DNA from: a virus
Direction: 5' to 3' (one strand)
Length of the DNA stretch: 38,741 nucleotides
IMG/VR virus record: IMGVR_UViG_3300022602_003843
Coordinates: 1 to 38,741 of that record
The notes below the pieces were generated by a model. It saw only the letters and a program-made list of their open reading frames with translations. It searched no databases and was not told the origin of the DNA. The position numbers were made by a program, and so were the translations under genes. This document shows, in pieces, positions 1 to 38,741 of this stretch. Position 1 is the stretch's first letter, and every line of letters begins with the position of its first letter.

Positions 1-2
1 GG

Positions 3-761
3 TTTGATGCTAAAGTGGACGAGCTGTTGCAGATCAAAGTAGCATTAGCTGATGACGATGAGCCAGAGCGCAAGCTGACCACGGTTCAGAAACGCAACCT
101 AGACTATGTTACCCTGTACAGCAATATGGAAGGCATCTGGCGTAAGCATATAGGCGATGCTGCTGAGATCGAAGAAGCTACTAAGAAATTCTTAGATCGT
201 GCTCGCCCTAACCAGCAGATGCTTAAGAAGCTGTATGATCACTTCAAGGAAAGCTTTGCTGATGCTCTGCGTGACAAGGACAACGAACTAGTAGCTGAGA
301 CTATCGAGCCCATCGTGACCGTGGTTAATGTGCTGGCAACCAGCACAGGTAATGCTCGTGCTGTAGCTGATAGCCGTGGTGCTAGCCGCAAGAGCATCAA
401 ACAAGCCAGCAAGGCCAAGTTTAAGACAGTTGACCTTAACACTGACATGGCCAGCATTAACCCTGCTATGATCCCAGGCAGCAGCAAGGCGCTGGTGTAT
501 AACAGCAAGAGCCGCAAAGTGTACCTGTACGTAGCAGGTGAGGCGGGTTTGGGTATCAAAGGTGCCAAGGTTACAGGTTATGACGAGGCTAAGAGCTTTG
601 CTAAGACCTTGCGTAATCCCAAGCAAATCTTAGGGACGCTACGTGATGCAGCTACCGCTAAACGAGTAGATGTAGTCATGGGAGATTACATCAAGGGCAA
701 GAAGCATCCGGTGAACGGACGGCTCAACAAGGACACTTTAGTAATCAAAGTGTTCAAGTAA
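3..761 (+). CDS. Unknown protein, C-terminal part (5' end outside window)
   Basis: The reading frame is open from base 3, upstream of the GTG at 15, so the real start lies before the window. About 250 residues are visible and end at a TAA. The first half is helical and charged, the middle is Lys/Ser/Ala-rich, and the last 90 residues look like a compact globular domain (segments VYNSKSRKVYLYVAGEAG and NGRLNKDTLVIKVF). No enzyme motif, membrane segment or signal peptide is visible. It is followed closely by a lytic transglycosylase and the neck gene, which makes a virion or late-gene role plausible. I do not recognise the family. Confidence 0.7.
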   Translation, partial: FDAKVDELLQIKVALADDDEPERKLTTVQKRNLDYVTLYSNMEGIWRKHIGDAAEIEEATKKFLDRARPNQQMLKKLYDHFKESFADALRDKDNELVAETIEPIVTVVNVLATSTGNARAVADSRGASRKSIKQASKAKFKTVDLNTDMASINPAMIPGSSKALVYNSKSRKVYLYVAGEAGLGIKGAKVTGYDEAKSFAKTLRNPKQILGTLRDAATAKRVDVVMGDYIKGKKHPVNGRLNKDTLVIKVFK

Positions 762-785
762 GTTGACAACAGCGTTGCTGGGAAG

Positions 786-793
786 CTAAATAT
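786..793 (+). promoter_or_regulatory. Late-promoter-like motif CTAAATAT, near leaderless
   Basis: CTAAATAT lies 2 nt upstream of the ATG at 796. It resembles the T4 late consensus TATAAATA, and the same variant occurs in front of the gene at 28389. If it works as a T4-type late promoter, transcription would begin at or inside the start codon region, and ATG 802 or 811 in the same frame could also serve as starts. Confidence 0.4.
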
Positions 794-795
794 AG

Positions 796-1254
796 ATGCC
801 AATGATAAAGATGGCTACGGTCGTAGCTCTCTGTTTAGCATGCGCAGGCTGCGAGACAGTGAGTGCCGGGGGTGCGAATTACAGCAACGCACCGCTGGTT
901 CAGCTTACAGCTGACAAGGCCCACCAACACAATGTGCCAAGCTCCCTGGCAATCGCTGTCGTGACGTTAGAGAGTAATTGGGATGCTAAAGCTTTGAGTC
1001 AAGGCAACTATGGTCTGGGTCAGATCAAATGTGGCACGGCTCGGGGCATTGGATTTGACGGCAAGTGCTCCGCATTGCTGCAGCCAGAAGTGAATCTTGA
1101 ATACAGCATGAAATATATGCGTATGGCACTAGACGAAGCACACGACGACCAGTGCAGCGCGTTAACCTTATACAATCAAGGTTTAGGTAAGACTCTGCGC
1201 AATAAACCTAGCAGATACTGTCGCAACGTAATGAAGATCATGAAAGATGACTGA
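796..1254 (+). CDS. Lytic transglycosylase (SLT/lysozyme-like), putative lipoprotein
   Basis: Peptidoglycan-cleaving enzyme, probably for lysis or DNA entry. The sequence shows the SLT signature in order: catalytic Glu59 in LES, then YGLGQIKCGT at 72-81 (the usual GLMQ motif), then LYNQG near residue 125. The first 19 residues form a short hydrophobic signal ending LACAGC, a weak lipobox with Cys19 as the possible lipidated residue, so the protein may be anchored in the envelope. At 152 aa it is a minimal catalytic domain without a cell-wall-binding module. Six cysteines follow the signal, suggesting disulfides in the periplasm. Start chosen at the first ATG; in-frame ATGs at 802 and 811 are alternatives. 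Confidence 0.85.
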   Translation: MPMIKMATVVALCLACAGCETVSAGGANYSNAPLVQLTADKAHQHNVPSSLAIAVVTLESNWDAKALSQGNYGLGQIKCGTARGIGFDGKCSALLQPEVNLEYSMKYMRMALDEAHDDQCSALTLYNQGLGKTLRNKPSRYCRNVMKIMKDD

Positions 1255-1262
1255 CCTCTTGC

Positions 1263-1270
1263 TATAAATA
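1263..1270 (+). promoter_or_regulatory. T4-type late promoter TATAAATA for the neck gene
   Basis: Perfect match to the T4 late octamer TATAAATA, 15 nt before the ATG at 1286, with an AAGAGGT ribosome binding site at 1273-1279. Confidence 0.75.
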
Positions 1271-1285
1271 TCAAGAGGTAACAGC

Positions 1286-2038
1286 ATGGCCACACCATTA
1301 GAGCAGCAGATCATAGACGAAGTGCAACTGATGTTGGGCGGAGGTATGGTCGACATTGAGCTTGATCCTAATCATTATAGCACCGCATTGAAACTCAGCT
1401 TTGATCGCTATAGACAGCGTAGTGGTAATGCTGACGAAGAAAGTTATCTTTTCTTGCGTCTTGAAAACAATATCACAGAATATTATCTACCCGACAACGT
1501 GGTATCAGTTAGACAGCTTTTTCGCAGAGGGCTTGGTGGCATTACAGGTGGTACACAGATTGATCCTTTCAGTTTAGCTTATACCAATCTGTATCTGTTG
1601 CAAGCAGGCGCAGGCGGAGGCTATAGCGCAGGACTTTTAACCTATGAACTGTTCTATGAATACCTTGATCAAGCAGGTCGTATGTTTGGACGTGATATCA
1701 ATTTCACGTTTAACACAGTGACCAAATGTCTCAGCATCGTGCGTCGACCTAGCGGTAACGAACAGATACTGATATGGGCCTATATGTATCGTCCTAACGA
1801 TGAAATATTACAGGATCCGTTTGCTCGACCTTGGATTAGGGATTACACGCTAGCTTGGTGTCAGCGCATGCTAGGCGAAGCGTACAGCAAGTTCCAGAGC
1901 ATTGCAGGACCGCAAGGTGGAACCACTCTTAAGGGCGATGCTCTCAAGACAGAAGCTGCTGCTGCAATGGAACGTCTCGAGAAGGACATTGACCTTTACA
2001 TTGACAATGCTATGCCGCTTGGTATCATAATTGGTTAA
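1286..2038 (+). CDS. gp13: Neck protein, gp13-like
   Basis: Probable head-tail connector (neck) protein of a T4-type virion. The N-terminal helix-rich region contains LGGGMVDIELDPNHYSTAL followed by RYRQRSGNADEESYLFL, a pattern I associate with gp13-type neck proteins of marine T4-like phages. The rest alternates beta-rich and helical segments and ends hydrophobic (PLGIIIG). Length 250 aa lies near T4 gp14 and below T4 gp13, so a gp14-like role remains possible. It has its own perfect late promoter and a good RBS. Its last 14 bases overlap the converging gene on the other strand. The family call rests on remembered similarity, not an alignment. Confidence 0.55.
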   Translation: MATPLEQQIIDEVQLMLGGGMVDIELDPNHYSTALKLSFDRYRQRSGNADEESYLFLRLENNITEYYLPDNVVSVRQLFRRGLGGITGGTQIDPFSLAYTNLYLLQAGAGGGYSAGLLTYELFYEYLDQAGRMFGRDINFTFNTVTKCLSIVRRPSGNEQILIWAYMYRPNDEILQDPFARPWIRDYTLAWCQRMLGEAYSKFQSIAGPQGGTTLKGDALKTEAAAAMERLEKDIDLYIDNAMPLGIIIG

Positions 2039-2612
2039 TGAATAAGGCTTTTAATGCAGCTTTACCTGCATTGGTAAGCTTATCTTGGCCTAATACAGTG
2101 TAAACACCGTCTGGTGTAGGTACAGTATCGATACGTTGCCATTGTTGTTTCCATACCCACCACGCCTCGCTCTTCATGTCAAAGAAAAACAACTCGCATA
2201 GATCCCAAGGTTCTTGATCATACAGAAATCTATCAATGTACATTTGAGCAGCCCACGCTGCATCTGTGTTGATCTTTAGTAAGCTGGCATCTTGAGTAAA
2301 CAAACCTACGATATAGATTCGATGTACCCATCTAGCAATCCAACTATCTCGTCTCAATGCATTATCTGCACTCAATTGTCTGCGAGGCCAAGATCTATGC
2401 ATGCTCTTATTAGCTCGCATGAGATAACGATTGGCCTCTTTAAGATGATCCATATCTAATTCATAATAATCTGGATCAAATTCGCCGAGACCAGAACCTG
2501 GGTAGGTAAGATTACTGACTTTATGACCAGCTGTAGCTGCTAGTTCGGCTGCTGCTATATTAGCAATGCTTTCGTTGCCATCTGCTAATAGTATCGCACC
2601 TTGATCTATCAT
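2025..2612 (-). CDS. Unknown protein, possible SLOG/Rossmann-like nucleotide-binding fold
   Basis: A 195-aa soluble protein. The N-terminal ILLADGNESIANIAAAELA looks like a Rossmann-type strand-loop-helix. The middle has WARWVHRIYIVGLF-type strand content and then INTDAAWAAQMYIDRF, and the C-terminal third has ELFFFDMKSEAWWVW and GVYTVLGQDKLTNAGKAAL. This order (Trp-rich strand, then a TxxGKxA helix near the end) recalls small phage and bacterial SLOG-type proteins predicted to bind nucleotides; the assignment is inference. The gene is on the minus strand, converging with the neck gene. A late-like motif GTAAATATC (2641-2633 on the minus strand) and an AGGGA site precede the ATG at 2612. Confidence 0.6.
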   Translation of the reverse strand: MIDQGAILLADGNESIANIAAAELAATAGHKVSNLTYPGSGLGEFDPDYYELDMDHLKEANRYLMRANKSMHRSWPRRQLSADNALRRDSWIARWVHRIYIVGLFTQDASLLKINTDAAWAAQMYIDRFLYDQEPWDLCELFFFDMKSEAWWVWKQQWQRIDTVPTPDGVYTVLGQDKLTNAGKAALKALFINQL

Positions 2613-2632
2613 AACTGTTCCCTAAAACTCTA

Positions 2633-2641
2633 GATATTTAC
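2633..2641 (-). promoter_or_regulatory. Late-promoter-like motif GTAAATATC
   Basis: On the minus strand, GTAAATATC stands 20 nt upstream of the start at 2612. It is the same variant as in front of the genes at 796, 7555 and 28389. Confidence 0.4.
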
Positions 2642-3226
2642 TCAGCTTACTAATGTAGAAACTGTGTTTTTTAGTTGGTCCAGCGTGCCATTATTAGCGA
2701 TAGTCTTGTCGAACTTAGCTCTAGTCCATGCCCATTCGCTTGCATGTATATGGCTCGGTGGTGATCCGCCTAGCCTATACTGATCAAACCACAAAGGACG
2801 GGGACCTCGTTCTACATGCCATACTTGTCCGTTAAGTCTCTTGATAAGATCTATTTCATTGGGAAAGCGCGTATCCGGTATAACGTAGTTTGCCCTGCTA
2901 TCAAGTTTGCGTTCTAAGCTAGCAATCCATATATCATCATGAAATCCAACACGACAAACTTCAGTACCCCATAGCTGCAGTACCAAACGCGGCGTTAGAT
3001 TTGGCATACCTAGTTTTTGGGCCCACCAATGATCAACTTGGTCTCTCCAGTTTCGACTTTCGTCGGTGTCTCCTTCGAGTAAGTTACGAGGCCAGCTAAA
3101 AACTGCAGCGACTGCGTCCTTAAGGCTATCCGCGAAACTAACCTTTATAAAACCGTGTTCTTGCTGGAGCATGTCTGCAACAGTGCCTTTACCGCTGCCT
3201 ATCAACCCGCATATACCAATAATCAT
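2642..3226 (-). CDS. gp1: Deoxynucleoside monophosphate kinase (T4 gp1-like)
   Basis: Phosphorylates dNMPs to dNDPs for phage DNA synthesis. The P-loop GLIGSGKGT is at residues 7-15, followed by a dNMP-kinase-like LKDAVAAVFSWPRNLLEG segment, LVLQLWGTEVCR and VIPDTRFPNEIDLI, all characteristic of the T4 gene 1 family. I start at the ATG at 3226, because a strong GGAGGA site lies directly upstream and the P-loop then sits at the very N-terminus; an in-frame ATG 60 bases further upstream (3286) would add 20 unlikely residues. Length 194 aa. It has its own sigma70-like promoter rather than a late motif, fitting early or middle expression. Confidence 0.87.
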   Translation of the reverse strand: MIIGICGLIGSGKGTVADMLQQEHGFIKVSFADSLKDAVAAVFSWPRNLLEGDTDESRNWRDQVDHWWAQKLGMPNLTPRLVLQLWGTEVCRVGFHDDIWIASLERKLDSRANYVIPDTRFPNEIDLIKRLNGQVWHVERGPRPLWFDQYRLGGSPPSHIHASEWAWTRAKFDKTIANNGTLDQLKNTVSTLVS

Positions 3227-3244
3227 AGATTCCTCCGTCCTGTA

Positions 3245-3273
3245 ATGATAATAGGTTTTCTGCATAGGATCAA
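3245..3273 (-). promoter_or_regulatory. Sigma70-like promoter for the dNMP kinase
   Basis: On the minus strand, TTGATC (3273-3268) and TATCAT (3250-3245) are separated by exactly 17 nt, about 20 nt upstream of the kinase start. Matches are 4/6 and 5/6 to the host consensus. This is consistent with a gene needed early for DNA synthesis. Confidence 0.45.
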
Positions 3274-3288
3274 GCCTGGTTACCATTG

Positions 3289-3298
3289 ACCAATTGGT
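3289..3298. promoter_or_regulatory. Palindrome ACCAATTGGT between divergent genes
   Basis: A perfect 10-bp palindrome in the 142-bp region between the dNMP kinase and the sheath gene, just upstream of both promoters. It could be an operator or simply a small hairpin. No other copy was noticed in the window. Confidence 0.3.
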
Positions 3299-3326
3299 AG
3301 AAATATTGGTTTTTTATCATGGTGCT

Positions 3327-3334
3327 GATAAATA
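3327..3334 (+). promoter_or_regulatory. Late promoter GATAAATA for the sheath gene
   Basis: Seven of eight bases match TATAAATA, 34 nt before the ATG at 3369. A CGGAGAGG ribosome binding site follows at 3354-3361. Confidence 0.6.
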
Positions 3335-3368
3335 GATTAGCACACATTCCCAACGGAGAGGTTCGAAT

Positions 3369-6300
3369 ATGGCCACCCTAGTATCCCCAGGTGTTAGCGT
3401 AACAGTTGTAGATGAGAGCGCGTATGCAAGCGCTGGAACTGGTACTACACCGCTCATCTTAATAGCAACTGCGGCTAACAAATACCAAGCAGGCAGCACT
3501 ACAGCATATGCTCCGGGCACAACAGCCGCCCATGCTAACCAGTTATATCTAATCAGTAGCCAACGCGATCTACTGCAAACTTTTGGAACACCTAATTTTT
3601 ACACCACTGCTGGTACTCCTGATTATGGAAATCAGCTTAATGAGCTCGGTCTCTTTACAGCTTATCAATACCTCGGGGTGGCAAATACCGCTTATGTCCT
3701 GCGAGCTGATATAGATTTATCTCAGATGGTACCGTCGACCACCGAACCAGTTGGCGCACCTGCGGTAAACCAATATTGGATGGATACGACTAACACAAAC
3801 TGGGGAGTCTTTACTAGCAATGGTAATCCAAATAGCGCACTAAGTTGGACAGCTCATAATCCAGTTGTGTTAACTAGCGCTTCTGACCTCGAAATTGTTG
3901 TACAGGGTACGTATGTCACCAATAATGCGAGCAGCAACATTATCGCAAGCAGTGGTAATCTTGTTGTAAATGGTACAGCTATTGCAATGTCAGCTGGCAT
4001 GAGCCTAAGTGATGTTGCAAGTGCTATCAATAATTCTACCGTACACATGAATGGTATTTCAGCAGTAATATATGGCCGCACTGGCAAACCAGATGTAACA
4101 GTTAGTGCTATTGACACCATGTACTATCTACGATTGGTTAGCAGCGATATTAATCAAAACATTGACCTCATAAATTCAAATACCAACATCTTAACATATC
4201 TTGGTTTCATAAATCAATCATATCAACCAAATCCAGAACCTACCAATGTTATAGCACCAGCTTATGCATATGGAGCAGTTGGTGATTTCGTAGTTGATGC
4301 CTATAGCACCAACTTAACAACCGGAGAAATGGAAAATAGCATCTGGCAGAAGATTGAACAGTCTACTCTGGACGGAAATACCACAGCATGGTGGTTCAAG
4401 GTTGGTAGCGTTAATGCAGAATATCCTGGTTGGGGCTGGCAGCAATCTGAACCTAGAGTTATAGTTGGATCTGTAGCTAACCCAGTATTCACAATGGGAA
4501 CGCAGTGCACTATAAGCATTGGTGATTCAATTCCTGTAACTATTACAGTGAGCAGCACAAGCTTGTCTTCGTTCATGAATGATATCAATTCTGTGTTAGA
4601 CGCAAATAATTTTAATGTATATGCAAGCATTACTACATATGGTAACAGCAATTATCTAACGATAACAAATTATGATGCATCTGATACACAGTTTCATGAC
4701 ATCACTGATGAATACAACTTAACTCATCCGTGGCAGACAGCTGGTATGCCTGTCACTCAAACTTACTATGCCAGTGTCACGGGAACAACAACGAGCCCAA
4801 CATACACTGCAGCGACATTGACTGTATCAGATGGTAACGTATCACTTGGAAATACTCAACCAGCTCCTGTAGTTTACGCTCCTGGTGTAGGTTATGCTCC
4901 CGGAGATACACTTAACATCGTGGGCGGAACTCACTCTGTAAATGCTGTTCTGAGTGTTACAGCTATTCAGGCTGTCACTGCTACTATAGCAGCAAGTGGT
5001 AGTAACTATGCAGTAAACGATACCCTAACATTCTCTGGTGCCAATTATGTGAGTCCTACAATCCTTAGGGTTACAAATATAGGACCGGGTGGTGCTATCA
5101 CTGGATTAGCTATTGCTCAACCAGGTCAGCATATAGTAAACGTACAGAGTAACCCAGTTACTCCTACTGCTACCAGCGGATCGGGTACATCAGCAACGGT
5201 GACATTGGGTTGGGGTGTAGCAACTGTTGCTGTGACAAACGGTGGTGTGTACACTGTAGCTCCTACAAATCCAGTAAGTGTTACTGGTGGTAGTGGATCC
5301 AATGCGCAGTTTACCATTAGTATGGCATATCTAACTTCTAACACGTTTAGCATTGATCCTGGCACCGGATCACCTGTAACAGTGTATGTGCCAGCATCGC
5401 CTAACAACACGTTGGCAGGAGTAGTGGCAGCCATCAATGCAGCCTTCCCCACTGGACCAATTGTTGCGTCTATTGCTACAGGAAATTATTTGCAGATTAC
5501 AAATACCAACGGTACGCAATTTACACTCAAAGATATCAGCGGTACTCCATTAGGAAATTCTGGTATCAAGGTAGGCTATACATTTGGTCGCCAGATGGTG
5601 TATCAAGGTTATTACCCTAGCCTAACTGTACCTAGCAACTTAGCACAGACTGCTGCTACCAATGTGTGGATTAACACAACGCCGCAGGATAGAGGAACTA
5701 ATATAGTTCTTAAGAAATACAATGGCACTTTGTGGATTCAACAGAATGTTCATCCTGCAAGCGGCACAGTGCCTATGTACAGCAGCGATGCTGTTGCTAA
5801 TGCTGCATTCGGAGCTAGCAAGGTAATTGGAACTGTATATGCTCGTTACAATAATGACGGTGATAGCCCGCCTGTAGCAAATACTGTGCTTTACGAATGG
5901 GATGGCACGGCTTGGGTCACGTTCGATTATACGCCTAGTGCAACTGCACCGGCTGGTCCACCAGCTAACGGCACGCTATGGTATAATACCTACTTACAGG
6001 TTGATATCATGGTTGGTAATGGTCAGATTTGGCAAGGTTATCGCAATGCATACCCTGCAACGGATCCAAATGGACCTATCATCGATGGCAGCATGCCAAC
6101 CACTCAAAGTGATGGTTACAGTCCATTGGTAACCAATGACATATGGATCGATAGTTCTGCATTACCTTACCCGCAGATATACAGATACGACGGTGTATCT
6201 GGGTCATTTGCTCTAGTTGATAACACCAATCATAGCAGCCCATCGGGTATCATATTCTCAGATGCACGTTGGAATAGCAATGGTCAAGCTTCTGGAAGTC

Positions 6301-7493
6301 AGATGCCTAGTGCTATGGTGTTGAGCAATTATGTCGATCCCAGTACTGTAAATGCAGAGCTTTATCCTGCAGGAATGTTGCTGTTTAACACACGTTACAG
6401 CACATATAACGTTAAGCAATACGTTGTTGACGCGTTCCCAACGCTCAGCGCACCATATCTAACCAGTACATGGGTTACAGCAAGTGGCAATCGTCCAGAC
6501 GGTACCCCTTACATGGGATCTGATGCACAGCGAATAATGGTTTCTACGGCATTGAATGCAAGCCTTGAATCAAATCAGGCAATTCGCGGCGATGCAATCT
6601 ATTATAACCTGCTAGCAACCCCTGGTTACATAGAATGCTTGCCGGCGATGCAATCGCTAAACCAAGACCGTCATTATACTGGCTTCATTGTTGCTGATCC
6701 TCCTGGGGCTCTACCTGCAGACACAACAAGCCTGCAGAATTGGGCAAGCAATGCTAATAACGCAGCACTTGATGGTGTTGACGGCTTGGTCAGCAGTGCA
6801 GATCCTTACAGCGGTGTGTATTACCCATGGGCACTAGCCACCAACCTTGATGGTACCAACGTTTTCGTACCACCTAGCGAAATGGCACTGCGCACTATAG
6901 CTTACAATGACCAAGTTGCGTATCCTTGGTTTGCTCCGGCAGGGTTCAACCGAGGTTTAGTAACCGGCGTCAATAGCGTTGGTTATCTAAAGACAGATGG
7001 TACATATCAACCTGTTAGCTTGAACCAAGGTCAGCGAGATGTCCTTTATGTTAATAGGATCAATCCAATCAGCTTTATACCTAATCGCGGGTTGGTGATA
7101 TTCGGTCAGAAAACACTTGATCCTATTTCAACAGCACTCGATCGTATCAACGTTGCTCGATTGATCAACTATCTAAGCTATAATCTAAATAACCTAGCTC
7201 AGCCATTCCTGTTCGAACCAAATGACCAACAGACTCAGCAGGCTGTTACCGTTGTGTTTAACAGCTTTATGGCTAACTTGGTTGGGTTGCGTGCACTCTA
7301 TGACTATGCCGTAGTGTGCGATAGCAGCAACAATACTCCTGCGCGTGTTGATGCAAATGAACTATGGATTGACGTGGCTATCAAGCCAGAGAAGGCCATC
7401 GAGTTCATATACATCCCGATAAGAATTCTCAATACTGGCGATCCAATGCCAGGCGGAGCACAGCAACAAGGTCAACAGACCAGCATTGCATGA
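3369..7493 (+). CDS. gp18: Tail sheath protein gp18, greatly enlarged
   Basis: Contractile tail sheath subunit. The N-terminus (VSPGVSVTVVDES, then LLQTFGTP and NELGLFTAYQYLGVANTAYVLR) and the C-terminus (DRINVARLINYLSYNLNN, FEPNDQQTQQAV, ELWIDVAIKPEKAIEFIYIP) are textbook gp18. The subunit is 1374 aa against about 660 in T4. The extra sequence lies between residues about 130 and 1000. It holds three segments resembling flagellar hook-IN modules (about 196-264, 372-445, 653-725; e.g. SLSDVASAIN, TLAGVVAAINAAF), Gly/Thr-rich repeats at about 500-655 (VGYAPGDTLNIVGG, SNYAVNDTLTFSG) and several Trp-rich motifs (YWMDTTNTNWGVF, VWINTTPQDRG, LWYNTYLQVD, IWIDSSALPYP). These probably form surface domains on the sheath. 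One uninterrupted frame with a late promoter and strong RBS; no sign of a frameshift or fusion error. Confidence 0.97.
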   Translation: MATLVSPGVSVTVVDESAYASAGTGTTPLILIATAANKYQAGSTTAYAPGTTAAHANQLYLISSQRDLLQTFGTPNFYTTAGTPDYGNQLNELGLFTAYQYLGVANTAYVLRADIDLSQMVPSTTEPVGAPAVNQYWMDTTNTNWGVFTSNGNPNSALSWTAHNPVVLTSASDLEIVVQGTYVTNNASSNIIASSGNLVVNGTAIAMSAGMSLSDVASAINNSTVHMNGISAVIYGRTGKPDVTVSAIDTMYYLRLVSSDINQNIDLINSNTNILTYLGFINQSYQPNPEPTNVIAPAYAYGAVGDFVVDAYSTNLTTGEMENSIWQKIEQSTLDGNTTAWWFKVGSVNAEYPGWGWQQSEPRVIVGSVANPVFTMGTQCTISIGDSIPVTITVSSTSLSSFMNDINSVLDANNFNVYASITTYGNSNYLTITNYDASDTQFHDITDEYNLTHPWQTAGMPVTQTYYASVTGTTTSPTYTAATLTVSDGNVSLGNTQPAPVVYAPGVGYAPGDTLNIVGGTHSVNAVLSVTAIQAVTATIAASGSNYAVNDTLTFSGANYVSPTILRVTNIGPGGAITGLAIAQPGQHIVNVQSNPVTPTATSGSGTSATVTLGWGVATVAVTNGGVYTVAPTNPVSVTGGSGSNAQFTISMAYLTSNTFSIDPGTGSPVTVYVPASPNNTLAGVVAAINAAFPTGPIVASIATGNYLQITNTNGTQFTLKDISGTPLGNSGIKVGYTFGRQMVYQGYYPSLTVPSNLAQTAATNVWINTTPQDRGTNIVLKKYNGTLWIQQNVHPASGTVPMYSSDAVANAAFGASKVIGTVYARYNNDGDSPPVANTVLYEWDGTAWVTFDYTPSATAPAGPPANGTLWYNTYLQVDIMVGNGQIWQGYRNAYPATDPNGPIIDGSMPTTQSDGYSPLVTNDIWIDSSALPYPQIYRYDGVSGSFALVDNTNHSSPSGIIFSDARWNSNGQASGSQMPSAMVLSNYVDPSTVNAELYPAGMLLFNTRYSTYNVKQYVVDAFPTLSAPYLTSTWVTASGNRPDGTPYMGSDAQRIMVSTALNASLESNQAIRGDAIYYNLLATPGYIECLPAMQSLNQDRHYTGFIVADPPGALPADTTSLQNWASNANNAALDGVDGLVSSADPYSGVYYPWALATNLDGTNVFVPPSEMALRTIAYNDQVAYPWFAPAGFNRGLVTGVNSVGYLKTDGTYQPVSLNQGQRDVLYVNRINPISFIPNRGLVIFGQKTLDPISTALDRINVARLINYLSYNLNNLAQPFLFEPNDQQTQQAVTVVFNSFMANLVGLRALYDYAVVCDSSNNTPARVDANELWIDVAIKPEKAIEFIYIPIRILNTGDPMPGGAQQQGQQTSIA

Positions 7494-7500
7494 TAAGATT

Positions 7501-7529
7501 AAACCGGGCTAAATGCCCGGTTTATTTTT
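7501..7529 (+). terminator. Intrinsic terminator after the sheath gene
   Basis: Perfect 9-bp stem AAACCGGGC / GCCCGGTTT with a 5-nt loop (TAAAT), followed by a T-rich tract (ATTTTT). It sits 8 nt after the sheath stop and separates the sheath transcript from the accessory island. Confidence 0.9.
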
Positions 7530-7542
7530 CATCAAGTTGACC

Positions 7543-7550
7543 GTAAATAT
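7543..7550 (+). promoter_or_regulatory. Late-promoter-like motif GTAAATAT
   Basis: GTAAATAT ends 4 nt before the ATG at 7555, directly behind the sheath terminator. It would restart late transcription into the small gene and the first radical SAM gene, with an almost leaderless mRNA. Confidence 0.4.
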
Positions 7551-7554
7551 ATTC

Positions 7555-7851
7555 ATGCATGACACGTCCGATGATGATATTGTACTCAAGTTAAAAAACG
7601 ACATTAGTGCAGCATTGTACACTTATCTAACTGGCTTACATACACAGTTAGAGATAAACAGCAATGCTGCAATAGCTAACGACATAGTTCTGTCAGTTTT
7701 GAGCTTAAACATAGGTCATATATTAGGACAATTAGACCCAGATTCTAGACGTGAGAATTTAGAATTAGTAAACGGTATCATAGTTGATCAGATTACCGAA
7801 GTAAACAAATTATCTTCTATTCAGACCTACGGCATCATAGGCCACGGATGA
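7555..7851 (+). CDS. Small helical protein of unknown function before a radical SAM gene
   Basis: 98 aa, acidic and helical, without cysteine or membrane segment. I start at the ATG at 7555, because an upstream in-frame ATG (7513) lies inside the sheath terminator hairpin. The stop overlaps the start of the radical SAM gene by 4 nt (ATGA), so the two are translationally coupled. The protein ends SIQTYGIIGHG, a short Gly-rich tail after a folded-looking body; that arrangement, next to a radical SAM enzyme, is compatible with a modified-peptide precursor. Alternatively it is an ordinary small phage protein or an accessory subunit. No family recognised. Confidence 0.65.
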   Translation: MHDTSDDDIVLKLKNDISAALYTYLTGLHTQLEINSNAAIANDIVLSVLSLNIGHILGQLDPDSRRENLELVNGIIVDQITEVNKLSSIQTYGIIGHG

Positions 7852-8759
7852 TATCTAAGATATCTAACGAAAACCCCGATTGCGGTATGGTAACATTGTT
7901 CTTGCACAATTATTGCAATTATTCTTGTACATATTGCAGCCCTGTACATCGCGATAATACTCACAGATGGCCAGAAGATTATGCCCCATATGTGAATTTT
8001 TTAAAAAAAGTACGCGAAAGAAATAGATATCTTTATGTTGAAATTTTAGGTGGTGAACCAACCTTATGGCCCAATTTTAGACTTTTTTTAGACGAAATAT
8101 CTGATGACAATACATACATAGAATTCAGTACTAACGCATCTAGAACATTGCGATATTGGGACGAATTTAAACCAGGATCGATGTATATGATGATGAGCTG
8201 GCATCATGAACAGTGTGATGATGATCATTTTTTTGAAGTAGCTAAGATGATGCAACACAAGGTAAGCTTGAGTGTTGCATTAATGATAGTACCTGAAAAC
8301 TTCGATCGTGCTCAGCGCATGCAACGGCGGTTGGAAGGGTTAGATATAGAAATTTTACCTCGCTTCGTTAGGCTTGATATCAATAGTACGCAATTTCTTA
8401 ATTACACAGATGAACAGAAAGACTGGATAGCAAATTACAGATATCTCAATATGAAACCGCACGATGTCAGTTGGGAGCTGCCTATAAATTTGCATCTCGA
8501 TGGAACAAAGATACGCTTTCCGCAAATATTAAATCAAAATTTACATAATTTCAAAGGCATGACTTGTTCTGCAGGCGTAAAGAGATTTTATGTCAATTAC
8601 GATGGTAACATTTATAGATGTTCTAGGCGAGTTGGATCAACTATTGGCAATATTTTTGAAGAATATCAACTGCCAGCACAAGGTATCATATGCGATCAAG
8701 ATTTATGTCCTTGTAAATGGGATGCTATAGTAGAAAAACAATTATTTAAGACAACGTAA
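7848..8759 (+). CDS. Radical SAM protein with C-terminal SPASM/twitch-like Cys region
   Basis: 303 aa. The radical SAM Cys motif is C23-x3-C27-x2-C30 (CNYSCTYC), followed by the SAM-binding LGGEPTL at 67-73 and a Ser/Thr-rich strand (EFSTNAS). The last 60 residues carry C-x-SAGVKRFYVNYDGNIYRC and CDQDLCPC, typical of an auxiliary iron-sulfur cluster (SPASM or twitch), as in peptide- and protein-modifying enzymes. Substrate unknown. The start ATG overlaps the stop of the 98-aa gene upstream by 4 nt. The 3' end overlaps the converging aminotransferase-like gene by 18 nt. The gene at 12786 has the same layout. Confidence 0.9.
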   Translation: MISKISNENPDCGMVTLFLHNYCNYSCTYCSPVHRDNTHRWPEDYAPYVNFLKKVRERNRYLYVEILGGEPTLWPNFRLFLDEISDDNTYIEFSTNASRTLRYWDEFKPGSMYMMMSWHHEQCDDDHFFEVAKMMQHKVSLSVALMIVPENFDRAQRMQRRLEGLDIEILPRFVRLDINSTQFLNYTDEQKDWIANYRYLNMKPHDVSWELPINLHLDGTKIRFPQILNQNLHNFKGMTCSAGVKRFYVNYDGNIYRCSRRVGSTIGNIFEEYQLPAQGIICDQDLCPCKWDAIVEKQLFKTT

Positions 8760-9590
8760 AAGCGACCGGACTCCGACGGGATGCCCGGCATTAGTCTTAG
8801 CTATGTGTATAGCTTTGGTAGGTATTAGATTAAAATCCTGGCAGACTTTTGCATATTCTAATTCATACTTTTTCCAGAAATACTCCGGACCTATCTTTTT
8901 CATAAATGCCATACCAATATGCAACAGACTTTGACAATTCATGTTAAAATCATTCATTAAGCTTATCGGCCCATCCGGCCTAACCCTAGCAAATCTAAGA
9001 GCAATCCTGTCATTGCCTAATCCACCCTTGCTTAAACTTATAGCAAATGACTGTATAGCTGGATGATTGAAATCAAAGTTGATATCTCTGCTGCAAGTAA
9101 TCCATGCACCATCAATGTGAACTGGTATATCTAACTCGGCGCACCGATCGAGTATCTGGTACATCTCTGGATGTACGTCACCGTAAGCAGGAAACGGCAT
9201 GGAAATGAGTAATTCCTTGCTAGCATCTAACGTGTTTATGGTTACGTATTCGATGTCGTTATTAAGTCTCCAGTGATACCTGTAATCGTTCTCAAATACC
9301 ATAAGCCTAGACTTGCTCAATCTCTGATATAGATCATCTATAAATTGAGTACAACCTATACATATGTCCAAGCGTTCAAAATCCCTGTACCCTCTGATAT
9401 TACTCATAGCATGTCTGTCTAGGTAATCCAAGAAAGCTAACTTGAAATCATTGACAATATTTGTAGAATCTACCAGATTTTCTTTATAAATTGATCCGTA
9501 CATCTTGGTAATGCTAGAGTCATACATCGGCTGCGGTCGATCTACCTGTAACCATTCTCTAGAATATTTTCGGTCTGGCCCATCTCTCAT
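8742..9590 (-). CDS. PLP-dependent aminotransferase-fold protein, shortened
   Basis: 282 aa with the landmarks of fold-type I aminotransferases: CIGCTQFIDDLY at 77-88 (phosphate-loop position), HIDGAW with Asp160 (pyridine N contact), SLSKGG with Lys188 (Schiff-base Lys) and NDRIAL with Arg195 (phosphate contact). Usual family members are 350-400 aa, so the N-terminal arm and part of the small C-terminal domain are reduced. It may transaminate, decarboxylate or bind an amino-acid-like group. It is the only minus-strand gene inside the plus-strand half of the island. No clear Shine-Dalgarno site precedes ATG 9590; an inverted repeat lies 4 nt upstream. A second protein of the same fold and size is encoded at 18678. 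Confidence 0.75.
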   Translation of the reverse strand: MRDGPDRKYSREWLQVDRPQPMYDSSITKMYGSIYKENLVDSTNIVNDFKLAFLDYLDRHAMSNIRGYRDFERLDICIGCTQFIDDLYQRLSKSRLMVFENDYRYHWRLNNDIEYVTINTLDASKELLISMPFPAYGDVHPEMYQILDRCAELDIPVHIDGAWITCSRDINFDFNHPAIQSFAISLSKGGLGNDRIALRFARVRPDGPISLMNDFNMNCQSLLHIGMAFMKKIGPEYFWKKYELEYAKVCQDFNLIPTKAIHIAKTNAGHPVGVRSLLRCLK

Positions 9591-9593
9591 GGT

Positions 9594-9607
9594 ACAAGTT
9601 TACTTGT
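9594..9607. promoter_or_regulatory. Inverted repeat ACAAGT-TT-ACTTGT, possible operator
   Basis: Two perfect 6-bp half-sites separated by TT in the 68-bp region between divergent genes, with a further ACAAG at 9613-9617. It covers the position where the minus-strand gene would need its ribosome site, so it could bind a regulator of the divergent pair. A candidate plus-strand promoter follows: TTTACT, then TATATA, 17 nt apart. Confidence 0.35.
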
Positions 9608-9632
9608 CTGCTACAAGATCGTATATATTGAT

Positions 9633-9659
9633 ATGGATGATATGCTGGACAAATCTTGA
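9633..9659 (+). CDS. Possible 8-residue leader peptide MDDMLDKS
   Basis: A short ORF ending TGA whose last base is the A of the ATG starting the radical SAM gene (TGATG). It could couple translation to the downstream gene, or simply be chance. Nothing else supports it. Confidence 0.2.
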   Translation: MDDMLDKS

Positions 9660-10933
9660 TGTGGTGCCCTCTACCCTGGACACACCTTGGAGTTAAGAAC
9701 AATGGCGATCTACGCATGTGTTCTCACAGCCAAAGTGCGGGTAAGGGTAATACCCTATTGTGTAATAATAACGTCCCACTGACTATAGCTGATTTATCAA
9801 CCGTTGACGTTATGAATTGCGACACCCTTAAAGGCGTGCGCAGAGACATGTTAAAAGGTAAATGGCCAACTCAATGTAAACGATGCAAAGATGAATCTCT
9901 ATCTGGTAGTAACAGCCGCGATCGATGGGAAACAGACAGGCATAAAGATACGTTTACCAAAGAGCTAGCGCTGTCTTTGACAGATATAGACGGCACAGTA
10001 AACGGTGGTCAATGGCAAGATTTTGATCTACGCATAGGTAATGAATGTAATCTAAGATGTGTTATGTGTTTTGCTGGCGAATCGTCTAAGTGGTTTGATG
10101 TTCATCAAGAAATATTAGGTTGGGATTATTTTGTTGTGGATGGTAAGAAATATGATCTGTCTACATCAAGAAACGGTTTTGGCTGGTCAAAAGATAAAGC
10201 AAACATAGACGCTCTTATACACAGCTCTGATGCATTATCGAAGATTGTATTTGGTGGCGGTGAACCATTGCTAATTAAACACCATCGGTATCTGTTAGAG
10301 GCACTGATTTCGCAAGGACATGCCAGCAGAATGGAGCTAGAATATAGCTCTAATCTCACATTTTTCCCACCAGATATATTCTATCTGTGGAAGCATTTTA
10401 AAAAAATACGTATTTGTGGCAGTATTGATGCAGCCGGATCTGCTAATGAAGCTATTAGATATAATACCAAGTGGCAAGTTGTAGTAGACAATCTAAGAAT
10501 GTTAGATGCAACGGCAGATAATATAGAGGTATTCTTATCAACAACGATCAGTATATTGTCTCTAGAACACTACGGTAAATTGCTATCATGGATAGCTGAT
10601 CAAAGGTACAACAAGATACACGACACTGTCAGTCACTTGGTATATAATCCAAAATATTTTAATATTGGATTACTTGAAAAATCTCAATTGAATAGGATCG
10701 TGGATTCGGCAACATTGCCAGTTGTTCAACAGCCAAAGTTTGTAAAGAAAATAGATCACTATCGATCATTGCACGATACGATAAACATGACTGACGATGA
10801 AATGAAAGAGCAGCGAATGTATTTCTTGCGTGTTTGGGATAATCTACAAAAAAATCAACAGCAAGATTGGTATGAATTATTTCCAATGGCAGCGGGTGTA
10901 GCACGTGAATGGAAAGATCTCTATGGCAACTGA
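9659..10933 (+). CDS. Radical SAM protein with N-terminal twitch-like Cys region
   Basis: 424 aa. The N-terminus has C3PLPW, NNGDLRMC at 14-21 and C73-KR-C76, the auxiliary-cluster pattern normally found at the C-terminus of SPASM enzymes, placed here before the core. The radical SAM motif is C130-x3-C134-x2-C137 (CNLRCVMC), with FGGGEPLL at 198-205. ATG 9659 is chosen so that the Cys-Pro-x-Pro-Trp motif starts at residue 3; a TTG one codon upstream is possible. It overlaps the next gene, a paralogue, by 11 nt. Family members act on peptides or proteins in known cases; the substrate here is unknown. Confidence 0.9.
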   Translation: MWCPLPWTHLGVKNNGDLRMCSHSQSAGKGNTLLCNNNVPLTIADLSTVDVMNCDTLKGVRRDMLKGKWPTQCKRCKDESLSGSNSRDRWETDRHKDTFTKELALSLTDIDGTVNGGQWQDFDLRIGNECNLRCVMCFAGESSKWFDVHQEILGWDYFVVDGKKYDLSTSRNGFGWSKDKANIDALIHSSDALSKIVFGGGEPLLIKHHRYLLEALISQGHASRMELEYSSNLTFFPPDIFYLWKHFKKIRICGSIDAAGSANEAIRYNTKWQVVVDNLRMLDATADNIEVFLSTTISILSLEHYGKLLSWIADQRYNKIHDTVSHLVYNPKYFNIGLLEKSQLNRIVDSATLPVVQQPKFVKKIDHYRSLHDTINMTDDEMKEQRMYFLRVWDNLQKNQQQDWYELFPMAAGVAREWKDLYGN

Positions 10934-12236
10934 TACGTTTTGTCCAATACCTTGGAATTTCCAGGCTGTTCGTAGCAACGGAGATTTGCGAGTATGTTGC
11001 CAAGCTAACATAACCAAAAACAAGGGAGTGGTGCGAAAGGCAGACGGCACGCCGTATAATGCTGCTAAAGATGACATAGATGAAGCTAGAAACAGCGACC
11101 TCATGAAGATCATGCGCAAGAACATGCTAAATGGAATTTGGAGCCAAGAATGCGGTCGCTGTAAATCTGAAGAAGAAACTGGCCTAATCAGCAGGCGCAA
11201 CTATGAACACGATAGATGGACATTGAGAATAGAAGATATCAAGGCATTCACAGCAGACGATGGTAGCATTGATACTACAGCCCTGCCTGTAAAATACTAT
11301 GACTTGCGATTTGGAAATCTGTGTAATCTAGCATGCAGGATGTGTGGGCCGCAAGACAGCACAGGTTGGTATGAAGACTATCATAAATTAGAAGGCAAGG
11401 ATTGGTTCTTTGACACGCACGGTCGCGAGCAGATGACCAGACAGAACGGTAAATGGACAAGTCCTAGCTATAGCTGGCATGATAGCGATAGCTTTTGGAA
11501 GCAGATAGAAGATAACATTGATAATATCCAGCACGTATATATGGCAGGCGGCGAACCATTGCTCATAGAACGGCATTACGAATTTTTAGAACGTTGCATA
11601 GAAAATGGTGCCGCTAAGAACATGTTAATCGAGTATAATACCAACATGACTAGTGTATCGTCCAGGGCTATCAACTTATGGAAAAATTTCAGGCGTATAC
11701 AAATAGGTGCAAGCATAGACGGGTATGGTCCCGTGTTAGAATACCAGCGTTATCCAGCTAATTGGGATAAAGTATGGCGTAATATACAGATAATAGATCA
11801 AACTCCGTATAACATCGAAGCTTGGTTAGCTTATACCGTTACTGCATATAATGTATTACATTTGCCAGATTTCATGCGATGGAAACTGGAATCCAGCGGA
11901 TTACAGAAATTTAACAACACCAAAAAACGTCCAATAGTAACGCATCACGTGGCACACCAACCTTTGCATTTAAACATAAGGGTGTTACCGCCTCAGATTA
12001 AAAAATTAGTAGAGAAAAAATTCGACGACTTTCATCAATGGGTAATTTCAACTGATGCAATGCCACACATAGTAGCGAACGGTGTACATATCAAGAACAG
12101 CATATTAGATTATATGAATTCAGTTGACTTGCACGGAGAATATTGGCCTTATTTTGTTTCGACTACTAGAGCACTTGATAACATACGCGGTCAGTGCATA
12201 ATCAACATAGTACCAGAATTTGAGGATTATCTATGA
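10923..12236 (+). CDS. Radical SAM protein with N-terminal twitch-like Cys region (paralogue)
   Basis: 437 aa. Same build as the preceding gene: C7PIPW, NGDLRVCC (C25, C26) and C77-GR-C80, then the radical SAM motif C134-x3-C138-x2-C141 (CNLACRMC) and AGGEPLLIE. ATG 10923 with GGAAAG upstream is preferred over an earlier GTG at 10905. The two genes may act as a pair, one modifying and one assisting, or on successive positions. The end overlaps the SDR gene by 4 nt. Confidence 0.9.
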   Translation: MATDTFCPIPWNFQAVRSNGDLRVCCQANITKNKGVVRKADGTPYNAAKDDIDEARNSDLMKIMRKNMLNGIWSQECGRCKSEEETGLISRRNYEHDRWTLRIEDIKAFTADDGSIDTTALPVKYYDLRFGNLCNLACRMCGPQDSTGWYEDYHKLEGKDWFFDTHGREQMTRQNGKWTSPSYSWHDSDSFWKQIEDNIDNIQHVYMAGGEPLLIERHYEFLERCIENGAAKNMLIEYNTNMTSVSSRAINLWKNFRRIQIGASIDGYGPVLEYQRYPANWDKVWRNIQIIDQTPYNIEAWLAYTVTAYNVLHLPDFMRWKLESSGLQKFNNTKKRPIVTHHVAHQPLHLNIRVLPPQIKKLVEKKFDDFHQWVISTDAMPHIVANGVHIKNSILDYMNSVDLHGEYWPYFVSTTRALDNIRGQCIINIVPEFEDYL

Positions 12237-12796
12237 GTCGTATCTTAATAACCGGAAATCCGGAAAAAGGTCTAGCCAAAAGCATGAAGATCATATGGCC
12301 GGATGCGACATTTGTAAGCCGATCTAATGGATGGGATCTAACTATTGACACTAGGCGCAAGGATCTAGCCAATCTTGCACTAGAGCACGATGTGTTCATA
12401 AACAACAGTGCATTATGGAGATACCATCAATCTCTGCTGATGCACGATGTTTATACACAAGCAAAGCAACAGTCTCATCAACTGAAGATAATATGTATCG
12501 GCAGCACCACTGACAGGACGCGCAAGGGCAGCGATTGGTTATATCAGCAGGAAAAGATTGCGTTACGAAACCTATGCAACAGTTTGGCATTATACTCGGT
12601 ATGGGGTGGTGGACCATCGGTTACGTTAATAAGCTTTGGCACCTTGAGCAATAATCAACACAAGCATCCAGATAGGACCTGCATGGACATAGACCAAGCA
12701 GCTGGTTACATAAAATGGGTTTTGTCTCAACCAAATGGGGTAGCCATAAATGAACTAAGCATAGATCCATTGCAGGAGCAGGCGGATGCTAAGTGA
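12233..12796 (+). CDS. Short SDR-family (Rossmann) protein
   Basis: 187 aa. NAD(P)-binding type: ITGNPEKGL at the N-terminus (TGxxxGxG position, last Gly absent), FINNSA (NNAG position), ICIGST strand with the catalytic-type Ser, and the Tyr-x3-Lys pair in LYQQEK. The motif SRSNGWDL follows the second strand and recurs almost exactly in the SDR at 26581. SDR enzymes are usually near 250 aa, so the C-terminal substrate region is reduced. A dehydrogenase or reductase acting with the neighbouring radical SAM enzymes is likely, but the substrate is unknown. Overlaps both neighbours (4 and 11 nt). Confidence 0.72.
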   Translation: MSRILITGNPEKGLAKSMKIIWPDATFVSRSNGWDLTIDTRRKDLANLALEHDVFINNSALWRYHQSLLMHDVYTQAKQQSHQLKIICIGSTTDRTRKGSDWLYQQEKIALRNLCNSLALYSVWGGGPSVTLISFGTLSNNQHKHPDRTCMDIDQAAGYIKWVLSQPNGVAINELSIDPLQEQADAK

Positions 12797-13907
12797 TGCG
12801 GTAAGCGCGTATGATTTTACACAGATACCGTTCGATAGAATCACGAAATTTGGTCAACGTACCTTGCTGTATCGCGACATATTCTGTGTGAGTTGGCTTA
12901 TAGGTAGATATTGCAATTACAACTGCAGCTACTGTTGGCCGTATGCACGCAGCAATACTAAAGACTATCGACCAATTGAACTAAACCTAATGACTATGGA
13001 TGAGATCAAACGGCAGAGCAGAGAGCGCGGATACAACAGTTTCCACTTTAGTTTCAGCGGCGGCGAACCTACAGTATATCCTGACTATCTAAGGTTGCTT
13101 GAACATTACAGCAATGATACAGCTAACTGCAATTACCAAAGCGTTCACATGACTAGCAACATATCCCAAGGCTTGCGATGGTTTGAAAAATATGTTGCAG
13201 CTACTAAGGATCTGCATCGTGTAAGTGTCACAGCCAGCTGGCATCGCGAGCAGGGGATTAAGCAAGGTGATCTCAACGGTCATACTGAAAAGTTTGCTGA
13301 CAAGTTAGTGTTTCTTCAAGAAAACGACATACAGGTCACTGTGAACACGGTCATGGTGCCAGAATGGTTTGATACGTTGTACGGCGAAGCTGAGTACTTC
13401 CTCAGCCGAGGTATAAATGTTACTCTTAAACCGCAGAGTGATCCAACAGCAAGTAGAGTAGTAGATGGATACAGCGAAGAACAGTTAGCCATACTTCATA
13501 ATGGCATGCCGCAGAGAGATTTTACAACTGTAAAGAGTCAGGTATCGAGGCCAAAACCTAAAATAAGCATGCAACGCATGAGCATTGATAACGGAGATGA
13601 TGCAAGCGTTCCTCAGATAATGCAAGTGGAGTTTGAAGACGATACTGGTAAGAAATGGTACATGGATCAAGCAGAGAGGTTCAACGCATTTAATTTCAAT
13701 AACTTCAAGAATTGGGATTGTGAGAGTGGTTATCGAAGCATTATCATACGCGAGCCAGATGGGGCAATTAAACGTAGCTACAGCTGCCAAGATAAACCGC
13801 TTGGTTATATAGAAACCGGTTTTAAATTATTTGATAGTCCGATGCCTTGTATCAGTGACGCATGTGTAAGCAGCGCTGATAGCAAAATACCAAAGAGACG
13901 TGCATGA
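12786..13907 (+). CDS. Radical SAM protein with C-terminal Cys region
   Basis: 373 aa. The motif is C43-x3-C47-x2-C50 (CNYNCSYC), followed by FSFSGGEPTVYP and a TSN strand. A C-terminal region has CESGYRSIIIREPDG, YSC and CISDAC, so probably one auxiliary cluster. It looks like an enlarged relative of the gene at 7848 (same CNY-x-C-x-YC motif, same WH(R/H)EQ strand). A CAGGAG site precedes ATG 12786. The following SDR gene overlaps by 4 nt. Confidence 0.9.
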   Translation: MLSDAVSAYDFTQIPFDRITKFGQRTLLYRDIFCVSWLIGRYCNYNCSYCWPYARSNTKDYRPIELNLMTMDEIKRQSRERGYNSFHFSFSGGEPTVYPDYLRLLEHYSNDTANCNYQSVHMTSNISQGLRWFEKYVAATKDLHRVSVTASWHREQGIKQGDLNGHTEKFADKLVFLQENDIQVTVNTVMVPEWFDTLYGEAEYFLSRGINVTLKPQSDPTASRVVDGYSEEQLAILHNGMPQRDFTTVKSQVSRPKPKISMQRMSIDNGDDASVPQIMQVEFEDDTGKKWYMDQAERFNAFNFNNFKNWDCESGYRSIIIREPDGAIKRSYSCQDKPLGYIETGFKLFDSPMPCISDACVSSADSKIPKRRA

Positions 13908-14407
13908 GATATGCATTAACAGGTCATACGCGAGGCATCGGAGCAAGTTTATTCCGACATCTATCTCCTAAGGCGATAGGATTTAGTGCAAGCACAGGTT
14001 ATGACATACGCAAATCATCGGACAGGCATTTAATAATAGATGCTGCTGCAAATTGCGATATTTTTATCAATAACGCGCATGCAGATTATGCGCAAGTATC
14101 TTTATTGATAGAGTTGTTCAGGGTATGGAAAGATAAACCAAAACATATCATCAATGTAGGTAGCGCAGTAACAGATCGAGCACTGAAACCAGAAAAATTA
14201 CATCTAGTTGAATATTCCGCACAGAAAGGTGCATTGAAATCTGTCATGAAAGATTTACAAGGATATGAATGCAAGGTTTCATACGTTCAATTCGGATATG
14301 TGGGGACTGATAGAATTTTAGAAAAATATCCTAACATGGATCCTACGCAATACATCACAATAGACCAAGCAATCGAAATCATTCTGAAACCGTTGCAATT
14401 ACCGTGA
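13904..14407 (+). CDS. Short SDR-family oxidoreductase
   Basis: 167 aa with the full set of classical SDR residues: TGHTRGIG at 6-13 (nucleotide binding), FINNAH with Asn56-Asn57, IINVGS with Ser87, and Tyr104-x3-Lys108 (YSAQK). It is therefore likely to be a catalytically competent NAD(P)-dependent dehydrogenase or reductase, although it is much shorter than usual. It is more complete than the SDR at 12233. Overlaps upstream and downstream genes by 4 nt each. Confidence 0.82.
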   Translation: MRYALTGHTRGIGASLFRHLSPKAIGFSASTGYDIRKSSDRHLIIDAAANCDIFINNAHADYAQVSLLIELFRVWKDKPKHIINVGSAVTDRALKPEKLHLVEYSAQKGALKSVMKDLQGYECKVSYVQFGYVGTDRILEKYPNMDPTQYITIDQAIEIILKPLQLP

Positions 14408-15150
14408 AGTATCCATTTTTAAATCATAATAGTTTAGTTATTGTTGATTACATGGCCGGATCATCCGGTCAACTGTTTCTACGTTTATGGAGTGAACTAG
14501 ATTCAAGTATGTCATATGACAACCCTGATATCATGTCCGAAACTCAGTTAAATCAGCATCCTGCAAGTAAAGAAATCAATTATGATGTCTTGGTACCAAA
14601 AATGATTTTTAATTGGATGATCGGACAGTGCGATATATCGACTATTGATGAATATCTTTTGTTCTTTGAGATGCTAGGAACTTGGATATTAGCTTGCCGC
14701 CAAACCTGGTCATCTAATGCCAGCAAGCTTAAATTTTATGACAGCTGCGACTCGCCCGTTGGTAACAGGGCACTATATGGTATACATTCTCGTAAATTAA
14801 ACCTGCCAATAGATAGACTAAATGAAATGGGATATGAAATAAGTCTAATTAAGATAGTTCCTCGTACTGCTCGAGGAAGACAATATCAATTATCTCGAAT
14901 GCTTGCATGTTATCCAGAAGTAGACATAGCGGGTTTACGCCAAAATATACAAGATTGGAACGATAAGAAGTGTACTGATGAGATTGATCTTTGCACTCTC
15001 TTAGTAGATAACAACTCTGATGCTATATTGTCTTGGTTTAAGACACGATTAGGCGATCAAATTAGATTGGAAAAAATACCTAGATTTTATGAGATCTTAA
15101 ACATATATTACGCATCGGTTGTAAATCAATTGGAACTTAAAGATGTATGA
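14404..15150 (+). CDS. Unknown protein, weak P-loop-like N-terminus
   Basis: 248 aa. The N-terminal strand-loop-helix LVIVDYMAGSSGQLFLRLW resembles the phosphate-binding loop of sulfotransferases, and ISLIKIVPRTARGR in the middle could be the second PAPS-contact strand; compare the clearer sulfotransferase at 22565. This is weak inference. No other motif is visible. It starts at GTG 14404 (GTGA overlap with the SDR) and overlaps the kinase-like gene by 8 nt. Confidence 0.6.
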   Translation: MKYPFLNHNSLVIVDYMAGSSGQLFLRLWSELDSSMSYDNPDIMSETQLNQHPASKEINYDVLVPKMIFNWMIGQCDISTIDEYLLFFEMLGTWILACRQTWSSNASKLKFYDSCDSPVGNRALYGIHSRKLNLPIDRLNEMGYEISLIKIVPRTARGRQYQLSRMLACYPEVDIAGLRQNIQDWNDKKCTDEIDLCTLLVDNNSDAILSWFKTRLGDQIRLEKIPRFYEILNIYYASVVNQLELKDV

Positions 15151-15709
15151 ATTATATCAATCTAGTGCAGGATCTAGAGGTTCCATGGCTGAAGTGTGGA
15201 TTGATAAAACAGCAGGAGTAGTTAAGAAAATCTACAAACCTGATGGTATTACTATTACAGGTAATTTTCCCAAGCATACACTTATGGAAGATATAGAAAA
15301 GTTATACGATAACGAGGTTTATTGGTCAACGCTTCTTGCATCTGACTTCACCGTACAAATGATAGAGCACGGTAAGCTTGAAAATGACAATGGGTGGTTT
15401 ATAATTCAAGAATGGCACGGTACAGATTTGTTGCCTCATTACAGATTGGATACTAGATTATATCATATGATACCAGATGCAGATCTTCAGATAGAAACAA
15501 TGTTTGCGTATTGGCAAGAAAAAAATGTTTACAAAATAAACAATGCAATGGCAAATATGACCTTACACAACGGTAGAATAAAAGCTTTTGATTTCAAGTA
15601 TGCTGAAAAACGATCAGATGATAGAAAACATCTTGAGCAAGCAAGCATAGCAAAGTGGGTCTCTAAAATAGAACCTTCGCTGGTTGATAGATTAGAAAAA
15701 TTCTTATGA
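15143..15709 (+). CDS. Small kinase-like protein
   Basis: 188 aa. It shows a minimal protein-kinase-type layout: a Gly/Ser-rich turn followed by EVWI, Lys28 or Lys29 in VVKKIYKP (ATP-binding Lys position), Glu58 in the following helix, a hinge-like WFIIQEWHG, an Asn in NNAMANM (catalytic-loop Asn position) and IKAFDFKYAE, where DFK stands for DFG. The HRD aspartate is not obvious, so activity is uncertain. Similar reduced kinases occur in other phages. Possible role: phosphorylating a peptide or small molecule, or a pseudokinase. Confidence 0.55.
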   Translation: MYELYQSSAGSRGSMAEVWIDKTAGVVKKIYKPDGITITGNFPKHTLMEDIEKLYDNEVYWSTLLASDFTVQMIEHGKLENDNGWFIIQEWHGTDLLPHYRLDTRLYHMIPDADLQIETMFAYWQEKNVYKINNAMANMTLHNGRIKAFDFKYAEKRSDDRKHLEQASIAKWVSKIEPSLVDRLEKFL

Positions 15710-16314
15710 CCAACGAATCAATCATCAAATATACTGAAGATCAGCGAGAATTTCTTGAACGATTTCGTATGAAAACTTTCCAGGAAGGCAATGATAGTTT
15801 AGATTATCAAAAATTTGATCCAGATTCTTTCAACGGCTCAATATGGTGCGCTTATCTAAACGGCGAAATTGTTAGCATGAGCGCAGCTGAAATTAGCCAT
15901 TATACTAATGAGATAGATGTGATACGCAAGTGCAGATATCATATACTAAAACAGCATCGACATGGGAGGTATGGCTTTAAATTCTTGAGAAAGATGATGC
16001 ATTGGGGTAAGGAACAAGGTTTTAAGTTACTGTATTGGACGCACGACATACATAACAAGCCTTTAAATGCTTTATATCAGCGGCAGCGAAGCTATGCGTT
16101 TAATAATGATAACATGTGGTTTTATCAATGGCCTTATAATAGATTGCAGTTCGAAACAGATAAACTCTTTAAAACTGGAAAAGTGTATCAATTTGTCTAC
16201 AGCATTAAGATAGACGAAGCATTTGAATGGCTACCTACTTCGTCCGAATACATGCTATATTTCGATCATTGCGGTGATACTGATAAAATTAAAAAATATT
16301 TCAAGGTAACATGA
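15706..16314 (+). CDS. GNAT-type N-acyltransferase
   Basis: 202 aa. The central strands IWCAYLNGEIVSM and the helix region QHRHGRYGFKFLRKMMHWG (acyl-CoA pyrophosphate loop, variant), followed by KLLYWTHDIHNKPLNALYQRQR, reproduce the GNAT core from motif A to motif B. It probably transfers an acetyl or other acyl group from CoA to an amine. The C-terminal 70 residues are outside the core and may set substrate specificity. It overlaps neighbours by 4 nt on each side. Confidence 0.72.
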   Translation: MTNESIIKYTEDQREFLERFRMKTFQEGNDSLDYQKFDPDSFNGSIWCAYLNGEIVSMSAAEISHYTNEIDVIRKCRYHILKQHRHGRYGFKFLRKMMHWGKEQGFKLLYWTHDIHNKPLNALYQRQRSYAFNNDNMWFYQWPYNRLQFETDKLFKTGKVYQFVYSIKIDEAFEWLPTSSEYMLYFDHCGDTDKIKKYFKVT

Positions 16315-16892
16315 TAACACAAACACCTGCGCTGCCATTAGATTATTGCATGTCAACGTGTAATCTCGGTGTAGCTATTGAGATAGGAACATATTATGGC
16401 GGATGGACCAGACATCTAGCCAATTCTTTTGACAATGTAATTACGTTTCAAACTCTAGAAAAACACAAGCTAAATGATTTTAATTGGACGCAACGCGATC
16501 ATGCAGGAGTACCGCGAGTTTGGGCTGAACGTATGCGCGAACAACTGCCGCTTGAATACCAAGGCCCATATGATTTCAATTTTTTAATTGAAAATATCAG
16601 AGACATGGAGAATGTTACCTGTCTTCTAACCAGCAGTCCCCCAATCATACCATGGACTGTTTCTTACGATCTATGTGTTGTAGACATAACAAGGTCACCC
16701 GACGAAAATCTAAGACAATATAGATATTGGAAAAATCATGCTAATCCCGGGGCTATACTCCTTATAGGAGTCCATTGTCCTGCTGACTATGACAAATGGA
16801 CCATTACAGAAGAACAATTTCTTGCTGAGATAACCGAATCTTGGCATTTTGTGCCAGATGTGGTCGGTCGATGGATTTGCGTTAATTTCTAG
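16311..16892 (+). CDS. Class I SAM-dependent methyltransferase
   Basis: 193 aa. AIEIGTYYGGWTRHLA at 22-37 is a SAM-binding motif I (ExGxxxG), and YDLCVVDI followed by WKNHANPGAILLIGVH gives the motif IV/V strands seen in Methyltransf_24-type enzymes. It would methylate a small molecule or side chain. Followed by a 19-nt gap, the first break in the overlapping chain, before the B12 radical SAM gene. Confidence 0.7.
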   Translation: MITQTPALPLDYCMSTCNLGVAIEIGTYYGGWTRHLANSFDNVITFQTLEKHKLNDFNWTQRDHAGVPRVWAERMREQLPLEYQGPYDFNFLIENIRDMENVTCLLTSSPPIIPWTVSYDLCVVDITRSPDENLRQYRYWKNHANPGAILLIGVHCPADYDKWTITEEQFLAEITESWHFVPDVVGRWICVNF

Positions 16893-16911
16893 CTATAGGT
16901 TATAATGATAA

Positions 16912-18681
16912 GTGACTACTCGCAGAGTATTGCTCGGATCTATATCTATATCATATGATTTGTGGCTACCGTATAGCTCTGGATGCCTGATGAGCTACGC
17001 ACTGCATTACGCTGATGTTTCGAAAATAGTATTCTGCGAGCCTTTGTATAAGTGGTTGCCTGACAATGAATTGGCTGTAAGGTTACACGACATAGATTTG
17101 CTAGCATTAACTTGTTATGTTTGGAATCAAGAATACAACCATCATATAGCCACTTTATACAAAACAATTAATCCCAACGGCAAAGTTATTTTCGGTGGTC
17201 CAAATATTCCTATAGATCCGTTGTTACATCAAGATACTGTAGAAAAATATCTATGCGTAGATGCATTCTTGGCGGGACCGGGTGAAGAAATATTCTGCGA
17301 TATATTATCCAATATAGACCAACCTTGCAATTTGTGGAACGGATGTTACGGCAAATCTTTCAATAATGCTCAGATCAAACCTTCACAGATATCGTCAGAA
17401 CGTATGCCGCAGCCTTATTTAGATGGATTGTTTGACAGCATTTTAACAAGAGAACGCCGCATAAAAGCTAGTTTTGAAACCAATCGAGGTTGCCCATTTA
17501 AATGCGCATTTTGCGATTGGGGTGGTCAAGCCAATAGTAAAGTTACAAAGTTCTCAACTGATGCAGTTAAGGCTACGATAGATTATATATATTCTTGGTC
17601 GTCTGTAAGCGAGATAGAGATACTAGATGCTAATTTTGGTATGCAGCAACGTGATCTCGATACCTTGATGCATATGATAGCTGCTAAGAATAAAACCGGC
17701 AATAATCCAACTGTGAGTTACAGTGGATTAGTTAAGAATGGTAGTCCCTATCTTATTGATATTATTGATATAATACACAATAAACTGGGAGCAGAACGGC
17801 GGCATTTAAAATTAAGTTTCCAATCACACAGCCGTAATACCCTAGCAGTTATGCTTAGAGATAACATTAGAAACGAAAAATTATTAGGTTTGCTCGGAAG
17901 CCTGCGTGATAAAGATATAGAAGTCAGCAGCGAAATGATAATAGGAATGCCCGGCGAAACCGCATTGTCGTGGTTAGATAATCAAGCAACGGATTATGAT
18001 CACGGTATCGGATTTATGCGCACGTATCTTTTAAGTTTGGTATGTAACACGAGATTATATGAGCACGATTTCAGGGTTAGGCATGGCATAAGGTCTAAAA
18101 AACTGCTGATACCATATGAGATGCGCGATGTAGCACGAATGATGCTTGCACTTAACCCTCTTCATACGGTTTCTCATAAAAAACAATTCGAAGTGATGGA
18201 AATCGTACATCATTGTTCTAGTTTTGATTGCGAAGAACTGGTGCTTATGTTTAGGTATTTTTGGTGGTATCATAATTTTTATAATAGCCATGCGTTTAGG
18301 CATACCATTGCTGATCTAAGACGATGCAAATACTCTATTCGTGATCAAATACTTACGTTTTATTCTAATCTACACATGGACAGTGTCTTAGGTTCGTTAG
18401 TTTCTAATCAAGACCAGCTGATACGCAAGATATTTGCCGATGAACCAACTACAGTGATAGATGATTATGCTACATATAGGTTCATATCGGGTAGCCTTCG
18501 TACCAACGATCTTTTCGTGATGTTACAGAATAAATCGGCTATAGAATCTGAAATGCTTGAAATATACCATGATACCAATATTGATGCTGACAAAGTAAGA
18601 ATGGATATCGCTGCATGGTCAACAGATCTTGATGAAAAGGTTGTTACTAAACTCTTCAATATGGGGTCGCGTATATCATGA
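16912..18681 (+). CDS. B12-binding-domain radical SAM protein
   Basis: 589 aa. N-terminal half: Rossmann-like cobalamin-binding domain (LLALTCYVWN, KVIFGGPNIP at 91-100, FLAGPGEEIF at 119-128) without a DxHxxG histidine, as in several methylating members. Core: C194PFKCAFCDWGG with C194, C198, C201, then ILDANFGMQQRD and SSEMIIGMPGET. The CDWGG/DANFG type belongs to B12 radical SAM enzymes often involved in C-methylation or ring chemistry. The C-terminal 200 residues are helical. Start is the GTG at 16912; no in-frame ATG lies closer to the core domain. It overlaps the next gene by 4 nt. Confidence 0.88.
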   Translation: MTTRRVLLGSISISYDLWLPYSSGCLMSYALHYADVSKIVFCEPLYKWLPDNELAVRLHDIDLLALTCYVWNQEYNHHIATLYKTINPNGKVIFGGPNIPIDPLLHQDTVEKYLCVDAFLAGPGEEIFCDILSNIDQPCNLWNGCYGKSFNNAQIKPSQISSERMPQPYLDGLFDSILTRERRIKASFETNRGCPFKCAFCDWGGQANSKVTKFSTDAVKATIDYIYSWSSVSEIEILDANFGMQQRDLDTLMHMIAAKNKTGNNPTVSYSGLVKNGSPYLIDIIDIIHNKLGAERRHLKLSFQSHSRNTLAVMLRDNIRNEKLLGLLGSLRDKDIEVSSEMIIGMPGETALSWLDNQATDYDHGIGFMRTYLLSLVCNTRLYEHDFRVRHGIRSKKLLIPYEMRDVARMMLALNPLHTVSHKKQFEVMEIVHHCSSFDCEELVLMFRYFWWYHNFYNSHAFRHTIADLRRCKYSIRDQILTFYSNLHMDSVLGSLVSNQDQLIRKIFADEPTTVIDDYATYRFISGSLRTNDLFVMLQNKSAIESEMLEIYHDTNIDADKVRMDIAAWSTDLDEKVVTKLFNMGSRIS

Positions 18682-19520
18682 ATCTTACATTTGGCAAAAG
18701 TAGGACGGTGCATACTGTACGGAATGCAGACGTTAGAACTATATTATCAAACATGGATCCTTCGTGTTTTTATGCAAGCTTGCATGACCGACAGGTAATA
18801 CGCAACAGAATAAATTCCGTAGCTGACAAGATCGCGCAATGGTTGCAACCAATCATAGATTTGAGAGAATTTACGTATCGCTATCACACCAACGGCACCC
18901 ACAATGCTATAGAACAATGGCTAGCATCTGAAACCAGACCGATATGCTGTTTAATTGGCGAATATCCTTACCCTCGTCATTTACGCAATAATATACGTAT
19001 AGTTGAATCTGTTCAGGATATACCGAAAGATCACGTAGTGTTTATGAGTAATCCGTTTAGTAGCAATGGTAGATATGATAGTCGGTATCAAATGATAACC
19101 AATCCAGTTATTCTAGATTGCGCCTATGTTGGGACTACTGAACTGCACAAATTTGTTGCTACCCCTAACACTGAACAGATTTTTTGGAGCGGTAGCAAGC
19201 CATTTGCTATTGGAAATTTTAGGACAGGATATAGGTTTTGTAGGAAGCCAGACACGTTACAAGATCAGCTTAAGGATACTGGTTATTTCAATTGGTTTGG
19301 TATAGAGCTTTTAGATAGATGCGTAGATTTATGGCCGGTTCATGGTGCATATGAGAATCTACATCGTGAATATATAAGCTTGTGTAATTTGCATCAGCTA
19401 GTACCAAGTGATAGCTATTTGATAGCATCTTCTCTGGATAATGACTATAATCATTTAGTTAGAGAAGACGGTACCATCCGTGTACCCACTGGCTTGTTGC
19501 TAGATGCAGCATGGAGGTAA
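18678..19520 (+). CDS. PLP aminotransferase-fold protein, shortened
   Basis: 280 aa with fold-type I landmarks: TNGTHNAIEQWL at 71-82, VFMSNPFSSNGRY (NPxxPTG position), VILDCAY with Asp147, FWSGSKPF with Lys174, and Arg182 in NFRTGYRF. This order (Asp, 27 residues, Lys, 8 residues, Arg) matches histidinol-phosphate or aspartate aminotransferase relatives, but the protein is about 80-100 residues short. It pairs with the 282-aa gene at 8742. It could be an enzyme or a binding scaffold. Confidence 0.75.
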   Translation: MNLTFGKSRTVHTVRNADVRTILSNMDPSCFYASLHDRQVIRNRINSVADKIAQWLQPIIDLREFTYRYHTNGTHNAIEQWLASETRPICCLIGEYPYPRHLRNNIRIVESVQDIPKDHVVFMSNPFSSNGRYDSRYQMITNPVILDCAYVGTTELHKFVATPNTEQIFWSGSKPFAIGNFRTGYRFCRKPDTLQDQLKDTGYFNWFGIELLDRCVDLWPVHGAYENLHREYISLCNLHQLVPSDSYLIASSLDNDYNHLVREDGTIRVPTGLLLDAAWR

Positions 19521-19522
19521 TA

Positions 19523-20254
19523 ATGGCGTGGATTGAGCAAGTACCTAACGAGATATGGACGTGCAGCAGTTTTTTACAAGATAGCACGGTTAATAAAATC
19601 CTAGAAAACATGCGTAGCAGTACCAGGAAAAATCTGCATCGCACAGATATGATGCGTAAAACATTGGCTAAGATAGGAGTGAATAATAACAGCTACGATT
19701 ATGTGATATATCAATATGACATACGCAAGGACTTGGATATTATTGGTGAGATAGCTGATAGATTGGATGAAATATTATCTAATTTTGGTCAATCCTCGCC
19801 TAGACACCAGCTTAATGCTATGCAATGTTTCGTTAAGAGCTTTGGTCCTAACAGCCATTATGATGTCCATGTAGAAAGTTATGAGAAATATGGTCATTGG
19901 GGCTGGATACATTTTCTAAGTGATGAAGAAAGCGGCGAGCTAATTTTTCCTGATCAACAACAGCTCGATGATCACCTTGCTGTAAATCCGAATCAAGTCA
20001 AAACCTGGGAAGATAACCTTGACCTTTTAAGGTCGTTTGGTGAAGAAAATAAATTAGTTGGCCCTTTTTCAATCAAACCGAGGCGTAACACTTGCATACT
20101 TTTTAGGACAGGCAGTGCACATTGGGTTAGTCCGATGTTAGAACATTGTGATTTAACTCGTCCTACTGCTACAGGGTGGCCGCATGCTAGCCAACGTCTC
20201 CTAGATGACCTTAATAGAAATTGTCGCATAAATGAGAATTTTGGACACAAGTGA
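19523..20254 (+). CDS. 2OG/Fe(II) oxygenase (DSBH fold)
   Basis: 243 aa. Metal ligands are H116-x-E118 (YDVHVES) and distal His200 in GSAHWVSP; IKPRRNTCILF carries the 2OG-binding Arg candidate. The acidic E replaces the usual D, as in some prolyl-hydroxylase-type enzymes. ATG 19523 is chosen because GGAGG stands just upstream and the N-terminus (MAWIEQVPNEIW) then lines up with the next gene (MWTELVPNEVW), its paralogue. The earlier ATG at 19511 overlaps that ribosome site. Confidence 0.82.
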   Translation: MAWIEQVPNEIWTCSSFLQDSTVNKILENMRSSTRKNLHRTDMMRKTLAKIGVNNNSYDYVIYQYDIRKDLDIIGEIADRLDEILSNFGQSSPRHQLNAMQCFVKSFGPNSHYDVHVESYEKYGHWGWIHFLSDEESGELIFPDQQQLDDHLAVNPNQVKTWEDNLDLLRSFGEENKLVGPFSIKPRRNTCILFRTGSAHWVSPMLEHCDLTRPTATGWPHASQRLLDDLNRNCRINENFGHK

Positions 20255-20940
20255 TGTGGACTGAACTAGTTCCTAACGAAGTATGGTGGTGCGATAACTT
20301 CCTTGCACCTGATACCTACGACCGTGTATTGCAGGGTTTCATAAAAAGCGATATCAGTGTGCTAGATGGCCGCACTAGGAAACACGCGGTTGGTGAGACT
20401 TTTTACAATTACAATGTAGTGAAATTGGCAGTAAGAGATGATAAACTTTTGATAGAAGAAGTGTTTAATAAAATCAATTTAGTGATAGCTAAACAAGGAG
20501 ATCCTATTCTCGATCCATCGTCTACGCTTGGTTATCTGCAATTTTTTGCTAAGAGTTTTAACCAAGATAGCAGATATGATTTACATGCTGAGAGTAAAGC
20601 TATGTTTGGAAAGTATGTATTTGTAAATTATCTCTCTGACGAAGAAACAGGTGAGTTGGTATTTCCAAGTGAGAATGGTGCCGACGAATTTTTGCTAGTA
20701 CATCCTGACAATCGAAAAGGCTGGGAAGAAACTAAGATAACTTGTGCTAAAGAGGACAATCCTGTACGGTATATCGGACCACTTACAATAAAACCTAGAA
20801 AGAATTCATGTGCTTTATTTGTGACCGGAGTGGCGCATTATGTAAATCCTGTAACAGATGGCGGAACCAGACCAAGCCTAAGCGGTTGGCCCTATGCATC
20901 AGATGCATATGTTGAATGGTATAAAAAGAATAATTCTTAG
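20254..20940 (+). CDS. 2OG/Fe(II) oxygenase (DSBH fold), paralogue
   Basis: 228 aa. Clear tandem paralogue of the preceding gene: YDLHAES with H111 and E113, NYLSDEETGELVFPSE, IKPRKNSCALF and distal His195 in GVAHYVNP. ATG 20254 overlaps the previous stop by 1 nt (TGATG). It ends 4 bases into the converging SET-domain gene, with no terminator between the two operons. Confidence 0.82.
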   Translation: MWTELVPNEVWWCDNFLAPDTYDRVLQGFIKSDISVLDGRTRKHAVGETFYNYNVVKLAVRDDKLLIEEVFNKINLVIAKQGDPILDPSSTLGYLQFFAKSFNQDSRYDLHAESKAMFGKYVFVNYLSDEETGELVFPSENGADEFLLVHPDNRKGWEETKITCAKEDNPVRYIGPLTIKPRKNSCALFVTGVAHYVNPVTDGGTRPSLSGWPYASDAYVEWYKKNNS

Positions 20941-21266
20941 TAAAAATCGGATATTGAACTGGTCAATGTTCTGTAATCAAGTGTTAATTCTTCGCCTATG
21001 TCTATGTTTTCGCGAGATTTTATAACTATCTGACCGTCTATGTAAAGATTTGGACTACGGCTATGATTAATCATAGTGTTTGTACATTCTATGCAATAGC
21101 CTGTACCACGTATGGGCAAGTGTATGCCGTCAACAGGTATAACAGCTCCGTTTAATATACCAACTATAGATTCTGCTGATATATTATCATCTGCGAATCT
21201 GCCTTGGCCATGTATATTACTTGGACATATTACAGTTGGAACCAACCATATATTGTCTTGTAGCAT
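20937..21266 (-). CDS. Small SET-domain protein
   Basis: 109 aa. The three SET landmarks are present: HGQGRFA at 19-25, NHSRSPN at 67-73 and GEELTLDY at 91-98. SET domains transfer methyl groups from SAM to protein lysines. No pre- or post-SET region, so it is a minimal domain like those reported in some bacteria and viruses. ATG 21266 is preferred over a frame-open extension to 21425, because it overlaps the upstream stop as TGATG and begins just before the first SET strand. Last gene of the 11-gene minus-strand chain. Confidence 0.8.
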   Translation of the reverse strand: MLQDNIWLVPTVICPSNIHGQGRFADDNISAESIVGILNGAVIPVDGIHLPIRGTGYCIECTNTMINHSRSPNLYIDGQIVIKSRENIDIGEELTLDYRTLTSSISDFY

Positions 21267-21991
21267 CAAAGATCCTGTATATCTTCCTGACCTGCCAGGC
21301 TGAACATAAGACAGATGCGGTCTTCCTGGCCTTCGTGTCGCACTGCATGCCTGTGTCCTATATTGAGGAAATATGCTGATCCGTCTGCTATCATATGGTA
21401 TTCCTCTAATTGATTGCGGACCCAAAATAGATTGGTAACGTCGTCTGTTCCTTGGATTGGTACTATTATTCTAACAGCATATTCTGGACCATAGTCGATG
21501 TGGGGCGTGAGGTCACTACCGGGTTTTAACCGTGTGAGACGCACTCGTATGGGTTTAGCCTTGAATTGCGAGCTAATAGCCTCCTGGAAATAGCTTCCAT
21601 CGTAGGCCTTGAGAGGGTGCCACCAATTGTGTTCGTTCATGGCAGGCGGTAGCAACTCAGTTCTGCGTATCTTATTGCGGAATTTTTCTACTTTGCTAGA
21701 ACCAAGAGAATCAGAACGTGCTATGGTTCGGCATTCTGCTTTAAGCTCACTGAGGTCCATGAGAGTGTTGAATGTTGGTTCAAAATATGTGAGATTAATT
21801 TGGTCAAAGTGTTGATGATTGCGTTCTGCTAAGTCTTCGTGGTTGCTGCATAATCCTCTATTGGCTTGAAACAGATTTACCCATTCTTGATCTAAACGTT
21901 TGACTTCGGCTTTCATTTTATCCAAGTCAAAGCTAATGTTTGGGAGCTTGGCAAAAGTCGGCAATTGATACTTGGTTTTCACTGTGGTCAT
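21266..21991 (-). CDS. Aspartyl/asparaginyl beta-hydroxylase-like oxygenase
   Basis: 241 aa. The C-terminal half matches the AspH-type DSBH: RVRLTRLKPGSDLTPHID with His164 and Asp166, RIIVPIQGT, DGSAYFLNIGHRHAV with distal His215, and Arg225 in EDRICLM. The N-terminal 120 residues are helical and may position the substrate. Such enzymes hydroxylate Asp or Asn side chains in proteins or peptides, but relatives act on other substrates. It overlaps its neighbours by 1 and 4 nt. Confidence 0.85.
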   Translation of the reverse strand: MTTVKTKYQLPTFAKLPNISFDLDKMKAEVKRLDQEWVNLFQANRGLCSNHEDLAERNHQHFDQINLTYFEPTFNTLMDLSELKAECRTIARSDSLGSSKVEKFRNKIRRTELLPPAMNEHNWWHPLKAYDGSYFQEAISSQFKAKPIRVRLTRLKPGSDLTPHIDYGPEYAVRIIVPIQGTDDVTNLFWVRNQLEEYHMIADGSAYFLNIGHRHAVRHEGQEDRICLMFSLAGQEDIQDL

Positions 21992-22578
21992 ATTAGATTT
22001 TCCTCTATGAGACTTGCAACTGAATCAAATTCCATTGGCTCATAAAAATTCAACATCATCATAAGCCTATTAGCTCCATTTGAATTGTCAACATTATGCC
22101 ATTGATTAACTCTAAACAATGTTGGAACCTTGGTATAGATGTCTTCTACCCAATTTTTATCTTCATCGTAATACTTAGTTGGTATTGTTCCCATGCCAAT
22201 TATCGGCACGATCAATGCGCATGACTTATCTCTGAATCGATCTCCGCTGAGATTACTCGGAGTGGCACGCATCTGGTGCACATTGTCGTCTCTGTCTGGT
22301 ACGTATTCTGGCACTGCCTTGAGATCATCTGATACTGTTTCACCGTTATGTTTATGAATGCTAATAAATCCGTTGCTGTGTATCCATGTTATGTAACTGC
22401 TTTCCCAGATTTTTTTCTTAAAATTACGCATTAAACTAGGCGGCGGATCGGCAAATAGGTCTCCAGCTGGAGCACTGGCATAGCGTATCCATGATTTATT
22501 CTTAAAACCATTTAAGACAATGTCTATGAACTCAGCAGAATCATAGACAATCTGCGGGAATGGTTTATGGCGTTGCAT
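21988..22578 (-). CDS. DSBH (2OG oxygenase-like) protein
   Basis: 196 aa. A probable double-stranded beta-helix: ITWIHSNGFISIHKHNGE contains His-x-His and Glu ligand candidates, followed by SCALIVPIIGMG, TLFRVNQWHNVDNS with a distal His, and NRLMMMLNF with an Arg candidate. Motif spacing is less standard than in its neighbours, so it may be a divergent or inactive member. Overlaps by 4 nt downstream and 14 nt upstream. Confidence 0.62.
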   Translation of the reverse strand: MQRHKPFPQIVYDSAEFIDIVLNGFKNKSWIRYASAPAGDLFADPPPSLMRNFKKKIWESSYITWIHSNGFISIHKHNGETVSDDLKAVPEYVPDRDDNVHQMRATPSNLSGDRFRDKSCALIVPIIGMGTIPTKYYDEDKNWVEDIYTKVPTLFRVNQWHNVDNSNGANRLMMMLNFYEPMEFDSVASLIEENLI

Positions 22579-23362
22579 TTCTTTTTCTCACTATATCTCG
22601 TACTTTAGATATGCTACGTTCAAGTTTATCTATTTCACAGATCACGTCATTTGCATTAGATGCACACCGATGTAACAGATCGGCATGTCGGCTATTCATT
22701 TTCTTCTGTTGGCTCTGGTATGATTGTAGATCAGCATATGAGATGCCTAATTCTGGAATTTCAATATCAGGAAGATCTTCATACCAGATGCAAGGCATGC
22801 TATGGTTAAACAACTGCCATGCATATAAATTGATTATGTTGCGCCCGATGTAGTGTACGTGGGCTAAGTCAACCTCAAATTGCTGTGACACTGCATTGAT
22901 ATACTTGTCCATGCTAGCGTCATCTCGAACATGCCATATGTTAGTATGTTTGCTCAACACATATGATATCACCTGAGCTCTCGTATCATATCTATTCAGT
23001 ATGATTTTATTATAGACATCGCTGCCAAAATGTCGGTCATATAGATCGTAATTGCGTCCTTCAAAATCCTGCATGAATATCTTGAAAACTGGAAAGATCT
23101 TGCTTTTAGCTAGCTGTGCTATTCTCTGATGCAATACACCGTTAATATAAGGTCTGGTGATCCATTCGTACCTGTCTATGGTAATTGGATCCCATTCAGG
23201 AGTGAACGCACTAGAAGATTCAAAAACTTCATAAAGGTTCTTGAATTTTTCCAATGGATATTTCTTAGCTAGCACTTCTGTTAGCATCTCTACAACATGA
23301 GTTGATCCTGTGCGAGGTGCAGCGAATACTATCAGTCCTTTATATCTCAAATGATCACTCAC
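22565..23362 (-). CDS. Sulfotransferase-like P-loop protein
   Basis: 265 aa. IVFAAPRTGST at 11-21 is the 5'-phosphosulfate binding loop of PAPS sulfotransferases (Stf0-like), and KIILNRYDTRAQVISY is the 3'-phosphate-binding strand with Arg. The C-terminal part has IWYEDL, a strand typical of this family, then a helical tail. It would transfer a sulfo group from PAPS to a hydroxyl or amine, if the host supplies PAPS. It overlaps its neighbours by 14 and 8 nt. Confidence 0.8.
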   Translation of the reverse strand: MSDHLRYKGLIVFAAPRTGSTHVVEMLTEVLAKKYPLEKFKNLYEVFESSSAFTPEWDPITIDRYEWITRPYINGVLHQRIAQLAKSKIFPVFKIFMQDFEGRNYDLYDRHFGSDVYNKIILNRYDTRAQVISYVLSKHTNIWHVRDDASMDKYINAVSQQFEVDLAHVHYIGRNIINLYAWQLFNHSMPCIWYEDLPDIEIPELGISYADLQSYQSQQKKMNSRHADLLHRCASNANDVICEIDKLERSISKVRDIVRKRNATP

Positions 23363-23912
23363 GCGCTAGCCATACCTCAAAATTGCGAAACAATTTACCA
23401 TTGGCAATTAAATTATACACTGAGATGAAATCTTCATTGAATCCAAATTCCAAATGCAATCGCAATGATGGACCATTGGTTAAACTATGTGGTGCCTGTG
23501 TGTCGTGTAACCAATCGTATCCGCCGGACGGATCGCAAGATTCTATGATGGTACCCAGTTCATCGTGATAGTCGCATGGTATGATATCGCGATAGCTTAA
23601 AGGAATCATCAACAGTGTGCGGCGTGCAAAGCCGTTGGCATTACTGAGGTCATCGGTGTGAATATGATTTACGAGATTAGGACGTACTGCGACAAATTCT
23701 AAACCGCCTTGCAACACACAATCATTAATGATATCGTCGTAATTGTCTAAAAGTCTGCGTGCTAGTTCCGTATTTGTCCATGATGAATTGGCACCACCGT
23801 GTATGGCACCTGGTCCATTAAAATGATCAACTTCGGGGTGGTTGATAACGTATTGATACACACGTTCCTTATCAGGAATAATGTTAGTTTTAAGCAGTGC
23901 AAAGTGTTTCAT
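23355..23912 (-). CDS. 2OG/Fe(II) oxygenase-like protein
   Basis: 185 aa. NHIHTDDLSNA gives the His-x-Asp pair, RRTLLMIPLS is the following strand, and TQAPHSLTNGPSLRLHLEF gives the distal His with an Arg two strands on. These features support an active Fe(II)/2OG site. Overlaps neighbours by 8 and 4 nt. Confidence 0.78.
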   Translation of the reverse strand: MKHFALLKTNIIPDKERVYQYVINHPEVDHFNGPGAIHGGANSSWTNTELARRLLDNYDDIINDCVLQGGLEFVAVRPNLVNHIHTDDLSNANGFARRTLLMIPLSYRDIIPCDYHDELGTIIESCDPSGGYDWLHDTQAPHSLTNGPSLRLHLEFGFNEDFISVYNLIANGKLFRNFEVWLARE

Positions 23913-24568
23913 GGTGTATAGCTTACAACAAAGTTACTTTCGTTGGGTAATCTTTCTTTGCGACCGTACATCAATTCCTTGACAAAATCGGTGTGATAAA
24001 AATCCATGACTAAATGTATGCGAGTTTCGTTGCTATGGTTTTTAACGCTGTGTATGGCGATATTATCAATTTCGACCAAGTCTGCATCAGTAAAATTAAA
24101 AACCTGGTCATCAATTATGAAATCTACCAATGGATTAGTCTTGACTACGAGATGCACACGCTTGCTTACAGCCATGCTTGGTTCATCATCCCAGTGCGGC
24201 CACAAGAGGCCTTGAGGTGCTAACCGATTGAAAAAACATTTGTTCACAAAAGCATCAATGCCTCCGAGATGTCTATCTTTAACGTGATCGATGATGGGTT
24301 GCAGTACATCTTGCCAAGCATACCAAGATGGATACACTGCGGTATCATCGTATGGAGCTATATCTAATTGCCTGCCTGTGTAATGATATTCCCCGTTATT
24401 CCATTTTTCTGCGTTGTATTTGAAGTAGATAACATCTCGACCTGCTGGGCGTGCTATTGGTTGCCAGTCTTGTTCAGTTAACCTATCTACTTGATCTCTT
24501 AGTTTTTCAAAAAGATCATCTGGTAATTTGCCAATTGGTATCAATCTATGACCGCCAAGTATTCTCAT
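23909..24568 (-). CDS. Aspartyl/asparaginyl hydroxylase-like oxygenase
   Basis: 219 aa. FNRLAPQGLLWPHWDDE contains His-x-Asp, followed by KRVHLVVKTN, LVEIDNIAIHSVKNHS with a distal His, and ETRIHLVMDF with Arg, the complete AspH-type core. Overlaps its neighbours by 4 nt on each side. Confidence 0.84.
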   Translation of the reverse strand: MRILGGHRLIPIGKLPDDLFEKLRDQVDRLTEQDWQPIARPAGRDVIYFKYNAEKWNNGEYHYTGRQLDIAPYDDTAVYPSWYAWQDVLQPIIDHVKDRHLGGIDAFVNKCFFNRLAPQGLLWPHWDDEPSMAVSKRVHLVVKTNPLVDFIIDDQVFNFTDADLVEIDNIAIHSVKNHSNETRIHLVMDFYHTDFVKELMYGRKERLPNESNFVVSYTP

Positions 24569-25302
24569 GCTGTTTCCCTTACCATAAAGAATTTTTCAAT
24601 GATCACAGCCGGTAAGTCAATATCACCGGCTTGTCTCCTGTTATCCCAGTTGCTTGGATCTGCATGATGAGTGTTGTGCAATCCGCTGCCTAGGGTAATT
24701 AGATTAACTAATCTATTATTATAACTGTGGTCTTTGGTGTCAAAATCTCGGTCTCCGTGATGATGGCATACTGTGTTGACTAATCCGGCTAGATGGAATG
24801 ATATCACGCTAGGGATACTGATTAGGAAGATTGGTAATTGCCAATTTATCAATGCTAAGACAAGCAAAAGGCTTCCTATGATCCAAAAGTACCATCGGTA
24901 AATGAATAATTGATCTCGATCGCGCACAAGGTCGCTGACGTATTTTGGTTCAATGTTAAATGGTTTCCAAAAAGTAGTCCAAATTCTCCATAGTGGTTGA
25001 CTGCCGTGTGGATCTCTGTCCGAATCGCTGAATGCATGATGTTTACGATGCACTCCTGCCCATGCCAACGGTGGACCAAAACAATTAAGGCAGGCTAGAG
25101 ACAATAAAATGTAATGTTTGATTCGAGTGGTATTGAAGCTTTTATGGCAGAAATATCTATGCAGCCCAATCTCGCCTCCAATCTTGTTGATAAAAAGCAG
25201 AGCCACGAGCGATACAAACAACAAGCGTGCATCGCCGTATATTAAACCATATAGGGCTGCAGCATGATTGGCTATGATCAAAGCTTTAATCTTGATGTTC
25301 AT
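24565..25302 (-). CDS. Fatty-acid desaturase (acyl-CoA/lipid type, membrane)
   Basis: 245 aa membrane protein with the three histidine boxes of delta-9-type desaturases: HRYFCH at 48-53, HRKHH at 85-89 and HNTHH near residue 211, plus a further HHHGD cluster. Hydrophobic stretches lie near 5-40, 65-80 and 145-185. It inserts a double bond into an acyl chain using di-iron, O2 and an electron donor. ATG 25302 is preferred over 25329 because it gives the TGATG overlap with the gene upstream. Its place in a chain of soluble oxygenases suggests a lipid or acylated substrate. Confidence 0.92.
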   Translation of the reverse strand: MNIKIKALIIANHAAALYGLIYGDARLLFVSLVALLFINKIGGEIGLHRYFCHKSFNTTRIKHYILLSLACLNCFGPPLAWAGVHRKHHAFSDSDRDPHGSQPLWRIWTTFWKPFNIEPKYVSDLVRDRDQLFIYRWYFWIIGSLLLVLALINWQLPIFLISIPSVISFHLAGLVNTVCHHHGDRDFDTKDHSYNNRLVNLITLGSGLHNTHHADPSNWDNRRQAGDIDLPAVIIEKFFMVRETA

Positions 25303-25928
25303 CAATAGAAGGGTAGCACGGCTACCCACCTCCCGTTTTCACCAACAACTGGCGTGACCTCATGATACATATCATAAGGAAATACTATTAAATCTCCTTG
25401 TGACGCCCACTCATTAATGTGGATATCATCTGACGACATGTCATAGAATACTGTGCCACCTTCTGTGTAATCTTTACCAAATTGATTTAGATGCAGTATC
25501 AATCCAACGAATTGAGGATCGTAATCATGTTTATGACGCCGAAAGTAGTTGCAATTCCTATAGTGCAAAAGCTCTAGGTGATACCTACCTTTTGCATGAT
25601 AGTTGATAGCATGTGAATTTAAAAATCTCAGATTATCGATGCAGTCACGCATTTGCACATATAGGTTTATGATGTTAGGTACAGGCAATCGCAAAGGTTC
25701 GGCGAGCCTATAATAATCTACGCTACTATCCTGTGTCCAACGCGATTTAAAATTATCAATTTTCCAGTGTGGTGTTTCAAAGTTTGGCAATGATAATTGT
25801 TGAGCTTCGACTATGATATCGTAGCAGATATCTGCAGGCATAAAATCTTTGATAACTGCTATGTCTCCTTGAGATACCAGTTCATAAACTGGATTAGATT
25901 GCCAGTTATCTAGCGTTTTTACTTTCAT
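25302..25928 (-). CDS. 2OG/Fe(II) oxygenase
   Basis: 208 aa. YFRRHKHDYDPQFVGLILHL carries the His/Asp ligands, EGGTVFYD the next strand, and QGDLIVFPYDMYHEVTPV the distal His; GRWVAVLPFY at the very C-terminus gives the 2OG-binding Arg. This pattern (GTVFYD, GDLIVFP, H-V-TPV) is the prolyl-4-hydroxylase-like type common in marine phages. Overlaps 1 nt downstream, 4 nt upstream. Confidence 0.87.
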   Translation of the reverse strand: MKVKTLDNWQSNPVYELVSQGDIAVIKDFMPADICYDIIVEAQQLSLPNFETPHWKIDNFKSRWTQDSSVDYYRLAEPLRLPVPNIINLYVQMRDCIDNLRFLNSHAINYHAKGRYHLELLHYRNCNYFRRHKHDYDPQFVGLILHLNQFGKDYTEGGTVFYDMSSDDIHINEWASQGDLIVFPYDMYHEVTPVVGENGRWVAVLPFY

Positions 25929-26584
25929 GCCAACTCTCTTAGCACGTAATCGTTATATTTAAGTAAGCTTCGCTGTACTAGTTCTCGATGAGCGCTTATA
26001 TCTACCTTACCTAAAATAAAACCTACAATTCTATGGTTATCATTGTGGTTTATATCTACACCATGGGGTTGCTGATAGTTTCTAATCAGGAAAAAATCGG
26101 TGGTATCTGGTATGGTAACATAATGTTTAGGCTGATCTATCTCTTGCTTGTATTCTGGATCGTAGTGCTTGCAAAAATAAAATGTATCACGGCTTCCGCT
26201 GAGTATGATACGATAGCCGATTGGCTCGTTTTCCAAGTGGTGCTGTTTCAGCTCTTTAGTGATAGCTTTATGATGCGCAAATGGTGGAATTTCATAATTA
26301 TCATCCACATGTACAGCCACTTTGGTGTGCGCTCTAGCTAGTCGCACATAAGTGAGATATTCAAAAGGAAGATGCATGTTAATGTGGTCAACCAAAGGAC
26401 CGAAATTAACAGCATTGGGATTCCACGATTCTGGATGGCCCAATGGTTTGGTATAATCTTTGTTGCCGAGCAGCACTTGCTCGTCCCACCAAACGTATCT
26501 TTCACCGCCGTTGAATGCAGACAATAGAACTTCTTTGTTTGGAATAGGCGGAATATCTAGCGGAGTAAACAACACATCTTTCAT
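25925..26584 (-). CDS. 2OG oxygenase, Asp/Asn-hydroxylase-like
   Basis: 219 aa. RLARAHTKVAVHVDD gives His-x-Asp, GYRIILSGSRDTFYF the following strands, and FLIRNYQQPHGVD with HRIVGFIL the distal His and Arg. Overlaps by 4 nt on both sides. Confidence 0.8.
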   Translation of the reverse strand: MKDVLFTPLDIPPIPNKEVLLSAFNGGERYVWWDEQVLLGNKDYTKPLGHPESWNPNAVNFGPLVDHINMHLPFEYLTYVRLARAHTKVAVHVDDNYEIPPFAHHKAITKELKQHHLENEPIGYRIILSGSRDTFYFCKHYDPEYKQEIDQPKHYVTIPDTTDFFLIRNYQQPHGVDINHNDNHRIVGFILGKVDISAHRELVQRSLLKYNDYVLRELA

Positions 26585-27066
26585 TTAAACCTACCCTGAA
26601 ATCGCAAGTTCTTAATCTCAATACCTGGATTATCAATTATAAATCGCACGCCGGCAGTGATGTTGTCTAAGTCAAATTCTCTGATATCATTTGGTTCAAT
26701 TAGGCTAATACGACAAGCATGTGGAAGATTTTGTAAATGTTCGACTGCTGAATGTAAGGCGCTTTTTTCAATCGGATATTTTTCGTATACCACTGACCAC
26801 TTACTGCTGTATGCTGCGTCGGTTCCGATGTTAATGAACAACTTATCTTGGTCTTTGAATGCATCAAACAGCGCTAGCATCAATTCTGTTTGTTGAAACT
26901 TTTTACCGTGTGCACAATTTATAAAAACATTGTGTTTTTCCATTTCGGCTACTATCTTATCGATGTTACATATGTCCCAACCATTGCTACGAGACATCCC
27001 TATAGCTCCGGGAAATGATTGATAAAGATGTTTACCAATTCGCGCAGTGTGTCCAGTTATTATCAT
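26581..27066 (-). CDS. Short SDR-family oxidoreductase
   Basis: 161 aa. ITGHTARIG (nucleotide-binding turn), SRSNGWDI, FINCAH (NNAG position, second Asn replaced by Cys), FINIGT (Thr at the Ser position) and YPIEK (Tyr-x3-Lys). It is closely related to the two SDRs of the plus-strand half (shared SRSNGWD and TGHT-x-R-IG blocks), which links the two halves of the island. ATG 27066 is chosen because it gives the 4-nt ATGA overlap with the gene upstream; a longer frame to 27084 exists. Confidence 0.75.
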   Translation of the reverse strand: MIITGHTARIGKHLYQSFPGAIGMSRSNGWDICNIDKIVAEMEKHNVFINCAHGKKFQQTELMLALFDAFKDQDKLFINIGTDAAYSSKWSVVYEKYPIEKSALHSAVEHLQNLPHACRISLIEPNDIREFDLDNITAGVRFIIDNPGIEIKNLRFQGRFK

Positions 27067-27635
27067 CTTTTGCCTAGCACGCATGCTACTAAATGTATTC
27101 GTTCAGTTTTTCCTGCATTCACTGCAGTATGATGCTTTGTTGTATCAACAAAATATGCACTACCGTCAGCCTTTAGATGGTTTGATGTTTCTTCGATCAA
27201 CAGGAATGAACCATCGTTTGTGATTATGGGTACGTGTAGTCGAGGTTCTCCGTCTGTGTGCCAACTCATTACTGTTTTTGGTCGTAATCTCATCAGCCTA
27301 ACTCTACCAAGAATGTAACTATTGGATAAAGTAGAGATGACCTGATTGAAAATTGTATTCCTGAATTCTTTAACTACGTGGACAAACTGCAACTCTGTTT
27401 TGATAACTTGTTTGCGTTTAAGTTGACCATTTTCATCATATGGATCGGGACCCCATGCAAATACCAAACTACCTACGCTATCGTACCACGCTTGCTCGCT
27501 AGATGGATCTAAGCTATGAGTTAAACCTATTTGGTTATGATCGCTGTGCCATTGGCATAATTGTAGTACTTCATCGAGGCCTTGTATAAGCTCCTCAGTG
27601 TTAAACTTGGCATCGAGCACTTGGATATATGACAT
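27063..27635 (-). CDS. Aspartyl/asparaginyl beta-hydroxylase-like oxygenase, first gene of the minus-strand operon
   Basis: 190 aa. RVRLMRLRPKTVMSWHTD with His126 and Asp128, RLHVPIITND, ADGSAYFVDTTKHHTAVN with the distal His, and ERIHLVACVL with Arg: a clean AspH-type site, very similar to the gene at 21266. It has the best ribosome site of the chain (AAGGAGAG), as expected for the first gene. A weak promoter (TTTCAA, 17 nt, TATATA) lies upstream on the minus strand. Confidence 0.86.
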   Translation of the reverse strand: MSYIQVLDAKFNTEELIQGLDEVLQLCQWHSDHNQIGLTHSLDPSSEQAWYDSVGSLVFAWGPDPYDENGQLKRKQVIKTELQFVHVVKEFRNTIFNQVISTLSNSYILGRVRLMRLRPKTVMSWHTDGEPRLHVPIITNDGSFLLIEETSNHLKADGSAYFVDTTKHHTAVNAGKTERIHLVACVLGKR

Positions 27636-27692
27636 GATCTCTCCTTATTGACTATATAGCCAAGTCTCGAGATTTTTGAAATACCAGTAAGG

Positions 27693-27700
27693 TATAAATA
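27693..27700 (+). promoter_or_regulatory. T4-type late promoter TATAAATA for the tube gene
   Basis: Perfect octamer 25 nt before the ATG at 27726, followed by AAGGAG at 27712-27717. It starts late transcription right at the edge of the island. Confidence 0.75.
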
Positions 27701-27725
27701 CTCTGCAAGATAAGGAGACTAATAC

Positions 27726-28319
27726 ATGGCTTTCCAACCGACACTGAGCAAGTTTGGCGTGCCGATAGTACCGGGAGCTAGTGGTACTGGCATCCTCATG
27801 CCCAAGCTGAAATATCGCTTTAGGGTAAGCATGCAGAGCTTCGGACCGGCTGGTGCAGCCATAGAGCTGACACGCCAAGTAGCTACTGCTGGCCGCCCAC
27901 AGATACAGCACAATAGCACAGCTATACACAGCTATAACAATGTGATGTATCTACCACAAAAACCAGAATGGCAGAGCGTTGAAATAACAGTACGCGACGA
28001 TGTTAACAGCAGCGTTAGCACCCTGGTAGCTTACCAATTACAAAAGCAGATGAATCACTTTGATCAGACTAGCTTCCTTGCTGGTATAAACTACAAATTT
28101 ACCACCTTCATTCAAACCCTAGATGGTAGTAATGATGGCGTTCTTGAGAATTGGTATCTAGAAGGTTGTTATCTTGAGACAGTTGCGTACGATCAGTTTG
28201 ATTACAGCAACAGCGAGTCAATGATGATCACCTTGACAATACGTTATGATAACGCAACACAAGATCAGTTTATCATGACTCCAGCTCCGCAACCAACTGG
28301 ATTTGGTGTACAAGTATAA
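27726..28319 (+). CDS. gp19: Tail tube protein gp19
   Basis: 197 aa, forms the inner tube of the contractile tail. The pattern YRFRVSMQSFGP, RPQIQHNSTAIHSYNNVMYL, WQSVEITVRDDVNSSV and YLETVAYDQFDYSNSESMMITLTIRYDNA is classic T4-type gp19. It has its own late promoter and RBS and is followed by a terminator. In T4 it directly follows gp18; here about 20 kb lie between. Confidence 0.93.
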   Translation: MAFQPTLSKFGVPIVPGASGTGILMPKLKYRFRVSMQSFGPAGAAIELTRQVATAGRPQIQHNSTAIHSYNNVMYLPQKPEWQSVEITVRDDVNSSVSTLVAYQLQKQMNHFDQTSFLAGINYKFTTFIQTLDGSNDGVLENWYLEGCYLETVAYDQFDYSNSESMMITLTIRYDNATQDQFIMTPAPQPTGFGVQV

Positions 28320-28346
28320 TACTTTTTATACTGATTTACTGCAGAC

Positions 28347-28370
28347 AGCCGCCTTAACTGGCGGCTTTTT
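28347..28370 (+). terminator. Intrinsic terminator after the tube gene
   Basis: Stem AGCCGCC / GGCGGCT, 6-nt loop, then TTTTT. Located 27 nt after the tube stop. Confidence 0.88.
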
Positions 28371-28376
28371 GCTTGG

Positions 28377-28384
28377 CTAAATAT
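28377..28384 (+). promoter_or_regulatory. Late-promoter-like motif CTAAATAT
   Basis: Ends 4 nt before the ATG at 28389, just after the terminator. Same octamer and distance type as at 786 and 7543, implying a leaderless or near-leaderless late mRNA. Confidence 0.45.
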
Positions 28385-28388
28385 CTGC

Positions 28389-30137
28389 ATGACTACTATA
28401 TTACGACAGAAACCGTATGCTTCTTGGTTTTTCGGGACTCAGAATCCCGGACAAACCATGTATGCGATACCTCGCTACAAGTACATGTATTATGCCAATT
28501 TTCAGGCAAATGCACAAGCAATGAGCATGTATCCCGACCTTTTTCTACTAGGGGGTCTAGGTGGTGTTAGTTTCAAAATTAAGTCCATAGATAGGCCTAA
28601 CATTGATTTACAACAGCGAGAGTTAAATCAATACAATCATAAAAGATATGCTTATGTAAAAACAGAATACAAACCTGTAACCATATCCATTTATGATACC
28701 ATTGACAATAAACCTCTAGACCTTTGGGTAGAATATTTCACATATTATTTCGGTGATGCGCGATACAAAAGTTCTGCTACTATGCAATCTAATCCAACCG
28801 ATCCGACATTTGATGATAGCACCGGATGGGGATTACGGCCTATGGCAGAACAGGTCAATTTCTTTACTAGTGTTGATTTATATGCCTTTGGTGGAAAAAA
28901 AGAATATACCAAGGTCAGTTATCTAAATCCCAAGATATCTGCTGTAGATTGGGGTAATAATGACAGTTCTTCTAGTGACATGGAAGAATTGAGAATGACT
29001 TTAAGCTATGAAACTATTCAATATGATAGTGGTACTATAACACCGCAAATGGCTTTTCAATTTGGTTTTGATATCGGTAAAACTACTCTAGAACCTCCAG
29101 TAAGCCCTGCATTGATTAATAGCGTAAAATTAGGAACAGGACCACATCAATATAGTAATCATCCAGATTCTAATAACAGCACTATATCAACTGATATAAC
29201 CAAACCTAGTGCAAGTGTTCTATCTAATTTTGGTATGAGTGGAACCAGTTATGCAGCATTATTAGGGGCAGGCTCTCCACCCGATCAGGGATATACTCAG
29301 AGCGGATCGCCACTAACAACCCAGCAAATCCTCGGTAACCAATATCAATATTCGACAGGAGTTGGTGCAGACGATTATGCTTACAATCAGGAAGGTGTTG
29401 GTGGAGAATATAGCAACATACCAGTGCCAGATAACTATGGCTTAGGTGGTTATCCAGACGGTCAATTACCATTATCAAATCAGTTTTTACCATCTAATTC
29501 TATTGATGTGTTCGTATCAACTAATGGTGTTGGTGTATATGCATCGCTTGGTGCATTTGGAAGCTTTAATTTTGGATCAGGGCAGGTACAATCTACCTAT
29601 GGCGGCAGTTATACTAGATCGACTGATCCTATCACGGGAGAAACAAGCTATCGCCCAGGGACACCTGAGAATTTACAATTTGCAAGTGCACTGCCTCCTA
29701 GATATCCGGGGCAGCGCGGCCCGGCTGTAAAGTATAATAACCTTACTCCTTATAATAGCCGCAATGGGTCTCGCCTTACGCAACTCGATCAGCTGCAAAG
29801 AGCGCGTAGACGTGTGCAATCTGGCGGAATTGGTATTGAAGTTGAATTAGGACAACCAGAATATACAAACTACGGTATTCCAACCGGATATGAACAGTAC
29901 CCATATCAGCCTGGACCTGAATCTACCTTTGGCCCTGATCTAACTCTAAGTGCTGCACTATCTAATAATTACATAGGGGTTTCTGTGCAAACCAATAACA
30001 ACATAGGATTCGGCGGAGTTGATTACAATAATGCTGGTAACTTCTTACCTTTAGATGACCCGTATGTCTATGGGGGCAATACCAGTGATAACGAGCCGCC
30101 GCAGGTAGTATTACCTTATAGTAACAACGACGAGTAG
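28389..30137 (+). CDS. Tail-tube-fold virion protein, possible tube initiator
   Basis: 582 aa. Residues about 60-240 have a tube-type beta core: SIDRPNIDLQQRELNQYNHK, VTISIYDTIDNKPLDLWVEY, FTYYFGDARY, FFTSVDLYAFGG, LNPKISAVDWG and MEELRMTLSYETIQY. This resembles gp19/gp48/gp54-type tube or tube-initiator proteins of marine T4-like phages. Residues about 250-582 are Gly/Ser/Asn/Tyr-rich and low in complexity, so probably extended or exposed. It may link tube to baseplate. The specific role is inference; a virion role is likely from position, late motif and composition. Confidence 0.65.
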   Translation: MTTILRQKPYASWFFGTQNPGQTMYAIPRYKYMYYANFQANAQAMSMYPDLFLLGGLGGVSFKIKSIDRPNIDLQQRELNQYNHKRYAYVKTEYKPVTISIYDTIDNKPLDLWVEYFTYYFGDARYKSSATMQSNPTDPTFDDSTGWGLRPMAEQVNFFTSVDLYAFGGKKEYTKVSYLNPKISAVDWGNNDSSSSDMEELRMTLSYETIQYDSGTITPQMAFQFGFDIGKTTLEPPVSPALINSVKLGTGPHQYSNHPDSNNSTISTDITKPSASVLSNFGMSGTSYAALLGAGSPPDQGYTQSGSPLTTQQILGNQYQYSTGVGADDYAYNQEGVGGEYSNIPVPDNYGLGGYPDGQLPLSNQFLPSNSIDVFVSTNGVGVYASLGAFGSFNFGSGQVQSTYGGSYTRSTDPITGETSYRPGTPENLQFASALPPRYPGQRGPAVKYNNLTPYNSRNGSRLTQLDQLQRARRRVQSGGIGIEVELGQPEYTNYGIPTGYEQYPYQPGPESTFGPDLTLSAALSNNYIGVSVQTNNNIGFGGVDYNNAGNFLPLDDPYVYGGNTSDNEPPQVVLPYSNNDE

Positions 30138-30145
30138 GATGCATT

Positions 30146-30622
30146 ATGAGCGGTAATCGTGACATTATTCAAAACAACATTCGAAAGCAGCTAGCGTTAC
30201 AATCCGGGCAGATAAAAGGTACTAATCAGGGAGGTAACTGGCAGTGGGCTAATTCAGCTGGCGTACCTTTAAGCAGCAGCAATGATTATAGTAACTATGC
30301 TCTATCTCAAGCACCTGCTCGGTATGTAACGAGCATGAGCACTAACACTTATCAGCTGGCTAAAGGTATGTTTGGAGGTCCAAATGTTCCACCTGAATTG
30401 ATAGAAGTCTTAGCTAACATGGCAACATACTATGCTAGCCAAACTGGACAACCTGTGACTAATCTATTTAAGAAAGGCATCTTGTTAAACGATTTTCTTT
30501 CTACTATCAATGGCATTAGATTGCCTACTAGTCAATTGGGATATGTAGGAATCAATCCTGCACCTACTTGGAGTAAAAATCCAACGCTTGGTCCTACTAT
30601 TGAAGCAGCACTGACATCATGA
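30146..30622 (+). CDS. Unknown virion-type protein
   Basis: 158 aa. Low-complexity N-terminus (Gly, Asn, Ser) and a helical middle (PPELIEVLANMATYYASQ), then LLNDFLSTINGIRLPTSQLGY. Follows the tube-fold gene after 8 nt, which suggests a tail or baseplate-related part. Its stop overlaps the next radical SAM gene by 4 nt, so the accessory pair is translated from the same late message. Family not recognised. Confidence 0.6.
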   Translation: MSGNRDIIQNNIRKQLALQSGQIKGTNQGGNWQWANSAGVPLSSSNDYSNYALSQAPARYVTSMSTNTYQLAKGMFGGPNVPPELIEVLANMATYYASQTGQPVTNLFKKGILLNDFLSTINGIRLPTSQLGYVGINPAPTWSKNPTLGPTIEAALTS

Positions 30623-31752
30623 ATGACCAAGTATTCTGCGCGTGGCCTTGGTTCCATCAAAGAATTGCACCAAATGGTATAGCTACACCGTGCTGTGCAT
30701 GGGCAGGCGATAAACCAAAATATAATCATAACACATTCTTGCACAGCGACTTCATGGAAAACTTGCGTCGCGAGTTTGCTACTGGTAAACCGGCAACTGA
30801 TTCATGTAATCAATGTTTGTATCATGAAAAATTAGGAAAATATAGCCAGCGTTTAATTTCATTCAATCTGGCTAGAGAATTAGACGTTGATTTATCTCAA
30901 CCAGCTAAATTACGTAGCCAAGAAGTAAATCTAAGCAATGTGTGTAATCTAAAATGTAGAACTTGTTCTCCTGATCGTTCAACAAAATGGAATGCAGATG
31001 CAGAAGCAGCTGGATACATTAAACGCGGATTAGTAGAGTCTAATTGGGATCTTGATAACTGTGTTGATGATATAAAAATTATTATGTTTCTTGGCGGAGA
31101 ACCGCTGATGCATCAAGATCAAATAATAGATAATCTTAAAAAAATACAAGATAGAGGAAAGTTACACGAATTAACATTGTATTTTACTACAAATGCTACA
31201 TTACGTATCAACGACGAATTGCTCGAATTATTGTTGAAAACTAAACTTACTCAGATACTATGTAGCATTGATGCTTACGGTGAGCTAAATGATTACATTA
31301 GATCTGATAGTAAATGGTCAGAAATTGAAGATAATATGCGATTCCTGTGCCAGATAAGGGACAAATTTAATAATTTTGTTGTAAGAGTAAATTCTGTAAT
31401 CAGTGTTTTTAATGCCGAACGATATTATGAGTTGGTGCAATGGTGCATAGATATGAAGTTGCACTGTGATTGTTCGCCGTGTTCATGGCCAAAGATACAC
31501 GATGCAAGAAATCTACCATCTGAATACAAAGAGCGCATAATAAATAATTATGCAATTATTAGAGAAACTATACCAGTCGATCGTACTAAACCTATAGATC
31601 TAGTGATACAGCATTTAAAAAATGAAGCATTGTTAGATCAATCGACATGGAAAAACAATTTCATCAAACATAATTTTGCATTAGATGATAGAAGATCTGT
31701 TAGATTGCAAGATTATGTTAGTAGTTTATCGGAAATAGTAGGTGGAATGTGA
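30619..31752 (+). CDS. Radical SAM protein with N-terminal twitch-like Cys region
   Basis: 377 aa. C7AWPWF, NGIATPCC (C25, C26) and C63-NQ-C66 precede the radical SAM motif C109-x3-C113-x2-C116 (CNLKCRTC) and FLGGEPLM. Same architecture as the pair at 9659 and 10923, but shorter, and most similar to its own downstream partner (CNLKCRTC, GKxSQR, DxYGxLNDYIRS). Coupled by 4 nt to a virion-type gene, so probably expressed late. Confidence 0.9.
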   Translation: MNDQVFCAWPWFHQRIAPNGIATPCCAWAGDKPKYNHNTFLHSDFMENLRREFATGKPATDSCNQCLYHEKLGKYSQRLISFNLARELDVDLSQPAKLRSQEVNLSNVCNLKCRTCSPDRSTKWNADAEAAGYIKRGLVESNWDLDNCVDDIKIIMFLGGEPLMHQDQIIDNLKKIQDRGKLHELTLYFTTNATLRINDELLELLLKTKLTQILCSIDAYGELNDYIRSDSKWSEIEDNMRFLCQIRDKFNNFVVRVNSVISVFNAERYYELVQWCIDMKLHCDCSPCSWPKIHDARNLPSEYKERIINNYAIIRETIPVDRTKPIDLVIQHLKNEALLDQSTWKNNFIKHNFALDDRRSVRLQDYVSSLSEIVGGM

Positions 31753-31753
31753 T

Positions 31754-31834
31754 ATGACCAAGTACAGTCGACGACAGTTCGCATTACAGAATTCTAGCGT
31801 GGCTGCGACCATCGCCAATGCTCTTGGTGCTTGA
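31754..31834 (+). CDS. 26-residue ORF between two radical SAM genes
   Basis: Encodes MTKYSRRQF at the N-terminus and ends with ATIANALGA. An AGGTGG site lies 9 nt upstream, the start is 1 nt after the previous stop, and the stop shares its last base with the ATG of the next radical SAM gene (TGATG), so the ORF fits the translational coupling of the cluster exactly. It may be a precursor peptide of the flanking enzymes. Its N-terminus also resembles that of the head-completion gene at 33002 (MSKYSQGRF), so it could instead be a fragment of a duplicated gene start. Confidence 0.5.
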   Translation: MTKYSRRQFALQNSSVAATIANALGA

Positions 31835-32994
31835 TGCAACCATATTGCATATATCCGTGGTTCCATCAAAAGATAGAGGTTAATGGATCTAGAAGACCCT
31901 GCTGTTCATGGATCACCGAAGCGAACGATCATGCAGATAGTGACCAATTCGTGCAGGGCGAATTTATGCAGAATTTGCGTCATCGCATGAGCATGCATGA
32001 TATACCCACTGAATGCTCGCAGTGCGTGAAGAATGAATCCTATGGAAAATTCAGCCAGCGTATGCTAGGGTGGGCCAATGCTGCGCGATATGAAGTAGAT
32101 TTTACTAAACCTGTTAAGGCAATCAGCTATGAAATAGATATGTCTAACGTCTGTAATCTCAAATGCAGAACCTGCAATAGCTATAGATCAACTAAATGGG
32201 GTGCCGACGAGAAGGCATTAACTGGCAGACACCACGGCCTATTAGATAGTAACTGGCAAATGTTAGATGAGGATGCAGGTGATGCACGTGTCTTGGCATT
32301 CATGGGTGGAGAACCATTGATGCACCAGGATAGAATTATAGATGCACTGCTCAAGGTTGACCGTGCAGGTACTATTGGGCAATGCACTATAAGTTTTAGC
32401 ACTAATTGCAAATTAGATTTTGAACCACAACTACTTCAGTTGCTAATCAAAGCAGAATCTGTCAGTGTATCATGCAGCGTAGATGGGTACGGACAGTTGA
32501 ATGATTACATCCGAAGCGAATCAGATTGGGATAGAATAAGTGATCAAATTTTAAAATTTGATACTTTGAGCACAATGCACGACAATTTTTACTACAGTTT
32601 GCAACCAACCTATTCCGTATATAACTTCAATAAGCTTGGAGATCTGATTCGTTGGTCTGAGACACTGAGTAACCGTCCTAAGATTGATCTAATTTATCTA
32701 GTTCGACCGGAGATTATGAATGCTGCTATCTTACCTTTAGCAGCTAGGAATAGAACAATCGATGAATATACAAATCTTCGGGTAGAATTTCCTCGTCATA
32801 CTGAACTATTAGATAATTGTGTGCGATTCTTGCGCAATGAATTTGATGACGCTCTCACAGTAGATGATTTCAAATATTACAACGACAAATTGGATTTGCT
32901 GAGAACCACAAGACTAAGAGATGTCAATCTTGAACTTGATCGTATATTGCGTCAATTCAGGCACACTGCTGCGCTAACCGTGGATAATCAATAA
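31834..32994 (+). CDS. Radical SAM protein with N-terminal twitch-like Cys region (partner)
   Basis: 386 aa. C5IYPWF, NGSRRPCC (C23, C24), C61-SQ-C64, then the radical SAM motif C107-x3-C111-x2-C114 (CNLKCRTC) and FMGGEPLM. ATG 31834 overlaps the small ORF's stop by 1 nt; a TTG one codon earlier is also in frame. Paralogue of the gene at 30619; the pair looks like a recent tandem duplication, or a two-enzyme unit acting on one substrate. Confidence 0.9.
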   Translation: MQPYCIYPWFHQKIEVNGSRRPCCSWITEANDHADSDQFVQGEFMQNLRHRMSMHDIPTECSQCVKNESYGKFSQRMLGWANAARYEVDFTKPVKAISYEIDMSNVCNLKCRTCNSYRSTKWGADEKALTGRHHGLLDSNWQMLDEDAGDARVLAFMGGEPLMHQDRIIDALLKVDRAGTIGQCTISFSTNCKLDFEPQLLQLLIKAESVSVSCSVDGYGQLNDYIRSESDWDRISDQILKFDTLSTMHDNFYYSLQPTYSVYNFNKLGDLIRWSETLSNRPKIDLIYLVRPEIMNAAILPLAARNRTIDEYTNLRVEFPRHTELLDNCVRFLRNEFDDALTVDDFKYYNDKLDLLRTTRLRDVNLELDRILRQFRHTAALTVDNQ

Positions 32995-33001
32995 ATTTAC
33001 C

Positions 33002-33442
33002 ATGAGCAAATATAGCCAAGGGCGATTCATACCAAAAAATCCAGCTAAGCTGCTAGGCAAGCAAGAAGTGGTATTCCGTAGCAGCTGGGAACTGACTGTG
33101 ATGAACTTCCTTGACACGCATCCTAGCGTAATACAATGGGCAAGCGAGAGCATACGCATACCTTATACCAATCCGCTTACAGGCAAACCAAGCCAATATG
33201 TTCCTGATTTTATGGTACTGTATCAAGACAAGAATGGAAATCGCCGAGCCGAAGTGGTAGAAGTTAAACCCAGCAAAGAAGCTATTGCAGAGAATGCCAA
33301 GAGCAAGCGCGATAAGGTAAGCCTCATATTAAACACTGCTAAATGGGCAGCAGCTATGGCATTTTGCAAGAAGAATGGCATGACTTTCAGAATTTTAACA
33401 GAAAATGACATATATATCACAAAGCCCAAGAGGAAAAGTTGA
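33002..33442 (+). CDS. gp4: Head-completion nuclease, gp4-like
   Basis: 146 aa. VVFRSSWELTVMNFLDTHPS with Glu30, QYVPDFMVLYQD with Asp69, and AEVVEVKP with Glu87-x-Lys89 form a PD-(D/E)XK (TnsA-like) nuclease core, as in T4 gp4-type head-completion proteins, which act in finishing packaged heads. A weak late-like AATAAATT lies just before the start and no clear Shine-Dalgarno site is seen. The stop overlaps the next ATG by 1 nt. Confidence 0.78.
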   Translation: MSKYSQGRFIPKNPAKLLGKQEVVFRSSWELTVMNFLDTHPSVIQWASESIRIPYTNPLTGKPSQYVPDFMVLYQDKNGNRRAEVVEVKPSKEAIAENAKSKRDKVSLILNTAKWAAAMAFCKKNGMTFRILTENDIYITKPKRKS

Positions 33443-33939
33443 TGGCCAATAGGTTCAAGACACTTGAAGACACGTTTGATATAGAATCTACTGAAGACGA
33501 TGACAACGCAGTTGAGGATATTGCAGACATAAACTCGCCGAGTGATGCAGACATACATGCTGCACTAGCACTGGCCAATGACATTGACAAGCAACTGTCC
33601 ACAGCTCGCGGCAAAGATGAACACGATGTGGAGATGGACCATCTGGCAGATCTTGCCATCAAGGCACACATGGATCTACAGGATCTGGGCATGAATGTGG
33701 AGATACGTCACGCTGGTGAGATATTCAGCAGCAGCAGCCAGATGCTGAAGATAGCAGTAGATGCTAAGAATGCCAAGGTTGACAAGAAGCTAAAGATGTT
33801 AAAACTGCAACTTGATAAACTTAAGATGGATAGGGCAATTCAACCGACTGGAAACGATCCGTTAGATGTCAAAGCTACCTTGATGGATCGCAATGAATTG
33901 TTGAAACAGCTTAGCGAAATCGAAACAGACGCTAAATAA
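33442..33939 (+). CDS. gp16: Small terminase subunit, gp16-like
   Basis: 165 aa, acidic N-terminus and a long helical C-terminal half (MLKIAVDAKNAKVDKKLKML, then KLQLDKLKMDR) that should form coiled-coil. Position between the gp4-like gene and the packaging genes, size and helix pattern fit the T4-type small terminase, which recognises DNA and regulates gp17. ATG 33442 is preferred over a TTG one codon upstream. The assignment rests on context and helix pattern. Confidence 0.6.
   Translation: MANRFKTLEDTFDIESTEDDDNAVEDIADINSPSDADIHAALALANDIDKQLSTARGKDEHDVEMDHLADLAIKAHMDLQDLGMNVEIRHAGEIFSSSSQMLKIAVDAKNAKVDKKLKMLKLQLDKLKMDRAIQPTGNDPLDVKATLMDRNELLKQLSEIETDAK
33932..33938 (+). promoter_or_regulatory. 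Late-promoter-like motif CTAAATA
   Basis: CTAAATA overlaps the end of the small terminase gene and lies 19 nt before ATG 33958, with TTGGAG between. It could drive the next gene. Confidence 0.3.
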
Positions 33940-33957
33940 CATCACATTGGAGCATCT

Positions 33958-34782
33958 ATGGCCATGAAGTCGTTCAGACAATATCTCGCTGAAAGCACTC
34001 GAGAATACGGGTATGTGATCAAACTCGCAGCAGAACCCAGCGACGAACAGCTTGATGGAGCACAGAGGTATCTAACACAGTTTGGTCTAGTTGAAATGAC
34101 ACACCCTGTCTTGCTTTCGGGCGATAAGCGAGATTTTATCGACGAGCCAAACCAGACAGTATGGCAAATTAATTTTGTCACTACGATGCCATTGAGCAGT
34201 TACATCACAATGGAAGGCCTGCGCGAAGTGTTGAATGTTCCAGAAAAGAACATAGTAGTACGCACGGCGACTGAGCCGGTAGAAGAGTACACCGACGATT
34301 ACATGACTGATCGTGGTTTCCAAAAGATTGCCAAGGATGATAATCTAACCTCTGCAGCCAGATTGAGTACTGATCGTTTCTATCAAGATATAGAACAGCC
34401 TATTGTAAATGATATATACGGTGATGCATACAACAAGCGTTTCTTGGATTATCTAGCAGGAGTGAAGGCTACTCGCCCAAGTGATGAATATCATGCTCCT
34501 GCTCCGTTGTTTGGCTGGATTGAAATGGATAAAGTTGCTCCACACGAACCTGTTCAAGACATGGCTGATTTCAATGCTGGATACGATACACCAAAACCAG
34601 TTTATAAGCCATCCAGCAAAGATCCAGCAGATCCGACACCTCGCAGCGGCCTGGGTCCAGAGGGTAACTTTGACGATGGCGCACAGATAGTATATAGGTT
34701 CTACAAGGACCGTGACGGCAAGAGAGTGAACATGGGAGCACCAAAGGCTCCAAATAAACCAGAATTCGTAAGGAAGGGTTAA
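33958..34782 (+). CDS. Unknown virion-type protein with a possible capsid-targeting N-terminus
   Basis: 274 aa. The N-terminus MKSFRQYLAES resembles the capsid-targeting sequence of T4 internal proteins (MKTYQEFIAEA), and Leu10-x-Glu12 fits the (I/L)-x-E cleavage site of the T4 prohead protease. The body is a mixed alpha/beta domain and the C-terminal third is Pro/Asp-rich and extended. I infer a protein packaged in the head. The C-terminal segment AQIVYRFYKDRDGKRVNMG is a likely small folded end. Not otherwise recognised. Confidence 0.6.
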   Translation: MAMKSFRQYLAESTREYGYVIKLAAEPSDEQLDGAQRYLTQFGLVEMTHPVLLSGDKRDFIDEPNQTVWQINFVTTMPLSSYITMEGLREVLNVPEKNIVVRTATEPVEEYTDDYMTDRGFQKIAKDDNLTSAARLSTDRFYQDIEQPIVNDIYGDAYNKRFLDYLAGVKATRPSDEYHAPAPLFGWIEMDKVAPHEPVQDMADFNAGYDTPKPVYKPSSKDPADPTPRSGLGPEGNFDDGAQIVYRFYKDRDGKRVNMGAPKAPNKPEFVRKG

Positions 34783-34785
34783 ACC

Positions 34786-35889
34786 ATGGATTTCCATAGC
34801 ATATTAGGCAAGCTTAGGGCTATAGAGTCCTTGGGACGCAGAGACAGTGTATACGAGGCAGAAGAGTGCAACATGACAGCCGAGGGCGAGATGTGCCCAG
34901 TGCATGGCATGGAAGAATGTGCTGGCTATCAAGGTACCATACAGATGGAAGACAGCCGCGGTGAGATGATGGATGAAGAATCAGATCACGAGCGCGATGA
35001 CCGTGCCGAAAAAGCTGGACACGAAGTAGCGCATGACATCGAATATGACGAACGTCACAAGGATCATATACATGGTCACAAGCGTGGTAGCGAAGATGAC
35101 AAGGCAGAACGTGCTGGTGAAAAAGTAACCAAAGACATAGAATGGGATGACGAAGAAGAAATGGAAGAAGACGCTCCTCTTGGTCCGCCGCCATTTTCAG
35201 GTCCCGGTGCAACCAACAATGGCCCTGATACTGCTGGATATGTTTATGCATACAGCGAAAGCCAGAAGCAGCTGCGCGAAAGTATGAATATTGTGATGAA
35301 CCAGAACATAGATGATCAGGGTAGCCACAAGAGTATAACTGTAACAGCCACTGATGATGATTTCGAAAAACTTGAAAGATTACTAACTATGGCTGGTATA
35401 GGGCATAGCGACGCTCCTGTATCTGTTGCAACAGTTGCAGAACCGACTGCAGGAATGCCATATGGTGTATCAGCAGAGCAGTCTTGCCCAGGTTGTGGCA
35501 ATCCTGCAAGCCAGTGCACTTGTGAAGAAGTTGCAATGGAAAACGCTGATCACGATCATGGACATGAAGAGCATCCAGAAGCTGGCGAACCTCTTGATCC
35601 AAAGGATTATATCTGGAACGGCGATCACATCAACCAGCGATTTGGTAAGATTGGCGATAACACGCTGATGGCAGAACGTGCAGATAGCCTTTTTAATGCA
35701 CTTAATGAGCAATATACCAACTATCTGATAGAAGCAGAATTAGCACCAAGTAACGCTGGATCTGAGAGTCCTCTAACAGCTAATAACCGCGATACCTTTG
35801 ACAAGGATCCTTTCAGCGACGAAGAGCCGGTCACTGACGGTAGCCGCAGTCCTTTAAGCCATATCGGTCGTCAAGACGTCATGAATTGA
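34786..35889 (+). CDS. Acidic, His-rich unknown protein with internal repeats
   Basis: 367 aa. Residues 71-89 (DDRAEKAGHEVAHDIEYDE) are repeated at 104-122 (DDKAERAGEKVTKDIEWDD), separated by a His-rich spacer (HKDHIHGHK). Cys residues at 28, 37 and 45, and CPGCGNPASQCTC near 235, could bind metal. A small domain around 185-205 (ITVTATDDDFEKLERLL, AGIG) and a folded C-terminal part follow. Strong RBS (GGAAGGG) 4 nt after the previous stop region. A late structural or scaffolding role is likely from position only. Confidence 0.6.
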   Translation: MDFHSILGKLRAIESLGRRDSVYEAEECNMTAEGEMCPVHGMEECAGYQGTIQMEDSRGEMMDEESDHERDDRAEKAGHEVAHDIEYDERHKDHIHGHKRGSEDDKAERAGEKVTKDIEWDDEEEMEEDAPLGPPPFSGPGATNNGPDTAGYVYAYSESQKQLRESMNIVMNQNIDDQGSHKSITVTATDDDFEKLERLLTMAGIGHSDAPVSVATVAEPTAGMPYGVSAEQSCPGCGNPASQCTCEEVAMENADHDHGHEEHPEAGEPLDPKDYIWNGDHINQRFGKIGDNTLMAERADSLFNALNEQYTNYLIEAELAPSNAGSESPLTANNRDTFDKDPFSDEEPVTDGSRSPLSHIGRQDVMN

Positions 35890-35915
35890 CATTGATACTG
35901 AATTTAACCATAAGT

Positions 35916-35938
35916 AACAGCGGCATAATGCCGCTGTT
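35916..35938 (+). terminator. Strong hairpin before the terminase gene, weak U-tract
   Basis: Perfect 10-bp stem AACAGCGGCA / TGCCGCTGTT with a 3-nt loop, between the acidic protein gene and the large terminase. No T-run follows (TTCGCTTG), so it may be a partial terminator or an mRNA-processing or stabilising hairpin. Confidence 0.55.
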
Positions 35939-35952
35939 CGCTTGAGTAACAC

Positions 35953-37539
35953 ATGGCAAAGAATGATATAGACTTTCAGCTAGTAAAGCAGGCTAACAAG
36001 AAGACTGCATATACAGCTCATCAGATCCGCGAGATAGCACGCTGTGCTAAGGATCCTCTGTACTTCATGGAAAATTACATGAAGATACAACATCCAACCA
36101 AAGGGCGCATGCCGTTCGAGGCATATGAATACCAGAAAAGGTTGGTTAACTGCTATTGGCAGAATACTTCAGTAGTAGCACTGTTACCGAGGCAGAGCGG
36201 TAAGACCACAACAGCTGCAGGATATCTGCTCTGGTATGCTATGTTCAATGACGATGTAACAGTGCTTATTGCTGCTAACAAGTTTCGCGCTGCTAACGAA
36301 ATCATGGATCGTGTAAAGTTTGCTTACGAAGAACTACCAGATTGGCTGCGTGCAGGTGTAGCTACTTACAATGTGCAGGACATCAAGTTTGATAACGGCT
36401 CTCGCATCAAAGCTACGACAACTACCCCAGATAGCGGACGTGGTATGTCAATCTCGCTGCTTTATCTGGACGAGTTTGCATTCGTTAAACCACGCATAGC
36501 TGAAGAATTTTGGACAGCAATGAGTCCGACCTTGGCTACAGGCGGCAAGTGCATAATAACTAGCACGCCAAATAGTGACGAAGATAAGTTTGCTGAAATA
36601 TGGTTTGGTGCCAACAAGACAGTCGACGATTACGGCAATGATACACCCGACGGATTAGGTGTTAATGGTTTTGCAGCATTTACTGCGCATTATAGTGAAG
36701 TTCCGGGTAGAGATGAGACCTGGGCAGATAGAGAACGAGCCAAGATTAGTGTTGACCGATTCCGCCGAGAATACGGTTGTGAATTCGTAACTGCTGACGA
36801 AACACTGATCAATGCCAGCACGTTGTTGCAATTACAGGGTGTAGAACCCACGTTCAAGACCGGACAGACGCGCTGGTACGATCAGATCAATTCCAACAAA
36901 ACCTATCTGGTAGCACTTGATCCCAGCGCAGGAGTAGGCAAGGATTTCAGTTGCATACAAGTTTTCAGTCTGCCCGACATGGCACAGGTAGCAGAATGGA
37001 CACACAATCGCACCAGTATACCGCAACAGGTCAAGACCATGCAGAGTATTATCAATTTTATCCATGGCGAGATGCGCAAGTTTAACGATCAACGAGGCGA
37101 TCCAGAGATATATTTCACTTTGGAAAATAACAGTTGGGGTGAAGCTGCAATCGTGACCATAGATGAGATTGGGGAAGATACCTTCAATGGTGTGTGGTTG
37201 CATGAACCAAAGGTCAAGGGTGTTGCAAGGTTGCGCCGCGGATTGAATACAAACGTTCGTAGCAAGGCTATGGCGTGTACTAAACTTAAGAGCCTAATAG
37301 AAAGCAATAAATTATCTTTACGTAGCAAGACGTTAATACGACAGCTCAAGTTCTTCGTGGCCAAAGGCAATAGTTTCGAAGGCAAGGTTGGAGAAAATGA
37401 CGATGCTGTCATGTCTACTATATTATGTATACGCATGATGCAGATGGTCACACGCTGGGACGAAGAGATAGGTAACCTCATGAAGGAAGACTTTGCAGAA
37501 GAAGCTGAAGAGCCTATGCCTATCAGCTTTGGTTATTAA
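35953..37539 (+). CDS. gp17: Terminase large subunit gp17
   Basis: 528 aa DNA-packaging ATPase and nuclease. Walker A LLPRQSGKTTTAAG at 77-90, Walker B ISLLYLDEFAF with Asp173-Glu174, coupling motif CIITSTPNS, then the RNase H-type nuclease domain with LVALDPSAGVGKD and YFTLENNSWGEA and a late Asp-Asp in ENDDAVMS. Length is about 80 aa shorter than T4 gp17, as in many marine relatives. No clear RBS is seen; the gene begins 13 nt after the hairpin. Confidence 0.97.
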   Translation: MAKNDIDFQLVKQANKKTAYTAHQIREIARCAKDPLYFMENYMKIQHPTKGRMPFEAYEYQKRLVNCYWQNTSVVALLPRQSGKTTTAAGYLLWYAMFNDDVTVLIAANKFRAANEIMDRVKFAYEELPDWLRAGVATYNVQDIKFDNGSRIKATTTTPDSGRGMSISLLYLDEFAFVKPRIAEEFWTAMSPTLATGGKCIITSTPNSDEDKFAEIWFGANKTVDDYGNDTPDGLGVNGFAAFTAHYSEVPGRDETWADRERAKISVDRFRREYGCEFVTADETLINASTLLQLQGVEPTFKTGQTRWYDQINSNKTYLVALDPSAGVGKDFSCIQVFSLPDMAQVAEWTHNRTSIPQQVKTMQSIINFIHGEMRKFNDQRGDPEIYFTLENNSWGEAAIVTIDEIGEDTFNGVWLHEPKVKGVARLRRGLNTNVRSKAMACTKLKSLIESNKLSLRSKTLIRQLKFFVAKGNSFEGKVGENDDAVMSTILCIRMMQMVTRWDEEIGNLMKEDFAEEAEEPMPISFGY

Positions 37540-37547
37540 ATAAATAT
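37539..37547 (+). promoter_or_regulatory. Late-promoter-like motif AATAAATAT
   Basis: AATAAATA matches TATAAATA at 7 of 8 positions. It begins at the last base of the terminase stop and ends 6 nt before ATG 37554, another near-leaderless arrangement. Confidence 0.4.
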
Positions 37548-37553
37548 AGCATC

Positions 37554-38585
37554 ATGAATCATAACTGGAACGTCATAGGCGATAAGATATTTGGCATACT
37601 GCGCGGTAGAGGATATCGATTGCAGATGTTTGACAAAGGCGGCGACAAGACCATGGATCCGCATGAAGCTACACGTTTCTTTGCAACGGTTACAAGCCAT
37701 GATCCAAATCTTGACAGCTTCAACGTGCTGATCAGCGTGCACGATGAGGACACTAATAGCCACCTTGATATCAAATCACCCGATCTTGCCGATGACCAAG
37801 ATTTCAACACCTTGGTCAAGCTCAAAGACAGCCTGCAGAACAACATAGGTGATCGTGAAGGTCTAAGCGTAAACTGGTACAAGTTTGACCATGACATTGA
37901 TCCGCGTGAGGACGCCGTGAACAACATACAAGAAAGCCGCGATATCAGCAAGCCATATGGCAGTACCAAGAGCAGCTATCAGAAAATAGGCAATAGCAAG
38001 TTGGTCATCCGTCATACTGACCCAGTTAATGAGGAAAAGAAGGGCAGCCGTTGGCGCCACATCAAGAACATATTCATCGAGACCAAGTTAGGCGAACGCT
38101 TTAACTATCCACATCCTCACATCGCAGGTGCACGTGCCATGGCTCGGCATCTAGCCAACGAGGGGCGTTTTAACGATCAAGTTAGCAAAGCCATCCTAAA
38201 GATGAGCGAAGATTACATCAAGCTAAAGAAGGCCAACAAGATGATGCGCGGCAAGGATGATGATCTTAGCCTGCAGGTCAAAGGAGCGCTTGAGCAGCTG
38301 GCCAAAGAAAGCAAGCGTCTCAGCGGTAGCAAGGGTTATGCCACTGGCATAGCAAACCTAGCCAAAGCTACGATGAGCGCACCCGCAGAACATGTGATCG
38401 CTCTGCGTAACAGCTTGGCTGAGACCTGTGGTTGCCAGCATGACGATAACAATGCTTTAGGTTCTCTAGAAGCGGCAGCACGCTATCTGATTAGCAACGG
38501 ATACACAGTTAAGCCAGCTGAACCAGAGGACGATCTAATGGATATTGAGATCCTTCGATTGGAAGAACTTGCTGGCTTAGTTTGA
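37554..38585 (+). CDS. Conserved-looking phage protein of unknown function
   Basis: 343 aa. N-terminal beta-rich domain of about 115 residues (YRLQMFDKGG, FFATVTSHDPNLDSFNVL), then a basic region RWRHIKNIFIETKLGERFNYPHPHIAGARAMARH, a helical part (SKAILKMSEDYIKLKKANKM) and a C-terminal domain with LRNSLAETCGCQH and a final helical segment. I associate the GERF-x-YPH-x-H-x-AGARAMA block with unnamed proteins of T4-like marine phages. Position next to the terminase suggests packaging or replication, but this is not established. Confidence 0.65.
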   Translation: MNHNWNVIGDKIFGILRGRGYRLQMFDKGGDKTMDPHEATRFFATVTSHDPNLDSFNVLISVHDEDTNSHLDIKSPDLADDQDFNTLVKLKDSLQNNIGDREGLSVNWYKFDHDIDPREDAVNNIQESRDISKPYGSTKSSYQKIGNSKLVIRHTDPVNEEKKGSRWRHIKNIFIETKLGERFNYPHPHIAGARAMARHLANEGRFNDQVSKAILKMSEDYIKLKKANKMMRGKDDDLSLQVKGALEQLAKESKRLSGSKGYATGIANLAKATMSAPAEHVIALRNSLAETCGCQHDDNNALGSLEAAARYLISNGYTVKPAEPEDDLMDIEILRLEELAGLV

Positions 38586-38597
38586 GCCTCACCAATA

Positions 38598-38626
38598 TTG
38601 ACACTTGACAAACCCTGCGGCATAAA
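38598..38626 (+). promoter_or_regulatory. Sigma70-like promoter TTGACA-17-CATAAA, overlapping a late-like motif
   Basis: Perfect TTGACA at 38598-38603, 17-nt spacer, CATAAA at 38621-38626. The same bases read CATAAATA, 7/8 to the late octamer, so early and late transcription may both start here. Confidence 0.6.
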
Positions 38627-38634
38627 TACACTGT

Positions 38635-38661
38635 CAGTTAGCAATATCACGTTGCTGACTG
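38635..38661 (+). promoter_or_regulatory. Leader hairpin upstream of the next gene
   Basis: CAGTTAGCAA pairs with TTGCTGACTG (10 bp including one G-U) around a 7-nt loop, 49 nt before the next start codon. No T-run follows, so a leader structure is more likely than a terminator. Confidence 0.45.
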
Positions 38662-38710
38662 TCTATAACTCAATTAGGCACATGAAAGCACACATAGGAG
38701 GCACATTATC

Positions 38711-38741
38711 ATGGGATTAGACCTTAAAGCTATACAAGCTA
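38711..38741 (+). CDS. Start of next gene, 10 codons visible
   Basis: ATG preceded by AGGAGG at 38696-38701; encodes MGLDLKAIQA and runs off the window. The N-terminus and the structured, promoter-rich leader would fit a gp32-type single-stranded DNA binding protein, but ten residues cannot establish that. Confidence 0.6.
   Translation, partial: MGLDLKAIQA

Follow-up and report, generated by a model that had tools for sequence, protein, structure and literature searches.

Between the genes for the tail sheath and the tail tube of the virus considered here lie about 20 kb of DNA coding largely for enzymes, which raises the question of what these enzymes might make and whether their substrate is the tail itself. 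We addressed this by comparative genomics of the window, a 38.7-kb fragment (38,741 nucleotides) that is the entire IMG/VR record IMGVR_UViG_3300022602_003843, together with the related loci of other viruses and of bacteria.

An enzyme-rich island between tail sheath and tail tube

The sheath-tube interval (7513-27635) holds 27 ORFs, rather than the 24 accessory genes counted by the first-pass annotation, and is 99.0% coding; the enzyme-rich block described there is present. That the island splits sheath from tube is confirmed and is unusual, given that in distant relatives the gap between the two genes has a median of 30 bp and is at most 300 bp in 64 of 75. As noted earlier, the genes form long overlapping chains: 24 of the 26 neighboring pairs share 4 nt or more, and overlaps of start and stop codons run through both chains. 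The left junction was seen again in at least 10 contigs and the AspH-tube right junction in other contigs; the concern that the island might be an assembly chimera is ruled out by this recurrence of the junctions in independent contigs. An exact T4-type late promoter was found solely ahead of Ad2 and ahead of the tube gene.

The island codes for five radical SAM enzymes (g08, g10, g11, g13 and g19, recognized by Pfam/NCBIfam profiles), at least seven 2OG/AspH-type oxygenases, two PLP enzymes and three short SDR-like proteins, along with GNAT, methyltransferase, desaturase, sulfotransferase, SET and kinase-fold proteins. Most of the classes initially named are backed by Pfam or NCBIfam, with most assignments standing at the level of fold or family and several scoring under curated cut-offs. 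The SDR and aminotransferase calls are each weak alone, but for g09 and g20 the PLP fold has support from family profiles. The features are:

3369..7493, +: g06, tail sheath of 1374 aa, left flank (phrog_10581, E 1e-233; phrog_23)
7513..7851 (probable start 7555), +: g07, all-alpha, about 95-112 aa; no PDB fold match
7848..8759, +: g08, radical SAM with a C-terminal Cys-rich twitch-like region, STM4011-like (PF04055, 2.4e-9)
8742..9590, -: g09, small PLP fold-type I aminotransferase-like enzyme (NCBIfam 1.8e-4; PDB 3if2/3g7q, E 1e-4)
9656..10933, +: g10, N-terminal twitch radical SAM (NF033640, 292 bits, cut-off 170)
10905..12236, +: g11, N-terminal twitch radical SAM, paralogue of g10 (NF033640, 380 bits, cut-off 170)
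12233..12796, +: g12, short SDR-like protein, in a family with g14/g32 (weak SDR match)
12786..13907, +: g13, core radical SAM, island marker (PF04055, 7e-13)
13904..14407, +: g14, short SDR-like, first gene of the exchangeable distal block (PF00106, weak)
14404..15150, +: g15, paired with g16 in other islands (L095, L096, L099, L167/L169)
15143..15709, +: g16, protein-kinase fold (family alignment against PDB kinases, 3.5e-5)
15706..16314, +: g17, GNAT acetyltransferase (PF00583, 3e-8)
16311..16892, +: g18, methyltransferase (Methyltransf_24, 1.7e-5; 26.1 bits, just under the cut-off of 26.3)
16912..18681, +: g19, B12-binding radical SAM, KedN5/TokK/CysS-like C-methyltransferase (PDB TokK 5e-40, CysS 3e-35)
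18678..19520, +: g20, small PLP-type enzyme of the g09 family (family alignment)
19511..20254, +: g21, 2OG-Fe(II) oxygenase (PF13640, 2.9e-5)
20251..20940, +: g22, 2OG-Fe(II) oxygenase (PF13640, 4.8e-6)
20937..21266, -: g23, stand-alone SET-domain protein, about 109 aa (PF00856, 3.6e-6)
21266..21991, -: g24, AspH-type hydroxylase (PF05118, 1.3e-5)
21988..22578, -: g25, possibly 2OG-like; no Pfam match
22565..23362, -: g26, sulfotransferase, Stf0 (PF09037, 6.3e-6)
23355..23912, -: g27, possibly 2OG-like; no Pfam match
23909..24568, -: g28, AspH/LpxO-type hydroxylase (PF05118, 1.2e-13; lipid A LpxO model weak, 21.8 bits)
24565..25329, -: g29, membrane fatty-acid-desaturase family (PF00487, 5e-17)
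25302..25928, -: g30, 2OG-Fe(II) oxygenase (PF13640, 2.5e-5)
25925..26584, -: g31, 2OG-type oxygenase by motif; no notable Pfam match
26581..27084, -: g32, short SDR-like, g12/g14 family (family grouping)
27063..27635, -: g33, AspH-type hydroxylase (PF05118, 2e-8)
27693..27700, +: T4-type late promoter TATAAATA, 5' of the tube gene, kept in relatives
27726..28319, +: g34, tail tube, right flank (phrog_4542, E 5e-48)
30619..32994, +: g37 and g38, two further radical SAM genes at a second variable site

Both g10 and g11 exceed the curated NF033640 cut-off and are thus members of that family; g08 scores 70 bits with NF038073, under its cut-off of 200. The likeness of g19 to the TokK/CysS/KedN5 C-methyltransferases extends over its first 395 residues, but at 154 bits on NF033712, against a cut-off of 700, it is not filed as a member; a viral scan with g19 as single-protein query gave no matches. 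Family alignments revealed conserved D160 and K188 in g09 and an invariant HxD..H..R, the 2OG-oxygenase triad, in g31. The catalytic-loop aspartate of g16 appears to be replaced, and a longer ORF of g23 reaching 21425 is probably an over-called start, its homologues being 108-124 aa long. PDB profile searches with g15, g31 and the DxD family f60 yielded nothing useful.

A conserved core and an exchangeable distal block

The site is occupied by an exchangeable two-part island, with a sheath-proximal core ending in g13 followed by a distal block. In the minimal islands of G001, L094 and L097 (5.6-6.5 kb) the core directly abuts the tube gene in the order sheath-g07-(g08)-g09-g10-g11-g12-g13 or near variants thereof, which shows that the enzyme block is a module open to exchange rather than a kit for modifying the sheath. 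In the larger islands (G002, 14.6 kb; L096, 17.3 kb; G009, 19.3 kb; the window, 20.2 kb; G010, 23.9 kb; G003, 25.7 kb) g12 is 51-61% and g13 85-92% identical to the window. The tube, head-closure and TerL proteins are mostly 76-94% identical among the closest relatives, and the distal block is either missing or, as in G009/L096, G010 and G003 where the structural genes are kept, swapped for enzymes that are 21-54% identical or unrelated. Because near-identical structural genes accompany such differing contents, one fixed pathway is unsupported; what survives of the dedicated pathway proposed at first is the recurrence of gene groups.

The gene set is indeed grouped and recurring rather than scattered. 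For instance, g12 and g13 recur as a pair across distant viruses, and the order g17-g19-g21-g22-g23(-)-g24(-) is found again in L112, L119 and L121, which belong to another lineage, at 31-50% identity. A homologue of g29 is present in every larger complete radical SAM island of the clade, as well as in L020, and homologues of g33 adjoin the tube gene in G010 and lie 3' of g13 in other loci.

The strongly conserved g13 belongs to the radical SAM superfamily: it scores above the Pfam cut-off, matches the fold and retains an invariant CxxxCxxC motif (C43, C47 and C50). It is 82-92% identical within the clade, and an alignment of 31 sequences from phages and bacteria together shows about 90 invariant residues. 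Relatives are encoded on at least 598 virus stretches, with none in the 50,697 isolate phages of INPHARED (which includes CP220). Among 67 non-identical loci, other radical SAM genes lie within 8 kb of g13 in 62 (median 4), and the short-SDR family is its upstream neighbor in 21, making it the commonest upstream partner. Ten contigs of 64-519 kb carry 5 to 22 radical SAM genes each. Thus, g13 can serve as a marker gene defining a large class of radical-SAM-rich viruses.

The core away from the tail and in known systems

The first-pass annotation had placed the enlarged sheath among the candidate substrates. In G004-G008, however, the sheath-tube gap is at most 1.9 kb and g13 lies far from it, and the same core occurs elsewhere in other jumbo/T4-like virus contigs. 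Relatives of g13 were also recovered in 17 of 291 Bdellovibrionota genomes, with f4-rSAM and N-twitch radical SAM genes as neighbors. A prophage origin of these copies was rejected, as the five genomes tested had no TerL homologue and the loci carry bacterial genes; conversely, matches labeled 'Gammaproteobacteria MED685' and 'Rickettsiales MED657' resemble virus contigs in their content. As the same core occurs elsewhere in other viruses and in Bdellovibrionota, the island is not sheath-specific. L015, moreover, has no island although its sheath fragment spans at least 1230 aa, and the related island of a cultured phage (below) adjoins tail fibres. The sheath is accordingly disfavored as substrate, and a dedicated sheath-modification pathway was rejected as the main reading.

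Several known systems resemble the locus in part. The T4-like Campylobacter myoviruses CP220 and CPt10 are 96% identical; they differ in one contiguous stretch of about 10 kb, which has similar functions but dissimilar sequences in the two phages and holds five radical SAM genes in each (11-12 per genome; PMC2853527). This parallels the exchange of functionally similar, sequence-dissimilar radical SAM genes between close relatives seen here, but no 2OG/AspH/desaturase/SET set is described there and the module does not lie between sheath and tube. For the f4-rSAM family, which is absent from the window, CP220 offers a distant match (27%, covering 47% of the query); it offers none for g11, g13 and g38. 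Pelagimyophages possess a 'host recognition cluster', a big hypervariable island inside the T4-like structural module, and two close genomes differ by radical-SAM cassettes, for which alteration of the host surface and avoidance of coinfection were suggested (PMC7029224); the cyanophage hyperplastic region is a comparable region (Millard 2009, as cited in PMC6722890). The present locus shares with both a hypervariable, non-syntenic island inside a structural module. The host recognition cluster, however, lies between VrlC and gp14 with tail fibres and glycosyltransferases, whereas the present island sits at the sheath-tube site, is built around the conserved g13 and contains neither recognizable fibres nor glycosyltransferases. 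Since it has neither the VrlC-gp14 position nor tail fibres, it is a region of this kind without being the cluster itself.

The cultured Pelagibacter phage Mosig EXVC030M (MT647606, ~54.5-72.5 kb) has a related enzyme island beside its tail fibres. Its AspH protein is 70% identical to the AspH24 homologue of L096 and 36% to g24, its PLP aminotransferase 47% identical to that of L096 and 30% to g20, and its GNAT 42% identical to g17; the island further codes for a desaturase, a carbamoyltransferase, a MoaA-type radical SAM enzyme, a methyltransferase and TauD. It differs in its SAR11 host and in being a 141-kb record rather than a jumbo-phage contig, and tblastn found no g13. These comparisons connect the viral modules with a cultured phage and its SAR11 host, and with a small set of genes on Bdellovibrionota chromosomes. 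A T4-like environmental virus, TARA_ERS488813_N000010, has 12 radical SAM genes in one genome, which its authors link to Fe-S metabolism; their arrangement is not described there (PMC5332604).

Candidate products and targets

Given the minimal islands, the recurring sub-module order, the independence of site and the cellular version, the locus is very probably a modular biosynthesis island. Our best reading of the module is mobile, natural-product-like biosynthesis and tailoring. While gene content, core/distal split, exchange between close relatives and the presence of the core at further sites, bacterial chromosomes included, are seen directly in the genomes, we infer the chemistry, as well as a single joint pathway, its substrate class and its benefit. 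The locus would be a hypervariable region of a jumbo T4-like phage clade, maintained at a sheath-tube recombination hot spot. The core (twitch radical SAM g10/g11, PLP enzyme g09, short SDR g12 and radical SAM g13) would perform a radical reaction that has been conserved; its substrate is probably a metabolite common in cells, for example an amino acid, a nucleotide or a sugar-nucleotide. The distal block would then vary the final structure by B12-radical SAM C-methylation, 2OG/AspH hydroxylation, desaturation, acetylation, methylation and sulfation. The product would most likely be joined to, or remodel, a glycan or lipid in the infected cell's envelope, or else be a free metabolite, and its structural variation could serve an arms race through receptor masking, superinfection exclusion or counter-defence.

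Sister islands carry natural-product/glycan-type genes coding for carbamoyltransferase, UDP-sugar dehydrogenase, flavin reductase, thiolase, NDP-sugar epimerase, AMP-binding (AMP ligase), QueC-like ATPase and Rieske proteins, and on this account we tentatively favor a glycan/lipid or free metabolite as target, a choice that falls somewhat short of even. PagP adjoins the radical SAM array of Vibrio phage K566. The full explanation, comprising the modular island, conserved core, variable tailoring and an envelope or free-metabolite product, we regard as evenly balanced. Counting against it, the window's island has no glycosyltransferase and no NDP-sugar enzyme; the SET, kinase-fold and AspH-type enzymes would suit protein targets too; members of the desaturase and AspH families take substrates of several types; and by fold g13 cannot be separated between nucleotide/sugar enzymes and peptide maturases (best match BlsE, Z 15.9; MoaA and viperin within 2 Z units; SkfB 14.8, EpeE 14.7, anSME 13.8).

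The protein or peptide target favored by the first-pass annotation keeps some standing: a RiPP-like system, or one that modifies virion proteins, with g07, the sheath or a further virion protein as its target, would account for a proteusin-like mix of radical SAM, B12-radical SAM, 2OG hydroxylase, acetyl- and methyltransferases, and for the co-occurrence of SET, AspH, kinase-fold, GNAT and B12-radical SAM proteins. The nearness of anSME, SkfB and EpeE to g13 in sequence and fold is consistent with it, as are the longer sheaths of island phages (1344-1374 aa versus 810-1139 aa in others) and the location of g07 directly 5' of the core, with an invariant C-terminal G-x-(I/V)-G-H-A/G. However, the 99% coding island leaves no space for a hidden precursor gene, and none was found there. 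The sole candidate precursor, g07, is always immediately 3' of the sheath but confined to the window's sub-clade and missing from the G002, G003 and G010 islands; its model is all-alpha at moderate confidence (pLDDT 72) rather than a winged-helix RRE, and searches with it gave no match; it may not be a precursor. The AF2 model of g13 (pLDDT 87) has only about 30 residues ahead of the barrel, which leaves no N-terminal room for an RRE on this protein. With the core also far from the sheath and on bacterial chromosomes, and sister islands pointing at least as strongly to small-molecule/glycan chemistry, we hold this alternative to be doubtful.

A pathway for DNA hypermodification or modified nucleotides, countering host restriction or defence by viperin/MoaA-like chemistry, is improbable. 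Viperins are the closest NCBIfam and Foldseek relatives of g13, and BlsE, which acts on a nucleoside-sugar, is also near; QueC-like ATPases and carbamoyltransferase in sister islands, and the fast exchange expected of restriction evasion, would fit as well. Yet g13 scores under the cut-off of the NCBIfam viperin model (41 bits against 180), the window has no hallmark of DNA modification, and desaturase and sulfotransferase are unsuited to DNA. Tet/JBP matches were absent from 10 large contigs, with control genomes equally silent, and the thymidylate-synthase family, which includes hydroxymethylases, occurs in just two of the ten. Similarly improbable is that a recombination hot spot has gathered auxiliary or selfish cassettes which are independent of each other and share no pathway. 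The variable contents, the Ro-like insert of Phosso and the homing endonucleases that relatives carry at the site (a Hef-like one in PA5oct, a NUMOD3 protein in L100 and, in L016, a homologue of the latter) might indicate this; against it stand the g12-g13 and g17-g24 orders recurring across distant viruses, the radical SAM arrays around g13 in 62 of 67 loci and the overlapping start and stop codons along both chains.

Returning to the modular biosynthesis island, a bolder and rather unlikely proposal is that g13 and its twitch radical SAM partners make one conserved radical-derived scaffold, varied by lineage-specific, exchangeable tailoring, in hundreds of uncultured jumbo/T4-like viruses and some Bdellovibrionota, as a chemical weapon, shield or surface mark in infection. 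Independently of that proposal, the marker gene, the minimal islands and the links to Bdellovibrionota and Mosig recast the many radical SAM genes of T4-like phages, an oddity noted since 2010, as a pathway that can be tested with about six genes as the minimal set; should a new metabolite or surface decoration indeed be made, natural-product chemistry and its diversification would have phages among their carriers. Radical SAM genes also vary in number at the second variable site, which lies between g36 and the head-closure gene g39: relatives carry zero, one or two copies there.

The island and its insertion site

The 38,741 bp window is a complete IMG/VR record and represents a fragment of a jumbo-type myovirus, with a tube protein 47-53% identical to the tubes of Sinorhizobium phage Phosso, Agrobacterium phage Atu_ph07 and Pseudomonas phage PA5oct. 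The first-pass annotation had described a block of 24 accessory genes separating the sheath and tube genes; the separation holds, with both flanks identified by PHROG, while the count is 27 ORFs (g07-g33; 99.0% coding), and the majority of the proposed enzyme classes are backed by Pfam and NCBIfam. Overlaps occur in 24 of 26 adjacent ORF pairs, mostly as ATGA-type junctions; g07-g22 lie on the plus strand (g09 excepted) and g23-g33 on the minus strand.

Landmark genes of the window
3369-7493: sheath gene, 1374 aa, secure by PHROG
27726-28319: tube gene, secure by PHROG
Within 30146-33002: g37 and g38, an additional pair of radical SAM genes flanked by g36 and head-closure gene g39, outside the island as first annotated (7543-27635)

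The sheath is very long: sheaths of island-bearing relatives measure 1344-1371 aa, versus 810-1139 aa in others. A tube-like protein of 582 aa with a long C-terminal extension is encoded at 28389-30137, and the g36-g39 interval is a second variable site, holding zero, one or two radical SAM genes in relatives.

Among 75 relatives with both genes, the sheath-tube gap has a median of 30 bp and is at most 300 bp in 64; nine measure 0.7-1.8 kb, and only Phosso (4.4 kb) and contig L020 (8.9 kb) exceed this. In PA5oct a Hef-like homing endonuclease (13290-14906) sits exactly between the two genes, and contig L016 has a 558-aa ORF there (2639-4315) related to a NUMOD3 protein that immediately follows the sheath in contig L100 (3560-5179). 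The gap survey, together with these endonuclease-type inserts, therefore identifies the site as an insertion hot spot. The Hef-like and NUMOD3 genes also suggest how the hot spot arose, a plausible agent being homing endonucleases, whose role in mediating T4-type genome exchange has been discussed (PMC2993671). Phosso carries a Ro-like RNA-binding protein gene at this site (15979-17643). The tube1-tube2 junction is variable as well, since a distant relative (L021, 1575-4776) has a HAD-like ORF and others inserted there.

Natural minimal islands in the window's own clade (G001/L090, L094 and L097; 5.6-6.5 kb, 6-7 ORFs) run from the sheath through g07, g08 (in some cases), g09, g10/g11-type genes, g12 and the radical SAM gene g13 directly to the tube. 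The window's island is therefore such a core, extended on the tube side of g13 by a block of 13.7 kb (g14-g33). Different blocks occupy the same place in islands of 14.6 kb (G002), 17.3 kb (L096), 19.3 kb (G009) and 23.9 kb (G010), and the island of G003, a 518-kb contig, reaches 25.7 kb and 34 ORFs. Within the clade g13 is 82-92% identical, and tube1, head closure and TerL of the closest relatives are mostly 76-94% identical; distal-block homologues share just 21-54% identity between islands, or the genes are entirely different. The G009/L096 block is another version of much of the window's, with relatives of g15, g16, g18, g19, g20, g22, g24, g29, g31 and g32 in a different order and orientation. 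A desaturase and AspH-type oxygenases are found in every larger complete radical SAM island of the clade, and also in the L020 island, which is free of radical SAM genes. Proteins of the g07 family (window 7555-7851) terminate in the invariant motif G-x-(I/V)-G-H-A/G, and within its sub-clade the gene always directly follows the sheath.

Distribution of g13 in viruses and bacteria

Scanning virus contigs with g13 recovered at least 598 confirmed stretches, the best 80 of which are 61-92% identical; 50,697 isolate phage records gave no match. In most of these best 80 loci g13 lies away from sheath and tube, and in five contigs (G004, 457 kb; G005, 328 kb; G006, G007 and G008) the sheath-tube gap is at most 1.9 kb and g13 is elsewhere. 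The module occurs independently of the sheath, and its proposed dedication to the sheath or to a peptide is wrong or unproven.

The grouped enzyme set, as originally proposed, is nonetheless present. Further radical SAM genes (median four) lie within 8 kb of g13 in 62 of 67 non-identical loci, and a short SDR is its immediate upstream neighbour in 21 of the 67; ten contigs of 64-519 kb hold 5-22 radical SAM genes each, with 22 in both the 518-kb and 328-kb contigs. The window's g17-g24 order, GNAT, B12-radical SAM, 2OG, 2OG, SET (minus strand) and AspH (minus strand), recurs in three contigs of another lineage (L112, L119 and L121) at 31-50% identity, the L121 GNAT being partial; at least this sub-block has therefore been inherited as a unit. 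These clusters also code for a carbamoyltransferase, a UDP-sugar dehydrogenase and an FAD/NAD(P) reductase.

A scan of species-level genomes yielded eight loci, some of them chromosomal in Bdellovibrionota MAGs and the rest on virus contigs that had ended up in other MAG bins, and 17 of 291 Bdellovibrionota genomes carry a g13 orthologue. On these chromosomes (L198-L211) g13-centred radical SAM clusters are patchy. Besides g13, most hold an f4-type and an N-twitch radical SAM gene; a protein whose invariant D-(G/A)-D signature hints at a glycosyltransferase is frequent, and an MTase-like protein, PLP enzymes and, in several, true GT2 genes are also found. In the g13 tree all sheath-tube genes form one clade (SH-aLRT 100) beside the bacterial ones; the combined set has support of 99, the bacterial group itself being without resolution.

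Predicted chemistry and rival readings

Across phages and bacteria g13 retains about 90 invariant positions, including CxxxCxxC, a conservation that is strong for an enzyme in mobile DNA; four more invariant cysteines (C312, C334, C355 and C360) would suit a second cluster. Its AlphaFold2 model (pLDDT 87) best matches BlsE (Z 15.9), closely trailed by SkfB, EpeE, MoaA, viperin and anSME, and the fold alone is therefore undecisive. Among other island products, g19 belongs to the B12-binding radical SAM proteins, its best matches among solved structures being TokK (5e-40) and CysS; g10 and g11 score above the curated NCBIfam cut-off as N-terminal twitch radical SAM proteins; g09 and g20 make up a single small family of PLP enzymes in which Asp160 and Lys188 are conserved; and g31 shows HxD...H...R, the motif typical of 2OG oxygenases. 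The g16 product (15143-15709) adopts a protein-kinase fold whose catalytic-loop (HRD) Asp appears replaced and whose DFG-type Asp is kept, and its family is paired without exception with that of g15 in g15-carrying islands. The real SET gene (g23) is probably 20937-21266, because its homologues are 108-124 aa long.

Sister islands code for an NDP-sugar epimerase, UDP-sugar dehydrogenase, AMP-ligase, thiolase, QueC-like ATPase, Rieske oxygenase and carbamoyltransferase, a content that looks like small-molecule or glycan chemistry. In our best reading, a conserved radical conversion would be followed by tailoring that differs by lineage, and the end product would either be attached to a glycolipid or glycan of the envelope or stay free in the cell. 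A rival is that the islands are an assortment of genes without a common product. Another is peptide or protein modification, although the constancy of g13 in such different carriers would favor a common metabolite over a phage-specific peptide. A third rival is DNA hypermodification; the thymidylate synthase family occurs in just two of ten large contigs, and a Tet/JBP search of these contigs found no match, its control being equally silent.

Relatives, precedents and expression

A related island adjoins tail fibre genes in Pelagibacter phage Mosig EXVC030M (about 54.5-72.5 kb). It shares with the window a g20-family PLP enzyme and a GNAT 42% identical to g17; its AspH is 70% identical to the L096 homologue of g24, and it further holds a desaturase, carbamoyltransferase, MoaA-type radical SAM genes and TauD. 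Vibrio phages K566/K567 carry a radical SAM array, with PagP close by in K566. Parts of such systems have already been noticed: Campylobacter phages CP220 and CPt10, 96% identical, differ by a module that is alike in function but not in sequence and includes five radical SAM genes (PMC2853527); pelagimyophages carry radical SAM cassettes in a hypervariable 'host recognition cluster' of the structural region, with proposed roles in surface alteration and coinfection avoidance (PMC7029224); and one T4-like TARA genome has 12 radical SAM genes (PMC5332604). The literature searched yielded no description of the sheath-tube placement combined with a g13-centred core, an oxygenase-rich exchangeable block and the Bdellovibrionota link. 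A good marker gene, the minimal islands and a cultured relative offer experimental handles.

The tube has a T4-type late promoter, TATAAATA, 33 nt upstream of its ATG, which is conserved in relatives. With no exact TATAAATA copy before the island genes within the window, and a GATAAATA variant at the sheath, late expression of the island through read-through from the sheath is plausible. The divergent g09-g10 intergenic region (9591-9655) contains AAGTTTACTTG, conserved in L095, L096 and L097 and partly in L094; at the same place L116, L138 and L146 have a T4-late-promoter-like sequence oriented towards g09.
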